From Dyella psychrodurans (GTDB lineage: Bacteria > Pseudomonadota > Gammaproteobacteria > Xanthomonadales > Rhodanobacteraceae): DNA of 64,000 bases. The notes beneath the pieces are model-generated. The model did no database searches. It saw only the letters and a program-made list of their open reading frames with translations, and was not told the origin of the DNA. Of the stretch, positions 1-64,000 are shown in pieces. The DNA lies in contig NZ_QRBF01000001.1 of NCBI RefSeq assembly GCF_003363265.1, positions 124,001 through 188,000 on the forward strand, read 5' to 3'. Each line of letters begins with the position of its first letter. Position 1 is the stretch's first letter. The position numbers and the translations under genes were made by a program.

Positions 1-108
1 GCGAGAGGCGACCACTATTGGAGGGCCGGGACTGCCCAATGGGCCCTGGTGCCAGCCGAGGCCTCGGCTGAGACGACCCGAAGTAGACACCTAAGTGGAG
101 AAAGTCAC

Positions 109-885
109 ATGCACGCACATTTCGAACGCACCGGCCCTCTGACTGAAATCGCCAGCTACCCGAGCTGGGCGCAAGACATGGTCGCGGAATGCGAAGAGAC
201 AAAGCAAAGTGTTGTTACCCATGATCTGTGGCCGATCATGCGGGAAGCCAGGCTCAATCACGGTGCCACGCGTCATTTCATGGTGGGCATCTGGCCGGTG
301 ATCGAGCGTTTCCCCGGCTACATGGCCATGAACCTGCTCAAGACCCGCTTCGGCCGCAGCGACGGCGACAATATGGCCAGGCGTTGGCTGGTGCGGAACA
401 TCCGCGTCGAGCAGAATCACGCCGAGTACTGGCTCAATTGGGCCGAGGGTGCCACTATTCCTCGCGAAGAGGTTCTTCACGGCGTGGCGCCCGCCGGAAC
501 GGACGCCCTGGCCAATTGGTGTGAAGAAATCAGCAAGAATGGTTCACTTGCCGCAGGCATGGCCGCCACGAACTATGCGGTAGAAGGGGCTACGGGGGAA
601 TGGTCCCAGTTGCTCTATGACAGCCTCACCTACAGGGAGAGCTTCCCTCAGAACGTTCGTGTGGGTAGCCTGCGCTGGCTACAGTTACACGCGGCCTATG
701 ACGATACACACCCATGGGAGGCACTGGAGATCATCTGTACCCTGCTAGGCAAGTCGCCCGCGCCGCATGATGTGGCGCATATTACGGAATGCGTGAAACG
801 CAGCTACATTTGCATGCGTCTTCTTGCGGATCGCTGTGTGGAAGCGCGGTTTGAACCGTTGGTAGTGAGTGAGGCGGCAGCTTAA
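109..885 (+). CDS. TenA/PqqC-like haem-oxygenase-fold protein
   Basis: The 258-aa product resembles the all-helical TenA/PqqC/iron-dependent oxidase superfamily, with the helix pattern and His/Glu-rich stretches (for example VEQNHAEYW) typical of metal- or cofactor-binding members. Family members include thiaminases and iron-containing redox enzymes; which reaction this one performs cannot be read from the sequence. The start at 109 is chosen because GTGGAGAAAG lies just upstream; an in-frame extension to 49 has no ribosome site. No thiamine genes are adjacent, so a thiamine role is not supported by context. Confidence 0.75.
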   Translation: MHAHFERTGPLTEIASYPSWAQDMVAECEETKQSVVTHDLWPIMREARLNHGATRHFMVGIWPVIERFPGYMAMNLLKTRFGRSDGDNMARRWLVRNIRVEQNHAEYWLNWAEGATIPREEVLHGVAPAGTDALANWCEEISKNGSLAAGMAATNYAVEGATGEWSQLLYDSLTYRESFPQNVRVGSLRWLQLHAAYDDTHPWEALEIICTLLGKSPAPHDVAHITECVKRSYICMRLLADRCVEARFEPLVVSEAAA

Positions 886-952
886 AACGTATGGCCTTGG
901 GCTTTACGCAGCAGCCGTAGGGATGTATCGGTAAACTCAGGCTAAGGACCCG

Positions 953-3712
953 ATGCGTATCGCTCGTACCGTATTGCAGAAGCCGCTTTCGCGACGCCTT
1001 ATGCCGCTGGCCTACGCGCTGGTGGGTATGGTGGCGCTCATACTTGGCCTCACCTGGGGCGCGATGAAGATTCAGGTCACTCTCGCCGGTTTTCTCAACG
1101 GCGAGAGTGTTTGGTCCAAGGCGCAAAAGCAGGCGGTCATCGATCTGCAGGCTTATGCGTCCAGCGGTTCCCGGCACGACCTGGAAGGCTTCAAGACTAA
1201 CTACGCCCTGCTGGGCTACGACCGGTGGGTGCGCGACGTCACCGCCTCCGGTCATTACGACTACAACGAAGTCAAGGCGGCCCTGAGTCATGGCAACGCC
1301 ATTCCCGAGACGATTCCGGGCGTGGTCTTCATGTTCCAGCATGTCAACCAGGCGCCGTACATGAGACAGGCCCTGGCGGCCTGGCGATCCACCGATGACG
1401 CCATCGCCCAACTGGGCACCATCTCCGAAGAACTGCAGCACGCCTACGCCAGCGGTGGGCCGAGTGCGCAGGAGATGGAGCGCCAGCGATCGCGCATTCG
1501 CGCATTGAACGATTTCATCGAACCCCGCAGCGACGATTTCTCGCTGCAGATCGCTCACGGTGCGTTGTGGATGGGCGAGGTGTTGTTCGTCGGCGTGCTG
1601 TTCGCCGCGTGCCTGGCTTCCGCGTTCTGGCTGAGCCTGGCCCGACGCATCCTCGCGCGCATACGTGGCACCGAGGACCGCTTCCAGTTGTTGTTCGACA
1701 GCGCTGCCGACGCGATCGTGATGGTGGACGAATCGCACGGCCGGATTCTCAACGCGAATCGCACGACCAGCCTATGGAGCGGGCGCGATCCGCTCGAGCT
1801 GGTCGGCATGAATTTCCAGGACCTGTTCGTGGATGGCAGCACGCGCGCGGCGGGTTCGTCGACGATCGGCATGCTGCGCACGATGAATGGCATTGCGCGC
1901 ACGGTCGAGACGCACAGCAGCCTTACCACCTGGGGCGCGCAGCCAGTACGTCAGGCGATCATGCGCGACATTTCCGATCGTGTGGCGATGGAGCAGGAAC
2001 GCCGCATCGGCGCCGAGGCCATGGCCAGCGTGGCCGAGGGCGTGATCATTGCCGATGCGGAGCGACGCGTGACGACGGTCAACGCGGCACATACGCGCAT
2101 CACGGGCTACACCTTGCAGTATCTGCAACATCACCGCTTCGACGAGTTGCGCCGCATGCCCGACGGTTCGCCGCTACCGTCGTCGATCTGGGAAATGGTG
2201 GCCGATGGCGGCAACTGGGTCGGCGAAGTGCAGAGCTGGCGTTCGGACGGATCTTCCTATCCGGAGCTGCTCAGCATCAGCGCCATTCGCAATAGCGACG
2301 GCCGCGTGCAGCACTACGTGGCCGTCGTCACCGACATCACCCGCAGCAAGGCCGATCGCCAGCGCCTGGAATACATGGTGGCGCACGATCCGCTGACCGG
2401 CCTGGCCAATCGCAACGAATTCCAGCGGCATTGCACGCATGCGATCGAGACGGCCGCGCGCACGAACGGCGCGACGGCCGTGCTGTTCGTGGATCTCGAT
2501 GCGTTCAAGGCGGTCAACGACAGTTATAGCCACGCGATCGGCGACCGCTTGCTGGTCAAGGTGGCGCAGCGCATTCGCCGCGAGCTGGGCGAGAACGACG
2601 TCGCCAGTCGAATCGGCGGCGACGAGTTCACGGTCTTGCTTGGTGGCTTGCGTACCCGCGAGCAGGCCGCGCAATTTGCCAATCGCCTGTTGATGAGCCT
2701 GTCCGAGCCGATGCTGATCGGCGATTACGAAATCGTGATGAGCGCAAGCATCGGCATTGCGGGCTATCCGCTGGACGGCAGCGATCCGGTTGCGTTGATC
2801 GCCAATGCCGACGCTGCGATGTACGCGGCCAAGACGCAGGAACGCAACACCTATCGTTTCTACACGCCGCTGATGCACGCCGATGCCCGCATGCGTTTGA
2901 TGTTGGGCGCGGACCTGCGTCAGGCATTGATGCGCGACGAGTTCTACCTGGTGTTCCAGCCCAGCGTGGAACTGCGCAGCGGACGCATCGTGGCGGTCGA
3001 GGCATTGCTGCGCTGGCGTCATCCCGAACGCGGCGAGTTGATGCCGGACGAATTCATTCCGCTTGCCGAAAGCCTCGGCCTGATCCGGCGCATCGATGCC
3101 TGGACCATGCGCGCCGTCTGCTCTCAGATACGGCAGTGGGATCAGGCCAAACTGCCGCCGATGCGCGTGGCATTGAACGCATCGGCCGCCACGTTCGGGC
3201 ATCCGGGTTTCATCGACAGCGTGAAGCACGCTTTGCAGACGAGCCAGATCTCGCCGAAGCGGCTGATGTTCGAAATTACCGAAAGCGCCATCCTGCGTTT
3301 GGGCGAGGCGACGGAACAGACCATGCACGCGCTCCACGCATTGGGCATCGGCATCGCCATCGACGATTTCGGTACCGGTTATTCGTCGTTGGCGTATCTG
3401 AAGCTGTCGGGCATCGACTTCCTCAAGATCGATCGTTCCTTCATCAAGGATCTGCCGGACAGCACCAACGACATGGCGATCGTCGAAGCGATGCTGGCCA
3501 TCGCCAAGAGCCTGGACATCTGCACGATTGCCGAAGGCATCGAGACGGCGGCCCAGCACGAATACCTGCTGCGTGCCGGTTGCATCGAAGGGCAGGGGTA
3601 TTACTACTCGCGCGGTTTACCCGCCTCGGAGATCGAGCGCATGCTTTCGCCCAATCCCCGGCATGAAACGTCGCGGCTGCGCCTGGTGCCGCCAAAGTAT
3701 CCGCGCGCTTAG
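953..3712 (+). CDS. Membrane PAS-PAS-GGDEF-EAL cyclic-di-GMP enzyme
   Basis: This 919-aa protein has two membrane segments (about residues 19-40 and 205-230) enclosing a sensor region of about 160 residues. Two PAS domains follow (about 240-345 and 350-465), then GGDEF with an intact GGDEF signature near residue 555, and a C-terminal EAL domain with EALLRW, EITES, DDFGTGYSSL, KIDRSF and AEGIET motifs. Both catalytic motif sets look intact, so it may synthesise and degrade c-di-GMP; net activity is unknown. Its stop overlaps the convergent msrA stop by 4 bp. Confidence 0.93.
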   Translation: MRIARTVLQKPLSRRLMPLAYALVGMVALILGLTWGAMKIQVTLAGFLNGESVWSKAQKQAVIDLQAYASSGSRHDLEGFKTNYALLGYDRWVRDVTASGHYDYNEVKAALSHGNAIPETIPGVVFMFQHVNQAPYMRQALAAWRSTDDAIAQLGTISEELQHAYASGGPSAQEMERQRSRIRALNDFIEPRSDDFSLQIAHGALWMGEVLFVGVLFAACLASAFWLSLARRILARIRGTEDRFQLLFDSAADAIVMVDESHGRILNANRTTSLWSGRDPLELVGMNFQDLFVDGSTRAAGSSTIGMLRTMNGIARTVETHSSLTTWGAQPVRQAIMRDISDRVAMEQERRIGAEAMASVAEGVIIADAERRVTTVNAAHTRITGYTLQYLQHHRFDELRRMPDGSPLPSSIWEMVADGGNWVGEVQSWRSDGSSYPELLSISAIRNSDGRVQHYVAVVTDITRSKADRQRLEYMVAHDPLTGLANRNEFQRHCTHAIETAARTNGATAVLFVDLDAFKAVNDSYSHAIGDRLLVKVAQRIRRELGENDVASRIGGDEFTVLLGGLRTREQAAQFANRLLMSLSEPMLIGDYEIVMSASIGIAGYPLDGSDPVALIANADAAMYAAKTQERNTYRFYTPLMHADARMRLMLGADLRQALMRDEFYLVFQPSVELRSGRIVAVEALLRWRHPERGELMPDEFIPLAESLGLIRRIDAWTMRAVCSQIRQWDQAKLPPMRVALNASAATFGHPGFIDSVKHALQTSQISPKRLMFEITESAILRLGEATEQTMHALHALGIGIAIDDFGTGYSSLAYLKLSGIDFLKIDRSFIKDLPDSTNDMAIVEAMLAIAKSLDICTIAEGIETAAQHEYLLRAGCIEGQGYYYSRGLPASEIERMLSPNPRHETSRLRLVPPKYPRA

Positions 3713-4392
3713 AGCTTTACTTCGACCACGCTCTGTTCCGGTTGATACAGCGCCGGTAACTGTTTCTTCAGCGCTGCCACTTTGGGCGCATCGTTGATCA
3801 CGATGTAAGCATCATCCGGATGGATGCGTGCGTAATCCTGATGGTAGTCCTCGGCCGGGTAGAACGCCTTGAGCGGCTGCACCACGGTCACGATCGACGC
3901 ATCGAACACCTTTGCAGCGGCGAGTTGCGCGATGTAGGACTCGGCAATCTTCTCCTGCTGCGGGCTCGCATAGAAGATTTCGGAACGATACTGCGTACCC
4001 GCATCCGGGCCTTGCCGGTTGAGCTCGGTCGGATCGTGGGCGACTGCGAAATAGACTTTCAGCAACTGACCGTAGCTGATCACTGCCGGGTCGAAAGTGA
4101 TTTTCACGGACTCGGCGTGGCCGGTGTTGCCCTCGCTGACGTCGTCGTAGTGGGCGGTGTTGGCATTGCCGCCGCTGTAGCCGGCCCACACACGCCTGAC
4201 CCCGCGCACATGTTCGAACACCGATTGCATGCCCCAGAAGCAACCGCCCGCCAGGACGGCGGTTTCCGTCCCGTGCGCAGCTGATTTGGGCGTGTCGTAG
4301 GCGGGGTCGGGAAGGTTGGCGTTGCTGGCCATGGCCGAGCAGGCGGTCAGGCCGCTCAGCGCGAACAGGGTGGCAAAACGGCGGGTTTGCAT
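3709..4392 (-). CDS. msrA: Peptide-methionine (S)-S-oxide reductase, lipoprotein form
   Basis: The product (227 aa) reduces methionine-S-sulfoxide in proteins. The catalytic GCFWG motif is present, followed by the expected GNTGHAESV, YFAVAHDPT and AEDYHQDY motifs. The N-terminus carries a signal with a lipobox (LTACS), so it is probably anchored in the periplasm rather than cytosolic. It lies at the downstream end of a minus-strand block behind the S4, barstar and RNase genes. Confidence 0.93.
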   Translation of the reverse strand: MQTRRFATLFALSGLTACSAMASNANLPDPAYDTPKSAAHGTETAVLAGGCFWGMQSVFEHVRGVRRVWAGYSGGNANTAHYDDVSEGNTGHAESVKITFDPAVISYGQLLKVYFAVAHDPTELNRQGPDAGTQYRSEIFYASPQQEKIAESYIAQLAAAKVFDASIVTVVQPLKAFYPAEDYHQDYARIHPDDAYIVINDAPKVAALKKQLPALYQPEQSVVEVKL

Positions 4393-4466
4393 GGGGTGCC
4401 TCCAAGGGAATCCGGATGCCTGGTATTCGCTGGTGACGTCCTGCCGGTTACGTCGGGCGGATAAGG

Positions 4467-4694
4467 TTACCCGCCGCCTGCCACGACACGAATTTCCACG
4501 TCGTCCAACTGCACGATCTGCCCCGCGTGAATTTTGCAGGTCTTGCGCAGCTCCTGCTGTCCGTCGACGTATACCGCGCCGCTGGCCACGATCATTTTCC
4601 CGGCACCGCCGCTGTCGCACAGTCCCACCAGTTTCAGCAGTTGGTTGAGTTCCACGAATGCGTGGTTCTCGAGTTCGAATTCGATATGTTCCAT
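4467..4694 (-). CDS. S4-domain RNA-binding protein (YbcJ type)
   Basis: This 75-aa protein is almost entirely one S4 RNA-binding domain, with the characteristic stretch LLKLVGLCDSGGAGKMIVAS followed by G-x-VYVDG. YbcJ-type proteins bind structured RNA, but their target is not well defined. The start lies 1 bp past the barstar stop codon, so the two genes are probably translated from one mRNA. Confidence 0.85.
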   Translation of the reverse strand: MEHIEFELENHAFVELNQLLKLVGLCDSGGAGKMIVASGAVYVDGQQELRKTCKIHAGQIVQLDDVEIRVVAGGG

Positions 4695-4695
4695 G

Positions 4696-5133
4696 TCAAC
4701 CGTGTGTGGGCAGTGCGATGGGATGTTCGGGGAGGCTGAGGAAAGCGAAGAACGGACGATTCTGCCCGATGGCAAAGCTGGCCGATTCATGCAGGATGGC
4801 CAGCAGCGTGTCGAAGTCCTTGCCGGCGGCTTGACGCAGATCGTTGGCGTGATCGAGCAACAGGGCATGTCCGACGCCATGCAGCCAGCCGAGGTCGCGC
4901 AGGCTGTCCACCAGCGCATCCCAGTTCTGGCCGAAGCCGGCAGGTAGTTTTAATGCGGTGGCCAGGCGCCGCAGCAGTTCGCCTTTGTCCAGGCAACCGG
5001 CCAGATCCGCGCGGCACACATACAGATTGCCTTCCTTGGCCGCAGCGGCGAGTGCGTCGAAGTCGGCCGCGTCGACGAAATACACGCCACCATCGTTGGC
5101 CTGCGTCAGATCGAGGGCGCCCTCTGCGCTCAT
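4696..5133 (-). CDS. Barstar-family ribonuclease inhibitor
   Basis: The 145-aa product matches the barstar family: a C-terminal domain with FGQNWDALVDSLRDLGWL, the helix that plugs the active site of barnase-type RNases. A longer N-terminal extension precedes it. The start codon overlaps the stop of the upstream RNase by 4 bp (ATGA), an arrangement that would couple inhibitor synthesis to toxin synthesis. It presumably protects the cytosol from the exported RNase before export. Confidence 0.9.
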   Translation of the reverse strand: MSAEGALDLTQANDGGVYFVDAADFDALAAAAKEGNLYVCRADLAGCLDKGELLRRLATALKLPAGFGQNWDALVDSLRDLGWLHGVGHALLLDHANDLRQAAGKDFDTLLAILHESASFAIGQNRPFFAFLSLPEHPIALPTHG

Positions 5134-5567
5134 CGGTTCACCTGGAAAGGCTGGAAGCTCTGGTAATGATCGCCGGTGTAATAGAAAACCTGCGGAGGTG
5201 TACCGCCGGTGATGATGCGCCGGGTGGCGCGGTTGCGCGCGCCGGGTGTGTCCACGGTGTACTCGTGATAGTAGCCGCGCGGCTGCGATGGCAGGCGACC
5301 TTCGTAGTTGCCGAAGACCACGCCGTCCTGACTGTAGGGAAATGGACCGCCCTGAAGAATGCGCGCAAGCGTGTCGCAAGCTTCCGGCGGCATGAAGGCG
5401 GGCAGGTCGGTATGGGCGGCAGGGCAGTTGACGTGGCTTGCGGCAGGCAACGACATGTCGCCCTGCGAAACGACGGCGGTCGGCTGCGACGCATGGCGAT
5501 TCCAGAGCAGAAGTCCGCCGACCAGAATCACCAGCAGCAACAGAGAGGTAAGGCGTGATGTAGACAC
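5130..5567 (-). CDS. Exported barnase-like guanyl-specific ribonuclease
   Basis: This 145-aa protein starts with a hydrophobic signal segment (about residues 5-22). The C-terminal half has the microbial RNase N1/T1/barnase signature: FGNYEGRLP, then YYHEYTVDTPG (general base Glu), RATRRIITGG (phosphate-binding Arg) and YYTGDHYQSF (catalytic His). All three catalytic positions appear present, so it should be an active secreted or periplasmic endoribonuclease. The cognate barstar-type inhibitor follows with a 4-bp overlap. Confidence 0.9.
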   Translation of the reverse strand: MSTSRLTSLLLLVILVGGLLLWNRHASQPTAVVSQGDMSLPAASHVNCPAAHTDLPAFMPPEACDTLARILQGGPFPYSQDGVVFGNYEGRLPSQPRGYYHEYTVDTPGARNRATRRIITGGTPPQVFYYTGDHYQSFQPFQVNR

Positions 5568-5700
5568 CGCAGGTTCCTTGTGGTGAGGCGATAAGTGTAG
5601 TGCGTTCAGTGGCTGTAGGCGCTTGCGATGACTTTAAGGACATGCGACCCCGGTCGGCGCTGGCTATACAGAAGCCCCCACTCTCCGCAGGAACAACGAC

Positions 5701-6705
5701 ATGATCCGCAAGCCTTTCTGGTTAGTGATTGTGGCCGGTCTCTATGGCGCGACCGGTTCGCTGTTTGCCGCAGATGTTGCTTCGAACGATCCTCAGATAT
5801 TCGCGCCAGGTGTGATTTCCGGACCGGCCGGCGAGGCATGTCCCGCATTCACCCCGAATGGAAACACCGTTTATTTCGATGTGGGTTCGATGATTCTGGT
5901 ATCGCATCGCGCGCATGGCGCGTGGTCCAAACCGGAGATTGCGCCGTTCTCGGGACAGTGGCTGGATCACGATCCGTCGATGTCGCCGGATGGTTCCTAT
6001 CTCGTGTTTGTTTCCAACCGGCCTGTAACGCCAGGCGGCGATGCATTGGGCGCAACGGTGCACGGCAAGTTTTATCCGGCGCGCGGCGGCCACTTGTGGC
6101 GGGTCGATCGCAAGGGCGACGGCTGGGGACAACCGGTGCATTTGCCGGATGCCGTCAACGCCAGCGATCGCACTTACGCACCCAGTGTCGCGGCGGATGG
6201 CAGCCTGTATTTCATCCATCCGGATGCAGGCGGTGTGTTTCATATTTACAGCTCGGCCTTCGCGCACGGTGCGTACCAGCCTGCCGTGCAGGTTCCCGTG
6301 GGCGATCCGGCGGCATCGACGCACGATCCGGCGATCGCTCCGGATCAATCCTTCATGGTGTTCAATTCGACGGATGCGAAAGACAGCGGCATGGGCGATT
6401 TCTACATCGCGTTTCGCGACGGCGATCATTGGGGGAAACCGATGGATCTCGGTGCGGCGATCAACGGCAAGCCCGGCAAATGGAGTCAGTGGGGCGCGCA
6501 TCTGAGTCCGGATCACCGCACGCTCTACTACACCAGCGATCGCACGACCGAAGTGACATACCCACTGACACCCAAACAGGCCAAGGCGCGACTCGCGCAG
6601 ATGGAAAGCTGGGACAACGGCAACGACAACATCTGGTCGGTGTCGCTTGCGCCATGGCTCGATGCTCATGGTGTCGGCCAAGGCAAGCAAGGCAGTGGTA
6701 CCTGA
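5701..6705 (+). CDS. Exported PD40/WD40-like beta-propeller protein
   Basis: The 334-aa product has an N-terminal signal peptide ending near FAADVAS and then repeats of the type DPSMSPDGSYLVFVSNR, SVAADGSLYFIH and HLSPDHRTLYYTS. These are PD40 (TolB-like) beta-propeller blades. Proteins of this kind usually act as periplasmic binding or scaffold modules; no catalytic motif is visible. A TATACA-type -10 lies about 30 bp upstream. Confidence 0.82.
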   Translation: MIRKPFWLVIVAGLYGATGSLFAADVASNDPQIFAPGVISGPAGEACPAFTPNGNTVYFDVGSMILVSHRAHGAWSKPEIAPFSGQWLDHDPSMSPDGSYLVFVSNRPVTPGGDALGATVHGKFYPARGGHLWRVDRKGDGWGQPVHLPDAVNASDRTYAPSVAADGSLYFIHPDAGGVFHIYSSAFAHGAYQPAVQVPVGDPAASTHDPAIAPDQSFMVFNSTDAKDSGMGDFYIAFRDGDHWGKPMDLGAAINGKPGKWSQWGAHLSPDHRTLYYTSDRTTEVTYPLTPKQAKARLAQMESWDNGNDNIWSVSLAPWLDAHGVGQGKQGSGT

Positions 6706-6832
6706 CCGCCGTGGTCGATCATGAAACGCCCGGGTCAGCCATAACGGCTGGCCCAGGGCCACATGACTTCTGGGCTGGAAATCGCGCTCGTCAAGCAAGC
6801 TAGACTGCGGCTTTGCCACACGCGGAGCCGCC

Positions 6833-8518
6833 ATGCCCCTGTCATCGTTGTCCCTGCGCCTGACCGGGTGCTGCGCTCTTCTGGCTTTTGCGTCGGCCGC
6901 GTCCGCGTGGCCGACCGCGGTAGAGCCCGAGTTGAAATCGGTTGCTGCGCAGCAAAATACCCAGGCCAACCTGCCGCCCATGCTGCAGGACTTCGATGCC
7001 TACGTGGACAGCACCCGCAAGACGTTCAACGTGCCGGGCATCGCGGTGGCCATCGTCAAGGATGGCAAGGTGGTGTTCGAGCAAGGCTATGGTTTGCGCG
7101 AAACGGGCAAGCCGGACAGGGTCGATGCGCATACGTTGTTCGCGATCGCGTCCAACACCAAGGCCTTCACCGCCGCGGCGCTGCAGATGCTGGCCGAACA
7201 GGGCAAGGTGGACATGGATGCACGGGTCACGGATTACCTCCCGTGGTTCCAGATGTCCGATCCCTATGTGACGCACGAGATGCGCGTGCGCGATCTCCTG
7301 GCGCATCGCAGCGGCCTCAGTCTCGGCGCGGGCGATCTGCTGTACTGGCCGCCGACCAGCTACACCACCAAGGACGTGGTCGAACGCCTGGCCAAGGTGC
7401 CGCTTACCAACGGTTTCCGCAGCCACTACGCGTACGACAACATTCTGTTTGCGGTGGCCACGCTGATCATCGAAAAAGCATCCGGACAGACGTACGCCGA
7501 TTACATCCGCGATCACATCTTCAAGCCGGTCGGCATGGACGAATCGTTGATCGACATGACCTACCTCAAACCCGGCATGGATGTCGCCACGGGTCACGCG
7601 TTGTTCGATTTCAAGGATCTCAAGCCCGTACCGCCGATGGCGTGGCTAAACGATCCGGGCGCGGGCGGCATCTACGCCAGTGTGCATGACCTTGCCAAGT
7701 GGATGAACGTGCAGCTCGCGGGCGGCGAATTGCCGGCGACGGATGCGAACGGCAAGCCACGCCACCTCTTTTCGCAGGACAGCCAGAACCAGATGTGGAC
7801 GATGCTGACGCCCATTCCGGTCAACAAGCCGCCGATTCCGGAACTGGAGCCGTTGATGCCCAACTTCTCCGGTTACGGCGAGGGCTGGTTCCTGAGCGAT
7901 TACCACGGCCAGAAACTGGTGTGGCACACCGGCGGTTGGCCGGGCATGGTGTCGCGCGTGACCTTGGTTCCGGGATTGAAGCTGGGCGTGGTCGTGTTGA
8001 CCAATCAGGAATCGGGCGCGGCTTTCAACGCGGTCACCTATCGCGCGCTCGATGCTTACCTCAACCCCGACAAGAAGACCGATTGGGTGGCGGTCTACGA
8101 CAAGGCCGTCAAGCACGCGCACGGCGATGCGGACGAAAGCTGGAAGAAGCATCTTGCTTCGCGCGATGCCGACAGCAAACTGTCGCTGCCGCTGGCAAGT
8201 TATGCAGGAACGTATCGTGACCCGTGGTATGGCGACATCGTCGTCACCAACGAAAACGGCAAGCTGCGCCTGCGCTTCAGCAAGACCAGGCAGCTGATCG
8301 GCACCATGGAACCGTGGCAGCACGACACCTTCATCGTGCGCTGGGACGATCGCGCGCTCAACGCCGACGCCTTCGTCAACTTCGCGCTCGATAGCGACGG
8401 CCATGTGCGCGAAGTGCGCATGGAACCGGTGTCGCCGCTGACGGATTTCAGTTTCGATTTCCAGGATTTGCGTCTGGTGCCGTTGAAGAATGCCGAAGCG
8501 TCGGCCAAGGCTGAGTAA
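6833..8518 (+). CDS. Exported serine hydrolase of the class C beta-lactamase/PBP family
   Basis: This 561-aa protein has a signal peptide and a beta-lactamase/transpeptidase-like domain. The S-x-x-K motif appears as SNTK in LFAIASNTKAFTAAAL, the Y-x-N motif as YDN in HYAYDNILFAVA, and the third motif as HTGG in VWHTGGWPGM. A C-terminal extension of about 120 residues resembles the DUF3471 domain that often follows this fold. The family includes esterases, DD-peptidases and AmpC-like enzymes; the substrate is not evident. Confidence 0.88.
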   Translation: MPLSSLSLRLTGCCALLAFASAASAWPTAVEPELKSVAAQQNTQANLPPMLQDFDAYVDSTRKTFNVPGIAVAIVKDGKVVFEQGYGLRETGKPDRVDAHTLFAIASNTKAFTAAALQMLAEQGKVDMDARVTDYLPWFQMSDPYVTHEMRVRDLLAHRSGLSLGAGDLLYWPPTSYTTKDVVERLAKVPLTNGFRSHYAYDNILFAVATLIIEKASGQTYADYIRDHIFKPVGMDESLIDMTYLKPGMDVATGHALFDFKDLKPVPPMAWLNDPGAGGIYASVHDLAKWMNVQLAGGELPATDANGKPRHLFSQDSQNQMWTMLTPIPVNKPPIPELEPLMPNFSGYGEGWFLSDYHGQKLVWHTGGWPGMVSRVTLVPGLKLGVVVLTNQESGAAFNAVTYRALDAYLNPDKKTDWVAVYDKAVKHAHGDADESWKKHLASRDADSKLSLPLASYAGTYRDPWYGDIVVTNENGKLRLRFSKTRQLIGTMEPWQHDTFIVRWDDRALNADAFVNFALDSDGHVREVRMEPVSPLTDFSFDFQDLRLVPLKNAEASAKAE

Positions 8519-8582
8519 GTTCGGGCGTTGAATTTCGGGTTCGTTGAACGTGGGCTTCCAAGACATATTTCAGGAGAGAACT

Positions 8583-10223
8583 ATGCGTCGCCGTTTGCTG
8601 ATGTCCGGTGCATTGCTTGGCCTTGGTCTGTTGAGTGGCGTGTATGTCTGGGCTCGCCAGGATGTGCAGAGTGTTCCCACGCATCGCTTTTTCCACGTGC
8701 AATTGGGGGCCGGCGAAACCCAGCCGGTATCGGGACGACTGATCCTGTTCGCCATGGATGCCACCACGGCGAAGGCGCAGTCGAAGGACGGCAAGGTGAC
8801 CGAGGTCGATGCCAATCCGTTCGAACCTACCGGCGCTTCCATCGCCGCGGAAAACATCGACCGCCTGGCGCCGGGGCAGACCGTCGATATCGATGTGGAC
8901 AAGCTGGCTTTCCCCGCGGCATGGTCGAAGTTGCCGGCGGGCGATTACGTCGTGCAGGCGGTGCTGGATGTGCATCACGACTACAACTATTCCGGTCGTG
9001 ATGCCGGCGATATCGTCAGCAAGGTCGCGACCGTGCACTTGCCCGGCAACGACATCGCCACATTGACGCTCGACGAAACCTTGCCCAGCGTCGATCCCTG
9101 GACGCCGCCCGCCATCATGCCCAAGACGTGGCTGCCCGCTTTCGACGAGGCGCACAAGACATCGCAGCTGGTCGATTTCGTCAGCCCAAGCTTGTCGGCA
9201 TTCTGGGGGCGTCCGGTTCATATGCTCGGCCGCGTGTTGCTGCCGCCAGGTTACGATGCGTCATCCAGCAAGCACTATCCCACCGTGTATTTCACGCACG
9301 GTTTCGGCGGCAACATCGATCGGTTCTCGCGCTTCATGGCGTATGTCGAAGGCGCGATGACCAGCGGTCAGATGCCGCCGATGATCTGGGTATTCCTCGA
9401 CGAATCCAGTCCGACGGGCACGCACGAGTTTGCCGATTCCGTGAATAACGGGCCGTGGGGGCAGGCGCTCACCACCGAGCTCATCCCATATCTGGAATCG
9501 CATTACCACATGGATGCCAATGCGAAGGGCCGTTTCCTCAATGGCCATTCCTCAGGCGGCTGGGCCACGCTGTGGCTGCAGACGCGCTATCCGGCCGTTT
9601 TCGGCGGCACCTGGTCGACCTCTCCCGATCCCAGCGACTTCCACGACTTCACCGGTCCCGATCTCTATGCGCCGCACGCGAACGTGTATCGCAAGCCGGA
9701 CGGCACGCCGTGGCCGCTGGTGCGCGACAAGGGCAAGGTCATCGGCAGTTTCGAGCAGTTCGCCAAGATGGAGCGCGTGCTTGGCTCTTACGGCGGACAG
9801 CTGGCTTCGTTCGAATGGGTGTTCTCGCCGCGCGGCAAGGATGGCCGGCCTGAGCAAATGTTTGACCGCGATACCGGCGATGTCGATCCGGCCGTGGTGG
9901 CTTACTGGCGCGATCACTACGACATCGCCTATCGACTGCAACACAACTGGCCGGCCTTGAAGCCGGACCTGGATGGGAAGATCCACCTCTACGTCGGCAC
10001 CGCCGATACGTTCTATCTGGACGGTGCCGCACATCGGTTGAAGGCCGTGCTGGACGGGCTGCATGCCCATACGGAGTTCCAGTTCATTCCGGGCCGCACG
10101 CATTTCGATCTTTACAAGATCGGCGACGATCCATACGGATTGCTGAAACAGATCAGCTGGGACATGTACGCCGTGGCCCGACCCGATTCGAAGCTGAAAC
10201 CGGGCATGAACCAATCGCCGTGA
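8583..10223 (+). CDS. Exported alpha/beta-hydrolase, esterase D-like
   Basis: The 546-aa product has an N-terminal signal, an extra domain of about 180 residues and then an alpha/beta-hydrolase domain. The nucleophile elbow is GHSSGGW, preceded by YPTVYFTHGFGG, as in the esterase D/S-formylglutathione hydrolase group. A late His in PGRTHFDLY could complete the triad. The start at 8583 follows GGAGAG with good spacing. It lies 64 bp behind another secreted hydrolase, suggesting co-transcription; the substrate is unknown. Confidence 0.85.
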   Translation: MRRRLLMSGALLGLGLLSGVYVWARQDVQSVPTHRFFHVQLGAGETQPVSGRLILFAMDATTAKAQSKDGKVTEVDANPFEPTGASIAAENIDRLAPGQTVDIDVDKLAFPAAWSKLPAGDYVVQAVLDVHHDYNYSGRDAGDIVSKVATVHLPGNDIATLTLDETLPSVDPWTPPAIMPKTWLPAFDEAHKTSQLVDFVSPSLSAFWGRPVHMLGRVLLPPGYDASSSKHYPTVYFTHGFGGNIDRFSRFMAYVEGAMTSGQMPPMIWVFLDESSPTGTHEFADSVNNGPWGQALTTELIPYLESHYHMDANAKGRFLNGHSSGGWATLWLQTRYPAVFGGTWSTSPDPSDFHDFTGPDLYAPHANVYRKPDGTPWPLVRDKGKVIGSFEQFAKMERVLGSYGGQLASFEWVFSPRGKDGRPEQMFDRDTGDVDPAVVAYWRDHYDIAYRLQHNWPALKPDLDGKIHLYVGTADTFYLDGAAHRLKAVLDGLHAHTEFQFIPGRTHFDLYKIGDDPYGLLKQISWDMYAVARPDSKLKPGMNQSP

Positions 10224-10234
10224 TCCCGCAGGAA

Positions 10235-10266
10235 TTTGCTGGCGGGCATGCCTGCCAGCAAGATTT
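10235..10266 (+). terminator. Likely terminator after the esterase gene
   Basis: An inverted repeat TTGCTGGC / GCCAGCAA closes a short loop containing GGGCATGCCT and is followed by a run ending in TTTT. It lies 12 bp past the esterase stop codon. Confidence 0.55.
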
Positions 10267-10411
10267 TCAGGCATAGTTGCCGCCGCAGGCGCTGTAGGTG
10301 AATGGCGCTTGGGTTTGTCGTTTCGGGCTGAAACGACGTAAGCGGGAACACCGTTCATCAAGGACGGCGCGCTTCCTGTATCGGGGGCTTTTCATGTCGG
10401 AGGGAATCACA

Positions 10412-10900
10412 ATGAAATCGTTCGGGTTGATTGCAGTAGTGGCGGCCGCGTTGATGGCTGCCCCGGGTGTTTATGCGCAGCAGGCCGCTTCGCCCGCTGG
10501 CAGCATGACGGTGCAGTGCAAAGACGGAACGTCCGTCACGGTCACCACCATGAAGGGCGCCTGCCATGGGCATAAAGGCGTAGACAAGTCGGCGAGCAGT
10601 TCCTCGGGTTCCAGCTCGAGCAATGCGAGCAGTGCCAGCAGCAATGCATCCATGTCTGCTGCTTCGACAACGGCTGCTTCGTCGAGCAAGTCCAGTATGT
10701 CGTCGAAGTCTGCGCCAGCGGCCACGCCGGCAGCGGGCGGCGGTCCTGGCCAGGTATGGGTCAATACCTCTTCCAAGACCAAGGCGTATCACTGCCAGGG
10801 CAGCAAGTGGTATGGCACCACCAAGCAAGGCAAGTACATGAGTGCGGCAGATGCGCAGGCAGCCGGCTATCACGCTGCCAAGGGCGAGAAGTGCTCGTAA
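10412..10900 (+). CDS. Exported Ser-rich protein with DUF3761-like cysteine motif
   Basis: This 162-aa protein has a signal peptide ending VYAQQ, then CKDGTSVTVTTMKGACHGH, a pattern typical of DUF3761 (C-x-DGT...AC-x-HGG). A low-complexity Ser/Ala linker (about residues 60-110) and a C-terminal basic domain containing W, Y and two Cys follow. The function is unknown. The start is set by the SD-like GGAGGGAATC before the ATG. Confidence 0.75.
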   Translation: MKSFGLIAVVAAALMAAPGVYAQQAASPAGSMTVQCKDGTSVTVTTMKGACHGHKGVDKSASSSSGSSSSNASSASSNASMSAASTTAASSSKSSMSSKSAPAATPAAGGGPGQVWVNTSSKTKAYHCQGSKWYGTTKQGKYMSAADAQAAGYHAAKGEKCS

Positions 10901-10925
10901 TTCCGTGCTGATGTGACGTTCCGAC

Positions 10926-10957
10926 AACGGGCCGGTATTTACCGGCCCGTTTTTTTA
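10926..10957 (+). terminator. Bidirectional rho-independent terminator
   Basis: A stem AACGGGCCGGT / ACCGGCCCGTT with loop ATTT is followed by seven T residues. It separates the convergent DUF3761-like and VOC genes; the T-run overlaps the VOC stop codon. Confidence 0.85.
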
Positions 10958-11374
10958 TTGCCAGGGGTTGAAGCTGCCGAACCACCAAAGGTGCCCCTCC
11001 GGATCGCTGCAGCCGTAGCCCGCGCCGCCATATTCCTTTTCCGCATACTCGTCGATGATCACCGCGCCGGCGGCCTTGGCGCGCTCGTAATGCGCCCTGC
11101 AATCGGTGACCGTGACGGCCGCGCATTGCGTTTCGCGACCCTGGATTTCATCCGGCTGCGCCATGTGCTTGCCGAAGCCGTCGGGACTGACCTCGCCGAT
11201 CATCACCATGCCGTTGCCGTAGACCAATTGCGCGTGCATCACGCGGCCCTGGTCGTCTTCATAGACGGCTTGTTTCTCGAAACCGAAGGCTTTGCATAAC
11301 CATTCGATGGCGGCGTGGGCGTCGCGATAGCGCATCGCGGGAATGATGGTGCTGCCGTTGACGACCTTGTTCAT
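10955..11374 (-). CDS. VOC-family (glyoxalase/PhnB-like) protein
   Basis: The 139-aa product shows the vicinal-oxygen-chelate fold: MRYRDAHAAIEWLCKAFGFE near the start, central beta strands, and SDPEGHLWWFG near the end. PhnB-like members of this size act as dimeric dioxygenase-, lyase- or resistance-like proteins; the substrate cannot be assigned. It is read convergently with its left neighbour. Confidence 0.85.
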   Translation of the reverse strand: MNKVVNGSTIIPAMRYRDAHAAIEWLCKAFGFEKQAVYEDDQGRVMHAQLVYGNGMVMIGEVSPDGFGKHMAQPDEIQGRETQCAAVTVTDCRAHYERAKAAGAVIIDEYAEKEYGGAGYGCSDPEGHLWWFGSFNPWQ

Positions 11375-11502
11375 GGCGAGGGTCTCTGGCTGGAAGGTGT
11401 CCAGAGCCTAACTCTCCGTTATGACAACGTCTCGTAGTTTTTTTTAAGCGGCACTCCAGCGGAGCATGGTTGCGGGGGCGATGCACGTGAAACCCATGGC
11501 TG

Positions 11503-13947
11503 CTATCCGGGGGCGGCGGGGCTGTCTTCGCCTAGCGGACCGAGGTTGCGCACGATCATGCTTTGCGGTGTGGACAACGGCAACTGCGCCTTGGCCAGTC
11601 GCGCGAGAATATCGAACAGCAGTTCGCTCTTGACCGCCGACGCCTCACGCGGACTGTGCACGTAGGCCACGCCGGTGAATGTCATGGCGCTGCTGGTGAT
11701 GTCGTCCAGCGTGACGGTGGGTGCTGGCGTCGGGAGCGTCGCAGTGTTGTCTTTCAGCGCTTCCAGCATGATTTCGCGCATTTTCGCCGCATCCGTGCCG
11801 AGCGGCATGGGCAGGCTGAGTTTCACGCGACCCAGCGCATTGCCGTGCGTCACATTGCGCAGGTTCTGCGTGATGAACTGCGAGTTGGGCACGATCATGG
11901 TGGAGCGGTCGCTCAACTGGATCTCGGTAGCGCGCACGTTGATGCGGCGAATATCGCCTTCCACGCCGGGCATGCTCACCCAGTCGCCGACCTTCACCGG
12001 CTGTTCGGCCAGCAGGATCAGGCCAGAAATGAAGTTCGACACGATCGCCTGCAAACCGAAGCCGATACCGACCGACAGCGCACTGGCGATCCACGTCAGG
12101 CTTTGCAGGCTGACGTCGGCCGTTTTCAGCGCAAGCGCGAAAACGATCACCACCGCCACGTAACCGAGCAGCGTGACGATGGAATTCTGCATGCCATGAT
12201 CGAGCGATGTCTTGGGCAACAGTTGCTCGGCCAGCCAGCGCTTGACGATACGCACGATCATCAAGCCGATGGCGAAGACGATGACGGCATTGAACACGGC
12301 GCCAGGCTTGATGGTCAGCTGACCGACCTGCAATCCCGTGAAGACACCGCCGATATGCGAAAACAGATCATGCGGACTGCTGCCGAACGGCAGCAACAGC
12401 GTGCCCACCGCGACCAGCAGCAGGAGCACGCGCAACACGGCGGAGAAAATGGTGGCCGACTGATCGAGCGCGCCCGCTGCGATGCCGAAGGACGATTGCA
12501 GCCGCAGGCCGCTACGCGAATGAGGCGAAAGCAATGCCGCCAGCAGATCGTGTTGCAGATGCGACAGCATGTAGAGCGATGCCACGATCATGCCGATCCA
12601 CAGCATCTGCCATGAAATAAAGAAGCCGAACGCGATGTAGCCGATGAATACCGAAAGCCACGCCACGACGACCGCGATGGTCGCCAGGCCGGCGAAGGCG
12701 CCCACCCACAGGGCATGCTTGACGGGTTGGTGACCCTCATGGACCGCCGTCTTTCGCGCGCGCTTGGCGCGTATCAACGCGGCACCGACCAGTCCGGTGA
12801 TCAGCAGAGCCAGCATGGCGCGCGTGCAGATCGTCGCAGGCAGACTGCCACCGGCAAGGTTGTTCACCCGTTCGACAATGCCCAGCAGCAAAAACGCACC
12901 GCCCAGCAGCCACGGAAACCAACGCAGATCGCGCGCGGTGCTGTTCGCCATGGCAGGGAGACGCCACGAGGGATGCTTGACCGAAAGCAGGGCACGTCCA
13001 AGACCGGCGATGAAGGCGGAGAAAAACACCGAGCGCACGATCGACTGCGCGAAGGTGGCGACATCGTCTTCCAGCGTGTCGTTCCAGTTGAAGCCCAGGT
13101 ACACCAGGCACGCGGCGAATCCGATCGACAGCGTCACCGTCAACGTGAAGATCACGGCCAGCGCGCTGCGTCGGAGATGACCCTCGGGCATGTAGCGGCT
13201 TGCCAGCGCCAGCACCACGCGCTCGACCAGCCAGCGGCCGGGGACAATCAGGAGCAGGGCGCCGAGCAGGCACAGTATCCAGGTCAGGCGATTTTCCGGC
13301 TGCCACGCATCGCTTGCGCCTTGGGCAAGCAAGTTTCCGATTTGTTTGAGGTGGGCACTGTCGTCGGGAAAGGATTGCGCGACATTCGACCAGAAGCCCA
13401 CGGTGAGCGGCGAGCCGTTGCGCGTGGTCAATTGCAGCTGGAACTGCTCGTTGCGCGTCTCGACGATTTGCGTCGTCAGCTTGGCCGCATCCTGGCTCAG
13501 CAATTGCGCCTGCTTGATCTCGCCATCGAGCTTGTTCTTGTCGCGCGCGAGCTGCTTGCGCTGCTGGCTGACGTTCGCCGGTTCCGGCAGGGCTCCGGCC
13601 GCGGGGGCAGGGCCGAGAACGGTCAGGCGCGCCTGCAGGCTGTCCATCTGCGGAGTCAGCGTTTCCAGCCACTGCTCGGCCTGTTGCTGCACAGTCCCGG
13701 CCTGGCTGCGCAAATCGTTCAATGGCGCATTGGTCGATTTGCTGCTCAGCGTGCTCTTGATGTCGTCCAGCTGCTTGTTGAGGCCCACCAAAGCCTGCGC
13801 CGGATCTTGCGTGGAACTGGCGCTTGCCGGCGCGGAAGACGACGAGGCGGGGCTCTGCGCGTACAGCGGCAGCGAACCGGCGACGAGCGGGCTGAGGATG
13901 AACGTCAGGACGAAAAGCTTACGAGAGAATATGTGCATGCCGGGCAT
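11503..13947 (-). CDS. Large mechanosensitive channel, DUF3772 plus MscS
   Basis: This 814-aa protein has a signal sequence, a periplasmic region with coiled-coil character (DUF3772-like, about residues 40-200), many membrane segments in the middle, and a C-terminal MscS domain. The pore helix region reads SALSVGIGFGLQAIVSNFISG and is followed by the beta domain (QPVKVGDWVSM...ATEIQLSDRSTMIVPNS). It should release solutes on hypo-osmotic shock. Two starts (13,947 and 13,938) are equally weak; the longer is given. Confidence 0.87.
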   Translation of the reverse strand: MPGMHIFSRKLFVLTFILSPLVAGSLPLYAQSPASSSSAPASASSTQDPAQALVGLNKQLDDIKSTLSSKSTNAPLNDLRSQAGTVQQQAEQWLETLTPQMDSLQARLTVLGPAPAAGALPEPANVSQQRKQLARDKNKLDGEIKQAQLLSQDAAKLTTQIVETRNEQFQLQLTTRNGSPLTVGFWSNVAQSFPDDSAHLKQIGNLLAQGASDAWQPENRLTWILCLLGALLLIVPGRWLVERVVLALASRYMPEGHLRRSALAVIFTLTVTLSIGFAACLVYLGFNWNDTLEDDVATFAQSIVRSVFFSAFIAGLGRALLSVKHPSWRLPAMANSTARDLRWFPWLLGGAFLLLGIVERVNNLAGGSLPATICTRAMLALLITGLVGAALIRAKRARKTAVHEGHQPVKHALWVGAFAGLATIAVVVAWLSVFIGYIAFGFFISWQMLWIGMIVASLYMLSHLQHDLLAALLSPHSRSGLRLQSSFGIAAGALDQSATIFSAVLRVLLLLVAVGTLLLPFGSSPHDLFSHIGGVFTGLQVGQLTIKPGAVFNAVIVFAIGLMIVRIVKRWLAEQLLPKTSLDHGMQNSIVTLLGYVAVVIVFALALKTADVSLQSLTWIASALSVGIGFGLQAIVSNFISGLILLAEQPVKVGDWVSMPGVEGDIRRINVRATEIQLSDRSTMIVPNSQFITQNLRNVTHGNALGRVKLSLPMPLGTDAAKMREIMLEALKDNTATLPTPAPTVTLDDITSSAMTFTGVAYVHSPREASAVKSELLFDILARLAKAQLPLSTPQSMIVRNLGPLGEDSPAAPG

Positions 13948-14132
13948 GATCCGAATGACGTGCCGGACGGTCAATGTATTCTTGCGATGATTGCTTTTTC
14001 GCAGGCAGTTGGCATTCAGGCTTGGAGCGAGCGGTATACCGGCCAGGGAAATGTGAAGGTCGTGCGACGGCGACCCTGTATATTGCCCCATACAATCCCC
14101 ATCTCAGTGGCTCGACAAATGGACGACGCGCC

Positions 14133-15977
14133 ATGATTTTCCGCTGGTTTGAATCTCTGATCGACGCCTTCAAGGACCCCGTCGACAGCATGCCGCCCAA
14201 ATCGGTCGGGCAGTTCTACGTGTTCTATCTGCGCCAGGTCTGGCCGGTGTTTGCCGCCGCGATCGTGGTGGGCTTTGGCGTGGCGCTGGTGGAGGTCTCC
14301 CTGTTCGGCTTCATCGGCCGCATCGTCGACATGGCCAAGGGTGCGCCGGCGCAGGATTTCTTCAAGGTGCACGGGCGCGAATTGCTCTGGATGGGATTCG
14401 TGGCGCTGGTATTGCGTCCGGTGTTCATCGGCGTGCACGACCTGCTGGTCAATCAGTCGATCGTGCCTAATCTCACCAATCGCATCCGCTGGCAGAACCA
14501 TCGCTATGTGATCCGCCAGAGCCTGGGCTTTTTCCAGAACGACTACGCCGGACGCATCGCCAACCGCATCATGCAGACCGGTGCGTCGCTGCGCGAATCG
14601 GCGGTGCAGATCGTGGATGCCATCTGGTACGTCGCCATTTACACCGGCAGTGCCATCGTGATGTTCGCCAAGGCGGACGTCTGGCTGGCGGCACCCTTGG
14701 TGGTGTGGCTGTTCGCCTATGTCGGCACGCTGTCCTTTTTCATACCGCGTACGCGGCAACGGTCGTGGCTTGCCTCCGAGGCGCGCTCCAAGTTGATGGG
14801 GCGCATCGTGGATGGCTACAGCAATGTGCTGACGCTGAAACTCTTCGCGCACACGCAGCGCGAGGAGGCATACGTCGCGCAGGCGATGGGCGAGCAGACC
14901 GAAAAGCTGCGCAGCATGACCCGCCTCACCACGGCGATGGATGCCACCATCACCACGCTCAACGGATTCCTGATTGTCGGCACATCCGCGCTGGCGGTGT
15001 GGCTGTGGAGCCAGGGCAAGGTCACGGTGGGTGCGATCGCGCTCTCCACGGGACTGGTCATCCGCATCAACAACATGTCCGGCTGGATCATGTGGGTGGT
15101 CAACGGCATCTTCGAAAATGTCGGCACGGTGCAGGACGGCATCACCACCATCTCGCAGCCGCGCGCCGTGCAGGATCGCGACGGTGCGATGCCGCTGGAG
15201 GTGGTCGCCGGCGAGGTGCGTTTCGACGACATCCACTTCCACTATGGCAAGCAGGGTGGCGTGATGTCAGGTTTGAACCTGCGCGTGCATCCGGGTGAGA
15301 AAATCGGCCTGGTCGGTCCCTCCGGCGCGGGCAAATCCACGCTTGTGAACGTGCTGTTGCGCCTGTACGACCTGGAGGGCGGCCATATCCGGATCGACGG
15401 TACGGATATCTCGCACGTCACCCAGGAAAGTTTGCGTTCGCAGATCGGCGTGGTCACGCAGGATACGTCCCTGTTGCATCGTTCCGTTCGCGACAATCTG
15501 CTTTACGGTCGCCCCGATGCCAGCGAGGCGCAGTTGCTCGAAGCGGTGCGCAAAGCGCGCGCGGATGAGTTCATCCCCAACCTGATTGACGGTGAAGAGC
15601 GCCGCGGTCTCGACGCGCACGTGGGCGAACGCGGCGTGAAACTTTCAGGCGGCCAGCGCCAGCGCATCGCCATTGCGCGCGTGCTGCTGAAAGACGCGCC
15701 GATTCTCGTGCTCGACGAGGCCACCTCCGCGCTGGATTCGGAAGTGGAAGCGGCGATTCAGGAGAGCCTGGAAGTGCTGATGGAAGGGAAAACGGTGATC
15801 GCGATTGCGCATCGCCTCTCGACCATCGCACGGATGGACCGGCTGGTCGTGTTGGACAAGGGAATGGTCGTGGAGACCGGAACGCATGCGGAGCTGATTG
15901 CACACGGCGGCCTGTATGCACGACTGTGGCATCGGCAGACCGGCGGATTCGTCGCTGCCGACGATGCGCTGGCGTGA
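14133..15977 (+). CDS. ABC exporter, fused permease and ATPase
   Basis: The 614-aa product is a half-transporter with six membrane segments (residues about 20-320) followed by one nucleotide-binding domain. Walker A is GPSGAGKST, the signature is LSGGQRQRIAIARVLL, Walker B is ILVLDEATSALD, and the switch His lies in IAIAHRLST. It probably forms a homodimer exporting a lipid, peptide or drug; no substrate gene is nearby. It is transcribed divergently from the MscS gene. Confidence 0.9.
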   Translation: MIFRWFESLIDAFKDPVDSMPPKSVGQFYVFYLRQVWPVFAAAIVVGFGVALVEVSLFGFIGRIVDMAKGAPAQDFFKVHGRELLWMGFVALVLRPVFIGVHDLLVNQSIVPNLTNRIRWQNHRYVIRQSLGFFQNDYAGRIANRIMQTGASLRESAVQIVDAIWYVAIYTGSAIVMFAKADVWLAAPLVVWLFAYVGTLSFFIPRTRQRSWLASEARSKLMGRIVDGYSNVLTLKLFAHTQREEAYVAQAMGEQTEKLRSMTRLTTAMDATITTLNGFLIVGTSALAVWLWSQGKVTVGAIALSTGLVIRINNMSGWIMWVVNGIFENVGTVQDGITTISQPRAVQDRDGAMPLEVVAGEVRFDDIHFHYGKQGGVMSGLNLRVHPGEKIGLVGPSGAGKSTLVNVLLRLYDLEGGHIRIDGTDISHVTQESLRSQIGVVTQDTSLLHRSVRDNLLYGRPDASEAQLLEAVRKARADEFIPNLIDGEERRGLDAHVGERGVKLSGGQRQRIAIARVLLKDAPILVLDEATSALDSEVEAAIQESLEVLMEGKTVIAIAHRLSTIARMDRLVVLDKGMVVETGTHAELIAHGGLYARLWHRQTGGFVAADDALA

Positions 15978-16073
15978 CGTTCTTCTTGCGTTTCTGCCGC
16001 GTCTAAAAAACTTCAGGTTGCCCGCCGACGACGGACAACCTGTGTTTTTCCGAATAAAGAAGAGTGGGACGGA

Positions 16074-17924
16074 TCAGGAGGCGTCCGCTTTCCCACCCAA
16101 GTGCCGAGATGCCTCTCGTGCCTCCTTCAATCTCCTGGCATGCGCGCATAGCAAGTCGCCGCGCGTCACGATGCCGACCATCCGGTGCGGAATGTGCTTG
16201 CTGACGACGATCAAGCGGCCGACGCCGGACTCGACCATGTGGTCGGCTGCTTCGCGCAGCGTGTGGTCTTCGCGCACCACCAGCGGCGGCCGCTGGATCA
16301 GCGATCCCACCAACGTGTCGTGGCCTAGCGAGATGTCGTAGACGCAGCGGCGTGTAATGACGCCCATCAGTTCTCCCTTCTCGCTGACGACCGGGAATCC
16401 CTGATGCTTTGCCGCCGCCTGTTCGGAGGCCAGCCACTCGCGCACTTCCGTGACGGTCTGGTCGGCGCGCAAGGTCACCACGTTCCGGCTGCAAGCATCG
16501 CGCACGTAGATCTGGTCGAGATAATCGGCGGCGTAGTCGGATGGAACGCGCACGCCGCGGCGCACGATCTTCTCCGTCATGATCGTGTTGCGCATCATCA
16601 GGCCGGAAATGAGATACGCGGCCGCGCAGGCACCGAGCAGTGGCAGCAGGCCGTGCGGTTGCTGCGTGGTTTCGAACGCGAACACTACCGAGGTAAGAAA
16701 CGCGCGCGACGCACCGGCAAAGATGGCGGCCATGCAAACCAGTGCGGCCATGCGCGGATCGATCTGCAGCCACGGGGCCGTTGACGCCAGTCCGAGGCCC
16801 AGTACGCCGCCCAGCGCGCCGCCGATGGTGAACAAAGGCGCCAGCGTTCCGCCCGACGTGCCACTTCCCAGTGCCACCGACCACGACAGCAGTTTCAGCA
16901 GGCAAAGCGCGAGCATGGCGCCGAGGCCGATCTGTCCTGCCAGCACGGCGGCGATGTTGGTGTATCCCACACCCAGCGTCAGCGGCGCGAAATAACCGAC
17001 GATACCCACCACGATGCCGCCCAGCGCCGGCCACCACATCCAATGGATCGGCAGCTTCTCGAAGGCGTCTTCGATGGCATAAGTAAGTTTGGTCACGCCC
17101 ACGCTGGCGATACCGACAATCAGTCCCAGCACCACGTAGGTGGCGAGTGCCGGCAGCGTCGGCGAGGCGATGTTGGGCATGGGGAACATCGCCTGGTTGC
17201 CTTCGAGCACGTAGCGAACGCCCGTGCCGACCGTGGTGGCCATGGCCACGGGAATCAGCGAACGCGCACGACGTTCGAACAACAGCAGTTCGATCGCCAG
17301 CAGCACGGCCGAGATGGGTGCCGAAAACACCGCCGCCATGCCTGCCGCCGCGCCTGCGGCCAGCAATGTCTTGCGTTCGTCGGCGGTCACATGCATCAGC
17401 TGCGCGATCAGCGAACCGAGCGCGCCGCCGGTGGCGATGATCGGACCTTCCGCACCGAACGGGCCGCCGGTGCCGATGGCGATGGCGGACGAAACCGGCT
17501 TCAACCACGTCATGCGCGGCGGAATGCGGCTCTCGTTGAGCAGCACCTGTTCCATCGCTTCGGGAATGCCATGGCCGCGAATGGCGCGCGACCCCCAGCG
17601 GGCCATGATGCCCACGACGATGCCGCCGATGGCAGGGATCACGATGACCCACAGGCCAAGGTGATTGCCGGCGGGGCTGGCGAAGCTGGTGTCCCAGCGG
17701 CCGTAGAACGCCAGGTTGGTGATAAGGCCGATCAGCGCTGTCAGCACTTTGGCGACGATCGCGACGGCGACACCCAGCACCATGGCGACAAAGCCGATCC
17801 ACAGCACCCGGCGATCCAGCGGGCGGAACTGCCGTGGCATGTGAGCAGCGGCAAGGGTTGGGTCCAGCGAAGGCGCGACAGGTAGCGACGCACGGGTATG
17901 TGCGTCGGTGTTCTCAGAATGCAT
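16074..17924 (-). CDS. ClC-type chloride channel/transporter with CBS pair
   Basis: This 616-aa protein has the ClC membrane domain (about residues 40-450) with GHGIPEAME in place of the classical GSGIP, then GTGGPFGAEGP (gating Glu conserved) and GSGTSGGTLAP. Two CBS domains follow (about 470-600). The GHGIP variant recurs in CBS-containing bacterial members of the family. It likely moves chloride or a related anion. Confidence 0.9.
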   Translation of the reverse strand: MHSENTDAHTRASLPVAPSLDPTLAAAHMPRQFRPLDRRVLWIGFVAMVLGVAVAIVAKVLTALIGLITNLAFYGRWDTSFASPAGNHLGLWVIVIPAIGGIVVGIMARWGSRAIRGHGIPEAMEQVLLNESRIPPRMTWLKPVSSAIAIGTGGPFGAEGPIIATGGALGSLIAQLMHVTADERKTLLAAGAAAGMAAVFSAPISAVLLAIELLLFERRARSLIPVAMATTVGTGVRYVLEGNQAMFPMPNIASPTLPALATYVVLGLIVGIASVGVTKLTYAIEDAFEKLPIHWMWWPALGGIVVGIVGYFAPLTLGVGYTNIAAVLAGQIGLGAMLALCLLKLLSWSVALGSGTSGGTLAPLFTIGGALGGVLGLGLASTAPWLQIDPRMAALVCMAAIFAGASRAFLTSVVFAFETTQQPHGLLPLLGACAAAYLISGLMMRNTIMTEKIVRRGVRVPSDYAADYLDQIYVRDACSRNVVTLRADQTVTEVREWLASEQAAAKHQGFPVVSEKGELMGVITRRCVYDISLGHDTLVGSLIQRPPLVVREDHTLREAADHMVESGVGRLIVVSKHIPHRMVGIVTRGDLLCAHARRLKEAREASRHLGGKADAS

Positions 17925-18152
17925 GTGAAGGGGGGTTCCACCCAGGGTAAGCGTTAAAGATTACCGGGATAGCGGCGCCGTAGCTGGCTGGAAAATGAAC
18001 GGAGTTCAGCACACCCGGTTGGGCGGTGGTAAGCGCCGTCGCCGCGCTGGATGCGCATGTCGTGAGCAGACGCTGGCGTAGCGTAATATCCCATTCACAG
18101 CCGTGGCACAGCGCGGCTGGATGGTGAGCATGTCGGCCGGGAGGCCCATGTC
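17925..18152. other. Divergent intergenic region between ClC and NfeD genes
   Basis: These 228 bp separate two diverging genes and must hold both promoters. I see no open frame with coding character and no strong terminator. Confidence 0.5.
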
Positions 18153-19574
18153 ATGTCACGGCGAGGATGGGTGGTGTTCAGTGCCGCGTTATGCGCCGCC
18201 ATGGCGCTGGCGTGGACTCGTTCGACCGTCGAAGCGCCCGCGGCGCAAACAGACTCACCGTTTGTCGCGCGCATCGAATTGACGGGTCCGGTTGGGCCGG
18301 CTGCCGCCGAATACGTGGATGGCTCGATCCAGCGCGCGAATGACGACGGTGCCAGAGCCATCGTATTGCAACTCGATACGCCGGGTGGTCTGGTCGAATC
18401 GATGCGCGACATCATCGCGCACATCCTCGCGTCGAAAGTACCTGTGCTGGGCTATGTCGCTCCGTCGGGTGCGCGTGCCGCGTCGGCGGGCACGTACATC
18501 CTCTATGCGTGCCCGATCGCCGCGATGGCGCCCGCGACGCATCTCGGCGCGGCGACGCCGGTCGATATCGCAGGCGGTACACCGATGCCGTCGCCATTGG
18601 ATAACGGGCTGCCCAAGTCCAGTCGTTCATCGGAAAAGAAAGCTCCCGACACGGGAGTTCAACCCGATGCGGAATCCAAAAAGGTACTCAATGACGCCAT
18701 TGCGACCATCCGTTCGCTGGCGCAAATGCATGGACGCAACGCGACGTGGGCGGAACAGGCCGTGCGCGGCGCGGCAACGCTGACGTCCAGCGAAGCGGCC
18801 GCGCAGCATGTGATCGATTTCGTCGCGCCGGATATCGACTCGCTGCTCGCGCAGGCCGACGGTCGCGTGGTGCAGGCAGACAATCAGGCTATCACCTTGG
18901 CGACGCGCGATGTGCCGGTGCGGGATTATCTTCCGAACTGGCGTGCGCGCTTCCTGGGCATCATCACCAATCCGACCATCGCGTACGTATTACTGCTCGC
19001 GGGCATCTACGGACTGATTCTGGAAGCGTTTCATCCCGGCTCGTTCTTTCCTGGCGTCGTGGGCGGTATCTGCCTGTTGATCGGGCTCTACGCGCTGCAG
19101 CTGTTGCCGGTGAGCTATGCCGGCCTGATCTTGATGGCGCTCGGTGTCGCCTTGTTGCTGGCGGAAGCTTTCATACCCACGGCGGGGGTGCTGGGCGTCG
19201 GCGGCGTCATCGCCTTCGTGCTGGGCTCGATCATGCTGTTTCGCACGGATGTGCCGGGCTACCGGGTGAACGTAGGTGTGATCGTGGGCATCGCATGCTG
19301 CGCGATCGTCATGCTTGCACTCCTGCTGCGGCTGGTGATGCGCGCGCGCCGTGCGCGCGCCTTCAACGGCGACAAGCAGATGCTGCAGGACACGGGTGAA
19401 TTGCTGCAGGCCGTGATGGCCGGCGGCGAAGCTTGGGCACGCATCGGCGGCGAACGCTGGCGCGTGCAATGCGAGGCGGCGCTTCCCGCCGGTGCGCCTG
19501 TGCGCGTGATCAGCCGGCAAGGCTTGCTGTTGCAAGTGACGGCCGCGCGCGCGGGTGAAGGAGAATCCACATGA
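18153..19574 (+). CDS. NfeD-family membrane-bound ClpP-class serine protease
   Basis: The 473-aa product has a signal segment, a ClpP-class protease domain ([14 protein letters not shown]; nucleophile Ser in [12 protein letters not shown]), four or more membrane segments (about residues 265-400), and a C-terminal NfeD OB-fold. Long NfeD proteins work with a slipin encoded next door, which they can cleave; here the slipin gene overlaps by 4 bp. The pair is thought to act in membrane quality control. Confidence 0.9.
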
Positions 19575-20320
19575 TCGGATTTACGGGCGTTATCGTGCTG
19601 GTCGTGATTGCGCTGTTGTTTACGTCGATCAAGGTGTTGCCGGAATACCAGCGTGGCGTGGTGCTGACGTTGGGTCGCTACACCGGCACCAAAGGCCCTG
19701 GTTTGTTCATTCTGGTGCCGCTGGTGCAGCGTATTACACGCGTGGACCTTCGCGTGACCGTGATGGATGTGCCGCCGCAGGATGTGATTTCCCGCGACAA
19801 CGTCTCCGTGCGCGTCAATGCGGTGGTGTACTTCCGCGTGATGGAGCCGGACAAGTCGGTGCTGAAAGTCGCCGATTTCTTTCAGGCAACGAGCCAGCTG
19901 TCGCAGACCCGCCTACGTTCGGTGCTGGGCCAGCATGAGCTGGACGAAATTCTGTCCCAGCGCGATTCGATCAATCACAGCCTGCAGAAGATCCTGGACG
20001 AAGCGACCGATCCCTGGGGCATCAAGATCACCAACGTCGAAATCAAGGATGTCGACCTCAACGAAACCATGGTGCGGGCGATCGCCCGCCAGGCCGAGGC
20101 CGAACGCGAGCGGCGCGCCAAGGTGATCCATGCCGATGGCGAGCTGCAGGCTGCGGAAAAACTGCGCGACGCGGCCAGCATGCTGTCCCAGCAACCGCAG
20201 GCCCTGCAGCTGCGTTACCTGCAGACCCTGGCCAGCATGTCCAGCAGCGGTCAATCGAGCACCATCGTCTTTCCGTTGCCGCTGGATCTTCTGAAGCCAT
20301 TGCTCGACAAAGGTTCATGA
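19571..20320 (+). CDS. Slipin / stomatin-like SPFH membrane protein
   Basis: This 249-aa protein has a short N-terminal membrane segment (about residues 3-20) and an SPFH/band 7 domain ([40 protein letters not shown]). A coiled-coil segment rich in Ala and Glu ([13 protein letters not shown]) follows. It overlaps nfeD by ATGA, as expected for the partner protease. SPFH proteins form oligomeric rings at the membrane. Confidence 0.92.
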
Positions 20321-20389
20321 GGTGACGCCTGTCAGATACGACGGATGACGCGCGTGCCTGTGCTCGCGGTCGCCTGAGGCAGATGATTT

Positions 20390-20414
20390 CTCCCGCACCG
20401 ATGGGGTGCGGGAG
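20390..20414 (+). promoter_or_regulatory. Hairpin overlapping the ribosome site of the 53-aa gene
   Basis: A perfect 10-bp inverted repeat (CTCCCGCACC / GGTGCGGGAG, 5-nt loop) ends inside GGGAGGA, the Shine-Dalgarno of the gene starting at 20,424. When folded it would hide the ribosome site. It lacks a T-tract, so it is not a typical terminator for the slipin gene. Confidence 0.5.
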
Positions 20415-20423
20415 GATCGAACC

Positions 20424-20585
20424 ATGAACGCTGTGAACGACACACGCAGTACGCTGGAAAAATACATGCCGGTGCTGATTGGTCTTCTGGTCGCTTTCCT
20501 GGCCGGCAAGGCGCTCAAGCGCGCATTCTGGACGTTGTTCGGCATGTACTGGGCCCTGCATGCAACCGGAATGCACCTCTTCTGA
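20424..20585 (+). CDS. Small membrane protein, 53 aa
   Basis: A 53-codon frame starts 8 nt after GGGAGGA. The peptide has one hydrophobic helix (YMPVLIGLLVAFLAGKALKR) followed by a basic patch and an aromatic second segment (FWTLFGMYWALHATGMHLF). Length, ribosome site and hydrophobicity pattern support a real small membrane protein; I do not recognise the family. It sits between slipin and folC. Confidence 0.65.
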   Translation: MNAVNDTRSTLEKYMPVLIGLLVAFLAGKALKRAFWTLFGMYWALHATGMHLF

Positions 20586-20645
20586 GGAGATTGTGCAGAC
20601 GGCTTGATGCCCTTATGTTGCGCGGGCCTGCAACCGGAGTCCCGC

Positions 20646-21917
20646 GTGAAACCCACCACCCTCGACGAATGGCTGGATTACCAGCAGCACATTCACGCAC
20701 TGGGCGTCGACCTGGGTCTGGATCGGGTACGCGCCGTCTGGCAACGCATGGGCGCACCCTCCGTGGCCCGGCAGGTGATCACGGTGGGGGGCACCAACGG
20801 CAAGGGCTCCACGGTCGCCTTCCTGGAAGCCATGCTGGCCGCCGCCGGACAACAGGTGGGCTGCTATACCTCGCCGCATTTGATGCGTTACAACGAGCGC
20901 ATTCGCATGGCCGGCATCGATGCCGGCGATGCCGCGCTGGTGGAAAGCTTCGAGCGCATCGAACTGGCCCGTGGCGAGATCTCGCTGACTTATTTCGAAT
21001 TCGGCACGCTCGCCGCGTTCGATCTGTTCTCGCGCGCCGATCTCGATGTCGCCGTGCTTGAAGTCGGGCTCGGCGGCCGTCTCGATGCCGTCAACCTGAT
21101 CGATGCCGATGCGGTGGTGATTACCACGGTGGATCTGGATCACGTCGAATGGCTGGGCCCGGATCGCGACAGCATCGGCCGCGAGAAAGCCGGCATTGCA
21201 CGCCGGGACAGGCCTGCGATTGTCGGAGAACTCGACCCGCCCGAGGGATTGCTGGATGCGTTGGACAAGCAGGGCGCGCAGGTCGAGCGGGCAGGGCGCG
21301 ATTTTCGCGTCGAACGCGAGGCGCACGGCTGGCGCTGGTTGCATCGCGACGGTACGACGCTGGCCTTGCCCGATCCCGAGCTTGCGGCGCCGGTCCAATA
21401 CGCCAATGCATCATCGGCGATCGCCGCGCTTCACGCGCTGGGTATCTTCGACCCGGCGCAACTGGCGCGCATGTCGGCCGGGGGCATGCATTTGCCGCAC
21501 GCACCCGCGCGTCTGCAATGGCTGGGCGGCGATCCGGCGCTGATTGTGGACGTCGGTCATAACCCGCAGGCAGCGAGAGCGCTTGCAGAATGGCTCGATG
21601 CGCAGCCGCCGGTGCGCGTCCACGCCGTCTACGGGGCGCTTTCCGACAAAGACGTGGGCGGCGTGATGACAGCATTGGGTGTGCGCATCGCGCACTGGCA
21701 TCTGGCCAGCCTGGACCAGGACACGCCGCGCGGTCTGCCCGCCAGCGTGTTGGCGGGCGTGCTGCATCAGGTGCTGCCCGGCGCGAGCTACGACACGCAT
21801 GCGGACGTGAGTCATGCGCTGGTGGCTGCGCGCTCGGCGGCCAGGCATGGCGAACGCGTGCTGGCGTTCGGATCGTTTTTCGTGGCATCGGCGGTGCTGG
21901 CGCAAGTGGCTGGCTGA
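20646..21917 (+). CDS. folC: Dihydrofolate synthase / folylpolyglutamate synthase
   Basis: The 423-aa product contains the Mur-ligase-type P-loop GTNGKGST, the YTSPHL motif, EVGLGGRLDAVNLID and DVGHNPQAARAL, all typical of FolC. It adds glutamate to dihydropteroate and to folates. The GTG at 20,646 is preferred because GGAGTCCC lies before it; an upstream ATG at 20,604 has no ribosome site. It heads the conserved folC - SPOR - cvpA - purF gene order. Confidence 0.95.
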   Translation: MKPTTLDEWLDYQQHIHALGVDLGLDRVRAVWQRMGAPSVARQVITVGGTNGKGSTVAFLEAMLAAAGQQVGCYTSPHLMRYNERIRMAGIDAGDAALVESFERIELARGEISLTYFEFGTLAAFDLFSRADLDVAVLEVGLGGRLDAVNLIDADAVVITTVDLDHVEWLGPDRDSIGREKAGIARRDRPAIVGELDPPEGLLDALDKQGAQVERAGRDFRVEREAHGWRWLHRDGTTLALPDPELAAPVQYANASSAIAALHALGIFDPAQLARMSAGGMHLPHAPARLQWLGGDPALIVDVGHNPQAARALAEWLDAQPPVRVHAVYGALSDKDVGGVMTALGVRIAHWHLASLDQDTPRGLPASVLAGVLHQVLPGASYDTHADVSHALVAARSAARHGERVLAFGSFFVASAVLAQVAG

Positions 21918-21936
21918 ACCGCTTGTTCGATTCTGT

Positions 21937-21964
21937 CATGTCAGGAGGCAGGGACAGGTATAAT
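21937..21964 (+). promoter_or_regulatory. Candidate sigma-70 promoter before the SPOR gene
   Basis: A perfect TATAAT at 21,959-21,964 lies 39 nt upstream of the TTG start codon; the -35 is poor. It is included because it contrasts with the YAGGRT-like -10 elements of the mobile element. Confidence 0.45.
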
Positions 21965-22002
21965 CGCGGCGTCACGCACAAGCTGTTGGCCTGGAGTCCA
22001 TC

Positions 22003-22947
22003 TTGAACACACGCCTTTTGGGAGCTGCCGTCCTCGTTGCACTGGCGGTCCTGTTCGTGCCGATGTTCTTTTCGAGCAAGACACCTTCGACGGGCACCGA
22101 TCAATCGGTCAGCCTGGCGATTCCTCCTGCGCCCGATCGCGATCTGCAAACCAAGACCATGAGCCTGTCCGGTGCTGCGCCAGCATCCAGCACGGTCGCG
22201 CCGGCCACCACCGCGGCGCCGAATGCGAACGGCATGGCCACGGTGAACACTCCGCAGTCCTCGAGCACGACGTCCGCTCCGGCTATTCCAACTCAGACCC
22301 CACAGCAGCCTGCGCAACCGGCCATCCCCACGGTAGCGCCTGCCGCGGCCAACGTCGGCAGTCGCCCGGCCATTGCGCCACCGTCGCAACCGGCCGTTCC
22401 CGCCTTGCCGCCAGCCACGGCGGCGCGCGGTATCTACGGCGTCAATCTCAGTGCCTACGCCCCGGAAGGCGCCAATCGCCTGATGCAGCGCGTGCGCGCG
22501 CTGGGTTATCCGGCGCATGGCGAGACGATCCAGCGCGCGGGCAAGACGTTGACCCTGGTCAGCGCGGGCCCGTTCGAAACGCGTGCGGCCGCCGAAGCGG
22601 CGCGGCTGAAGATCAGCCAGTCGATTCAGGGAGTCCCCGCCCGCCTTGAAAGCGGCGCCATAACCCCGCAGGGCGATGAGCCAGCCTTCAATGTTGCCGG
22701 TCCTGCCAGGGCGGGCGCATGGGCGGTGCAGGTGGCGGCGATGGGCAGCCAGTCGGACGCGCTGGCGTTGCGCGACAAATTGCGCGCGAGCGGTTTCGAC
22801 GGTTTCGTGGATACGGTGAACGCGGGCGGCAAGCGGCTGTGGCGCGTCAGGGCGGGTCCGCAGACCCAGCGGAACGACGCGGTGACGCTGCGCGACGAGA
22901 TCAAGGCGAAGCTCGGCCTCGACGGCAACATCGTCAGCGCCAACTGA
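22003..22947 (+). CDS. SPOR-domain membrane protein, DedD-like
   Basis: This 314-aa protein has an N-terminal membrane anchor (RLLGAAVLVALAVLFVPMFF), a long Pro/Ala-rich periplasmic linker, and SPOR-type repeats in the C-terminal half (GAWAVQVAAMGSQSDALALRDKL). SPOR domains bind denuded peptidoglycan at the division septum, and DedD sits at this locus in relatives. The start is TTG with GGAG upstream. Confidence 0.85.
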   Translation: MNTRLLGAAVLVALAVLFVPMFFSSKTPSTGTDQSVSLAIPPAPDRDLQTKTMSLSGAAPASSTVAPATTAAPNANGMATVNTPQSSSTTSAPAIPTQTPQQPAQPAIPTVAPAAANVGSRPAIAPPSQPAVPALPPATAARGIYGVNLSAYAPEGANRLMQRVRALGYPAHGETIQRAGKTLTLVSAGPFETRAAAEAARLKISQSIQGVPARLESGAITPQGDEPAFNVAGPARAGAWAVQVAAMGSQSDALALRDKLRASGFDGFVDTVNAGGKRLWRVRAGPQTQRNDAVTLRDEIKAKLGLDGNIVSAN

Positions 22948-22970
22948 CCACCTGACTGACCGGACGCCAC

Positions 22971-23570
22971 ATGAACGCGGTCGACCTGATCATCATCGCG
23001 ATATTGGCCGTTTCGGTCCTTGTGGGGCTCTGGCGCGGCCTCATATCGGAGGTGCTGGCGCTGGCCACCTGGGTGGTCGCATTCTGGGTGGCATGGACGT
23101 ACGGCCCGGCGGCATCGGCTCACTTCGATCGGACGATCGAAACCCCGATGCTGCGACTGCTGGCCGGTTACGGCATCTGCTTTATCGGCGTGCTGATTCT
23201 TGGAGCGCTGGTCCGGTTTGTGGTCCAGAAGCTGGTGGATGGCACGGGGCTGGGTGGAACGGATCGCCTGCTCGGCATGGTTTTCGGTTTTGCGCGCGGC
23301 GTGCTGCTGGTGACGCTGGTGGTGTTCCTGGTCAACCTGACCTCGTTCGCGCACGAAACGATGTGGCAGCAGTCGGTGCTGCTGCCACAGTTCAAGGGAT
23401 TGGCAACGTGGCTCGAGCAGGAGATGCCGGCGAATGTGCGCGAGCATCTTCACCCGGGCAACCTGCCGGTCCATCTGCCGGATCTGCATAACGTGTTGCC
23501 AGCGAGTTTGCCGGCGCGCGGTTCCACTTCGCCTGCTGCTGCTTCGAGCGCGGCCGGCACAACGCATTAA
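22971..23570 (+). CDS. cvpA: CvpA-family membrane protein
   Basis: The 199-aa product has four predicted membrane segments and the CvpA opening [20 protein letters not shown]. The conserved position between the SPOR gene and purF supports the name. CvpA is linked to envelope function and biofilm in other species; its molecular role is not settled. Confidence 0.9.
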
Positions 23571-23590
23571 CACTAACGGGTAGAAGCACC

Positions 23591-25066
23591 ATGTGCGGAA
23601 TCATCGGCATTGTCGGTACCACCGAGGTGGCATCGGCGCTTTATGACGGCCTCACCGTCCTGCAGCATCGCGGGCAGGACGCGGCCGGTATCGCGACCGT
23701 GGACGGGGCGCGACTTCGACTGCACAAGGACAATGGCCTGGTGCGCGACGTGTTCAACCAGTCGGCGATGAGCCGCCTGCGTGGGCGCATCGGCATCGGG
23801 CACTGTCGCTATCCCACGGCGGGATCGGAAGGGTCGACCGAAGCGCAGCCGTTCTACGTCAATTCGCCGTACGGCATCGCTTTCGCGCACAACGGCAACC
23901 TGGTGAACACCGAGACCTTGCGCCGCGAGATGTTCCAGGACGATCGCCGGCACATCAACACCGACTCCGACTCCGAAGTGCTGCTCAACGTGCTCGCGCA
24001 CGAATTGCAGATTCAGGATCGGATGGCGCTGACGCCCGACCACATCTTCAAGGCCGTCGCAGGCGTTCACGCGCGTGCGCGCGGCGGTTACGCATGCCTT
24101 GCGCTGATCCTGGGTTACGGGCTGCTGGCTTTCCGCGATCCGAACGGTATCCGTCCGCTGGTGCTCGGCGAGCGCGTGACAGCGGAGGGCCGCGAGTACG
24201 CGGTGACGTCCGAATCGGTTGCGCTCGATATTCTCGGCTTCAAGCGCCTGCGCGATGTAGCGCCTGGCGAAGCGGTCTTCATCACCGACGACGGTCAGCT
24301 CCATACCCGCATGTGCGCCGAAAGCGCCGTGCATGCACCGTGCATTTTCGAATACGTCTACCTGGCGCGTCCCGATTCGATGATCGAGAACGTGTCGGTG
24401 TACAAGGCGCGCCTGCGCATGGGCCAGAAGCTGGCCGAGAAGATTCTGCGCGAGCGCCCGGATCACGGCATCGATGCGGTCATCCCGATTCCCGATACCG
24501 CACGCACCGCCGCGAGCGCGCTTGCCGAGGCGCTGGGTGTGCCGTTCCGCGAAGGCTTCGTCAAGAATCGCTACATCGGCCGCACCTTCATCATGCCGGG
24601 GCAGGGCGAGCGCGTGAAATCGGTGCGCCGCAAGCTCAATCCGGTGGAACTGGAGTTCCGCAAGAAGAACGTGCTGTTGGTGGACGATTCCATCGTGCGC
24701 GGTACCACGTCGCGCCAGATCATCCAGATGGCGCGCGACGCGGGCGCCAGGAACGTGTTCTTCGCTTCGGCCGCGCCGCCGGTGCGTTATCCGAACGTGT
24801 ACGGCATCGACATGCCGGCGGCTTCCGAACTGGTTGCCGCGGGGCATAGCAACAAGGAAGTGGAAAAGATGCTCGGCGCCGACTGGTTGATCTACCAGGA
24901 TCTGCAGGACCTGATCTGGGCCGTGCAGGACGGCAACGAAAACCTGAAGCATTTCGACACGTCGTGCTTCTCCGGCGAATACATCACCGGTCTCGACAAG
25001 CAGTATTTGCAACAAATCGAAATGCTGCGTTCGGACGATGCCAAGGCTGCTCGTCGCAGCGCCTAA
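23591..25066 (+). CDS. purF: Amidophosphoribosyltransferase
   Basis: The 491-aa enzyme makes the first committed step of purine synthesis, converting PRPP and glutamine to phosphoribosylamine. The class II glutaminase Cys is residue 2 (MCGIIGIVG) after Met removal. The PRPP-binding loop [17 protein letters not shown] and the conserved Cys-containing [13 protein letters not shown] are present. It is full length. Confidence 0.97.
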
Positions 25067-25126
25067 ATCGCACGTCCCTCTCCGTAGCGAGAAGGGCTTT
25101 GCGAACCGGCGCGCGTGATCATCGCC

Positions 25127-25939
25127 ATGACCGATCTCCACGCCGCCGCGAAGCGCTGCCTCGACGCAAGCGATCCTGAAGAGAAAATACGTCTCACGCA
25201 CGCCGCGTGGGACGCACTCCAGTCGGGCGCATTGCGCGCCGAGCCTGCTTCGCCCGCTCCGGTTCCCATCGGTGCACCGGGCCGCCCGGAGCGCCCGCAG
25301 CTCGTTCCCCAGCGTCAGGTTCCGCATCGCGGCCTGGGTTCGCCGGAAGGGCGTGCCGCGCTGGTACACGCTGTCGCGCATATCGAATTCAACGCCATCA
25401 ATCTCGCATGGGACGCGGTTTACCGTTTTCGCGGCATGCCCGACGCTTACTACCGCGACTGGGTCAGTTGCGCGAATGATGAGGCGCGGCACTTTTCCAT
25501 GCTGTCCACACGGCTCGCCGAGCTCGGCCATTTCTACGGCGATTTCGGTGCCCATAACGGCCTGTGGGAAATGGCCGAGAAAACCGCGCATCACGATACC
25601 GCACGCATGGCGCTGGTTCCGCGCGTACTTGAAGCGCGGGGGTTGGACGTTACGCCCGGCATGATCGAGCGCCTGCGCGCCGTCGGCGACGAAGGTACGA
25701 TCGCGATACTGGAAGTCATACTGCGCGAAGAGGTGGCGCACGTAGCCGCCGGCACGCGCTGGTTCCGCTGGTGCTGCGAGCGCGATGGGCTTGAACCGCG
25801 CGAAACATTCCTTGACCTGTTGCGCGATTACATGGGGCGCAATCTTCGCGGACCGTTCAATCGTCCGGCGCGTCTGGAGGCGGGGTTTGATGAAGACGAG
25901 CTTGACTCGCTGACGGCGCTTGCCTTGGCGGAAACCTGA
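25127..25939 (+). CDS. DUF455-family ferritin-like protein
   Basis: This 270-aa protein matches DUF455, a ferritin-like di-iron helical bundle family: HIEFNAINLAWDAV, NDEARHFSMLSTRL and REEVAHVAAGTRWF supply the E-x-x-H ligands in order. No substrate is known for the family. The start at 25,127 is chosen over a GTG 12 bp upstream; neither has a clear ribosome site. Confidence 0.85.
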   Translation: MTDLHAAAKRCLDASDPEEKIRLTHAAWDALQSGALRAEPASPAPVPIGAPGRPERPQLVPQRQVPHRGLGSPEGRAALVHAVAHIEFNAINLAWDAVYRFRGMPDAYYRDWVSCANDEARHFSMLSTRLAELGHFYGDFGAHNGLWEMAEKTAHHDTARMALVPRVLEARGLDVTPGMIERLRAVGDEGTIAILEVILREEVAHVAAGTRWFRWCCERDGLEPRETFLDLLRDYMGRNLRGPFNRPARLEAGFDEDELDSLTALALAET

Positions 25940-25940
25940 T

Positions 25941-25968
25941 TCCCTCTCCCTTTCGGGGAGAGGGACCA
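25941..25968 (+). terminator. Hairpin between convergent genes
   Basis: The inverted repeat CCCTCTCC / GGAGAGGG with a short TTTC-containing loop lies between the stops of the DUF455 gene and the convergent methyltransferase gene. It lacks a long T-tract, so strength is uncertain. Confidence 0.5.
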
Positions 25969-25982
25969 AGGCGCGTCAGGGT

Positions 25983-26750
25983 TTATTGCAGGGGCTTGCG
26001 AAACTTGTAGATGAACTTGTCCGTCTCGCCTTTGATCTTCGGATTGAAAATCGCCAGTGAGTGATCGTCAGCGGGATTGCGAAGCACATCGCTTTCGCCG
26101 ACGAACTGGAACCCCGCCGCGGTGACTTCCGTTTTCACCGCCGCAGGATCGATGCGATGCAGATCGTTCGTCTTGGATACGCCCGTTCCCGCAGCGGCCG
26201 CGTGGTCGAGCACGATGTAGATGCCACCGGGCTTGAGTGCGTCGTAAATCGCCTTGTTGATGCGCGCCATGTCCGGCGAGCCCATGAACGGGTCGTGCAG
26301 GTCGTGATAGTTCTGCGACGTCCACACGATATCGACACCTTTAGGTAAGCCTAGATTGGCGGTGGGCGGTACGGACACCGTCACGTTCGGGTAGTCCGAC
26401 GTGCCTGCAAAGCTGTGAAGGCTCTTCAAGCGGGCGGGGTTGACCTTGTCCATTTCGATCGGTTGCACGGCATACACCGTGCCTTGCGCGCCGACGATCT
26501 TGCTGAAAATGCGCGTGTAATAACCAGCACCCGGCATCAGATCCACGACCTTGTCGCCCGGCTTGACGCCGGCAAAGGCGAGTACCTCGCCAGGCTTGCG
26601 ATGAACATCCTGCGCCTTTTCGTCGGCTGGCCTCGCGGCGTCGACCACTGCAGCGGTGATGTACGAAGGAACATCGGATGCCGCTTTCAGCGGCAGATAC
26701 GTCGATGCGGCGACCAATGCGGCCACCGCCAATAATCCGCGAAATTTCAT
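25983..26750 (-). CDS. Exported class I SAM-dependent methyltransferase-like protein
   Basis: The 255-aa product has a signal peptide (LLAVAALVAASTYLPLKAA) and a Rossmann methyltransferase domain: VVDLMPGAGYYTRIFS is motif I and YDALKPGGIYIVLDH the post-IV motif. A signal peptide on a SAM-dependent enzyme is odd, yet such proteins recur in this bacterial group. The substrate is unknown. Confidence 0.8.
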   Translation of the reverse strand: MKFRGLLAVAALVAASTYLPLKAASDVPSYITAAVVDAARPADEKAQDVHRKPGEVLAFAGVKPGDKVVDLMPGAGYYTRIFSKIVGAQGTVYAVQPIEMDKVNPARLKSLHSFAGTSDYPNVTVSVPPTANLGLPKGVDIVWTSQNYHDLHDPFMGSPDMARINKAIYDALKPGGIYIVLDHAAAAGTGVSKTNDLHRIDPAAVKTEVTAAGFQFVGESDVLRNPADDHSLAIFNPKIKGETDKFIYKFRKPLQ

Positions 26751-26856
26751 GGGACGATCTCCTGACTGGATGCAAAGATCTTCAGAGTGCCTCACGAGAC
26801 GTTTCTTACCAGAATCGCGCGACGGTTGTATGTCTTGCGGTTAACGAACGCACCAC

Positions 26857-27849
26857 TCAATACACGTAATTGAGGGCTATGGCCGGCGTTACCGTTCCTA
26901 CGGTGTTGTGACCGCCGAAAATGATGCGAGTGCCAAGCAACACACCAATACGGGGTGTCCAGTTGTATTCGATGGCCGGTGCCACGCCGTACGCTTCGCT
27001 GGCGCCGGAACTAAGCGCCACGTTTTGCACGTAGGGCAGGCCGTTTGGCGACGACAACAGGTCAACGCCGTTTACGCGGGTGTTGCTGTTGTAGCTGTAA
27101 GTCAGGTCCAGTGCCAACACCCAGCGTTGCGTGACGCTGTATTCGAAGGCCAGGTCGGCGGAGAACGATCTGCCCGGTCTGGCCGTGCCACGAAAGCCCG
27201 AATCGGTGCCATAAACGCTGACGCCTTCCACATTGGCCGTACGCGAGAACGATCCGGAGATGTCGAAGCGCTCACGCAGAATGCGTCCGTTCGGCATCCA
27301 GAAATACATCTGCGAATTCAGCGCCAGTGTCGTGGTGTACGCGCCACCGCCAAGACCGTCGCTGGGCCGGCTGCCCAACTGATCGTAACGTCCGGTGGGA
27401 AGCGTTTCCTGCAGCATGATCGCCGTCGTCGGTATCCGGCTGCCTGGTTGGAATTCGGTGAGGCGGTATTGCGCTTGCAAGGTGAGATCGCCGAAGCCGA
27501 TGCTCGCACTGCTGTGTCCGTTGTTGACCCGGTTGTAACCGAAGACGGGAATGAGGCCGATGGACAGGCGATCGGCCAATCCGTACAGGATGTAAGTGCG
27601 CGACCCGAAGCTGTCATTACCCGGTGAGCGAATGTCGTAAAGGTAAGGCTCGAACAGGAAATGGCCGGGCGGCAGCGTTTCCGCCGAATTGGCGAGCATG
27701 GGGCCCGTCCACCACGCATCGCTCATCGACTGGTTGGCGACGGGCGGCGGCACGGACGGGTCTGTTTGCGCGATGGCGCGTGGAACCAGCGCGCCATTGC
27801 ACAGCAAGCATAGAAGCAGGAACAACCAGGCAGGCCGACACCTTGTCAT
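26857..27849 (-). CDS. Outer-membrane beta-barrel transporter-like protein
   Basis: This 330-aa protein has a signal peptide and many amphipathic strands ending in an aromatic residue (AIALNYVY at the C-terminus), as expected for an outer-membrane barrel. It resembles the broad 'transporter' family related to the MetA-pathway phenol degradation protein. Its start overlaps the stop of the upstream exported protein by 4 bp, so the two are translationally coupled. Confidence 0.72.
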   Translation of the reverse strand: MTRCRPAWLFLLLCLLCNGALVPRAIAQTDPSVPPPVANQSMSDAWWTGPMLANSAETLPPGHFLFEPYLYDIRSPGNDSFGSRTYILYGLADRLSIGLIPVFGYNRVNNGHSSASIGFGDLTLQAQYRLTEFQPGSRIPTTAIMLQETLPTGRYDQLGSRPSDGLGGGAYTTTLALNSQMYFWMPNGRILRERFDISGSFSRTANVEGVSVYGTDSGFRGTARPGRSFSADLAFEYSVTQRWVLALDLTYSYNSNTRVNGVDLLSSPNGLPYVQNVALSSGASEAYGVAPAIEYNWTPRIGVLLGTRIIFGGHNTVGTVTPAIALNYVY

Positions 27850-28424
27850 GGACTGATCCGCGTGAGAGAGGCGACGAAGTTCGGCTCCCAGGTCTTGCCG
27901 TTGTCGTCGGAGAACGATTGCTCGAAGTGGTGTGAATTCGGCTTGATGTCCGACCACACCGAGCGAACCAGAATCGTGCGGCCCTGGTAGGGCTCTTGCG
28001 AAATGAGTTCGCCGCGGCCGTTCTTGAATTCGCCGAAGGCCGTATTTTCCATCACGCCATCCTTGCTGCCGGCGTAGGTCTGGCCCCACTGATGGGTCGT
28101 GGGGTTGTAGAGAAACAGCGTCATGCCTTCGAAATGGCCGTCCGGGCCGTCGGCTTCGATTTCTTCCATCGAAGCCTTGCCGCCCCAGATCTTGCGAACG
28201 GCAACCGTGCCGTTCATTTCCTGCCAGCTCGTCGAGCCGGTGAGCGGGTGCTGGAGGGTTTTGATGTGCGTCCGCCAGGTTCCGATGTTGAAGTCGAAGT
28301 CGTGCGAACCGTCGCGATAGGCGGAGGCGGCCGGCTGCGTGGCATCGGCGGCGAAGGCGTGAGTGCAGGCAAGGCCCAGAGCCAGGCCGGCGGCGATGAA
28401 GCAGGCTTTCCTGAACGTTGTCAT
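27846..28424 (-). CDS. Exported DUF1579-like protein
   Basis: The 192-aa product has a signal peptide (ending AFAAD) and a lipocalin-like domain opening with DFDFNIGTWRTHIK, with GHFEGMTLFLYNPTTHQWGQ later. This pattern fits the DUF1579 group of uncharacterised exported proteins. It is first in a two-gene minus-strand unit with the barrel protein and diverges from the MocR regulator. Confidence 0.75.
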   Translation of the reverse strand: MTTFRKACFIAAGLALGLACTHAFAADATQPAASAYRDGSHDFDFNIGTWRTHIKTLQHPLTGSTSWQEMNGTVAVRKIWGGKASMEEIEADGPDGHFEGMTLFLYNPTTHQWGQTYAGSKDGVMENTAFGEFKNGRGELISQEPYQGRTILVRSVWSDIKPNSHHFEQSFSDDNGKTWEPNFVASLTRISP

Positions 28425-28490
28425 GGCTTTATTTCCAGGTAACGCGGGATGGCGTGGCGGGAAAATTAAGCCCGAGAGTGGTTCGCAAAA

Positions 28491-28523
28491 ATATCCACTT
28501 TGGTACGATCAGATATAACCACT
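28491..28523 (+). promoter_or_regulatory. Direct repeat, likely MocR operator
   Basis: Two direct repeats, ATATCCACT and ATATAACCACT, start 22 bp apart in the divergent region 15 bp before the MocR start. MocR proteins typically bind direct repeats of this kind, so autoregulation is likely; this is inference. Confidence 0.5.
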
Positions 28524-28537
28524 CGCAGGTGTGTGCC

Positions 28538-30019
28538 ATGAAACGGATCGCCGCCAGTTTCCTGCCGCCTATCGCCCTGGACGCCTATAGTGGCGTTCCC
28601 ATGTACGACCAGCTATCCGAGTGGTTCCGTCGCGCCATCATCGACGGCCACCTGCACGCGGGGCAGCGCGTGCCGTCCACGCGCAATCTCGCCAGGGAGC
28701 TGAACATTTCGCGCGTGCCGGTGCTCAGTGCCTACGAGCAACTGTTCGCGGAGGGTTATCTGGAGACCTTCGTCGGGGCGGGAACATGCGTGGCTAAATC
28801 GATTCCGGGGCAGGCGATAAAGTCCGCGGCCGCGGAAGGCCGGAGCAAGTCGCCCCAAACGGTCGCGCAAAAGGCGCCGCGCCGAATCTCCCAGCGTGTG
28901 GATACGCTCCAGACGCCGCCGCAAACCTGGGCCAATACGCAGGGCGCATTTCGCATGGGCGTGCCGGCGCTCGATCATTTTCCGGTGAATGCCTGGTCGA
29001 AGCTGGTGAACCGGCATTCGCGCAAGCCGCCGATCGATCAGATGATCTACGGCGATCCGATGGGCTACCCGCCGCTGCGCGAAGCCATCGCCGCGTACCT
29101 GGGTACGGTGCGCGCCGTGCGCTGCGATGCCGAACAGATCCTGATCACCACCGGCTCGCAACAAGGCCTGCAGATTTGCGCCAACGTGCTGCTGGAAGCG
29201 GGGGCGCCGGTATGGATCGAGGACCCCGGTTATCCCGGCGCACGGCAGGCGTGCAGGACCATCGGCGCCGAGCTCATTCCTGTGCCCGTGGATGAAGAGG
29301 GCCTCAACGTGGCCGAAGGCATCCGCCTCTGTGGCGATGCACGGGCTGTGTACATAACGCCGTCGCACCAGTTTCCCTTGGGCTGCACGATGAGCGCCGC
29401 GCGGCGACTGCAGTTACTCAGTTGGGCGTCACGCAGCGGAGCGTGGATCATCGAGGACGACTACGACAGCGAATACCGCTTCGGCGGGCGCCCTATTGCG
29501 TCCCTGCAGGGCATGGATACCGACGATCGCGTGATTTACGTCGGGACCTTCAGCAAGGTGATGTTTCCTTCGGTGCGCATCGGTTACGTGGTGATTCCGA
29601 AGGACCTCGTGTCCGCCTTCGCGCGCGTGCGCGACGCCTTCGATACGTTCTCGTCCATGCTGTACCAGGTGGTGCTGACCGACTTCATCGGCGAGGGGCA
29701 CTTCGCGCGGCACATCAAGCGCATGCGCGCGCTCTACTCGGAACGACGGTCGGTGCTGCGGGAAGCCATCGCCAAATACGCAGGCGGCAAGCTCGAGCCC
29801 ATCGGTACCGATGCGGGCATGCAGCTCACCACGCTGCTCGCGCCTGGCGTCGACGACGTGGGCATCTCCATCGCCTCCGCCAAGATCGGCGTTGCGGCGC
29901 GGCCGTTGTCCATTTCCTATTTGAAGGCGCCCCCGCGCGGAGGCTTGATCCTCGGCTATTCCAACGTCAATGTGCACGAGATTCGCGAAAGCATGCGCAA
30001 GCTCGCGACGTGCCTCTGA
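28538..30019 (+). CDS. MocR/PdxR-type regulator, GntR HTH plus aminotransferase domain
   Basis: The 493-aa product has an N-terminal GntR winged helix (VPMYDQLSEWFRRAIIDGHL...VPSTRNLARELNISR) and a C-terminal fold-type I PLP domain (about residues 130-490) with the Lys in GTFSKVMFPSVRIGY. MocR regulators sense PLP or amino-acid derivatives. It is divergent from the DUF1579-like/barrel pair, which may be its target. Confidence 0.9.
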   Translation: MKRIAASFLPPIALDAYSGVPMYDQLSEWFRRAIIDGHLHAGQRVPSTRNLARELNISRVPVLSAYEQLFAEGYLETFVGAGTCVAKSIPGQAIKSAAAEGRSKSPQTVAQKAPRRISQRVDTLQTPPQTWANTQGAFRMGVPALDHFPVNAWSKLVNRHSRKPPIDQMIYGDPMGYPPLREAIAAYLGTVRAVRCDAEQILITTGSQQGLQICANVLLEAGAPVWIEDPGYPGARQACRTIGAELIPVPVDEEGLNVAEGIRLCGDARAVYITPSHQFPLGCTMSAARRLQLLSWASRSGAWIIEDDYDSEYRFGGRPIASLQGMDTDDRVIYVGTFSKVMFPSVRIGYVVIPKDLVSAFARVRDAFDTFSSMLYQVVLTDFIGEGHFARHIKRMRALYSERRSVLREAIAKYAGGKLEPIGTDAGMQLTTLLAPGVDDVGISIASAKIGVAARPLSISYLKAPPRGGLILGYSNVNVHEIRESMRKLATCL

Positions 30020-30034
30020 TCGGCGCTCCGGGCA

Positions 30035-30064
30035 ACAAAAAAGCCGGCTTTCGGGCCGGCTTTT
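30035..30064. terminator. Bidirectional terminator at the chromosome-element border
   Basis: A stem AAGCCGGC / GCCGGCTT with loop TTTCGG is flanked by an A-run on the left and a T-run on the right, so it can serve both the MocR gene and the original minus-strand tRNA-Pro gene. Confidence 0.85.
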
Positions 30065-30076
30065 CCAAGAAACATT

Positions 30077-30121
30077 TGGTCGGGGTGACATGATTCGAAC
30101 ATGCGACTTCTACGTCCCGAA
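30077..30121 (-). tRNA. 3' fragment of tRNA-Pro(CGG), attachment site
   Basis: Read on the minus strand, these 45 nt give the anticodon loop TTCGGGA, the 3' anticodon stem CGTAG, the variable loop, the T arm (GCATG TTCGAAT CATGT), the acceptor CACCCCG and an encoded CCA. The D arm and 5' acceptor strand are absent: identity stops just past the anticodon loop and AT-rich sequence follows. It is therefore a displaced 3' end produced by integration, not a working tRNA gene. The intact copy is expected at the other element end. Confidence 0.85.
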
Positions 30122-30254
30122 TGTAAATATATTTACTACGAAACACCATGAAATAAGCCATTCGGTGACGGCACTTGCTTTGTGGGGACACCATCGGGGA
30201 CACTGTTCGCAGCGCGGAGGCGTGGGGCCACCGCACCACCAGGACGTGTCGACT

Positions 30255-31835
30255 ATGGCATCAGGCACCCCCAAGAAAAAGGCGGCTGCGGCTGCTCCCA
30301 AGATGGCCCGCGGTGTTGATCTGCGCCCCAACGCGTACCGTTTCCGCCATCGCATCGACGTGACTGAGGACGGCCGTACAAAAAAGAAAACGGTCAACTT
30401 CGTTAACTACCCATTCCTGGACGAGGCGGCGTGCCGGGCGGCCGGCCTGCCCAACGATGACCCGCGGTGGCCTTCAAACGCGCTGGCCCAGGCCAATGAG
30501 TATTCCCGCGTCTACTGGCGGGACCTCAACCTGCCGCAGCCGGAGGAGCGACCGATCAAAGGCACCCTTCGGGAGTGGCTTGAACGGTATCGCGATGAGG
30601 ACCTCCACGGTCACCTGTATGGAGACCCCGCCAAGCCAGCGCCCTTCGCGCAGGCCGAACGTTCGGACAATGGACGCACGCACGACGCGGGGCAGATCGA
30701 CACGCTCATGCGCATGGGCGGTTTCGTGGTCCCAGGGGAGGAGGAGCGCCGCCGGACCAATCCTCGGGCGGCGAAGATGCTCGACAAGAACCGTCCGCTC
30801 TTTTACCCGGAGGTCCGGGACGTCCTCAACACGGAGGTGTCCCGCCTGGGCAAATCCCATTGTCGTGTTTTGCTGGACCGCTGGGCGGGAGGCAAGGGAG
30901 CGCCCTCCACCAAGCGCCGATTCCGGACGAACCTGATGGCGTGCATGGTGTACCACCGCGACCACTACGACATGGCGTCGTCCGAGGAGTGGTTGAAGGT
31001 TCCCATCTCCGATGACGGCCGAAAGCCCGCAGCGCGGGCCCTGACCACCAGCGAGTGGCGGACGATCGAGACCCAACTCAATGAGATGAATCTGCACCCG
31101 CACACGCGCGCGTGCCTATTGTTCATTCGTTGGACCGGTCTCCGACGCGGTGAAGCATGCAAAATGCGGTGGGAGAACATCTCTTGGCCCAAGGTGCGCG
31201 GCGCGGTGCCCACCGTGCGCCTGGAACGCACCAAGGCCCGGCGCGGTGTGTACCGGGAACGTGTCGTGCCCATCCCCGAAGCCGCCGAATCCGCTCTTCG
31301 GGCGTTGGTGACGGACGCCAACGGGCAGATCCGTCCATGGCCGAAATCCGGCTGGGTGTTCCCGGCTCCCCAAGATCCCAGCGCGCATATCGCGGGAACA
31401 ACTGTCTATCAGGGCTTTATCAGCGTGTTCGGCACGCGCGGGCGCAAGGGGATGTCCATCCGGGACAGTCGGATCGGTGTCCCGCGTGCAGCCCCGCACC
31501 ACCTGCGTCACACCGCGGCCACGGAGATGAGTGTCTACATCAGCGAACAGCAAATGATGGAACTCTTCGGCTGGACCGATCCCGAAATGCTCAACCGGTA
31601 CCGCCATCAGGCGGAGCATCTGGGTCTCCTCGTGCGCGACGCCCACAACAACCTGCGCAGCGCCGCGGAGATGAAAAAGGCCGAGGACATGGTCGACTTC
31701 TTCAAGGGGATGTCCGAAGCGGACCGCGAACGCATCATGGCCCGCATGGCCGTGGTGATGGCCGAGGAGGCCGCTGCCAAAATCCAGCAGCGGAAGGGGC
31801 CGAGCGCGAAGGCCCCCAAAAGTCGCAAAACCTGA
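30255..31835 (+). CDS. Tyrosine recombinase (integrase) of the element
   Basis: The 526-aa product has the tyrosine-recombinase catalytic set: Arg in WTGLRRGEACKMRW (about residue 297), HHLRHTAATEM (about 415-425), and the nucleophile Tyr in MLNRYRHQ (about 449), preceded by LFGWTD. The N-terminal half holds arm and core-binding regions. It lies about 135 bp inside the tRNA fragment. The ATG at 30,255 is taken; a GTG 9 bp upstream is an alternative. Confidence 0.92.
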   Translation: MASGTPKKKAAAAAPKMARGVDLRPNAYRFRHRIDVTEDGRTKKKTVNFVNYPFLDEAACRAAGLPNDDPRWPSNALAQANEYSRVYWRDLNLPQPEERPIKGTLREWLERYRDEDLHGHLYGDPAKPAPFAQAERSDNGRTHDAGQIDTLMRMGGFVVPGEEERRRTNPRAAKMLDKNRPLFYPEVRDVLNTEVSRLGKSHCRVLLDRWAGGKGAPSTKRRFRTNLMACMVYHRDHYDMASSEEWLKVPISDDGRKPAARALTTSEWRTIETQLNEMNLHPHTRACLLFIRWTGLRRGEACKMRWENISWPKVRGAVPTVRLERTKARRGVYRERVVPIPEAAESALRALVTDANGQIRPWPKSGWVFPAPQDPSAHIAGTTVYQGFISVFGTRGRKGMSIRDSRIGVPRAAPHHLRHTAATEMSVYISEQQMMELFGWTDPEMLNRYRHQAEHLGLLVRDAHNNLRSAAEMKKAEDMVDFFKGMSEADRERIMARMAVVMAEEAAAKIQQRKGPSAKAPKSRKT

Positions 31836-31852
31836 CGGGCTCAGGACGCCCC

Positions 31853-31880
31853 TTGCCGGGCGGCCCTGATCTGCTTGACT
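31853..31880 (+). promoter_or_regulatory. Promoter of the ankyrin gene at 31,912
   Basis: TTGCCG (31,853) and TTGACT (31,875) are separated by 16 bp and lie 31 nt before the GTG start. This is the element-wide layout. Confidence 0.6.
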
Positions 31881-31911
31881 GAGTGGACCTCGAACCACCC
31901 AGGAGCCCGTC

Positions 31912-32658
31912 GTGGCCGATCTCTTCAGCGACATTTTCCCGGAGTCCCACGCCGCACCCGATGCGGCACACGCGGCTCCCACGGCCCCCGTGCCGCCGCC
32001 GCGGGCCGTGACGCCCCTGTCCGAGGACGGACCGATCCTGCCCTTGGATCGGGAGGATCACAACGAGATGCTAAACGAACTGGGATGGCTCGATCAGGAG
32101 GTGTCCTACGGCGCTGAAATCACGCGGGACGACGCCAACACCCTGCGGGAATACCTGGGGGTGGTCGACACCTCCAACACCAGGCATCTCGACCCCGACG
32201 GCGCCGAGCCCCTCGCGCAACTCGCCCGCATGCCCCTGCATTACGATCAGAACATCGGTGTTCGCGACAGCGCCCTGCGTGTGATGCTTGAGCGGGGCGC
32301 CGATCCCTGGGCCACCGACGATCAGGGCCGGACCGCGTTGCACGGATCCGACAGCGCGGCCGTCAAAGTCCTTCTCGAAGCGATCCACGACCAGGACCGA
32401 CAGGCGTACCTCGACTGGCAGGATCGCGACGGGTCCACCGCGCTGCACGCCGCCGCCGAACGGCACGACGGTCCCGCGATCGACGCCTTGTGCACGGCCG
32501 GCGCCGACGCCACGGTGCGCGACATCCGAAGTGAGACCGCGACCGAGCGGGCCCAGCGCACCCAGGGGCCCCAAGCGCAGATCGACCGGCTGGGCGACCA
32601 CGAGGTCGCCTCCACCCATATTCGGACGCACACGCGTCGCGCCGGTCGCTGCATGTGA
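31912..32658 (+). CDS. Ankyrin-repeat protein
   Basis: This 248-aa protein has ankyrin-type repeats in its second half (MLERGADPWATDDQGRTALH, LDWQDRDGSTALHAAAERHD, LCTAGADATVRDI). The first 60 residues are Pro/Ala-rich. It ends THTRRAGRCM, a weak version of the RRxM tail found in other element proteins. The start is a GTG with AGGAG upstream. It probably mediates a protein contact; no partner can be named. Confidence 0.75.
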   Translation: MADLFSDIFPESHAAPDAAHAAPTAPVPPPRAVTPLSEDGPILPLDREDHNEMLNELGWLDQEVSYGAEITRDDANTLREYLGVVDTSNTRHLDPDGAEPLAQLARMPLHYDQNIGVRDSALRVMLERGADPWATDDQGRTALHGSDSAAVKVLLEAIHDQDRQAYLDWQDRDGSTALHAAAERHDGPAIDALCTAGADATVRDIRSETATERAQRTQGPQAQIDRLGDHEVASTHIRTHTRRAGRCM

Positions 32659-32776
32659 CCAACCGCACAGCCTGGCGCGGTGCGGGCCGCGTGTGGCGCC
32701 GGGGAGGATCCGTGCCCACCCCAGATCCCGCGGTTCTCGTTATCACCATGAGGGCGTTCCCACCGGAGTGTCCGCC

Positions 32777-33034
32777 ATGGCCGTTCGCAAGCAGCAACGC
32801 ACCTTCCTCGAAACGCTCCGAGCCGCCGGCGTCACCGTCGATGCCGTCCGGCTCAACGGGCGGGGCCACATAGAAGCCCAGGTCACCTACAACGGCCATC
32901 GCACACGATTCGTGGCGCCCGCGACCCCCAGCGACTGGCGGGGCGTGCGCAACAAGGCCGCCGAAGTCCGCCGCTGGATCCGATCCTGCGCGCCCGCCCC
33001 GAGCGCTGGGGCAGGGGCGGCTCCGGTCCGCTAA
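32777..33034 (+). CDS. Small protein, possibly HicA-like fold
   Basis: The 85-aa product reads as one compact domain with the C-terminal pattern TPSDWRGVRNKAAEVRRWI, which I associate with short proteins of unknown role in phages and plasmids. The spacing of its strands resembles HicA/dsRBD-like folds, but the catalytic His of HicA is not clearly placed. No antitoxin-like gene is adjacent, so a toxin role is not supported. Confidence 0.55.
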   Translation: MAVRKQQRTFLETLRAAGVTVDAVRLNGRGHIEAQVTYNGHRTRFVAPATPSDWRGVRNKAAEVRRWIRSCAPAPSAGAGAAPVR

Positions 33035-33068
33035 GATCGGCGTCAGGATTCCACCCAGCGGAGGCGCC

Positions 33069-33995
33069 ATGGGGCGCGTCACGATCGGCACGGCCTCCTG
33101 GACCGACAAGTCCCTCATCGCGTGCAAACGCTTCTACCCGAAGGGCTGCTCCAGCGCCGAAGATCGGCTGCGTTACTACGCCAGCCGTTTCCCGATGGTG
33201 GAGGTGGACTCTTCGTATTACGCGATGCCCAGCGAGCGGAACTCACAACTGTGGGCGGAACGCACGCCCGATGACTTCACCTTCAATGTGAAGGCGTTTC
33301 GACTCTTCACGGGCCACCAAACACCCATGGTGGCGCTGCCCAAGGACGTGCAGCAGGACATGGCTCCGTACTTTGCGACCAAGAAGAACTTGTACTACAA
33401 GGATACGCCGCCCGAGATTCGCGACGTGCTCTGGCAGCGGTTCGAGCGGGCGCTGCAGCCGCTGCGCGCCGCCAACAAACTGGTCGCGGTTCATTTTCAG
33501 TTTCCGCCCTGGGTGACCCCGGTGCGCAAAGCCTTCGATCACATCATCGAATGCCGCGAGCGGTTGGCCGACTACACCCTATCCACCGAGTTCCGCCTGG
33601 CCGCGTGGTTCGACGACGAGCACCGCGACGCCACACTGGCGTTCGAACGCCAGCACCAACTGACCCATGTGGTGCTGGACATGCCCCAGGGCTTTGCCAA
33701 CTCGATTCCTCCCATCTGGGAGGTCACCAACCCCGCACTGGCGATCGTCCGCTTCCACGGCCGCAACACCGCCACGTGGGACGTGAAGGGGCAGACCGCC
33801 GCATCGGACCGGTTTGACTACGATTACTCGGACGATGAACTGCGCTCCTTCGCTGAGCCCATCCGCCGTCTCGCGGATCGGGCCGATCGTGTCCAAGGAA
33901 TCTTCAACAACAACAACGAAGACCAAGGGCAGCGCAACGCCGAATCCCTGACGCGGTTTGTTGGCGACCTGTTCCCTGCGACGGGTGTCCGCTGA
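33069..33995 (+). CDS. DUF72-family protein
   Basis: The 308-aa product matches the DUF72 TIM-barrel family: GTASWTDKSL at the start, FPMVEVDSSYYAMPSE, then FTFNVKAFRLFTGH, VVLDMPQGF and VRFHGRN. The biochemical role of the family is not established. The start follows GGAGGCGCC. It is the first gene of a group with the MT-A70 methyltransferase. Confidence 0.9.
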   Translation: MGRVTIGTASWTDKSLIACKRFYPKGCSSAEDRLRYYASRFPMVEVDSSYYAMPSERNSQLWAERTPDDFTFNVKAFRLFTGHQTPMVALPKDVQQDMAPYFATKKNLYYKDTPPEIRDVLWQRFERALQPLRAANKLVAVHFQFPPWVTPVRKAFDHIIECRERLADYTLSTEFRLAAWFDDEHRDATLAFERQHQLTHVVLDMPQGFANSIPPIWEVTNPALAIVRFHGRNTATWDVKGQTAASDRFDYDYSDDELRSFAEPIRRLADRADRVQGIFNNNNEDQGQRNAESLTRFVGDLFPATGVR

Positions 33996-34260
33996 CCCAC
34001 ACCGGGGCCCAAGGGCCCGCGCCTGCTCGCCCCAGGCCAACTGTTATCGACAACACATCTCCGGAACTGGGGCCCGGACGGTCCGCTTGCCTGATCGGCT
34101 CCTCTCCGGTTCCCTGTCGGCACTCAACACGCATCGCAACCACTGACACCGAATCGCCATGCGCTGACGACACGTCCCTGCCGGCCACCCGGCGAACCAA
34201 CCTCCGGTCGGGTGGAGGACGACCCGCACTGCGGGACCGCCTCCCACCTGGACCATCGCC
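33996..34260 (+). other. Intergenic region before the MT-A70 gene
   Basis: It begins with the junction repeat CCACACCGGGGCCCAAGGGC directly after the DUF72 stop codon. I see no reliable coding frame and no match to the common promoter layout. The MT-A70 gene may be read through from the DUF72 gene. Confidence 0.5.
33997..34016 (+). repeat. Junction repeat, copy 1
   Basis: CCACACCGGGGCCCAAGGGC starts 2 nt after the DUF72 stop codon. It belongs to a family with the consensus CCACACCNGGGCCCAAGCGC found at gene junctions of the element. Confidence 0.7.
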
Positions 34261-34974
34261 ATGGCCCGTCGCGCCGCTGACTCCGCACCACCACCCCGAG
34301 CCGCTATCGCGGGCGCCACGATCACCGCGGACGGCCGGTTCGCTCAAAGCGATCCGATCGACGCCACGATCGCCAACCTGCGCGCCTTCACCGCCCAGAA
34401 CGGTAAAGCGGCGCTGCTCTACTGGGATCCGCCGTGGGGCTATGGCGAGCGCGGACCCGAATCCTCCAAAGATTGGGCCATCGATCCCTCTCAGCACTAT
34501 CCGCTGATCCCCGACAGCCAACTGCGTGCCCTCACGCGCAGCGCGGTCAAGGAGTGCTGCTCGTACAACGCCGTCATGGCCTTGTGGGCGCCCAACAGCC
34601 AGGTCGCGCTCGGTATTGATCTCATCCGCGACGCGGGGTTCGAGTTCACGACCCAGGTCACGTGGAACAAGATTCACGACACGGGCCGCCACGCGGCGTG
34701 CATGAGCAACGGCGCGGTCCGGCCCTGTTCGGAAGTGCTGCTGATCGCCAAGCGCGGCGGCGGACTCCCCCTGAAATCCCACGCGCCGCAGATCTCCTCC
34801 GTGGTGATCGCTCAGCGCGGTGCGCACAGCGCCAAGCCCGAGATCATCCGCGAGTGGTTGACCCGCGCCTACGACACCGATCGACGCATCGAACTCTTCT
34901 CGCGCACCCCGCGCAGCGGCTGGATGACCTGGGGCAACCAGGCCGCCGCACCCCTCTCCACCATCGCCGCCTGA
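34261..34974 (+). CDS. MT-A70-family N6-adenine methyltransferase
   Basis: The 237-aa product has the catalytic DPPW motif in LLYWDPPWGYGERGP and the MT-A70 C-terminal pattern HSAKPEIIREWLTRAYDTDRRIELFSR followed by GWMTWGNQ. Phage and plasmid MT-A70 enzymes usually methylate DNA adenine, often to evade restriction. The gene lies just before an HTH gene and close to an ArdC-like gene. Confidence 0.88.
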   Translation: MARRAADSAPPPRAAIAGATITADGRFAQSDPIDATIANLRAFTAQNGKAALLYWDPPWGYGERGPESSKDWAIDPSQHYPLIPDSQLRALTRSAVKECCSYNAVMALWAPNSQVALGIDLIRDAGFEFTTQVTWNKIHDTGRHAACMSNGAVRPCSEVLLIAKRGGGLPLKSHAPQISSVVIAQRGAHSAKPEIIREWLTRAYDTDRRIELFSRTPRSGWMTWGNQAAAPLSTIAA

Positions 34975-34985
34975 GGATTTCTCGC

Positions 34986-35564
34986 ATGGCCACGCCCAAA
35001 CGCGCCACCTCCGCTCAAGTCGCCCTCCGCAAGGAACGCGTGCTTGCGCTGCACCACGCCGGCGTCGCCCCGCGCGCCATGATCGGAATCCTGCAGGCCG
35101 AAGGCTTTGCGACCGCCAACGCGCAGACCGTCAAGCACGACCGCCAGGATCTGGGCCTGCAACAGAAGAAGTGGGACACTATCGAGCAGAGGGACGCCGC
35201 GATCGCGCGCTTGAAAGAACGTCGCGCCGCGTTGCTGAAATGGGCCGACACGCCCTGGCACAAGCGGACGAAGACGGTGACCGACTTCGCCGCCGAATAC
35301 GGCGTCAGCCCCCAGGCGATCACCAACGATCTGTGCCGCCTGAAGCGCTCGCGCTGCACGCTGCGCCGTCTCAACCGCGCCTCCGAAGCGGCGCACCTCA
35401 TCTGCGTGCTTGGGCGCGACGCGGCCTCGGTGGCCCGCACCTTCAACGTGCACGACGACACCATCCGCGCCGACGTGCGTTATCAGTTCCCCAACTGGCG
35501 CGCGTTGCGCGATCGGGCGCGTGCCGCCTGGCTCACCGCCGGCGGTGGAGGGGCGCCCTCATGA
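34986..35564 (+). CDS. Multi-HTH DNA-binding protein
   Basis: The 192-aa product has at least two helix-turn-helix segments: KTVTDFAAEYGVSPQAITND and GRDAASVARTFNVHDDTIRA, plus a possible third near the N-terminus. There is no catalytic domain. It starts 11 bp after the methyltransferase stop and overlaps the next ankyrin gene by ATGA. It is one of at least six HTH-only proteins in the element. Confidence 0.75.
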   Translation: MATPKRATSAQVALRKERVLALHHAGVAPRAMIGILQAEGFATANAQTVKHDRQDLGLQQKKWDTIEQRDAAIARLKERRAALLKWADTPWHKRTKTVTDFAAEYGVSPQAITNDLCRLKRSRCTLRRLNRASEAAHLICVLGRDAASVARTFNVHDDTIRADVRYQFPNWRALRDRARAAWLTAGGGGAPS

Positions 35565-36151
35565 GCACCACCATTGCCGACGGCCCGGTGACCGCTGTCG
35601 TCGTCTTCGATTGGACGCGCCCCTTGCCGTGGCGGCAGAGCAGCGCAGTGGCCCGCACCCAGGGCGTGCGCGAACTTCTGAAGCACATCCCGGCTGGACG
35701 CGTGGACCGCAATGGCTGGACGGCGGTGCACGCGGTGGCGCACAGCGGCAACGCGGCGTTGCTGCGCTCACTTCTGAAGCGCCACCCCGAGTTGGTCGAT
35801 GCGCAGCAAGACACCCGTGTGGGCTCGGGGCCGACCCCGTTGCACGCGGCCTTGGCCGCCATTCGTCCCGCCGAAGGCGTGATCACCGCGCTGCTGGCCG
35901 CCGGCGCGGACCCCAGGCGCCCGGGCACGATCGACATCCGAACGACGGACAACGACAGCGCGTTGCGCGCGGTGGAGCAAACTCCCCGGGATATTTGTGA
36001 GGTGCTGATGGACCAGTACCCGGCCGAACAGCCCTGTCTCGAACGCATCCGCAACCGTTTGTTGGCCGCCGAGCGCGCGCACGATCGGCGCGATCTCGAA
36101 CAGGTGGCCGCTGACGTTCGCACGCACCCAACGCGCCGCCGCGCGATGTAA
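35561..36151 (+). CDS. Ankyrin-repeat protein with RRxM tail
   Basis: This 196-aa protein carries ankyrin-type repeats (RNGWTAVHAVAHSGNAALLRSLL, GPTPLHAALAAI...LLAAGADPRRPG). Its C-terminus, AERAHDRRDLEQVA followed by a final TRRRAM, is shared with other element proteins. The start overlaps the HTH gene by 4 bp. The tail codons are followed by TAA, with no start codon of a next gene within 270 bp, so the tail is not explained by a ribosome site. Confidence 0.78.
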   Translation: MSTTIADGPVTAVVVFDWTRPLPWRQSSAVARTQGVRELLKHIPAGRVDRNGWTAVHAVAHSGNAALLRSLLKRHPELVDAQQDTRVGSGPTPLHAALAAIRPAEGVITALLAAGADPRRPGTIDIRTTDNDSALRAVEQTPRDICEVLMDQYPAEQPCLERIRNRLLAAERAHDRRDLEQVAADVRTHPTRRRAM

Positions 36152-36371
36152 GACGCCTGCTATCGCCCATCGCCGCCCGCTCGCACGAGCGGGCCGATGC
36201 CGCGTGCGCGTCCTTCCGCACACCGCCTGCAGCGGACATCCAGCACCCCCACAGCGATCACGCGGTCGACAACCGGCTCCGTCGATGCACGCATTGTCAG
36301 GTGCACCGATGCACCACACCGGGGCCTCTCAGCATCGCACCAGCGTGCGCACCTCCACACAGTTGGTCCGA
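36152..36371 (+). other. Intergenic region with junction repeat
   Basis: These 220 bp hold a copy of the junction repeat (36,313-36,325) and short direct repeats of the type GTGCACCGATGCACC. No coding frame is convincing. Confidence 0.5.
36313..36325 (+). repeat. Junction repeat, partial copy 2
   Basis: CCACACCGGGGCC matches the first 13 bases of the junction repeat family. It lies 47 bp upstream of the promoter for the 36,428 gene. Confidence 0.55.
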
Positions 36372-36399
36372 TTGACGGACGCCGCGTGCGCGCCAGTGT
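36372..36399 (+). promoter_or_regulatory. Promoter of the 36,428 gene
   Basis: TTGACG (36,372) and CAGTGT (36,394) are separated by 16 bp and lie 28 nt before the start codon, as in the other element promoters. Confidence 0.6.
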
Positions 36400-36427
36400 G
36401 TCCGTCCCGCATCCCGTGAGTTCACTC

Positions 36428-36667
36428 ATGTCCGCCGCCCTCCCGATCGAACGCGATCCTTCCCTGCGCTACGACGAACGCGCGCTCAGCCCGTCCGATG
36501 TGGCTGCCGCCGCCGAGCAAATCCGAATCGCAAAAACCAAGCACGGCTACACGTTCCACCGCCATGGCGATTCCAACCAGCCGCTGGCGCCCATCCACGT
36601 GGCGCTCGCCACCCTCGAGGCCGCTCTCGAACAGGGCCTCCCCATCCACCTGGAGATCCGGTCATGA
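36428..36667 (+). CDS. Small conserved-looking protein of unknown function
   Basis: The 79-aa product shows no domain I recognise; it has a helical middle (SPSDVAAAAEQIRIAKTKHG) and a second helix before LPIHLEIRS. It overlaps the ArdC-like gene by ATGA, so the two are coupled, and it might assist that protein. Confidence 0.65.
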   Translation: MSAALPIERDPSLRYDERALSPSDVAAAAEQIRIAKTKHGYTFHRHGDSNQPLAPIHVALATLEAALEQGLPIHLEIRS

Positions 36668-37728
36668 GTTACCACGACAAGCACCTCGATGAGTTCAACG
36701 CGCGCGTGATCGCGCACCTGGAGCAGGGTCTGCCGCCGTGGCTGCAGGACTGGGCGCCGGGCCACGCGCCGCTCAATCCGTGGAACCCGGCGACCGGCAA
36801 GCAGTACGCCGCGGAGAACGCGCTGTCCTTGATGCTCGCGCAAGGCGAACGGCATCTCTCGGACGCCGCCTGGCTCACGTACAAACAGGCCACTTATGTG
36901 GGCGGCCAGGTGGTCAAGGGCGCCGACAGTGTGCGCATCAAGGTGTTCGTGCCGAAAACCGAGGAGGCAAAGCAGGCCGCGCTGCAGAAGGATCCGGCCG
37001 CCTACATCGGGCCGACGATCAAATACGCCTGGGTCTTCCCCACCTCCGTCGTGCGCGGACTGCCCAAGGAACTCAGCGCGCCGCCGCACGGTCTTCCCGA
37101 TGCGGAGCGTCACACCCTCTGTGAGAAACTGCTCAGGGAAAGCGGCGTCAAAATCGCGCACGACCGCAACGTGTCGTACTACCAACCCAGCACCGACACG
37201 ATCCACATGCCCCCGCGCGAGACCTACGCGACCGCGGACGCATTCTACTCGGACCTCATCGTGCAACTGTGCCACGCGACCGGCCACGCCTCGCGGCTCA
37301 ACCGCGACCAGTCGGCGCTGTGGCAGACGCCCGAGTACGCGCCCGAAGCGTTGATCGCCCACACCGCGGCGTACTTCATCGCCTCACGACTCGGAACCGG
37401 GCACAACGCTTCCGTGTGCGAGTCCTACCGCCCCTTCTGGATCAGCGCGCTGCAGGCCGACAACCGCCTGCTGTCCAAAGCGGCCGCGCAAGCGGAGCAG
37501 ATCTGCAACCGCCTCGGGATCAAGGCCGAGCAGACCGAAGCGCTGCCGCAGGTCGAGCGCCAGCAGCGCGCGCCGCAGCAGGGCGCAAGCCACGAGGCGC
37601 CCGCTCCCGAGCGCGCGCCGACCGCTCAGGCTCCTGCGCCGACACCGGCGGCCCCCACAAAGGGCCGGGCGCAAGCCACCCGGCAACGCCGCCAGCGCAA
37701 CGACCAAGATCAGGGCGTCGCCGCCTAA
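36664..37728 (+). CDS. ArdC-like protein lacking the HExxH zinc motif
   Basis: This 354-aa protein has the ArdC/DUF1738 N-terminal ssDNA-binding layout (LPPWLQDWAPGHAPLNPWN...ENALSLM, TYKQATYVGGQVVKGADS) and a C-terminal zincin-like region. ArdC members carry HExxH-WTGH; here the aligned segment reads VQLCHATGHASRL, so the first His and the Glu are lost while the second His and TGH remain. It may keep DNA binding and anti-restriction by protection but not peptidase activity. A Pro/Ala-rich tail follows. Confidence 0.82.
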   Translation: MSYHDKHLDEFNARVIAHLEQGLPPWLQDWAPGHAPLNPWNPATGKQYAAENALSLMLAQGERHLSDAAWLTYKQATYVGGQVVKGADSVRIKVFVPKTEEAKQAALQKDPAAYIGPTIKYAWVFPTSVVRGLPKELSAPPHGLPDAERHTLCEKLLRESGVKIAHDRNVSYYQPSTDTIHMPPRETYATADAFYSDLIVQLCHATGHASRLNRDQSALWQTPEYAPEALIAHTAAYFIASRLGTGHNASVCESYRPFWISALQADNRLLSKAAAQAEQICNRLGIKAEQTEALPQVERQQRAPQQGASHEAPAPERAPTAQAPAPTPAAPTKGRAQATRQRRQRNDQDQGVAA

Positions 37729-37747
37729 ACCGCCCACCACCCACGCC

Positions 37748-37771
37748 AACGCCCGCCGATCGGCGGGCGTT
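37748..37771. terminator. Palindromic terminator between convergent genes
   Basis: AACGCCCGCC / GGCGGGCGTT forms a 10-bp stem around GATC, between the ArdC-like gene and the convergent 37,777 gene. Confidence 0.7.
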
Positions 37772-37776
37772 GTGCG

Positions 37777-38244
37777 TCAGCCCCCCTCGAAATCCGCACG
37801 CGATGTTGGGTACAGATCCTCGTACACCGCGGTCGTCAGCCGGGTGAGCGGGCGCACCATCAATCGAGGAATCGCGCTCGCGGGGGCCGGTGCCAACGGG
37901 CGCGCGAACAGCCCAGGAGCCGCCGATGCCGATTCGGCATCGGCCACCGCCAAATCGTCCACATCCAGCGGCTCCGGCCTGGATGGGAGCACGGCACGTG
38001 GTTCATCCATCACACGGGAGGCGTGATCGATCAACGCCTGGGGCGCCGCGTGCAACGGTCGGCGCGGGCGGAATCGCTCGAACCAGGCGTGCTCCAGTGC
38101 GGCACCGTCCACCGCATCAGGGTGATCGGCGGGCAGGGCGCCCGCGCGCTTGAGCGCGGCGATCGCCGGGCCGTAGTCGCCGGTGGCGCCGGCGTAGGAG
38201 TACGGAGCCAGGCGGCTCCACAGGCGCGCGACAATGGGGTTCAT
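37777..38244 (-). CDS. Protein of unknown function, 155 aa
   Basis: The product begins MNPIVARLWSRLAPYSYAGA, with a helical region up to residue 60 and a Pro/Ala-rich second half. No domain is recognised. It is one of few minus-strand genes in the element and faces away from the 38,437 gene. A TTCAGT-like -10 lies just upstream but the -35 is weak. Confidence 0.55.
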   Translation of the reverse strand: MNPIVARLWSRLAPYSYAGATGDYGPAIAALKRAGALPADHPDAVDGAALEHAWFERFRPRRPLHAAPQALIDHASRVMDEPRAVLPSRPEPLDVDDLAVADAESASAAPGLFARPLAPAPASAIPRLMVRPLTRLTTAVYEDLYPTSRADFEGG

Positions 38245-38343
38245 CAGAGGATCTCAACGGGTTGGGGTGCCCTCACTGAAGCAGATCGCGCGCCGGTTGC
38301 ACCCCATAATGTGAAGGGCGGCACACCACACGCGGCACACACC

Positions 38344-38403
38344 GCAAGCGATGCGCGCCACGTCACACGTTCTGCTTGCGGGCCGGTCCCCGTCCGCTTG
38401 GAT
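38344..38403 (+). promoter_or_regulatory. Upstream box plus promoter of the 38,437 gene
   Basis: The 16-bp box GCAAGCGATGCGCGCC (38,344-38,359) is followed after 16 bp by TTGCGG (38,376), 16 bp, and TTGGAT (38,398). The start codon lies 33 nt after the -10. Confidence 0.65.
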
Positions 38404-38436
38404 GGGGGAACCGCACCCACACGATCGCCCGCACCC

Positions 38437-38763
38437 ATGACGACCCTGACCGACGCCCTGACCGCATTTGTGGACGAAGCCGATGATTGGCAGGCGACCG
38501 CGCGGGCGATGTCCGTGCTCCTGACCGGCCCGCACGAGCAGTGGATCGACCCGGTGCTCTTCGATCGCGTGGGCTGGGACTTGCACATCGCGCTGGAGGG
38601 CACGCCCCGATCCGAGCGCATCGGCGCGTTGCGCGCCACGCCCCGGGGCCGCGCCGTCCTGCACGCGCTCGACCGCGAACTCGCTCAGGGGCACTGGACG
38701 ACCTGGCCGCCCGTGATGCGCTTGGGCGGACCCGAGCGGCTGCGCGCCGACCTGGCGGCCTGA
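38437..38763 (+). CDS. Protein of unknown function, 108 aa
   Basis: The product is a compact, probably all-helical protein (MTTLTDALTAFVDEADDWQ ... RLGGPERLRADLAA). I recognise no family. It sits under a strong copy of the common promoter and 1 bp before the HTH gene, so the two should be co-expressed. Confidence 0.6.
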   Translation: MTTLTDALTAFVDEADDWQATARAMSVLLTGPHEQWIDPVLFDRVGWDLHIALEGTPRSERIGALRATPRGRAVLHALDRELAQGHWTTWPPVMRLGGPERLRADLAA

Positions 38764-38764
38764 C

Positions 38765-39210
38765 ATGAGCGCGCCGCTGACCTCCGTGGAGCGCGCTCTG
38801 GCCGCCGTGCGTCAGCGGCGCGAGCGGGTGCGGCTGATGGCCCGCGCCCGCACCAGCATTCCCACGATTGCGGCGGTGCTCGGCACCACCCCCAAAACGA
38901 TCCGCGCCGACCTGGTCGCGCTGTCGATCACGGCCCCCGAGATCCCCGTGTGGCCCCACGGAGTCGTGGTGGGACCGACCCGATCGCCAGCGGAGCGGGA
39001 CGCTCTCCTCCACGACCTCCACCACGGAGGCGCCAACCCCGACGATGTGTGCGCGCACTTTCGGATCAGCCGCAGCGCCTACGACACCGCGGTGGCGGCG
39101 GTGCCGAGCACCGCCGGTACATGGCCGCGACGCAGCGCCTGCTCCGCGATCGCGCCGCGCGGGCCGAACGGTGGCGCAACCGCGCCCACGGCAAGCCCGA
39201 AGCGGCCTGA
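38765..39210 (+). pseudogene. Two-HTH protein, probably frameshifted near 39,100
   Basis: The frame from 38,765 encodes two HTH segments (RTSIPTIAAVLGTTPKTIRAD and GANPDDVCAHFRISRSAYDTA). After AVAAV it turns into unlikely Ser/Pro-rich sequence and would run through a strong terminator hairpin to 39,292. The neighbouring frame instead continues sensibly as AEHRRYMAATQRLLRDRAAR... and stops at 39,210, just before the hairpin. A single lost base in GGCGGCGGTG (about 39,095-39,106) explains this: true frameshift, programmed slip or assembly error. Confidence 0.6.
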
Positions 39211-39234
39211 GCGTTTGGGCTCCCGGGGAATCAC

Positions 39235-39260
39235 AACGCGCGGGGTTGTCCCCGCGCGTT
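39235..39260. terminator. Strong terminator hairpin
   Basis: An 11-bp perfect stem AACGCGCGGGG / CCCCGCGCGTT with a TTGT loop is followed by a T-rich stretch (CGCCTGTTCTTCC). It closes the 38,437-39,210 unit. Confidence 0.75.
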
Positions 39261-39302
39261 CGCCTGTTCTTCCATCATCCGAGTCCGGATAATTTCGGAT
39301 AA

Positions 39303-39629
39303 TTACCACCGCGGCGCGTAAACGACGCGCGGGGCGTACCCGTACGGCGCGTACCCGTACGCGGGCGCCACCACGACCGGCGCGGGCGGAGCGTACGAAT
39401 ACGCCGGATACACCGGGTAGGGCTGCTGCACCACCACTGGCGGCGCCACGGCCGCGTCGATCGCGCCGGCCACCAGGCCGCCCACCACCGCGGTTCCGAT
39501 CACCGCGCCGACGCTCGGACCGCGCCAGCCGTAACCGTGGCGGTATCCGTGGTATCCGTGCGCGCTCGCCCCCGCGGAGCCCAGCACCAGCGCCGCACCG
39601 ACCACCGCCGTTCCCATTGCCTTGATCAT
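39303..39629 (-). CDS. Exported Tyr/Pro/Gly-rich surface-like protein
   Basis: The 108-aa product has a signal peptide ending ASAHG, a Gly-zipper-like hydrophobic stretch (VGAVIGTAVVGGLVAGAIDAAV) and a C-terminal half rich in Tyr and Pro (YPVYPAYSYAPP, AYGYAPYGYAPR). Such glycine-zipper plus low-complexity proteins often associate with the outer membrane. It is divergent from the pilin genes. Confidence 0.7.
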   Translation of the reverse strand: MIKAMGTAVVGAALVLGSAGASAHGYHGYRHGYGWRGPSVGAVIGTAVVGGLVAGAIDAAVAPPVVVQQPYPVYPAYSYAPPAPVVVAPAYGYAPYGYAPRVVYAPRW

Positions 39630-39670
39630 GTTGGTTCTCCAGTGCGACGGACATCCGCCGCGTTGAGCCC

Positions 39671-39698
39671 ACCCTACAGCGCGCCGACCAACCCGCAA
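39671..39698 (-). promoter_or_regulatory. Promoter of the 39,303-39,629 gene
   Basis: On the minus strand TTGCGG and TAGGGT are separated by 16 bp; the -10 ends 42 nt before the start codon. Confidence 0.65.
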
Positions 39699-39741
39699 GG
39701 GTCCCCCCAACGAGCCACATCGAGGCCCATCCGCCCCGATC

Positions 39742-39769
39742 TTGACGGCCGTCACGAATCTGCCAGGGT
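39742..39769 (+). promoter_or_regulatory. Promoter of the SCPU pilin genes
   Basis: TTGACG (39,742) and CAGGGT (39,764) are separated by 16 bp, 78 nt before the first pilin start. It diverges from the promoter at 39,671-39,698. Confidence 0.6.
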
Positions 39770-39846
39770 GGGTGCAACCCGATCCACCCCACGGCTTGTG
39801 GGGAATCCGCGGCGCTGGTTGCACCCCCACCCTTGGAGTTTCCCTG

Positions 39847-40317
39847 ATGAATCTGAAGACATACGTGCCGGCGCTGCTCGGCGCTCTCGCGTTGACCGTT
39901 GGCGGCAGCGCCATGGCCGGCACCTCGAGCACCTCGTTCGGCGTGTCCGCCACGGTCGGTCAAGCCTGCGCGGCCACCGCCAACCCGCTCACCTTCGCGG
40001 CCGTGGGCACCACCTCCAGCACCTCGGGGTTCGCGGGTGAGGCGAGCACGAGCACCATCGCGGTCCAGTGCAACGCTGCTTTTCCGGTGAGTGTCGGACT
40101 GACTCCCGGCGCGCTGACGATCGGCGGCCTTCCGGTGACCTACAACCTCTACCAGGACTCGGCCCACACCCTCCCGTGGGGCACGGGCTCGTCCGCTGAG
40201 TCGATCACGGGCACCGACGGCACCCAGATCCTGACGGTGTACGGCGAACTGCCGGCGCAGGCCGACCTGCCGGCCGGCTCGGGGTCCACGACAACGAACG
40301 TCTCCCTGTCCTTCTGA
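39847..40317 (+). CDS. SCPU-domain (spore coat U) pilin, CsuA/B-like
   Basis: The 156-aa product has a signal peptide (ending SAMAG) and one SCPU domain with the expected Cys pair (GQACAATAN... and VQCNAAF), LYQDSAHTLPWG and a C-terminal strand TNVSLSF. SCPU proteins are subunits of Csu-type archaic chaperone-usher pili. The matching chaperone and usher genes lie 16 kb downstream in the same element. Confidence 0.88.
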   Translation: MNLKTYVPALLGALALTVGGSAMAGTSSTSFGVSATVGQACAATANPLTFAAVGTTSSTSGFAGEASTSTIAVQCNAAFPVSVGLTPGALTIGGLPVTYNLYQDSAHTLPWGTGSSAESITGTDGTQILTVYGELPAQADLPAGSGSTTTNVSLSF

Positions 40318-40378
40318 TCGACGGATCAGCCCACCCACCTCGCTTCGACCGCGATCCCGAATCCCAGGAGTCCCCCTC

Positions 40379-40915
40379 ATGCGTTCGTTCCGCACCAAAC
40401 TCACCCGCGCCCTCGGCCTGGCCGGCCTCACCGCCGCGCTCGCTCTGGTCGCCGCGACCCCGGCCGTGGCCGGCACCGCCTCGGCCACGTTCGCGACCAA
40501 CGTGACCGTCACCACCTCGTGCGCGATCAGCGCCGCGCCGGCGACCTTCCCGGCCCTCGGTTTGATGACCGCGTCCTCGGGCTTCACCTCCGTCAACACA
40601 ACCGCGAACCTCAGTCTGGATTGCACCGCGGTCACGCCCGTCACGCTCTCGCTGATTCCGAACAGCGGCGGCAACGGCAACGGCAACCTGACCGGCCCCG
40701 GCAGCGCCGAAATCGGGTACCTGTTGTTCCAGGACAGCGGCTTCACCAAGCCCTGGGGCACCGGCACCTCCGCCCTGCAGGTGACCTCGGTGGTCGGCAC
40801 GATGTCCATCCCGGTCTACCTGGAGATCACCGCCACCTCCGCCATGTCGGTCGCCAGCGTCCCGCAGGCGCCGGGGGCGTACACGGGCACGGTGAGCGTG
40901 TCGGCGTCCTACTAA
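40379..40915 (+). CDS. SCPU-domain pilin
   Basis: This 178-aa protein has a signal peptide (ending AVAG) and an SCPU domain with paired Cys (TSCAISAAP, LDCTAV), LFQDSGFTKPWGTG and the final strand GTVSVSASY. It lies 61 bp after the first SCPU gene and presumably shares its transcript, which ends at the terminator at 40,944. Confidence 0.88.
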   Translation: MRSFRTKLTRALGLAGLTAALALVAATPAVAGTASATFATNVTVTTSCAISAAPATFPALGLMTASSGFTSVNTTANLSLDCTAVTPVTLSLIPNSGGNGNGNLTGPGSAEIGYLLFQDSGFTKPWGTGTSALQVTSVVGTMSIPVYLEITATSAMSVASVPQAPGAYTGTVSVSASY

Positions 40916-40943
40916 GGATCGACCACCGCAACATCAACGCAAT

Positions 40944-40967
40944 GGGGACCTTCGGGTCCCCTTTGTT
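40944..40967 (+). terminator. Rho-independent terminator after the pilin pair
   Basis: GGGGACC / GGTCCCC closes a TTCG tetraloop and is followed by TTTGTTG, 28 bp after the pilin stop. Confidence 0.85.
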
Positions 40968-41039
40968 GTGTCCGAGACCCCACACCCCGCCCCAAGGGCG
41001 CCCGCGTGTGTGGCACCCCACACCTCCGCAACGCCATGC

Positions 41040-41067
41040 TTGCCAGCCGACGTCCCGCTGCTTCAAT
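41040..41067 (+). promoter_or_regulatory. Promoter of the 41,099 gene
   Basis: TTGCCA (41,040) and TTCAAT (41,062) are separated by 16 bp; the start codon lies 31 nt after the -10. Confidence 0.55.
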
Positions 41068-41098
41068 GACATCAACTCCTGAGCAGGCGGGACTCGCC

Positions 41099-41449
41099 AT
41101 GCGCCCACTGATCATCGACCGCAGCGCCGTTCGCCGGCGCACCCCCCTCACGTCCTGGCCCGCGCCCAATCCCGTGCCCTCAGGCACGCTGATCCTCGCC
41201 GGCGTTCTCGCGCTCGGATGCGCCGCGCTGATCCAGGCCCACATCCCCGCGCTTCCCGTGGTCCTCCTGGGCGGCCCCTTGTTGCTCTTTGGGTGCCACG
41301 CCGAGCGCCAGGACTACCGGCGCGAAAAGCGCAACTACGACGGCTGGAACGCCGACATGGCGCGCATGGTGGCCCCCACGTCCCCCGATCGGTGGTCGGC
41401 CAACCTGGACGCGGTGCGTCGCCGGCGCCGACCCGTCGCCCAGCGCTAA
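41099..41449 (+). CDS. Small two-helix membrane protein
   Basis: The 116-aa product has two hydrophobic segments (GTLILAGVLALGCAALIQ and LPVVLLGGPLLLFG) and then a charged cytoplasmic tail rich in Arg. The function is unknown. A DedA- or holin-like role cannot be argued from sequence. Confidence 0.6.
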   Translation: MRPLIIDRSAVRRRTPLTSWPAPNPVPSGTLILAGVLALGCAALIQAHIPALPVVLLGGPLLLFGCHAERQDYRREKRNYDGWNADMARMVAPTSPDRWSANLDAVRRRRRPVAQR

Positions 41450-41610
41450 GCGCAGCAGGCGGGCGATCGCTCTGTGTCCCCATGACACGTCGGTGCACGG
41501 GCCGGTTTGCCCCGACCCAGGCATGTAGGTCCAAGCCCAGTCGGCGCCCAGTCGGTCCCGGCTCGACCGCCACGGATGTGATCCGCGCCGCAGCACACGC
41601 GGCACACACC

Positions 41611-41669
41611 GCAAGCAATGCGCGCTGCGTCGCATTCCGCCGGGACAACCGCTGGGGAAGTGGTTGGAT
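41611..41669 (+). promoter_or_regulatory. Upstream box plus promoter of the ankyrin cassette
   Basis: Box GCAAGCAATGCGCGCT (41,611-41,626), 15 bp, GGGACA (41,642), 16 bp, TTGGAT (41,664). The start codon at 41,705 lies 35 nt downstream. Confidence 0.65.
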
Positions 41670-41704
41670 GGTTGGGAACCCGAGCCACCGATGGACCCAC
41701 ACCC

Positions 41705-42094
41705 ATGAACCACCCCGTCACCGCCGCCGACGTCCGTGCGCTGCACGACGCCGCGCACCACCCCAACACCGCGCGCCTGGCCGCGCTTCTGGCCAACCCC
41801 GATCTGCCACGCGACACCGTCCGGCCGATCTACAACACGACGCCCCTCATGGAAGCCGCACGCATCGGCCACCTGAGCGCCGTCTCCTTGCTCCTCGCCA
41901 GCGGCGCCGACCCGCGCATCACGAACGTCAACGGCACGGACGCCCAAACCATGGCCGCGCAGTTTCCCACCACCAAACATCTGGCCTGCGTTGAAGCGCT
42001 GCACGACGCGCGTCGCGCCTGGGACAAGCGGGAACTGCAGGGCGTGGTGCGGGGCGGAGTGGGGCATGGGGAAGCGGCGCGGAGGGTGATGTGA
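41705..42094 (+). CDS. Short ankyrin-repeat protein with RRxM tail
   Basis: The 129-aa product has two ankyrin-type repeats (TTPLMEAARIGHLSAVSLLLASGADPRITN) and ends ARRAWDKRELQGVV ... AARRVM, the shared tail. It is first in a run of five overlapping or closely packed genes and overlaps the next start by one base (TGATG). Confidence 0.78.
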   Translation: MNHPVTAADVRALHDAAHHPNTARLAALLANPDLPRDTVRPIYNTTPLMEAARIGHLSAVSLLLASGADPRITNVNGTDAQTMAAQFPTTKHLACVEALHDARRAWDKRELQGVVRGGVGHGEAARRVM

Positions 42095-43212
42095 TGGACG
42101 CGTTCGTTGTTGGATACGGAACGGCGATCGCCAACGGCGCTTGCTTTCTGGGCGGGTACCTCTGGGGGCAGAGATCGAAGACGTCGCCTAACATCAATCG
42201 AGGCACCGACGTCGCTGTGGTTCATCCGGCACCACCTGCCGAAGTTGCCACCGAATCAGGTGCAAGCCTGAGGAGCGCAACGGTGTCCAACGTGGTGGCG
42301 ATTTCCGCGCCGAACGTCGTACAACCAAAAGCAAAGACCTGTCGCATGAGAGAACTGCGCGAGGCGATTGCGGACTACATCACCAAATCCGGCTCGATAG
42401 ATGCCGTACGTACGCGCATCGAGCAAGGGGCTCTTTCTGACACAAGTGAGCCACTCCTTCCGGCGTTGGTTTGCAGCGTCGGTGAAACCTGGAGGTCGAG
42501 TTCATGGAGGCCGGTACCGGCTGGTGGTGCTCAACGCCTGTACAACGTTGTCGACATGCTGTTGCTGGCAGGGGCTGATCCACGAGGAGAAACGGGAAAC
42601 ATTGGCGGCGATCGATGGACCGCCCGCCAGTCTCTCCTGAAACAACGTTCGCAGTGTGAGGGCGAGGATCGCCCGATCGTTCAGAAGATCATCCAGCGCC
42701 TCACGGATGCCGAACGCGCACTTGGTATTCCCGAATCGGAACTCAGCAATGCAGGCACAGCCAAGGAGTTGGCCGAGTGCGCGGCCGCCTACATTCGACA
42801 TGACGGGAACGCAACTTATGAGGACGTGGTGCGCTTGGTTGAGCAGGGCGCCCCAATCAACGAGCAATACAGTGTTTCTTCTTACACCACGCCGTTGCAC
42901 GCCGTTGTTGACGCTTATTGGAGTGCCAAACGGACTAAATTCGATGGTCCTGCCGACATGAGCAGAGTCCTGGTTCTGATTCATTTTTTCCTTGATCACG
43001 CAGGGGACCCGCGCATGATCGACAACGACAGCAACACGCCTCGGAACTACCTGGAGGCGTACACAATGGCCAAATTCACACCAACAGACCCCATCAGCGC
43101 CGAAGCCATCCGTCTCCTGGAAGAAGGCGAACGCGCCGCCGAGCGCCGCGAGTTGGAGCAGGCTGCTGTCGGCGGGGCCACCGAACGCAGCGGAACACGG
43201 AGGATGATGTGA
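42094..43212 (+). CDS. Membrane-anchored ankyrin-type protein with RRxM tail
   Basis: This 372-aa protein starts with a hydrophobic segment (VGYGTAIANGACFLGGYLWG) that likely anchors it, followed by a linker and ankyrin-type repeats (VVDMLLLAGADPRGE, TTPLHAVVDAYW, FFLDHAGDPRMIDNDSNTP). It ends ERAAERRELEQAAV ... TRRMM. The gene has visibly lower GC than its neighbours, suggesting separate acquisition. Both of its borders overlap other genes by one base. Confidence 0.75.
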   Translation: MDAFVVGYGTAIANGACFLGGYLWGQRSKTSPNINRGTDVAVVHPAPPAEVATESGASLRSATVSNVVAISAPNVVQPKAKTCRMRELREAIADYITKSGSIDAVRTRIEQGALSDTSEPLLPALVCSVGETWRSSSWRPVPAGGAQRLYNVVDMLLLAGADPRGETGNIGGDRWTARQSLLKQRSQCEGEDRPIVQKIIQRLTDAERALGIPESELSNAGTAKELAECAAAYIRHDGNATYEDVVRLVEQGAPINEQYSVSSYTTPLHAVVDAYWSAKRTKFDGPADMSRVLVLIHFFLDHAGDPRMIDNDSNTPRNYLEAYTMAKFTPTDPISAEAIRLLEEGERAAERRELEQAAVGGATERSGTRRMM

Positions 43213-43817
43213 TGGGCATTATATTATTCGTATGTGTTCCTCTCCTTGGTGGATTGGCGGTTTGCTACGGACACTGGGTGCTGACCCGGGGCAATGAGCA
43301 CTGGAAGCAGCGCGCCAAGCACCTCCTGGCGCACACGGAACAGCCGAATCCGCCTCAACAGCCCGAGCCAGGCGATGCAACGGTTGACGCGCGCGCCGCC
43401 TTGCGGTCCATGGCCCCGCACACGCTTGCGGCCCTCGATTCCATGGAGTTCACCGATCACCAGCGCGCGGACGTCGAGACGTACGCTCTGAGCCAGGTCG
43501 AGCACTACGATCACGTCCTCAGTAACGTGTTGATCGGATGCCGTCTTCGCTTCATGGACCACGGAGACGAATGGCTCCCACGCGTGCCCAAACGAAGCGC
43601 CAATCTCTTCCGCCACGCTCTCGTGGATCCTCCGATTTCCCTCATGAAGCACGCATCTGGGATCCCAACGATCTGGGAGGAAGCCCTAGCACAAAAGCAG
43701 GACAGACGCCGAGCGGCCGACATCATCGTCCTTTCCCCCGCACCGGACGGCGTGGTTGACGACGCCCATCCCAGCGCCCAGTCGCACCGCTCCTTGATGG
43801 CGACCGCTTCATGTTGA
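43212..43817 (+). CDS. Membrane-anchored protein of unknown function
   Basis: The 201-aa product has an N-terminal membrane helix (GIILFVCVPLLGGLAVCYG) and a soluble, mostly helical region. It lacks clear ankyrin repeats and the RRxM tail. It overlaps both neighbours (TGATG at the left, ATGTTGA at the right), so it belongs to the same translational unit. Confidence 0.65.
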   Translation: MGIILFVCVPLLGGLAVCYGHWVLTRGNEHWKQRAKHLLAHTEQPNPPQQPEPGDATVDARAALRSMAPHTLAALDSMEFTDHQRADVETYALSQVEHYDHVLSNVLIGCRLRFMDHGDEWLPRVPKRSANLFRHALVDPPISLMKHASGIPTIWEEALAQKQDRRRAADIIVLSPAPDGVVDDAHPSAQSHRSLMATASC

Positions 43818-44206
43818 CGCCCATCGATCGCACCATCGTCGCCGCGCTGCAGGAACTCGGCGTCTCACCCAATCCGCAGATCCTCCGGCCGCACCTGGAG
43901 CGCTTGATGCTGATCGCCTGCCACCAGGGCGACATCGCCGCGGCCTTTGCGTACGCCGCCACGCATCGGCCGGGGCTGCGCGATCCCGAGTGCGCGCAGA
44001 AAGAAACCTCCCTCAATCGCGCGGGGTTGGCCATTCTCGCCCGCGACGACGAGGCCCTGGACGACACCGCGCTCCACGACGCACGCGTCCACTGCCGACC
44101 TGGGCCGCTGCGCGATGCGCTGACCGATGCGATCGGACGGCGGACCCTTCTGGCGTTGGTGGCGGCGCGTCCCATCGACGTGGACCGGCCCCGCCGCCGT
44201 CTCTGA
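43811..44206 (+). CDS. Small helical protein, paralogue of the next gene
   Basis: The 131-aa product begins MLTPIDRTIVAALQELG and ends DVDRPRRRL. It aligns with the following 128-aa protein at both ends (TPxDR near the start; GPxRDxxxD in the C-terminal third), so the two arose by duplication. It may be a degenerate ankyrin-like solenoid. Function unknown. Confidence 0.65.
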   Translation: MLTPIDRTIVAALQELGVSPNPQILRPHLERLMLIACHQGDIAAAFAYAATHRPGLRDPECAQKETSLNRAGLAILARDDEALDDTALHDARVHCRPGPLRDALTDAIGRRTLLALVAARPIDVDRPRRRL

Positions 44207-44214
44207 CCGCTCTC

Positions 44215-44234
44215 CCACACCAGGGCCCCACCGC
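44215..44234 (+). repeat. Junction repeat, copy 3
   Basis: CCACACCAGGGCCCCACCGC lies between the stop at 44,206 and the GTG start at 44,236. Confidence 0.65.
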
Positions 44235-44235
44235 T

Positions 44236-44622
44236 GTGATCACCCCAGCCGACCGCGCGATGATCGCCCTCATCCGGCGCCACCGCGATCTGCCGCGCGC
44301 GCCCACGACCATCGAGATGGACGACTTTCTCGATGCCACGTTCGTGGCGACGGCGCGCCAACGCCTGCTGGCCGAACACGATCCGCCCTCGATGGACTTT
44401 GTCCTCATCCACCTGGCCGCCGCCAACCATCGGGTCGAGGCCCTGCTCGTGCTTCAGAACGACGCCGACGATCTCACGGACCAAGGACTGCGTGAGGCGC
44501 ACTGCGCTGCGCCCGACGGGCCCGTGCGCGACCGCATCCGGGACGTGCTGTGGGCGCGCACCACGAAACAGGAGGTGTTGGGGACGCGCGGCGCCACACC
44601 GGCGCCCAAGCGGCGCATGTGA
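44236..44622 (+). CDS. Small helical protein with RRM tail, paralogue of 43,811 gene
   Basis: The 128-aa product starts with GTG (ITPADRAMIALIRRHRDLP) directly after a junction repeat and ends GATPAPKRRM. It is the tandem paralogue of the preceding gene. The last codons (CGG CGC ATG TGA) do not make a ribosome site, so the tail is best explained at protein level. Confidence 0.65.
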   Translation: MITPADRAMIALIRRHRDLPRAPTTIEMDDFLDATFVATARQRLLAEHDPPSMDFVLIHLAAANHRVEALLVLQNDADDLTDQGLREAHCAAPDGPVRDRIRDVLWARTTKQEVLGTRGATPAPKRRM

Positions 44623-44625
44623 GGC

Positions 44626-44796
44626 GTGAACGGGCGGCAACAACCATTCGGCGGGCACGCGGCCGTGAGCGGCCTGTTCGGCCTGAAGAACAAGCCGGGC
44701 AAACGTGTCACCGTCCGGGTCACCGACGTGCGTCGGACCAACGCCAGCACCATCGCTCTGACGTGGGCCTTTGCGCCGGGCACCGCTTTCCGCTGA
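44626..44796 (+). CDS. Possible small protein, 56 aa
   Basis: A GTG 3 bp after the preceding stop opens a 56-codon frame: VNGRQQPFGGHAAVSGLFGL followed by KNKPGKRVTVRVTDVRR and a hydrophobic end. The strand-like basic middle looks protein-like, but there is no clear ribosome site and no family is recognised. Confidence 0.4.
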   Translation: MNGRQQPFGGHAAVSGLFGLKNKPGKRVTVRVTDVRRTNASTIALTWAFAPGTAFR

Positions 44797-44839
44797 TCCC
44801 GGGGGTGTGATCCCCTGCACAGCACACGCAGCACACACA

Positions 44840-44898
44840 GCAAGCGATGCGCGCCAGCGCACAGCGCCCCAGGACAGGCGCTCGGAATCTGGTTGGAT
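44840..44898 (+). promoter_or_regulatory. Upstream box plus promoter of the exported ankyrin gene
   Basis: Box GCAAGCGATGCGCGCC (44,840-44,855), 15 bp, AGGACA (44,871), 16 bp, TTGGAT (44,893). The start codon at 44,936 lies 37 nt downstream. Spacing and bases closely match the copy at 41,611-41,669. Confidence 0.7.
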
Positions 44899-44935
44899 GG
44901 ACGGGTCACCCCCATTCCTTTCCGGAGTTCCGCCC

Positions 44936-45439
44936 ATGCCCCGTTTTCTCGTTTCCACCACCGTCGCCCTGGCCCTCGGCTTCGTCGCCACGATGGCCGT
45001 CGCCGGCGCGACGCCCAACCCCCAGTCGACTGTGATCGCCCAGGACCTCCGCGCCGCCGCAAACGACATGGTGGACGTTGCGGCGGCCGCTGACGCCCAC
45101 CGCCTGCAAGCCGACATCGCCGACGCGCAGCGCCACGGCGCCGACCCCCTCGCCACCGCCGGCGCCCCGCTCTTGATGGACCTGCTGGGCGACATCGGCG
45201 ACGCATGGAGTCAGCGCAACCACGGCGGGGATTGGGAATACTCAGCCAACGCCGACCCGTCGAGCCATCAGGTCGATGCGGTGAAACTCCTCCTGGCCGA
45301 CGGCGCCAACGCCTGTGCGCCCACCACGCTGGCCGCACCGCGCAACTACGATCAAGTTCCCATGGCCGAGCGCCTGGAGATCGCACGCTTGCTGTCCGCG
45401 GCCGCACCAAACGGCTGCCACGGCGGCCGCGCGCGCTGA
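44936..45439 (+). CDS. Exported ankyrin-like protein
   Basis: The 167-aa product has a clear signal peptide (LVSTTVALALGFVATMAVAGA) and ankyrin-type segments (LQADIADAQRHGADPLATAGAPLLMDL, VKLLLADGANACAPTTL). It should therefore act in the periplasm or outside, unlike most ankyrin proteins here. Two Cys near the end could form a disulfide. It lacks the RRxM tail. Confidence 0.7.
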   Translation: MPRFLVSTTVALALGFVATMAVAGATPNPQSTVIAQDLRAAANDMVDVAAAADAHRLQADIADAQRHGADPLATAGAPLLMDLLGDIGDAWSQRNHGGDWEYSANADPSSHQVDAVKLLLADGANACAPTTLAAPRNYDQVPMAERLEIARLLSAAAPNGCHGGRAR

Positions 45440-45495
45440 CGGAGGCCACAAACAACCGCGCCCACCAAGCGAACCACCCGAGGAACCCAACAGCC

Positions 45496-45600
45496 ATGTC
45501 CCCCGTCAAAGATTTCTGGATCCGCATCAGCGTCGGCGGTCTGGTCACCGCCTTTGTCTTCGCCGCGCTGTCCTTCGCCCCCGTTGGAGCCGGTGCATGA
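45496..45600 (+). CDS. 34-aa single-pass membrane peptide
   Basis: The peptide MSPVKDFWIRISVGGLVTAF continues with a hydrophobic helix and overlaps the next gene by ATGA. AGGAACC lies upstream. Overlap and hydrophobicity support it; function unknown. Confidence 0.5.
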   Translation: MSPVKDFWIRISVGGLVTAFVFAALSFAPVGAGA

Positions 45601-45773
45601 CCACCGCCACGCCCGTCCTCGACTCGTTCCTCCAATGCGCCGCAAGCGCCCACCGGCGGCATGAGGCGCTGGAGCGAATCATCGAGGTGCTTCTCCATTC
45701 GGATCCGTCGTCCGCCCCTCCCACGGAACCGACGGGCCACACCGAGGCCCAAGCGCCCGTCGTTACAGGGTGA
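45597..45773 (+). CDS. 58-aa protein of unknown function
   Basis: The product begins MTTATPVLDSFLQCAASAHR, forms one amphipathic helix and ends in a Pro/Thr-rich tail. It overlaps the upstream membrane peptide by 4 bp and the convergent pilin gene by 11 bp. It could be a small partner of the membrane peptide. Confidence 0.45.
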   Translation: MTTATPVLDSFLQCAASAHRRHEALERIIEVLLHSDPSSAPPTEPTGHTEAQAPVVTG

Positions 45774-46215
45774 TCTCCACCGTGACGGTATCGCGGTACG
45801 TGCCGAGCGGCGCTTGTTGGTTGCCGTCCAGGCGCGCGCGGAAGGGCAGGTCCATCGGCACCAGCGCGGACGTGGATGTGCCCACCAAGGGATGGGCCGC
45901 GTCCCATGGGCCGCCGGCGGCGCTTTGCAAGCGGTAGGTCAGGCGCGCGCCCTCCGGTCCCGTGAGCACCGTGCCGCCCTGAATGGGCACCACGCGGGCG
46001 ACGGCGCCCTTGGTGCAGCGCAGGCGCACCGTGCCCGGCGCCGACACCGGACCATCGCCAGGCGTCACAAGTGGCAGCACGGGCGAATCGATCGTATCCA
46101 CATGACATGAGGCCACCACCGTCGCCGTGACGGTGAACGTTGCGACGGCCGATGCCGCGAAGGCCGGTGCGGTGCAAGCGAGGCAGGCCACTCCGATGGC
46201 CGCTGTCCAGTTCAT
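45763..46215 (-). CDS. SCPU-domain pilin, third copy
   Basis: The 150-aa product has a signal peptide (ending AFAASA) and an SCPU domain with paired Cys (VASCHVDT, LRCTKGA) and the final strand TYRDTVTVEITL. It is the only pilin on the minus strand. GAGGGT at 46,245-46,250 (read as its -10) lies 30 nt before the start, and GGAGGACC forms the ribosome site. Confidence 0.85.
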   Translation of the reverse strand: MNWTAAIGVACLACTAPAFAASAVATFTVTATVVASCHVDTIDSPVLPLVTPGDGPVSAPGTVRLRCTKGAVARVVPIQGGTVLTGPEGARLTYRLQSAAGGPWDAAHPLVGTSTSALVPMDLPFRARLDGNQQAPLGTYRDTVTVEITL

Positions 46216-46274
46216 GTGCGGGTCCTCCGCATCCGTGGTGGGACACCCTCAGGAAAGCACAAACGTCCCACACC

Positions 46275-46358
46275 GCAAGCGATGCGGGCTCGAAGTTGTG
46301 CGCCCCCTCTCAGCCCGGGCACACTCCCTACAGAATCGGCCGGCGCGGCCGATTGGGT
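46275..46358 (+). promoter_or_regulatory. Upstream box and weak promoter of the 46,385 gene
   Basis: Box GCAAGCGATGCGGGCT (46,275-46,290) lies between two divergent genes. A TTGGGT at 46,353 could be the -10 for the plus-strand gene 27 nt downstream; no good -35 is present. The box might serve the divergent pilin instead. Confidence 0.4.
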
Positions 46359-46384
46359 GGCACACACACAGGGGACACAACGGA

Positions 46385-47266
46385 ATGCGCAGCACAGGAG
46401 TTGGGGCTATGGCCCTTGTCGGGCTGATGGCCACAGCGGCCGCGGTCCATGGGCAGGATCTCGAAGCGCCGCAATGCGGCTCCACGGTGAACGTCGCCTG
46501 GGGCGACCCGGCCGCCGTCGTCAGCGACATCGACCGGCTGAGGCAAACCCACGTCAAAGAGATCGTCGAGCGCAATCCGTGCACGCCCGTCACGGACGTG
46601 TGCCGCGATGGAGGGACGGCGACGGCGCCCCAACACACATGGACCTTCAACCAGGCCGAACAACTGGTGCGCGTGATGGGGCCGCCCATGCGGTTCGGCC
46701 TCGACCACAGCGTCTGGACCTACACCTACCAAGGGACCCGACGGTACCCCACCGCCGCCTCCGAGGACGGCGCGCCGCCCGTGCCCACGCTGCTGGGGCA
46801 GGCCGACACCAACGGCGCGGTGACCACCGTCTCCTACGCGCCGAACGGACAGGGGCTGATGCAGCGGGTGTACCGCGCCGGCTATCTCTCCGATGAAGTC
46901 CTCCAAGTCGGGGGCGCCGCCGAGCGCATCGACTGCGTCTACGAGCGGGTGGGCCCGAACAACACCTACACCCGCGTCACCCAGGACGTGACCAAAGGGG
47001 ACGATCGCAGCAAGCAGTACGTCGAGGAGGTCCGCACCTACAACGACAAGGCGCTGCTCATCGCGCGGATGAACACCAACCAGCACGCGTGGCGAAACAT
47101 CGGTTCCTTCAGCGACATGCTGCCCACCACCGATGAGACCTACGCATACACCGCGTTCGACGCGAAGGGGAACTGGACGGCCCGCAAGGAATGCTGGAGC
47201 GCGACGATCAGCGGCGCGCGCCGGAACTGGTGCACGACCCGAACGCGCGCGATCACGTACTGGTGA
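46385..47266 (+). CDS. Exported protein with YD-like C-terminal motif
   Basis: The 293-aa product has a signal peptide (GAMALVGLMATAAAVHGQD) and a C-terminal part with YTAFDAKGNWTARKECW and TRAITYW, which resembles single YD/RHS-type beta elements. Six or more Cys suggest disulfides outside the cytosol. Function unknown. Confidence 0.65.
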   Translation: MRSTGVGAMALVGLMATAAAVHGQDLEAPQCGSTVNVAWGDPAAVVSDIDRLRQTHVKEIVERNPCTPVTDVCRDGGTATAPQHTWTFNQAEQLVRVMGPPMRFGLDHSVWTYTYQGTRRYPTAASEDGAPPVPTLLGQADTNGAVTTVSYAPNGQGLMQRVYRAGYLSDEVLQVGGAAERIDCVYERVGPNNTYTRVTQDVTKGDDRSKQYVEEVRTYNDKALLIARMNTNQHAWRNIGSFSDMLPTTDETYAYTAFDAKGNWTARKECWSATISGARRNWCTTRTRAITYW

Positions 47267-47297
47267 TCCCACGCCGTCGTGTGGGATGTCCTGGACC

Positions 47298-47408
47298 TCA
47301 CGGAGGCGCGCGCCTCCGTTGAGCCCGCCAGCGCCGCACGACCGAAGCGACGGCGGTGGTCAGCGCGAGCGCAAGGGCGAACGACCACGAATCCACGAGG
47401 AGCGTCAC
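47298..47408 (-). CDS. 36-aa membrane peptide
   Basis: A GTG start overlaps the stop of the next upstream minus gene (GTGA). The peptide has one hydrophobic helix (SWSFALALALTTAVASVV) and a very basic end (RRWRAQRRRAPP). The pair of tiny coupled membrane peptides resembles lysis or membrane-regulator pairs in layout only. Confidence 0.45.
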   Translation of the reverse strand: MTLLVDSWSFALALALTTAVASVVRRWRAQRRRAPP

Positions 47409-47575
47409 GGCGTTCCCCGTGGTCGCCCGATCTCTTCGAACACCACGCCGGCCAGAGCGCCGATCATGAGCGCCAGGATGCCCCACGTCAGGTGGGACAG
47501 GGACAGCACGCAAAAGAGCACCACGCCGACGCTGGCGAGCAGAACGACGAACAGGATGTTGAGGAAGGCGGTCAT
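47405..47575 (-). CDS. 56-aa membrane protein, possibly leaderless
   Basis: The product has two hydrophobic helices (FLNILFVVLLASVGVVLF and LTWGILALMIGALAGVVF). Its ATG lies only 6 nt after the -10 TAGGGT of a good promoter, so the mRNA would begin at or next to the start codon. It overlaps the next small gene by 4 bp. Confidence 0.5.
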   Translation of the reverse strand: MTAFLNILFVVLLASVGVVLFCVLSLSHLTWGILALMIGALAGVVFEEIGRPRGTP

Positions 47576-47581
47576 CCCGTC

Positions 47582-47609
47582 ACCCTAACGGCCGGAGGCC
47601 GATCGGCAA
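47582..47609 (-). promoter_or_regulatory. Minus-strand promoter of the small membrane gene pair
   Basis: On the minus strand TTGCCG and TAGGGT are separated by 16 bp. The ATG follows 6 nt after the -10. Confidence 0.6.
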
Positions 47610-47641
47610 GGGCTGCGCTGACAACACACACGGCCCCCACC

Positions 47642-47710
47642 GCAAGCCATGCGCGCCGCCCCGCAGTTTGGCGTTTCCGACGTTGCCGACGGACCCGGCG
47701 CGGGTAGGGT
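47642..47710 (+). promoter_or_regulatory. Upstream box plus promoter of the 47,739 gene
   Basis: Box GCAAGCCATGCGCGCC (47,642-47,657), 25 bp, TTGCCG (47,683), 16 bp, TAGGGT (47,705). The box-to-35 gap is about one helical turn longer than in the 41,611 and 44,840 copies. The start codon lies 28 nt after the -10. Confidence 0.65.
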
Positions 47711-47738
47711 GAATGAACCCCGCGCCCGGCCCATTGTC

Positions 47739-48098
47739 ATGAACCCAACGTCACCCGCCGTCCACCAGACTGTTTCGTTGTGTCCTTCGTTGTGCCCGCC
47801 GCCGCCCCAACCCGACGATCAGGGCTTTATGGAGATGACACAATATTGGTGCGCCAGTGTGTTGCGCCGACACCACCGATGGCTCCACCGATTGCGTCGC
47901 TACGGGCTCCTCCCCAATGACGAATCCGTGGGCCTTACCGTGAAGGTGCGGTCAGGAATCGGTCACGTGGTCACCATCGACGATCACATGATCGAAGCCG
48001 GCCGTCGGGCCGTGCAGGCGCGGTGGGACCGCCGGCACCTGTACCGCGCAGCACGCGTCCAATCCACCCCACCCGAAGTCCAGCGCCGGAGGATGTGA
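47739..48098 (+). CDS. RRRM-tailed protein, first of a tandem pair
   Basis: The 119-aa product has a basic helical middle (RRHHRWLHRLRRYGLLPND) and ends VQARWDRRHLYRAARV ... VQRRRM. The next gene encodes a paralogue with the same middle and end. The ATG at 47,739 is chosen because the promoter -10 at 47,705 lies inside the longer open frame. Function unknown. Confidence 0.62.
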   Translation: MNPTSPAVHQTVSLCPSLCPPPPQPDDQGFMEMTQYWCASVLRRHHRWLHRLRRYGLLPNDESVGLTVKVRSGIGHVVTIDDHMIEAGRRAVQARWDRRHLYRAARVQSTPPEVQRRRM

Positions 48099-48100
48099 CG

Positions 48101-48466
48101 ATGACCGTTCCCCACACTCACGTGCCCGCATGGGATCGGCGCAGCCGAAAGCACGGGGCGTTCCAAAGTCCCCACACCCGCACCTCAGTGCAGGATACGA
48201 CTGTGAACGGATGTCTCGTGCTGGATGGCATGGGCACTCTGGGCCGCGATCATCGATATCATCGATGGAAGCACAAGTTCACCCGCCGCGCCCAGCGTGC
48301 CGGTCTTCCGCGAGCGCATGATGGATGGGCGCGCGACTTCGACGAACTGGGCGCATGGGAGCGCGTCGGTCGCCAGGTTGTCCAAGCCCGCTGGGATCGA
48401 CGCCGATTGGAGCGGTCGGCGCGCGGCGGGAACGCGCCTCACGTGGTTCAACGCCGCCGCATGTGA
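48101..48466 (+). CDS. RRRM-tailed protein, second of a tandem pair
   Basis: The 121-aa product aligns with its neighbour in HRWKHKFTRRAQRAGLP and in the C-terminus VVQARWDRRRLERSARG ... VVQRRRM; the N-terminal third differs. It starts 2 bp after the first gene, whose GGAGGATG codons form its ribosome site. Its own tail codons (CGC CGC CGC ATG TGA) do not. Function unknown. Confidence 0.62.
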   Translation: MTVPHTHVPAWDRRSRKHGAFQSPHTRTSVQDTTVNGCLVLDGMGTLGRDHRYHRWKHKFTRRAQRAGLPRAHDGWARDFDELGAWERVGRQVVQARWDRRRLERSARGGNAPHVVQRRRM

Positions 48467-48771
48467 CCGACCCAAGGTCCCACACCCAGCGCGCACCGCA
48501 CGCCACCAACGAAAACGCCGCCCCTCGCGGAGCGGCGGTCGGAGGTCGGTCATCCATGATGACGTGGGGCCCCACGTCGGCGCCAAGACATTCCGGCGCT
48601 GGTATTGACGCATAGGTGCGCCGTGAATGCACCTTCACGGGCCGGCGCACACTGTGCCCCAAGCGGCTGCGGTAAACTGCGGCAAGAGGCCCTGGGGAGG
48701 GCTTCACCGGGACTTCACGTGATTCCCGGTGTCATCCATCTTTCACGCGTGGGCACCTTGGGGAGGGCGGC
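48467..48771 (+). other. Intergenic region before the MASE1 gene
   Basis: It holds a GC-rich hairpin (48,516-48,537) that may be a terminator, a TAAACT possible -10 near 48,673, and a dyad at 48,705-48,731. No convincing coding frame is seen. Confidence 0.5.
48705..48731. promoter_or_regulatory. Dyad upstream of the MASE1 gene
   Basis: CACCGGGA and TCCCGGTG form 8-bp arms around an 11-bp spacer containing CACGTG, 41 bp before the start codon. This could be an operator or an mRNA hairpin. Confidence 0.45.
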
Positions 48772-50442
48772 ATGCAGGGCAGGGGACAAGCCACAGGAAT
48801 GGCCCGCTTCGTCGCGATCGCCGCAAGTTACTGCGCCGCCCTGATCCTCTTCCGTCACGTCAGTCTCCCCAACTGGTTCGTCCTCACCGGATTCCACCTC
48901 GCGGTGTTGTTGCTGGTGCCGTATCGGTATTGGCCGGCGCTGATGGCGGGCGACACCGCGCGGTTGGCGTACATCAGCGCGACGTGTTACGAGCAGTTCG
49001 GACTCCTCTGGGCGCTGGTCAACCTCGTCCCATCGATCGCCTACTACGCGCCGCTGGTCTGGCTCTTTCGCGAGCGCTGGGGGCTCGGCCCCACGCGGCG
49101 CACCACCAACGTGCCCGGCCTGGTGCTCTGCGCGTTGCTCACCTCCCTGGTCGCCATGGGCGTGATCATCGGCCAGATCCTGATCACCCCGAAGCCGCCG
49201 GGCTACGTGCTGCATTACGGCGAACTCATCGCGCGCCTGACTCTGGGCAACTTCCTCGGCGCGTTGACCATCGCGCCCATCGCCCTGGTCGGGGCGCAGG
49301 TGGCGCGCGCCGCCGGATGGGCGCACGCGGGTTCGCTCACAGCACGAATCGGTCGCATCGGCCGCGCGCTGGCCGACAGCCGCCTCACCTACGACGCCGT
49401 GTTGATGGGCGGCCCCTTGTTGCTGTTTTTGGTCGCGGTGGGTCTGCGCTACGAGCACGCCCGATCCTTGGTGCAAATGGCCATGTTTTTCGTGGTGGTG
49501 TGGCTCGCCCTTCGGCACGGCTGGCGGGGCGCGGCGGTGGGCGGCACGATGGCGAGCATCGCCATCGCGGTGCTGATGCCCGACACGGTCGACCACGGCA
49601 CGCTGCAGGCGCAGGCGCTTCTCGCGATGGCCATCACCACCATGCTGCTCGTCGGCGCCCGCATCGCCGCGTTGGACGGACGGGCCGCCCAGGAGCAACA
49701 GGACCTGCGCCAGGCGCTGGCCCTGGCCCAGCGCAACGCGCACATGGGCGAGGCGCATCTGCGCTCCACCGCCCTGGCATTGACCCAGATCAACGACTCC
49801 GTCCACCGCGCCTTCGCGCTGCTGCTCGGGCGCCTGCGCCACTTGCAGCCGGCGGTCGACGAGGCCGGGTACCGCCGGCACGTGGCCGGCACGCAGGAGC
49901 AGATCTACCTCCTCTCCGACAGCCTGCACCCGGTGGCGCTGCGCGAACGCGGCCTGCCCAACGCGCTGCGGGAAGGGCCGATTGCTCGGATGCTCGCCGA
50001 GGCGGGCGCCGTCTACTGGGCCGACACACGCGGGCCCGTCAGCGCCCTGGCGCCGGCGCTGCACGCCGCCCTCTACCGCATCGTGGGCGAGATCATCGCC
50101 GCGCGCTGCGCCACCGAATCCTTCTCCGACTTCCACGTGCGCGTCCGCTGCGGGCGGGGCCGTGCGCACGGCGGGCGCTTGTGGGCGGTGGTGCAAGTGG
50201 ACGCCCGGCGCCACCCGGTTCGGGCGCATCACGTGCGATTTGATGATCTCAATCCCCGCCTGCGCCAGGCGGTGAGCGGCGTTGGTCCCCAGGCCATCAG
50301 CGACCGGGCCGCGACCTTCGAGGGGTGGGTGCGCGAGCGCCCCATCCGCGAGGGCGTGCGCATCTCCGCGCTGCTGATCAACCCCGGCACGCCGGGGGTG
50401 ATGGCCCCCGACGTGTCCGTGCGGCGCGCTACGGGCCTTTGA
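48772..50442 (+). CDS. MASE1-type membrane sensor with degenerate kinase core
   Basis: The 556-aa product has an N-terminal MASE1-like domain of about eight membrane helices (residues about 10-300), a coiled coil, a region resembling a HisKA_3 helix pair (INDSVHRAFALLLGRLRHL; LSDSLHPVALRERGL), and a C-terminal region in the place of the ATPase. The N box is reduced to LYRIVGEIIAAR without the Asn, and no DxGxG or GxGL motif follows. It probably senses a small molecule but may not autophosphorylate. GGGGAGGGCGGC supports the start. Confidence 0.72.
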   Translation: MQGRGQATGMARFVAIAASYCAALILFRHVSLPNWFVLTGFHLAVLLLVPYRYWPALMAGDTARLAYISATCYEQFGLLWALVNLVPSIAYYAPLVWLFRERWGLGPTRRTTNVPGLVLCALLTSLVAMGVIIGQILITPKPPGYVLHYGELIARLTLGNFLGALTIAPIALVGAQVARAAGWAHAGSLTARIGRIGRALADSRLTYDAVLMGGPLLLFLVAVGLRYEHARSLVQMAMFFVVVWLALRHGWRGAAVGGTMASIAIAVLMPDTVDHGTLQAQALLAMAITTMLLVGARIAALDGRAAQEQQDLRQALALAQRNAHMGEAHLRSTALALTQINDSVHRAFALLLGRLRHLQPAVDEAGYRRHVAGTQEQIYLLSDSLHPVALRERGLPNALREGPIARMLAEAGAVYWADTRGPVSALAPALHAALYRIVGEIIAARCATESFSDFHVRVRCGRGRAHGGRLWAVVQVDARRHPVRAHHVRFDDLNPRLRQAVSGVGPQAISDRAATFEGWVRERPIREGVRISALLINPGTPGVMAPDVSVRRATGL

Positions 50443-50884
50443 GGTTGCAGTCCACCGGATCGCAGGCGAGCGCCGACTGAGCGGCCGTCAGCGCCGTCGT
50501 GCCATCGGCCAACGGGGTGGCCGTGACCGTCGTGGCGCCGTCGTTGTAGACCGTGGTCGGCGCGGCCGTTGGCGACGCACTCGACGGAGCGGCCGGCGCT
50601 TGCTGCGGGGTCGCCACTTGCTGGGAGAAGGCGCCGATGGGCAACGTGATGTACTGCCCCGAGGCGGTGCCGACCGCGCCCAGGACGTGCCCGGACACAT
50701 CGTTGACTTGGATGTAGCGCACCCCGCCGATTGCAAAGACATAGACGTGCCAGTTCGGGTTGGTCGAGACATCCGAGGTGTTCGGGGCGCTTTGGCCCAA
50801 TCCGGTGGCGGGCTGGGCGGCCCACGCTTCGCTGGCACAACCAAAAACGCACATCATCGCCACAAGCGCGTGCGTGATTTTCAT
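50429..50884 (-). CDS. Exported protein of unknown function
   Basis: The 151-aa product has a signal peptide (HALVAMMCVFGCASEAWAAQ), a beta-rich region (NWHVYVFAIGGVRYIQVNDVSG) and a Pro/Ala/Thr-rich C-terminus with two Cys. It overlaps the convergent MASE1 gene by 14 bp. AAAGGGGA is a good ribosome site. Confidence 0.6.
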   Translation of the reverse strand: MKITHALVAMMCVFGCASEAWAAQPATGLGQSAPNTSDVSTNPNWHVYVFAIGGVRYIQVNDVSGHVLGAVGTASGQYITLPIGAFSQQVATPQQAPAAPSSASPTAAPTTVYNDGATTVTATPLADGTTALTAAQSALACDPVDCNLKGP

Positions 50885-51061
50885 AAACACGTCCCCTTTG
50901 AGTTGGTGTGGTGAAAGTGGAATCCGTCCGTGGAGCGCCCAGTGTGCACCACGCTCCGTGGCGGTGGCGCGTGACCATCGCCACGGTGGAGCACATCGGG
51001 ACGGACGTGACGCCGATGTGAAGCCGTGGTATCCAACAGAGAACCGCCAAGGGAGCCTGTC

Positions 51062-51586
51062 ATGGACGCGATCGCGATGCTCCACCAGCACCTCACCGCC
51101 GTCGCCGCGCAGCACGGCATGGAGGCGACGCTGCACGGGCACAAGCACTGGGTGCCGGCTACCACGGACGAGTCCGCGTATTGGGACGACGGACGTCTCC
51201 TCAAACTCACCCCCGCCGGGGTGCCCAGCCGGCCGCTCCTGGAACTGGAGCAGGACGGCCAGGGCGTGGTGCGCATCTACAAGCACCGGGAATCCGATCT
51301 CACCGCCGCGTTCAAAGGCCGCGCGGTCACCTTCGACTGGGTCGTGGCCTTCATCGCCGCCAACGCCGATGCGGCCCGGCGCCTGAGCGGGCGGGGCGCC
51401 CCAAGCGAACCCCGCGAGCGGACCCATGTCCTTCCCACGCCCACGGCGCCCGCCGCAGGCTCGTGGGAGATCCTGCAGGCCGAACGGCACCAGGTGGCCT
51501 GCGCCTGCCAAGGGCGCAACGACGCCTGCGCCCGGTGCGACGGCCGCGGAACGTATCAGGTGGACGGCCTGGGCAACCCTGTCTGA
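51062..51586 (+). CDS. Protein with C-terminal DnaJ-like zinc motif
   Basis: The 174-aa product ends in CACQGRNDACARCDGRGTY, matching the C-x-C-x-G ... C-x-x-C-x-G-x-G spacing of DnaJ-type zinc ribbons. The N-terminal 100 residues (HLTAVAAQHGMEATLHGHKH) show no known domain. GGGAGCC precedes the start. Function unknown; a zinc-stabilised adaptor is plausible. Confidence 0.6.
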   Translation: MDAIAMLHQHLTAVAAQHGMEATLHGHKHWVPATTDESAYWDDGRLLKLTPAGVPSRPLLELEQDGQGVVRIYKHRESDLTAAFKGRAVTFDWVVAFIAANADAARRLSGRGAPSEPRERTHVLPTPTAPAAGSWEILQAERHQVACACQGRNDACARCDGRGTYQVDGLGNPV

Positions 51587-51617
51587 CGCACCCTCGCTCG
51601 CACAGAGGGACCCAACG

Positions 51618-51633
51618 GCAAGCGATGTGCGGT
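51618..51633 (+). promoter_or_regulatory. Upstream box, distant copy
   Basis: GCAAGCGATGTGCGGT is a degenerate copy of the upstream box, 58 bp before the -35 of the 51,757 gene promoter. Whether it functions at this distance is unclear. Confidence 0.4.
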
Positions 51634-51691
51634 GCATCGCAACGCCGGCACGAGACCGGTTTCTGGCTGTGACGGACACCACGGCCCGCGC

Positions 51692-51719
51692 ACGACGCCA
51701 GAGCGCAGCGGCCTAGGAT
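51692..51719 (+). promoter_or_regulatory. Promoter of the 51,757 HTH gene
   Basis: ACGACG (51,692) and TAGGAT (51,714) are separated by 16 bp. The -35 is poor, the -10 good; the GTG start lies 37 nt downstream. Confidence 0.45.
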
Positions 51720-51756
51720 GGTGAGTCCTCCCACCCGCCTGCGCGAACCCGCCGCC

Positions 51757-52083
51757 GTGACCACCCGACCTATAGCCACCCTGCACGAACTCCACCAGGC
51801 GCGTGTGCCGACGGCGGTGATCGCGTGCGTTCTGGGGGTGCGCGAGACGACCGTGCTGCGGGCGCTGCAAACCCCGCGGGCGACAGAAGGAACCACCGAT
51901 ACCTCCGAAGCGACCGTGGGGCGCGCCCGCTCCGGCTCCAGCGCGCTCGACGCGCCCATCACCGCCCTGTGGTTGGCCGGCCGCAGCGTCCGCGACATCG
52001 CCGACGAGGTCGGGCGCAGCGCGCCCACCATCCGGCGCGCGTTGGTTCGGTTGGGGCTGGCCGAGCCACGCCGCGCCCGCTGA
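51757..52083 (+). CDS. Miniature two-HTH protein
   Basis: The 108-aa product has HTH segments HQARVPTAVIACVLGVRETTVLRAL and LAGRSVRDIADEVGRSAPTIRRAL, like Hin/resolvase-type HTH units but without any catalytic domain. The GTG at 51,757 is preferred over the ATG at 51,718, which falls inside the promoter -10. The gene ends directly at a junction repeat. Confidence 0.65.
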   Translation: MTTRPIATLHELHQARVPTAVIACVLGVRETTVLRALQTPRATEGTTDTSEATVGRARSGSSALDAPITALWLAGRSVRDIADEVGRSAPTIRRALVRLGLAEPRRAR

Positions 52084-52084
52084 A

Positions 52085-52104
52085 CCACACCCGGGCCCAA
52101 GCGC
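52085..52104 (+). repeat. Junction repeat, copy 4
   Basis: CCACACCCGGGCCCAAGCGC starts 1 nt after the HTH gene stop and lies 10 bp before the -35 of the next promoter. Confidence 0.75.
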
Positions 52105-52113
52105 GTGGGGACC

Positions 52114-52141
52114 TTGGCAAGCGGGGAAAACCTCCTAGGGT
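52114..52141 (+). promoter_or_regulatory. Promoter of the 718-aa ankyrin gene
   Basis: TTGGCA (52,114) and TAGGGT (52,136) are separated by 16 bp. The -10 context TAGGGTGAAGGGAAC recurs at other element promoters. The start codon lies 31 nt downstream. Confidence 0.65.
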
Positions 52142-52172
52142 GAAGGGAACACCCTGCACGGAACCCACCCCC

Positions 52173-54329
52173 ATGGCCAAGCGTCACGCGCCCACCGTTC
52201 CCGCCCCCAAGACCCTGCTGCGCGACGCGAACCGTTTGCTCGGCCGACAAGACCACGACAAAGACCGCGCGGATACCGCCGCGTGGACCGCCGAGCAAGT
52301 CGTGCGCGACGCGCGCGTGGGCAAAGACAAAGCGCAGTTCCGGGCGTACCTCTCCGAAGGGTTGGGCCTGGGCGACCAGGTTGCTGAAGGCATCGCTCAG
52401 ATTTACGAGGACCGCGATCGCTTCGTGCGTCAAAGCGCCGAGGCGGTGGCGCGCGTGCCCAAGAGCGGGGCGACCACCGAAGCGCTGTCCCAAGCGCACG
52501 AAGCGCACTTGAGCGATCCGAAGACCCGCCAGCACCTGATGCGTCCGGTGAAATCGGCGGCGGGGGCGACCGACACGGAGTGGGCGCCCCTGGTCCACTG
52601 GCTGCACGACAGCGAGCAGGGCCTGGCCAAAACCGTCAAAGGGGAGGCCCTCGCGCGCATGGATCTGTACGTGCGCAGCGGCTGGGCGGAGAAGGACCTC
52701 GCCAACGGCCGGGCCGAGGCGACCTCGCAGACCGGCGCGTACGGCACCGAGCGTTCGGCGGCGGCCGACCATCTGCGCGACCTCGTCGACGGTCTGCGTC
52801 GGAACGGCGACGCGAACGGCCAAGAAATCACCGAAGCATTGGACGCCCGCTGGCAAGAACTCTTCGTGCCCATGTCGGTGAAGAAAGTCAGCCTCGACGG
52901 CACGGCCGACTGGCGGCCGGTCGCGTTTGAAGCGGGCCTGTCCACCTTTTCCATGGACGGCCGGGGCACCACAGAAGGCGGCGGGCGCATCGACGCCTTC
53001 ATCCGCGACGCCAACGACTCATCCGCCTGGCACATGGCCTTTGCCTCCAGCGGCGAGGACAGCCGCCGGCAGGGCGATCAGATGACGCGCCATGTGGGCG
53101 GCGTGTTGACGGGCATGGAACTGGGCGCGCCGCCGTTCGGGGAGAACGACCGCCTGGCCTCGATCCATTACTACGCCCCGGCCATTGTCACGCGCGAGCG
53201 CGCCGAACACATCGGTCTCGCCGACAGCCGCGGCGTCCTCCGCACCATGCAGGAATCGGTCAATCGGTTGGCGCTCTACGCGCAACTCGATGACTCGCAC
53301 ATCCACCGCCAACAAGGCATCGGCGACGCGGTCCTGGCCACCCGCCACATGGCCGTCGGCGCGGGGAGCACGACCGAGGGGTGCGCGCTGCAGGACGTCG
53401 ATCCCAAGAGCCACGCGCAGCAGATTGTGGGCGCGATCAAGGACCTCGCCCATGTGCGGTGGAACCGCGCCCTGGAGCGCGCCGGCGAAACGCCGGTGCA
53501 CGACACCATCCTTCCCCTCGCCATGGCGGCGCTGAATGGCATGGCCAGCCACTACCCCGAGACCGTGCCCGATCTGCGCAAGGCCATTCCCAGCCTCAAC
53601 GCGATCGCGCGGCAGCACCCGATTTCGGAAACGGGACTGGCCAAGCACCTGAGCAACACCGCGCTCACCCTGAAGCATGGGGACACCCAGCCGCTGCCCG
53701 AGCAAAAGCCGCTGAGCGAGGACGACAAGATCGCGCTGCGCGCCCGCATCGACGGCGACCGCGACCGCGCCGAAGGCGCCAGCATCGTCACCCTGGCGCT
53801 GCGCGGCCAAGTGGACGCGCGCGACGGCCGGGGGAATACGGCCTTGCACATCGCTGCGGAGAAGCGCGACCTCAGTCTTGCGCGCAAACTTTTGGACCAG
53901 GGCGCGCAGGTGGACGCGGTGAATGCCGACCAGCACACGCCTCTGCATGTCGCGGCCGCGGCTCTGCCGCGCACGAATGTGGGCCGGGCCGACAACGGCG
54001 CGCTGATCGGTCTCATGGCCGAAGCCGGCGGACGGGCGGCGGTGAACTTGGCCGATGCCGAAGGCGACACGGCGCTCCACCTCGCTGCCGCCAAAGGTCA
54101 GGACAATGCGGTGATGCACCTCCTGAAGAACGGCGCCGACCTCACCCGACGCAACAACGAGGGCGAGACGGCCCGCGACCTGGCCGCCCAGTACGGCTCC
54201 CAGGTGCGCAGCCCGACCCTGCGGCAGGGTGCGGACAAGACCGTCCTCGTGCTCGACACCGTGGCGGCGCTGCACATGCACGCGGAGCAGCAGACCCAAA
54301 CCCACCACCGCACGAGGTCGCAGCGATGA
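52173..54329 (+). CDS. Large protein with unknown N-terminal domain and ankyrin repeats
   Basis: This 718-aa protein has a novel-looking N-terminal part of about 520 residues (helical, with conserved-looking blocks ADWRPVAFEAGLSTFSMDGRG, YYAPAIVTRERAEHIGLADS and HIHRQQGIGDAVLATRHM) and four C-terminal ankyrin repeats (GNTALHIAAEKRDLSLARKLL; TPLHVAAAALPR; GDTALHLAAAKGQDNAVMHLL; GETARDLAAQYG). It heads a three-gene unit with 4-bp overlaps. The domain order is that of a cargo plus binding module, but no enzyme motif is recognised. Confidence 0.72.
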   Translation: MAKRHAPTVPAPKTLLRDANRLLGRQDHDKDRADTAAWTAEQVVRDARVGKDKAQFRAYLSEGLGLGDQVAEGIAQIYEDRDRFVRQSAEAVARVPKSGATTEALSQAHEAHLSDPKTRQHLMRPVKSAAGATDTEWAPLVHWLHDSEQGLAKTVKGEALARMDLYVRSGWAEKDLANGRAEATSQTGAYGTERSAAADHLRDLVDGLRRNGDANGQEITEALDARWQELFVPMSVKKVSLDGTADWRPVAFEAGLSTFSMDGRGTTEGGGRIDAFIRDANDSSAWHMAFASSGEDSRRQGDQMTRHVGGVLTGMELGAPPFGENDRLASIHYYAPAIVTRERAEHIGLADSRGVLRTMQESVNRLALYAQLDDSHIHRQQGIGDAVLATRHMAVGAGSTTEGCALQDVDPKSHAQQIVGAIKDLAHVRWNRALERAGETPVHDTILPLAMAALNGMASHYPETVPDLRKAIPSLNAIARQHPISETGLAKHLSNTALTLKHGDTQPLPEQKPLSEDDKIALRARIDGDRDRAEGASIVTLALRGQVDARDGRGNTALHIAAEKRDLSLARKLLDQGAQVDAVNADQHTPLHVAAAALPRTNVGRADNGALIGLMAEAGGRAAVNLADAEGDTALHLAAAKGQDNAVMHLLKNGADLTRRNNEGETARDLAAQYGSQVRSPTLRQGADKTVLVLDTVAALHMHAEQQTQTHHRTRSQR

Positions 54330-55027
54330 GCAACGGCATCACCCGGACGCGCGACGCCGCGCTGGTGCGCGCCACGGTCGATCGGTGCCGCCGGTGTTGG
54401 GATGCGGTCCCCTACCTCGGGCTCCGCACGTGGTCGACGTTGCCCGACGTCGCCGACTTGCCGCCGGCCTTTGCCTTCCGCGACACCGAACTCCCGCCCG
54501 AGGCGGACATCACCGTGGTCTGCAACGCCTCGCGCTTGGCGGACATCGCGCGCGTGGAGGGGCGATTCCTGGGCCGGTTCGATCCCGCCGACGCGTCGGA
54601 TACGGCGGCGTGGATCGTCGATCGCGTCGGGTCCCTGGTCGCGGAACACGAAGCCACCAGCGCGCTGCTGCCCATCCTCTGGGACTCCCTCGCCGCGCTC
54701 ACGCCGCTGGCCGCGCCCGACACCGCCATGCCCGAACGGTGGCACGTGGCGTGGTTGTACACCCTGGGACTCAAGGGGCTCTGGGACGAGGGCGCGATCG
54801 CAACGCCCCAGACGGCAACCAGCCTCGTCGCGCGGGCGCGCGGCGAAGCGGCGCGGGTGGGCGTTCCGTTCACCTCCCCAACCCAAGCCGATCGCACCTG
54901 CGCCCTGGTGGCCCAGAACCTCCAGGAGTCCCTGCGCGCCGCCGGGGCGGACGGTGTTCACGACACGGTCGCCTGGGGGGCATCCCTCTGGGCGGCCGCC
55001 GAACCACACCAGGGCCCAAGCGCATGA
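54326..55027 (+). CDS. Protein of unknown function, 233 aa
   Basis: The product is coupled by ATGA overlaps to the ankyrin protein before it and the 145-aa protein after it. It opens MSNGITRTRDAALVRATVDR with a C-x-x-C pair near residue 21 and is mainly helical. Its last residues (PHQGPSA) are encoded by a junction repeat. No family recognised. Confidence 0.6.
   Translation: MSNGITRTRDAALVRATVDRCRRCWDAVPYLGLRTWSTLPDVADLPPAFAFRDTELPPEADITVVCNASRLADIARVEGRFLGRFDPADASDTAAWIVDRVGSLVAEHEATSALLPILWDSLAALTPLAAPDTAMPERWHVAWLYTLGLKGLWDEGAIATPQTATSLVARARGEAARVGVPFTSPTQADRTCALVAQNLQESLRAAGADGVHDTVAWGASLWAAAEPHQGPSA
55004..55023 (+). repeat. Junction repeat, copy 5
   Basis: CCACACCAGGGCCCAAGCGC lies at the end of the 54,326 gene and abuts the ATG at 55,024. 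Here the repeat is translated. Confidence 0.75.
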
Positions 55028-55461
55028 CACCCCGCATCCTCCTCGACCCGCGCCTCATCCGCTACGTCCATGGGTGGGCAACGCCTCCCAAGGCGGAACC
55101 GCCCTGGCGCGACGCCACGCCGGCCGAGCGCATTGCGCTCCTGGCGCCCGCTTCCATCGCGCGCTTCCGCCTGGCCTGCGACACCGGCGTCACGGACACC
55201 GCGTGCGCGCAGATGCCCTACGTGGGGCCGGCGCTGTGGGATGAAATTCGGCGCGCGGAACCGGAGCGGCGCGCCCGTTCGATGGGCTGGCTGCGCGCCC
55301 TCAGCGCGGAGGAGAAACGCCGCCTGGTAGAGGCGTGGCACACGCTGCGCGACGCGGCCCACCAGGCCCGCGCCGACGAGGTGCTGGCCCAGCGCCACGA
55401 GCGAAGGGCGGCCATCGCGCGGGCGCGGGCCCTGGGCTGGACGCCGCCCCAACGCGCCTAA
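55024..55461 (+). CDS. Protein of unknown function, 145 aa
   Basis: The product begins MTPRILLDPRLIRYVHGWAT and has a strongly basic, helical C-terminal half (HQARADEVLAQRHERRAAIA). It is the last gene of the 52,173 unit. No family recognised. Confidence 0.58.
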   Translation: MTPRILLDPRLIRYVHGWATPPKAEPPWRDATPAERIALLAPASIARFRLACDTGVTDTACAQMPYVGPALWDEIRRAEPERRARSMGWLRALSAEEKRRLVEAWHTLRDAAHQARADEVLAQRHERRAAIARARALGWTPPQRA

Positions 55462-55506
55462 CCTCCGCGCACCAGGACCACGACCCCACATGCGGCCCCC
55501 AGGGCG

Positions 55507-56097
55507 TCACACCTGCGCCGGCGGCGCCACCACCGCGATGCCGATCCCGATCGCCAAGGGCACCGCCTCGTCCAGGCGCCGCGCCCGCACCAGGCGCTCC
55601 GCCTGCTCCGCGCGGGCGGCCGTGTTCTTTTTGGTGATCCGCTCCCATAGCGTTTGGTCGTCGAGCGGGGCGGGCTTCTTCTCCGGAAGCCAAGTCAGGC
55701 CCTGGAAGGTGAGGGGCGCCCCGCCGGGGTAGATGATCGACTGCCAGTACCCGCGGTCCCACACCGTCGCCGGATCGGGGTTGGGAACCGGCGGATCGCC
55801 GGTGAGCACGTGGAACACGCCCGTGCTGACGCATCCGACAACGGGTGGGTGGCCCACCTGCTCCAAGTACGTCAGGTAGTGGGGACCGGCGCACTGGAAC
55901 GACAGAACCACCTCGTTGAGGTGGGCGCCCGAGCGCAGCGCGTGCTTCAGATTCCGCACGCTGAAGTTGGCGTGGCCGCCCGTGTCCCGCCCGTAGATGG
56001 TTCCTGTGGTCAGGATGCCGAGGGCCTCTGTCATTGAGGTCACGTGCAGCAGCGCGCACGCCTCTTGGGCGATCGCGCCCTGCGCTGGGTAGGTCAT
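55507..56097 (-). CDS. Unknown protein, possibly ADP-ribosyltransferase-like
   Basis: The 196-aa product contains LLHVTSMTEALGILTTGTIYGR and VVLSFQCAGPHYLTY. The first segment resembles the His-Thr/Ser ... Ile-Leu-x-x-Gly start of ART-like folds (DarT, Tpt1); the catalytic Glu cannot be assigned, so this is a weak suggestion. It diverges from the pilus chaperone gene. The start is uncertain: a longer frame extends to 56,214. Confidence 0.5.
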   Translation of the reverse strand: MTYPAQGAIAQEACALLHVTSMTEALGILTTGTIYGRDTGGHANFSVRNLKHALRSGAHLNEVVLSFQCAGPHYLTYLEQVGHPPVVGCVSTGVFHVLTGDPPVPNPDPATVWDRGYWQSIIYPGGAPLTFQGLTWLPEKKPAPLDDQTLWERITKKNTAARAEQAERLVRARRLDEAVPLAIGIGIAVVAPPAQV

Positions 56098-56204
56098 TGG
56101 CGGCAAGGGCAGGGTGGACACGGTCAACCTCGGCGGGGCGTTCGTCCGATCGTGCCACAACGCCCGAGGACAGTGTCCCCACCACAGCGCACAGGTCCCG
56201 CGCC

Positions 56205-56263
56205 GCAACTGCACGCCGCCTCACACTCCCTCCGGTTGCCAAGTTGCACCGTTTTGAGAGGGT
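56205..56263 (+). promoter_or_regulatory. Upstream box plus promoter of the chaperone-usher genes
   Basis: Box GCAACTGCACGCCGCC (56,205-56,220), 15 bp, TTGCCA (56,236), 16 bp, GAGGGT (56,258). The box is degenerate but at exactly the spacing of the 41,611 and 44,840 copies. The chaperone start lies 61 nt downstream. Confidence 0.6.
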
Positions 56264-56324
56264 GAAGGGGAACCGGGGACCGCACCCAGTCCCGAACCCA
56301 ACCGCCCCAAGGAGTTTCCCTCTC

Positions 56325-57056
56325 ATGCCCCTCCGCCCGACCATCCTGGCCGTCGCTTTGCTGTGCGCCGTTGCCACCGCTCGCGCCGCCGACGCGCCCG
56401 CAACGACGCACACCGTGGGCGCGATCGAGGTCAGCCCGATCGTGCAGGTCAACAGCCTGACCACACGCGCCTCCTCCTACACGCTCACCAACCGCACCGG
56501 ATGCCCCGTGCGCGAGCAGATGCGCGTCGTGAAGTGGACCGGGACCGCGAGCGATGGCGCGCGCATCGAGACCGACACCGCCGACGTGCAGATCCGACCG
56601 GCGATCGTGACCATTCCCGACCAGGGCCAGCAGATCGCGCGCGTGATCCACGTGGCGCCGCCCGGTGCGTCGGAGGAGCAGTACCGCGTGCACTTCGACC
56701 CCATCGTCGCGCCCGGCGACACCTGCCAGGGCGCGGCCCCGGCCACGGCCGGCAAGATTTCGGCGATGGTGACCTTGGTGCAGCACATCGACGTGCCGCT
56801 GTTCTACCGCGGAGCGGACATGACCGCGCATGTGACCGCAACGTGGCAGGGCACGAAAGTTGTGCTGCGCAACGACGGCACGGCCACCGCCAAGATCTGG
56901 TCCATTGGCGTCGGCAAGCAGGTGTGGAACAAGCAGGCCAACTACGTCCTGCCGGGGCAGTCCGGGACGTTCGAAACAGGGCACCCTGCGCCTGCGCAGG
57001 TGACCCTGGTGATGGGCGACACCAAGCCCGTCACCACGGTCCTGCCGATCCACTGA
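56325..57056 (+). CDS. Periplasmic pilus chaperone (PapD-like, CsuC type)
   Basis: The 243-aa product has a signal peptide (ending ARAAD) and the two-Ig layout of usher-pathway chaperones, with TNRTGCPVREQMRVVKW, RPAIVTIPDQGQQIARV (subunit-binding strand) and NDGTATAKIWSIGV. It would hold SCPU subunits in the periplasm. AAGGAG precedes the start. The usher gene follows after 13 bp. Confidence 0.85.
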   Translation: MPLRPTILAVALLCAVATARAADAPATTHTVGAIEVSPIVQVNSLTTRASSYTLTNRTGCPVREQMRVVKWTGTASDGARIETDTADVQIRPAIVTIPDQGQQIARVIHVAPPGASEEQYRVHFDPIVAPGDTCQGAAPATAGKISAMVTLVQHIDVPLFYRGADMTAHVTATWQGTKVVLRNDGTATAKIWSIGVGKQVWNKQANYVLPGQSGTFETGHPAPAQVTLVMGDTKPVTTVLPIH

Positions 57057-57069
57057 CCGGTGCCCGGCC

Positions 57070-59424
57070 GTGCCGATCCGCGCCACCAGGACCCGCCTTC
57101 GGGCGCTCCTGGCCGCCCTGTTCCTGGTTCTGAGCCTTCCCGCCCAGGCCACCACACCAGGTGCGGCCGGCGCGGATCGCGTGTGGCTGGACACCACCAT
57201 GAACGGCCGGGCGGTCGGGCAGGCGGTGGAGTACGTCCAGCACGGGGTCGTGCTGAGCGCGCCGGCGGCCACCTGGTCGGGCCTCTCGGTGATTTTGAAG
57301 CCAGGTGAGACCGGAGCGCTCACGAATGTCCAGTTGGGCCTCACCTGCACCATCGACACGCCCAACCAGGCGGTGGCCTGCACGGGGCCGGCGGCGCGCT
57401 TTCCGCTGGAGAAAGTCGGCGCGGCCTTGCACGCGGCCCTGCCCACTACACCGAACGCCCTGGGCCTCCTGCTCGGCTACGACCTCGCTGTGGCGCGCAC
57501 GCCGACCAGCACGTCGTGGTCCAGCAGCCAGGACGCCCGGTTCGTGACCCCGTGGGGCGTGTTGGAATCAACGGGCCAACTGGACGACACCGCGAGCCAG
57601 GGGCTGCTCTACAAGCGCGGCCTCACGACCTGGACCACCGACTGGGCGAGCAAACGCCTCACCTTCCAAGCCGGGGACATTGCGACCAACCCGGTGGCCA
57701 ATCTTTCCTCTGCGCTGTTGGGCGGCGTGCGCCTGGCCAGCGACCCGTCGCTCGATCCCTCCAGCCCGTCGTACCCCATTCCCGTGATCGGCGGCGTGGC
57801 GGTGGGGCCCTCGAAGATCGATGCGTACTTGAACGCCGCGCCGCTCGGCACGGTGGCGCAGGTCGGGCAGGGCGGCTACCAACTGGCCACACCGGTGGCC
57901 GCGGGCGGGGCGAACGCCATGACGCTGGTGGCCACCGACGCGTTCGGCCGGCAAACGACCATCACTGATAGTTTCTATGTCTCGCCGACGCTGCTGCGCC
58001 CCGGGCTCGATCGCTGGGACGTGGATGTGGGGGAGGCGCGTGTCGACGGCGGGGACACCTACACCACACCCGGGCTGTCCGCCTCGTACCAGCGGGGCCT
58101 GAGCGATCACTGGACCATCCAGGGCGCGACGCAGTCCACCGCCGCCGCGCACAACCTGATCGTCGGCGCGATCACCGGCGGACGGTGGGGCACCGCCGAC
58201 CTCACCGTGGGCGCGTCCACCGGCGGCGCTGGTGGATCGGTGGAGGGCGCCCCCTCCACCACATCCGGCGCCGGGCGCCTGGTCAACATGGATTACTCCT
58301 ACGTCGGCCGGCACTTTCAGGTGGGCTTCGGCGAAAGCCTGATGAGCCGCGGCTGGTGGGATCTCGCCCAAGGGAACTACGCCCCGAACGAGCGGGGGTT
58401 GATCACCCAGCGCCAATCCACCGTGACCCTCGGGTGGACGCCCACGCCCGACCTCCAAGTGCAAGGCACGTACGCGCGGGTGGCGATGCGCAGCGGCAGC
58501 ACGCAAGGGCGCAGCGACCTGCGCGCCACCTGGAGCCACAACGCGATGACGATCGCGCTGGACCTGGAGCACGCCAGCCGCGACAACGTCGTCGTGCTCT
58601 CGGCCTCGATTCCTCTCGGGCACAACATATCGGTCAACGCGCAAGCCTTGGACGACGAGCGCCAGGGCGCCAGCGGCCAGGTGGAGGCCATGGGCACGTG
58701 GACGCGCGGCGACACCTTGGGCCAATGGGACAGCACCGTCGACCGCACCGCGGCCGGCACCGTCACCTCCAGCGAGCACGTGATGTGGCGCAACGACCAC
58801 ATTCAGGACGACGCCACGATCTCGACCATCGGCAACCAAGTCTCCGAGAGCAACACCGTCAGCGGCGCGCTGTGGATGGGATCGGGCGCGTATCTGCAAA
58901 CCGTGCAGCCGGTGTACGACGCCTTCGCCGTCGTGCGCGTCCCCGGCGTGAAGGGCGTGCGCGTGTATTTGGAAAACCGCCTGATGGGCCGCACCAACGC
59001 CAACGGCACGCTGGTCGTCGCGCCCCTGACGTCGCTCAGCGCCAACTCCATCCGCATCGCCGCCGAAGACCTGCCCATCGGTGTCGACGTCAAGGACGTC
59101 GTGCAAACGGCCGTGCCCAACCGAAAGTCCGGCACGCTGATCGTCTTCCAGATCGCGGGGCAGACCGCGCGCGAGTTCGTCCTCTCCGACGCCCAGGGGC
59201 ACCACCTCCCCGTCGGATCGGCCGTCACCGCGCACGCCACGAAGGTTCCAGAGGACACCGTGGTCGGCAACGACGGCGTGGTCTACCTGGAAGACACCGT
59301 GCAGGGCGCGTCCATCGACGTGGATCTTGGCAACGACCGCACCTGCCGCGCCACCATCCCAACGCCGCTGCCGAAGCCCGATGCGATCACCCCTCTGACG
59401 TGCCACGCCGGAGGAACCAAATGA
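57070..59424 (+). CDS. Outer-membrane usher (CsuD/PapC family)
   Basis: The 784-aa product has a signal peptide (ALFLVLSLPAQATTPG), the usher barrel with many short beta strands (GVLESTGQLDDTASQGLLYKRGLT; DYSYVGRHFQVGFGESL; TVTLGWTPTPDLQVQGTYAR) and C-terminal plug-like domains (VRVPGVKGVRVYLENRLMGRTNANG). It assembles the pilus with the chaperone upstream. The start is GTG without a strong ribosome site; coupling to the chaperone is likely. Confidence 0.87.
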   Translation: MPIRATRTRLRALLAALFLVLSLPAQATTPGAAGADRVWLDTTMNGRAVGQAVEYVQHGVVLSAPAATWSGLSVILKPGETGALTNVQLGLTCTIDTPNQAVACTGPAARFPLEKVGAALHAALPTTPNALGLLLGYDLAVARTPTSTSWSSSQDARFVTPWGVLESTGQLDDTASQGLLYKRGLTTWTTDWASKRLTFQAGDIATNPVANLSSALLGGVRLASDPSLDPSSPSYPIPVIGGVAVGPSKIDAYLNAAPLGTVAQVGQGGYQLATPVAAGGANAMTLVATDAFGRQTTITDSFYVSPTLLRPGLDRWDVDVGEARVDGGDTYTTPGLSASYQRGLSDHWTIQGATQSTAAAHNLIVGAITGGRWGTADLTVGASTGGAGGSVEGAPSTTSGAGRLVNMDYSYVGRHFQVGFGESLMSRGWWDLAQGNYAPNERGLITQRQSTVTLGWTPTPDLQVQGTYARVAMRSGSTQGRSDLRATWSHNAMTIALDLEHASRDNVVVLSASIPLGHNISVNAQALDDERQGASGQVEAMGTWTRGDTLGQWDSTVDRTAAGTVTSSEHVMWRNDHIQDDATISTIGNQVSESNTVSGALWMGSGAYLQTVQPVYDAFAVVRVPGVKGVRVYLENRLMGRTNANGTLVVAPLTSLSANSIRIAAEDLPIGVDVKDVVQTAVPNRKSGTLIVFQIAGQTAREFVLSDAQGHHLPVGSAVTAHATKVPEDTVVGNDGVVYLEDTVQGASIDVDLGNDRTCRATIPTPLPKPDAITPLTCHAGGTK

Positions 59425-59699
59425 CCCGCACGACGGCGCTGGGCACCGCCCATCGGAATGCCTGCCGGCGTTTGCGCGCCAAGGGCCTCACCCTGCGGGC
59501 GATCGCCACGCAACTCGGCATCAGCCACCAGGCCGTGGCCCGGCACCTGCGCGGTGCGGACGCGCCCGCCACCGCCCGCGCCCAACGCCGACGAACGATC
59601 GCCGATCACCCCGAACGGACCAGCGGGGACCTGGCGGCCGCCCTGGGCGTGAGCCGATGGACCATCGCGCGCGACCGCCGGGCGCTGAACGGGCGGTAG
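59421..59699 (+). CDS. Miniature two-HTH protein
   Basis: The 92-aa product consists of two HTH units: GLTLRAIATQLGISHQAVARHL and TSGDLAAALGVSRWTIARDR. It overlaps the usher stop by ATGA, so it is co-expressed with the pilus genes and may regulate them. No other domain is present. Confidence 0.72.
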   Translation: MTRTTALGTAHRNACRRLRAKGLTLRAIATQLGISHQAVARHLRGADAPATARAQRRRTIADHPERTSGDLAAALGVSRWTIARDRRALNGR

Positions 59700-59714
59700 A
59701 GCGGAACCGCTCGA

Positions 59715-59734
59715 CCACACCGGGGCCCATCCGC
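59715..59734 (+). repeat. Junction repeat, copy 6
   Basis: CCACACCGGGGCCCATCCGC lies 15 nt after the HTH stop and just before the -35 of the next promoter. Confidence 0.7.
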
Positions 59735-59737
59735 CCA

Positions 59738-59765
59738 TGGACACCTGGTGCGAATCTGGTGAGAT
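59738..59765 (+). promoter_or_regulatory. Promoter of the 59,791 HTH gene
   Basis: TGGACA (59,738) and TGAGAT (59,760) are separated by 16 bp; GAATCTGG before the -10 matches the 44,893 promoter. The GTG lies 25 nt downstream. Confidence 0.55.
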
Positions 59766-59790
59766 GGAGGGCCGCCCCCGGACGCAACCT

Positions 59791-59976
59791 GTGACCGACC
59801 CCATTCCCGCCGACCGCCGCGCCCGCATGGTCGAACGCTCCCGCGCCACCCGGCAGCGCGTGCGCGACAAAGCCATTGCGCTCATGCGGGTGATGCGTGA
59901 TGGGGGCGCCACGAATCAGGTCATCGCCGATCTCACCGGATACAGTCCGACGACGGTGAAGCGGTATCTGAGATGA
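59791..59976 (+). CDS. 61-aa single-HTH protein
   Basis: The product is one helical arm (ADRRARMVERSRATRQRVRD) and an HTH (GATNQVIADLTGYSPTTVKRYL). The GTG at 59,791 fits the promoter; an ATG at 59,737 lies upstream of the -10 and is unlikely. It may bind one of the repeated boxes; this is inference. Confidence 0.6.
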   Translation: MTDPIPADRRARMVERSRATRQRVRDKAIALMRVMRDGGATNQVIADLTGYSPTTVKRYLR

Positions 59977-59994
59977 CGCACAACAGGACGCGGC

Positions 59995-60669
59995 TCAAGC
60001 CCCAAACGCCAGGCCGGTGATGGCGACCGAGAGGACGGTTACATAGATGTCGACGGCAAAATTCGTCCACGAGTTGATGGCTCGAAGCGCGCGCACCACG
60101 TGCGCCGACGGGAGCACGTCGTCCATGGGGCACGAATGTACGGATGAGATCACCGATCGCACCAGCAATCCGCCATCTGTATCGGGAAACGGCAGAAGAT
60201 TGTAGACACCGTAGATCAGGAAGACGTTGGCCGTGAGGAGTCCCAGCGCGGTTCCCAAGCCCACCGATCCAGCCGCGACGTTGTCCACGTGGAGCAGGTG
60301 GTGCAGCACGGCCATCAGGCCGAACGCGAACGCAATGTTGGCACCCGGGCCTGCGGCAACGATCGCCAGAATCTTACTGAGATTGACGTCCAAGCCGCCC
60401 TCGTGCGGCTCCGCGTGATCGATTGCATCCAGGTCCGATTCGGCCTTGCCGAGCCTGATGTGGCCGCCGAGGGGAACCCACCCCACCTGGTAGGACACCC
60501 CGTCACGTCCCACCCGGCCCCACAAAAGCGGTCCGGATCCAATGACCAGTGCCGTCGGTCGGACGCCCACGCAACGGGCCACTGCAAAGTGGCCCAACTC
60601 GTGAACGGCAACGCACATAAAGGTTGCGATGTACAGGCTGACGAGGGCGTCAACGAGGTGGAACAGCAT
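59995..60669 (-). CDS. M50-family intramembrane metalloprotease-like protein
   Basis: The 224-aa product is a compact site-2-protease-like protein. The zinc motif HELGH lies in the first membrane helix (VAVHELGHFAVARCVG), GWVPLGGHIRLG follows, and NLLPFPDTDGG provides the distal Asp ligand. It has four hydrophobic segments and no PDZ domain. It could cleave a membrane-tethered regulator; several membrane-anchored element proteins are candidates. Confidence 0.82.
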   Translation of the reverse strand: MLFHLVDALVSLYIATFMCVAVHELGHFAVARCVGVRPTALVIGSGPLLWGRVGRDGVSYQVGWVPLGGHIRLGKAESDLDAIDHAEPHEGGLDVNLSKILAIVAAGPGANIAFAFGLMAVLHHLLHVDNVAAGSVGLGTALGLLTANVFLIYGVYNLLPFPDTDGGLLVRSVISSVHSCPMDDVLPSAHVVRALRAINSWTNFAVDIYVTVLSVAITGLAFGA

Positions 60670-60679
60670 GACGATGCGC

Positions 60680-60781
60680 TCAGTCCATCACAACGCCGAC
60701 GGCGATCTGGGCGAAGCCGCCATCGGCGTTCTTCCCGGACGTGGTGGAAGGATTGGGTGCAACTGAAGAGGTGCTGGTCAT
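60680..60781 (-). CDS. 33-aa peptide upstream of the M50 gene
   Basis: A 33-codon frame (MTSTSSVAPNPSTTSGKNAD...) starts 29 nt after a good minus-strand -10 and ends 10 nt before the M50 start. Its position is what supports it. It could be a leader peptide or a small protein. Confidence 0.4.
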   Translation of the reverse strand: MTSTSSVAPNPSTTSGKNADGGFAQIAVGVVMD

Positions 60782-60809
60782 GGCGCACAACCGTGGTGGG
60801 TGTCCTTTC

Positions 60810-60837
60810 AACCTAACGTCCGGCGCCCGTCCCGCAA
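60810..60837 (-). promoter_or_regulatory. Minus-strand promoter of the M50 unit
   Basis: On the minus strand TTGCGG and TAGGTT are separated by 16 bp, and TAGGTTGAAAGGACACC resembles the context at 52,136. Confidence 0.55.
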
Positions 60838-60980
60838 GGCGCGTGCGCTCGTTTTGGCGCCCCCAAAACGACCAGGTGTGAGCCCCATCTCCCTGGGGAC
60901 TGGACAGGCTGTTTCGGATGTGTAGAGTGCCGCCCCCGCCGGACGAACCCACCCGATCGCACCCCCATACGACACCAACG

Positions 60981-61060
60981 GCAAGCAATGCGCGCCAGCG
61001 CACACCTCCGGATCGGAGCCCGCGCATTTTGGTTTACAAATGGGACTCGGTCGGCAGGAT
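60981..61060 (+). promoter_or_regulatory. Upstream box plus promoter of the helicase gene
   Basis: Box GCAAGCAATGCGCGCC (60,981-60,996), 36 bp, TTTACA (61,033), 16 bp, CAGGAT (61,055). The gap is about two helical turns longer than the 15-bp copies. The helicase start lies about 130 nt downstream, so the mRNA has a long leader. Confidence 0.6.
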
Positions 61061-61192
61061 GGGTACCCCAGCCCGATCGGGGCTCCGGGACCTCCGTGTG
61101 GACCATGGGAGGACCCCGAACCACCCCAGCCCTGCACACGCTCCCCCAGGACACTGGCGCACACGCGACCGCCCGAACCCACCAGGATCATC

Positions 61193-62890
61193 ATGCCCAT
61201 GACCACCACTGCCTACACCCAACGCCGAGCCCGTCGTGCCGCGCAAAACCAGCAGAACGCCGCGGCCGCGCAGCCGACCAGCGCGGCGCCGACCGCCGCA
61301 ACCGGCAATGCGGCCGGGGCCAACGCCTCCAGCAATGGCGCCGGCGCCAAGGGGCCGAAGAAAGACAAGGGGCCGTCGATCGAGTTGCAGTGGAGCCGGC
61401 TGGCGGCCAAGGACACGCTGCGGCCGTGGCGTGTGCACGCGATTAATGAAACGCAGGCGGCGCTCCAGGTGTATCGCTGGCACGAGTGCTTCCTCCAGCC
61501 CTACGGCGCCGAAGGCGGCATGACCGAAGTGCTGAAGTGGTTGGCGAAGGTCGACAACGGCGCGTCGTACAACAACAAAAAAGCGCTGAGTTGCTACGAC
61601 ACCATGATGCGCCACCTGCGCGGCCTCACCTCCCACACAATGCCGGCGGAACAGACTCGCGCAATCGTGCCGCTGCGCGATGTGTATCTGGAGATCCACC
61701 GCGACGGACGCGTCACGACGATGGTGCCGAAGCCCGACTATGGCATGACGTACGCCATCAACCTGCGCGCCCACCACGCGCCGGGCACAACGTACACGCC
61801 CCAGCCGCTGCCCGAGACATCCCGGTTTCGTCGGTGGCTCGAACGTGCCCAGCCCAACCCGGAGGTGCGCGCGCTGATCCAGGAGCAATGCGGTGCGACC
61901 TTGTTGCCCTACAACTACAGCCAAGCCGCCTGGTGGTACGGCAAAGCCGGATCGGGCAAGTCAACGTTGGCGGAACTGTGCCGGTTGATGCAGCGCCAGG
62001 GCGTGAGCACACGACTCAAAGACCTCGCCGCACGGTTTGCCCTCGAGCCCTTGCTCGGCGCGTCGTTGGTGCACATCGATGAAGTGGACATCGGCGAAAA
62101 ATACGATGAAGGCTTGCTCAAAACATTGATCTCCCAAAACAGCATCAGCGTCGATCGCAAGCACGAAAAAGCCATCACCACGCAGATTCGCGCCAAGTGG
62201 CTCATTTGCAGCAACGACAAACCCTTCATCCGCGACAAGTCGGACGGCATGTGGCGCCGCCTGTGCGTGGTCGAATGGCGCCACGAGATCCCCGAGGCCG
62301 AGCGGATCTCCAACATGCACGAGGTTTTTTTTCACGAAGAAGGCCGCGCGATCTTGGACTGGATGATCGAAGGGGCCATCCGCTTGGTGGCCCGCGGCCG
62401 GTCGCTGGCGAAAGCGGAGTTGCCCGAAGACGTGCAAGAGACGATGGAGTACGCCCGCGAAGAAGGCGACTCGGTGCGTGCGTGGCGCCGCGCTTACGTG
62501 GTGACCGCTGTCACCGAACGCGATCAATACCGCCCGAAAACGGCGATCTACCAAGCCTACCGCGACTATTGCTTGCTCAACGAAATCCCCCACCTGGAAT
62601 CCAATGTCTTCTGGCGCGCGCTGCGTCCCGCGCTGGGCTTGGGGAACGACCGGCAACTGACCATGGGCGGGCGCGTGACGCCATGCCAAGGCGTGGCGTG
62701 GCGCGGCCCGCAAGCCGACGAGGCGGACCTGGCGGCGCACACGAATGTGGTGACCTTGCCGGTTCCGGCGAAATCGCCGGCGCCCACGCCCGCACCGGTG
62801 GCCCACACGGGGGCCGCAGCGCCCGCGCCGCGCCCCACCGCAAACGGCGACGGCGATCTCTTCTCACAACTGCTCGACCTGGGGCTCTGA
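61193..62890 (+). CDS. SF3 helicase / phage-plasmid D5-type primase-helicase C-terminal protein
   Basis: The 565-aa product has a D5/P4-like SF3 helicase core: Walker A WWYGKAGSGKSTLAEL (about residue 245), Walker B LVHIDEVDIGEKY, the SF3 segment VDRKHEKAITTQIRAKWLICSND and RRLCVVEW. The N-terminal 60 residues are low-complexity, and no primase (Toprim or PriCT) domain is visible. Such proteins unwind the origin of phages and plasmids, so the element probably replicates after excision. Confidence 0.87.
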   Translation: MPMTTTAYTQRRARRAAQNQQNAAAAQPTSAAPTAATGNAAGANASSNGAGAKGPKKDKGPSIELQWSRLAAKDTLRPWRVHAINETQAALQVYRWHECFLQPYGAEGGMTEVLKWLAKVDNGASYNNKKALSCYDTMMRHLRGLTSHTMPAEQTRAIVPLRDVYLEIHRDGRVTTMVPKPDYGMTYAINLRAHHAPGTTYTPQPLPETSRFRRWLERAQPNPEVRALIQEQCGATLLPYNYSQAAWWYGKAGSGKSTLAELCRLMQRQGVSTRLKDLAARFALEPLLGASLVHIDEVDIGEKYDEGLLKTLISQNSISVDRKHEKAITTQIRAKWLICSNDKPFIRDKSDGMWRRLCVVEWRHEIPEAERISNMHEVFFHEEGRAILDWMIEGAIRLVARGRSLAKAELPEDVQETMEYAREEGDSVRAWRRAYVVTAVTERDQYRPKTAIYQAYRDYCLLNEIPHLESNVFWRALRPALGLGNDRQLTMGGRVTPCQGVAWRGPQADEADLAAHTNVVTLPVPAKSPAPTPAPVAHTGAAAPAPRPTANGDGDLFSQLLDLGL

Positions 62891-62891
62891 C

Positions 62892-63251
62892 ATGCGCGCC
62901 TCCTACGCCGCCGCTCGAGCCACCCGCGCCGCGATCCACGATCTGCGCCGCCGGGGGCACTCCAACGCGTCCATCGCGCGCCTGCTCGGACACTCCCGCG
63001 CGTACGTCGGCCGTGTGTTGGGACCGACCCCAACGCTGCGCGCGCACCGTCCCCGCACCGTCCAGCGCCTGCGCGCCCAAGGACGGCCGGTGGAGGTCAT
63101 CGCCCAGGACCTCGGCGTGAGCCGCACGACCGTGTACCGGGACCTCCAGAACCCGGCGGCCCAGAAGGCACACCCGGGCCCCGAGGCGCGCAGCGCCGAC
63201 CGGGTGGGGCAGGGGCCTGACAAACGCCCCAAGCGCCGTACACTCAAATGA
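62892..63251 (+). CDS. Miniature two-HTH protein
   Basis: The 119-aa product starts 1 bp after the helicase stop and carries HTH units [22 protein letters not shown] and [22 protein letters not shown], then a basic tail. Its position suggests control of, or assistance to, replication; the DNA target is unknown. Confidence 0.7.
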
Positions 63252-63273
63252 TCCCCACCGTTCGGAGCCGCCA

Positions 63274-64000
63274 ATGACCATCCGCCCCGTCGATCTTGAC
63301 CTGCACGTGGCCCTGGACGAGCAGCGCCCCGACCAGGCGTTCGCCGCGCTGCGCGCCGGCGCCGATCCGCTCTACGCCTCGCCCTTGGAAGGGATCAGCG
63401 CGCTGCACAAAGCCGCTCGGGACGTCCGTCCCGACGTGCTGGAGGTGATGCTGCGCGACCCGCGGACGCACAACGTCCTGGACGCGCCGGCGCGCACAGG
63501 GCGCACGATGTTGACGGCCCTGTGCGGGGACATCGACACGATGCACAGCGACGAGGCCGCCCGGTGCGCCCGTCTGTTGCTCGACGCGGGCGCGAACCCC
63601 GTGGCGGCCGACGCCACCGGTCGCACGCCGGTCCAACGTCTGGTCGAGAATGATCTCGCTCTTTGGAGCGGGGACACCCTGAAGGTCCTGGTGCAGCACC
63701 CCGCGGCGCGCGCGGAGTTCCGCACGCGTCTGGCCGAAACCAACGGCCCCGACGCCCACATCCTGGCCCTGCGTTCGGACGACGCTTCAGCGCTCCAGCA
63801 CTGCCGCAATCGTGGCGCCATCCTGGAGCGCCACTCGGCTGCGCTCAAAGAAGCGGCCCGCGACGGCCGCCCGAACGCGGTGGCGGACTTGTGCGCGCAT
63901 GGATGCGACGCCAACGCTGTCCACCTGGGCCAATCTCTCTTGCACGTGGCCGCCTCTGAGCCCGACCGATCCGAAACGGGCGACCATCCGGGCACGATCC
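63274..64000 (+). CDS. Ankyrin-repeat protein, cut by the window end
   Basis: An ATG at 63,274 opens a frame that runs without a stop to 64,000 (at least 242 residues). It contains several ankyrin-type repeats ([70 protein letters not shown]). Whether it ends with the RRxM tail cannot be seen here. Confidence 0.78.

What the first reader, a model, noticed from the sequence alone, without database searches (positions are those of the whole stretch)
35561..48466. Shared C-terminal tail (DRREL ... RRxM-end) on otherwise different element proteins
Five proteins end with the same roughly 35-residue module: a helix of the type ERAxDRRELEQVA followed by a loose stretch and a final basic RR(R)xM. They are the genes ending at 36,151 (DRRDLEQVA...TRRRAM), 42,094 (DKRELQGVV...ARRVM), 43,212 (ERRELEQAA...TRRMM), 48,098 (DRRHLYRAA...QRRRM) and 48,466 (DRRRLERSA...QRRRM). 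Weaker forms end the genes at 44,622 (PKRRM), 44,206 (RPRRRL) and 32,658 (RRAGRCM). The bodies differ: ankyrin, membrane-anchored ankyrin, and basic unknown proteins. A shared terminal module on varied cargo suggests a signal for secretion, docking or turnover. Some tails also encode GGAGGATG as the ribosome site of the next gene, but those at 36,151, 44,622 and 48,466 do not, so that alone cannot explain the conservation.
Basis: partly seen in the sequence, partly recalled or inferred. Interest (0 to 1): 0.8.

Follow-up and report, generated by a model that had tools for sequence, protein, structure and literature searches.

The report
Shared tail on mobile-element ankyrin proteins
Many otherwise different proteins of a large bacterial mobile element end in the same short basic tail, and related elements show similar tails with their own spelling, so the tail is probably an address label, possibly for sending the proteins into a new host cell together with the element's DNA.

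Summary
The five tails are real and part of something larger. The window lies in an integrated element of about 110 kb with a MOBF relaxase and two VirD4-like ATPases. In it 13 of 123 called genes end in (K/R)R-x(0-2)-M, against 1 of 344 host genes. Bearers include many ankyrin proteins, a protein without ankyrin match, and two small basic paralogues. The Shine-Dalgarno overlap is an opportunistic extra: of 40 such ends in four elements, 24 have neither a close downstream start nor an SD. Several related elements have their own version, e.g. DLASPDExxARRSRGRxM or RRxRL. Over 21 regions, 59 of 76 ankyrins end in Leu/Met and 34 of 76 are also basic; without this element 45 and 25 of 57. Ankyrins read from other places in the order: 4 and 1 of 40. 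Relaxases share the basic end; T4CP, ATPase, primase, usher and adhesin do not. Best reading: a C-terminal recruitment signal read by the element's coupling protein, so the bearers travel with the DNA (about 0.45). A ClpX-type degron is the main rival. VirB4 and VirB10 families did not match in the element, so the export channel is unproven.

The parts
35561..36151 (+). Ankyrin protein (196 aa); tail 36029-36148, ...RRDLEQVAADVRTHPTRRRAM, no SD, next called start 276 bases on
41705..42094 (+). Ankyrin protein (129 aa); tail 41972-42091, ...ELQGVVRGGVGHGEAARRVM; GGAGG at 42081-42085, overlapping next start
42094..43212 (+). 372-aa protein with hydrophobic N-terminus (by eye), marginally ankyrin-like, no Pfam hit; tail 43090-43209, ...ELEQAAVGGATERSGTRRMM; GGAGG at 43199-43203, overlapping next start
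44236..44622 (+). 128-aa protein without Pfam hit; tail 44500-44619, ...GTRGATPAPKRRM; short ORF called 3 bases on, no SD in the tail
47739..48098 (+). 119-aa basic protein, no Pfam hit; tail 47976-48095, ...ARWDRRHLYRAARVQSTPPEVQRRRM; GGAGG at 48088-48092, next start 2 bases on. Not called by my gene script, added by hand
48101..48466 (+). 121-aa paralogue of the previous protein; tail 48344-48463, ...ARWDRRRLERSARGGNAPHVVQRRRM, no SD. Not called by my gene script, added by hand
63274..64000 (+). First part of a 353-aa ankyrin protein that ends beyond the window (64335) in ...RQAPTMRRRM
36664..37728 (+). ArdC-type antirestriction protein of the element (354 aa), ends ...RQRRQRNDQDQGVAA; not the KRRxM tail
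30303..31835 (+). Integrase at the left end of the element

Best explanation
The tail is a C-terminal recruitment signal: a short amphipathic helix (xLxxVAxx), a loose linker of about 8 to 20 residues, and a basic cluster ending in a free Leu or Met. It marks many of the element's proteins, mostly small ankyrin-repeat proteins, for a receptor encoded by the element itself, most likely one of its two VirD4-like ATPases (TrwB-like, wc 120893-122725 minus; DotL/TraG-like, wc 127564-130545; wc = window numbering continued). The marked proteins would be handed to a transfer channel and enter the recipient with the relaxase-bound DNA, where ankyrin proteins could neutralise recipient defences. Shown: the tail, its presence on bodies without ankyrin match, its independence from the SD, its recurrence with other letters in several related elements, its rarity on control ankyrins, and the shared basic end of the relaxases. 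Inferred: the helix, the receptor, the translocation, and the task in the recipient.
For: 13/123 element against 1/344 host genes. Bearers without ankyrin match: wc 98659-99333 (224 aa, no Pfam hit; sequence) and the pair 47739-48466 here; 126-aa and 165-aa proteins in P. daejeonensis; a 253-aa protein in G628. In G018 an Mrr-type nuclease ends TKRRKL and an 897-aa ArdC ends RPGRGRSM. 59/76 element-region ankyrins end L/M and 34/76 are basic plus L/M (45/57 and 25/57 without this element), against 4/40 and 1/40 control ankyrins of the same order. Position -1 is L/M/I in 80% (host 10%); Lys+Arg make 0.41, 0.39, 0.37, 0.26 at -2 to -5 (host 0.12-0.15). Relaxases have basic ends (mean net charge +1.9 over the last 8; 8/21 end L/M) while T4CP, TraG-like ATPase, usher, primase and YadA do not (3/71 end L/M; charge p=4e-7). 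In G443 the relaxase ends PRRIARL and an ankyrin in the same 18-kb stretch ends GRRQRL. An ankyrin gene within 1.5 kb of the T4CP or relaxase gene occurs in 18 of 21 regions and ends L/M/I in 19/22 rows. [quoted passage not shown] cloned positively charged C-termini generally supported Cre transfer by the pED208 system (PMC11288057, passages).
Against: VirB4 (PF03135) and VirB10 (PF03743) did not match inside the element at E<=0.001; the own genome has one of each elsewhere (C11), and 3 of 11 genomes searched have neither, so the channel is unidentified. The relaxase and ArdC of this very element end QRR and VAA, not KRRxM. ArdC ends are not significantly basic over the last 8 residues (p=0.24). 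The protein 42094-43212 seems membrane-anchored, odd for cargo. Of 19 ankyrins of this element 5 do not end in L/M and only 9 are basic plus L/M. Same-element similarity of the last 8 residues is modest (19 of 1000 permutations reach it) and lost without G025 and G628 (283 of 1000). G246, G046, G115, G024 and G285 show no evident shared basic tail. One of six phage ankyrins read out (Wolbachia phage WO...NRVKSLKL) meets the basic plus L/M criterion. Related elements are not independent data.
Confidence: 0.45

Rival explanations
1. The tail is a degron. A basic cluster followed by a hydrophobic C-terminal residue is read by ClpX, as in the MuA C-terminus, so the element's proteins are short-lived once synthesis stops.
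For: KRRAM, TRRAM and RRRM resemble, by eye, the ClpX signal RRKKAI of MuA (PMC8138137, table passage). The strong constraint on the very last residue (L/M/I in 80%) fits a receptor for the free C-terminus.
Against: ClpX is a host protein, whereas tails differ between elements of related hosts (RRxM, RRSRGRxM, RxRL). A degron gives no obvious reason why relaxases share the basic end.
Confidence: 0.22
2. Common descent only: one ancestral ankyrin gene of the element family had this end and was duplicated; the tail is the cap of the repeat domain without a separate role.
For: Most bearers are ankyrin proteins, and many of their bodies show ankyrin-level similarity to each other.
Against: Bearers without ankyrin match; the last residue is L/M/I in 19/22 ankyrins next to T4CP or relaxase genes while the preceding stretch varies; control ankyrins of the order mostly lack it.
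Confidence: 0.15
3. The tail is a docking motif for a resident partner, such as DNA, membrane or an assembly of the element in the donor, and not for export.
For: Basic ends suit docking peptides (general knowledge); an ankyrin gene sits by the T4CP or relaxase gene in 18 of 21 regions; one bearer looks membrane-anchored.
Against: The nearly fixed hydrophobic last residue is not an obvious need for DNA or membrane binding; no partner identified.
Confidence: 0.13
4. The tail encodes the ribosome-binding site of the next gene and is conserved for that reason.
For: 10 of 13 closely coupled ends carry an SD-like string in the last 12 coding bases.
Against: 24 of 27 uncoupled ends lack it and keep the residues, mostly with other Arg codons; ends in Leu are hard to explain so.
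Confidence: 0.04

Closest known systems
C-terminal positively charged translocation signals of type IV secretion substrates (Agrobacterium VirB/D4, Bartonella Bep tails, F conjutome)
   Same: Short basic C-terminus, variable between systems, on unrelated bodies; in Bartonella part of a bipartite signal with a folded domain (PMC8714903, passages; PMC11288057, passages; Agrobacterium from a title in a reference list, and recall)
   Different: Here the last residue is mostly Leu/Met, one element marks a dozen or more proteins with its own version, and no VirB4/VirB10 was found in the element; translocation untested
ClpX C-terminal degron of MuA (RRKKAI)
   Same: Basic cluster then hydrophobic C-terminal residue (PMC8138137, passage)
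   Different: Longer module, letters differ between elements, and relaxases have basic ends too
XVIPCD of the Xanthomonadales T4SS
   Same: C-terminal module for T4S in the same bacterial order (PMC10432156, passages)
   Different: XVIPCD is a conserved domain of roughly 120 residues (size recalled); these tails are 20 to 40 residues; no sequence comparison with XVIPCD was run
Rickettsiales amplified genetic element (RAGE), an ICE whose Orientia mobilome paper deals with ankyrin proteins and effectors
   Same: Conjugative element together with ankyrin proteins (PMC10732058, search listing only)
   Different: No shared terminal tail is mentioned in what I saw; different hosts

Membership tests
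T4SS substrate with C-terminal charged signal | Net positive, short C-terminal end | tested here: met
   Element-region ankyrins +1.50 and relaxases +1.90 over the last 8 residues against host +0.36 and T4CP -0.22
T4SS substrate with C-terminal charged signal | A coupling protein (VirD4 family) in the same element | tested here: met
   TrwB/TraD-like 610 aa (PF10412, E=2e-39; TIGR02759 E=8e-21, below its cut-off); DotL/TraG-like 993 aa (PF12696 E=8e-6)
T4SS substrate with C-terminal charged signal | A transfer channel (VirB4, VirB10) in the element | tested here: not met
   PF03135 and PF03743 match only outside the element in the own genome; 3 of 11 genomes have neither
T4SS substrate with C-terminal charged signal | Tail needed or sufficient for transfer | not testable with these tools
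   Needs a Cre-fusion transfer assay
ClpX C-terminal degron (MuA type) | Basic residues then hydrophobic C-terminal residue | tested here: inconclusive
   Loose resemblance by eye of KRRxM and RxRL to RRKKAI
ClpX C-terminal degron (MuA type) | ClpXP-dependent turnover | not testable with these tools
   Needs half-life assays
Normal end of one ankyrin subfamily | Tail only on ankyrins, and on ankyrins generally | tested here: not met
   Bearers without ankyrin match; 4/40 control ankyrins end L/M
SD-encoding overlap | Tail present only with a coupled downstream start | tested here: not met
   27 of 40 uncoupled by the -20..+6 rule

The most novel reading that the evidence does not exclude
A family of large conjugative-type elements in Xanthomonadales carries a C-terminal address code of its own: basic residues before a free Leu or Met, with letters particular to some elements, read by the element's coupling ATPase. 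It sends a battery of ankyrin proteins into the recipient during transfer to disarm its defences.
Probability: 0.33. Interest if true: 0.85.

Novelty: new variant of a known kind. Interest (0 to 1): 0.65.

Why it matters
If the tail is a translocation signal, substrates of such an element could be read directly from its sequence, whereas known signals vary considerably between and within systems (PMC11288057, passage). It would expose a large set of ankyrin proteins as candidate co-transferred, possibly anti-defence, proteins, and would make a code between coupling protein and substrate testable by comparing elements with different tails. If it is a degron instead, it would be an unusually consistent turnover tag spread over a mobile element.

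Tried and rejected
SD overlap as sole cause: rejected. Generic ankyrin end: rejected. The strong form of element specificity: only partly supported. Tail profiles as probes for more elements: the profile of this element's tails matched 14 of its 15 training tails in the own genome (one of them only in part) and one other place, at E=0.72, with 150 of 272 candidates scored; the G025 profile matched strongly only in G025 (8 places), with weak hits (best E=5e-4) in 11 other of 398 genomes and none in the own one. A plasmid search with the 993-aa ATPase gave 11 records at about 24% identity over a third of the query. Of 20 plasmid records with ankyrin hits 6 were read out, none basic plus L/M; of 20 phage records 6 were read out, one basic plus L/M (NRVKSLKL), two ending FADLL. 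Searches for prior description listed no paper that, by title and abstract start, deals with such tails; only an open PMC subset was searched. Structure prediction was never obtained because the machine was full.
Full report
Setting. The window is positions 124001-188000 of contig 1 of a 4.54-Mb assembly. GC is 0.59-0.66 in 2-kb steps over the first 30 kb and 0.62-0.72 afterwards. An integrase is at 30303-31835, and element-type genes run on past the window to about 141 kb in continued window numbering (wc), i.e. contig 265 kb. The right end was not mapped. The element encodes a TrwC/MOBF relaxase (wc 133744-137403; PF08751 E=3e-45), a TrwB/TraD-like coupling protein on the minus strand (wc 120893-122725; PF10412 E=2e-39), a 993-aa ATPase with a TraG-D_C domain (wc 127564-130545; E=8e-6) whose family profile matches DotL best in the PDB (E=6e-9), ArdC, a trimeric autotransporter adhesin, PilS-type pilins and 19 ankyrin proteins by a consensus search.

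The observation. The five tails are as described. Gene calls with a script of mine over 143 kb show that the tail is spread over the element. The script missed 48098 and 48466 and gave short starts to two genes; these four were set by hand. Further bearers end at wc 64335, 66861, 89276, 97915, 99333, 99722, 109053, 110046 and 125096. Aligned (A1, 15 tails), the common pattern is DRxxLxxxA, a variable linker, then RRRM or RRxM; the Arg at -3 and the final Met are invariant in that chosen set. Against 20 host stretches of 20 kb, 13 of 123 element genes and 1 of 344 host genes match [KR]R.{0,2}M$ (Fisher p=2e-7). A test without a preset motif counted gene pairs with at least 4 of the last 6 residues identical, against an internal stretch and the N-terminus: this element 30 of 7750 pairs (10, 6), G025 24 of 4465 (14, 8), G018 5 of 1326 (0, 0), G221 3 of 4005 (1, 2), host 23 of 58996 (22, 26).

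Not the ribosome site. From four elements I took 40 genes with such ends by pattern; the pattern also admits a few other basic ends, such as DNLEKRL and one relaxase. Of these, 13 have a next start within -20 to +6 bases of the stop, and 10 of the 13 carry an SD-like string in the last 12 coding bases; of the other 27 only 3 do, and a downstream frame that my caller missed or placed at -37 may account for two or three of these. In this element AGG is used where a start overlaps or follows within 2 bases (42094, 43212, 48098, 99333); 44622, with a short ORF called 3 bases on, has none; the rest use CGN with the same residues. The element exploits the tail for an SD when it can, but the residues are kept without it.

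Not just the end of ankyrins. The 224-aa protein wc 98659-99333 has no Pfam match, looks helical by eye (sequence), and ends LDRAALAEVATRTPVAPAQKRRAM, like its ankyrin-like neighbours. The two small basic paralogues (48098, 48466) also lack Pfam matches. As a control, ankyrin proteins were read from other places in genomes of the order: 44 distinct ends, of which 4 lie in known elements (L182, L187) and were dropped; of the remaining 40, 4 end in L/M (one of them beside the G025 element) and 1 is basic plus L/M. At least five of the 40 are orthologues of one large protein, and some may lie in unrecognised elements.

Other elements. The 993-aa ATPase found relatives in 10 of 398 genomes of the order, the own one included; eight of the nine others were fetched (not G281). 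A profile of it (A3) matched 17 of 395 genomes of a sister family, 13 of them new; twelve were fetched (not G335). G025 is Pseudoxanthomonas daejeonensis DSM 17801. Neighbourhoods were fetched and genes called. The pattern recurs with different letters: G025 has seven called tails of the type DLASPDExxARRSRGRxM (A2) and an eighth that my caller missed; G628 DLATPEQALAARQARYGRxM; G018 RRxRL; G457 VRxRNxRL; G477 and G549 RQRMRL and RPRL; G221 RRRM and RRKM. Over 21 regions, after dropping rows whose last 12 residues were identical within a class, the numbers ending L/M and those basic plus L/M are: ankyrins 59 and 34 of 76; host 29 and 5 of 370; other genes of the regions, which include host flanks, 124 and 41 of 1367; T4CP 1 and 0 of 18; TraG-like ATPase 0 and 0 of 21; primase 1 and 0 of 11; usher 1 and 0 of 7; YadA 0 and 0 of 14; relaxase 8 and 3 of 21 (one a 361-aa fragment); ArdC 6 and 1 of 14. 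Without this element, where the pattern was first seen, ankyrins are 45 and 25 of 57. At position -1, L/M/I make up 80% of the ankyrins against 10% of host genes, and Lys+Arg at -2 to -5 are 0.41, 0.39, 0.37 and 0.26 against 0.12-0.15.

Results against a simple story. Regions G246, G046, G115, G024 and G285 show no evident shared basic tail. In the label-permutation test on ankyrins, similarity within an element exceeds that between elements for the last 8 residues (19 of 1000 permutations reach it) and for -16 to -8 (0 of 1000) but not for -60 to -52 (841 of 1000); leaving out G025 and G628 the last-8 effect is not significant (283 of 1000), while leaving out this element and G025 it is (3 of 1000). 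So 'basic then Leu/Met' is the broader rule, and letters particular to an element hold for some elements. Many regions are related by descent, several in near-identical pairs, so the p-values overstate independence. Of this element's 19 ankyrins, 14 end in L/M and 9 are basic plus L/M.

Why recruitment by the coupling protein. The relaxase is the one protein that must be recruited by the coupling protein (established knowledge), and its ends are basic like those of the ankyrins (last-8 charge against T4CP, ATPase, primase, usher and adhesin together: relaxases p=4e-7, ankyrins p=2e-8). ArdC is significant only over 25 residues (p=0.002; last 8 p=0.24). An ankyrin gene lies within 1.5 kb of the coupling-protein or relaxase gene in 18 of 21 regions and ends L/M/I in 19 of 22 rows, near-duplicates included. 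[quoted passage not shown] pED208 moves several plasmid proteins into recipients (PMC8406263, abstract start and passages); cloned positively charged C-termini generally supported transfer (PMC11288057, passages). Against it: VirB4 and VirB10 families do not match inside the element, the own genome has one of each elsewhere (C11), and G025, G457 and G481 have neither. The channel is therefore unknown, or provided by another system in some hosts.

Rivals. The ClpX signal of MuA, RRKKAI (PMC8138137, passage), is similar enough that turnover must be tested; the variation of tails between elements of related hosts and the relaxase parallel speak against it but do not exclude it. Pure descent and resident docking are weaker. 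No structure was obtained.

Verdict. A real pattern, wider than reported, best described as a C-terminal signal of a family of large conjugative-type elements. The kind (a charged C-terminal signal) is known; the systematic marking of an ankyrin battery with a mostly Leu/Met end did not turn up in the three paper searches made for it.

Noticed in passing
window 38336, 41603, 44832, 46267, 47634, 60973; wc 116021, 122971, 125119: Dispersed direct repeat CACACACCGCAAGCGATGCGCGCC, all nine on the + strand; five lie 78-92 bases before a called start and a sixth 81 bases before the hand-set start 47739. A shorter form matched 12 places in the own genome at up to 3 mismatches, 9 of them in the element. 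Looks like a shared promoter or regulator site.
   Followed up: partly
window 33997, 44215, 52085; wc 72106, 78558, 82278, 90212, 98309, 138278: A second dispersed repeat, CCACACCGGGGCCCAAGCGC (29 places at up to 4 substitutions), lies exactly 2 or 9 bases after a called stop codon in these nine places (chance not computed); possibly a terminator, processing or cassette-end element.
   Followed up: no
wc 66932-67492, 71120-72097, 91904-92914 and 76960-77220: A second kind of end (RRRDDQGQSL, EAGQGL, ARDQGLEM, ADHGLEM), which by eye resembles the ends of the element's relaxase (RGRDQGQRR) and ArdC (DQDQGVAA).
   Followed up: partly
wc 130834-132900: 688-aa protein with similarity to the relaxase (phmmer E=3e-18; both match the end of the MobP1 model below its cut-off), located upstream of it.
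   Followed up: no
G000:C11:264025-268753: The own genome carries VirB4 and VirB10 family genes of a separate T4SS outside the element, perhaps the Xanthomonadales killing system (recalled, not tested).
   Followed up: partly
window 39847-40915, 56325-59424: Chaperone-usher-type pilus genes inside the element (roles judged by eye from the sequence), with usher homologues in six other regions.
   Followed up: no
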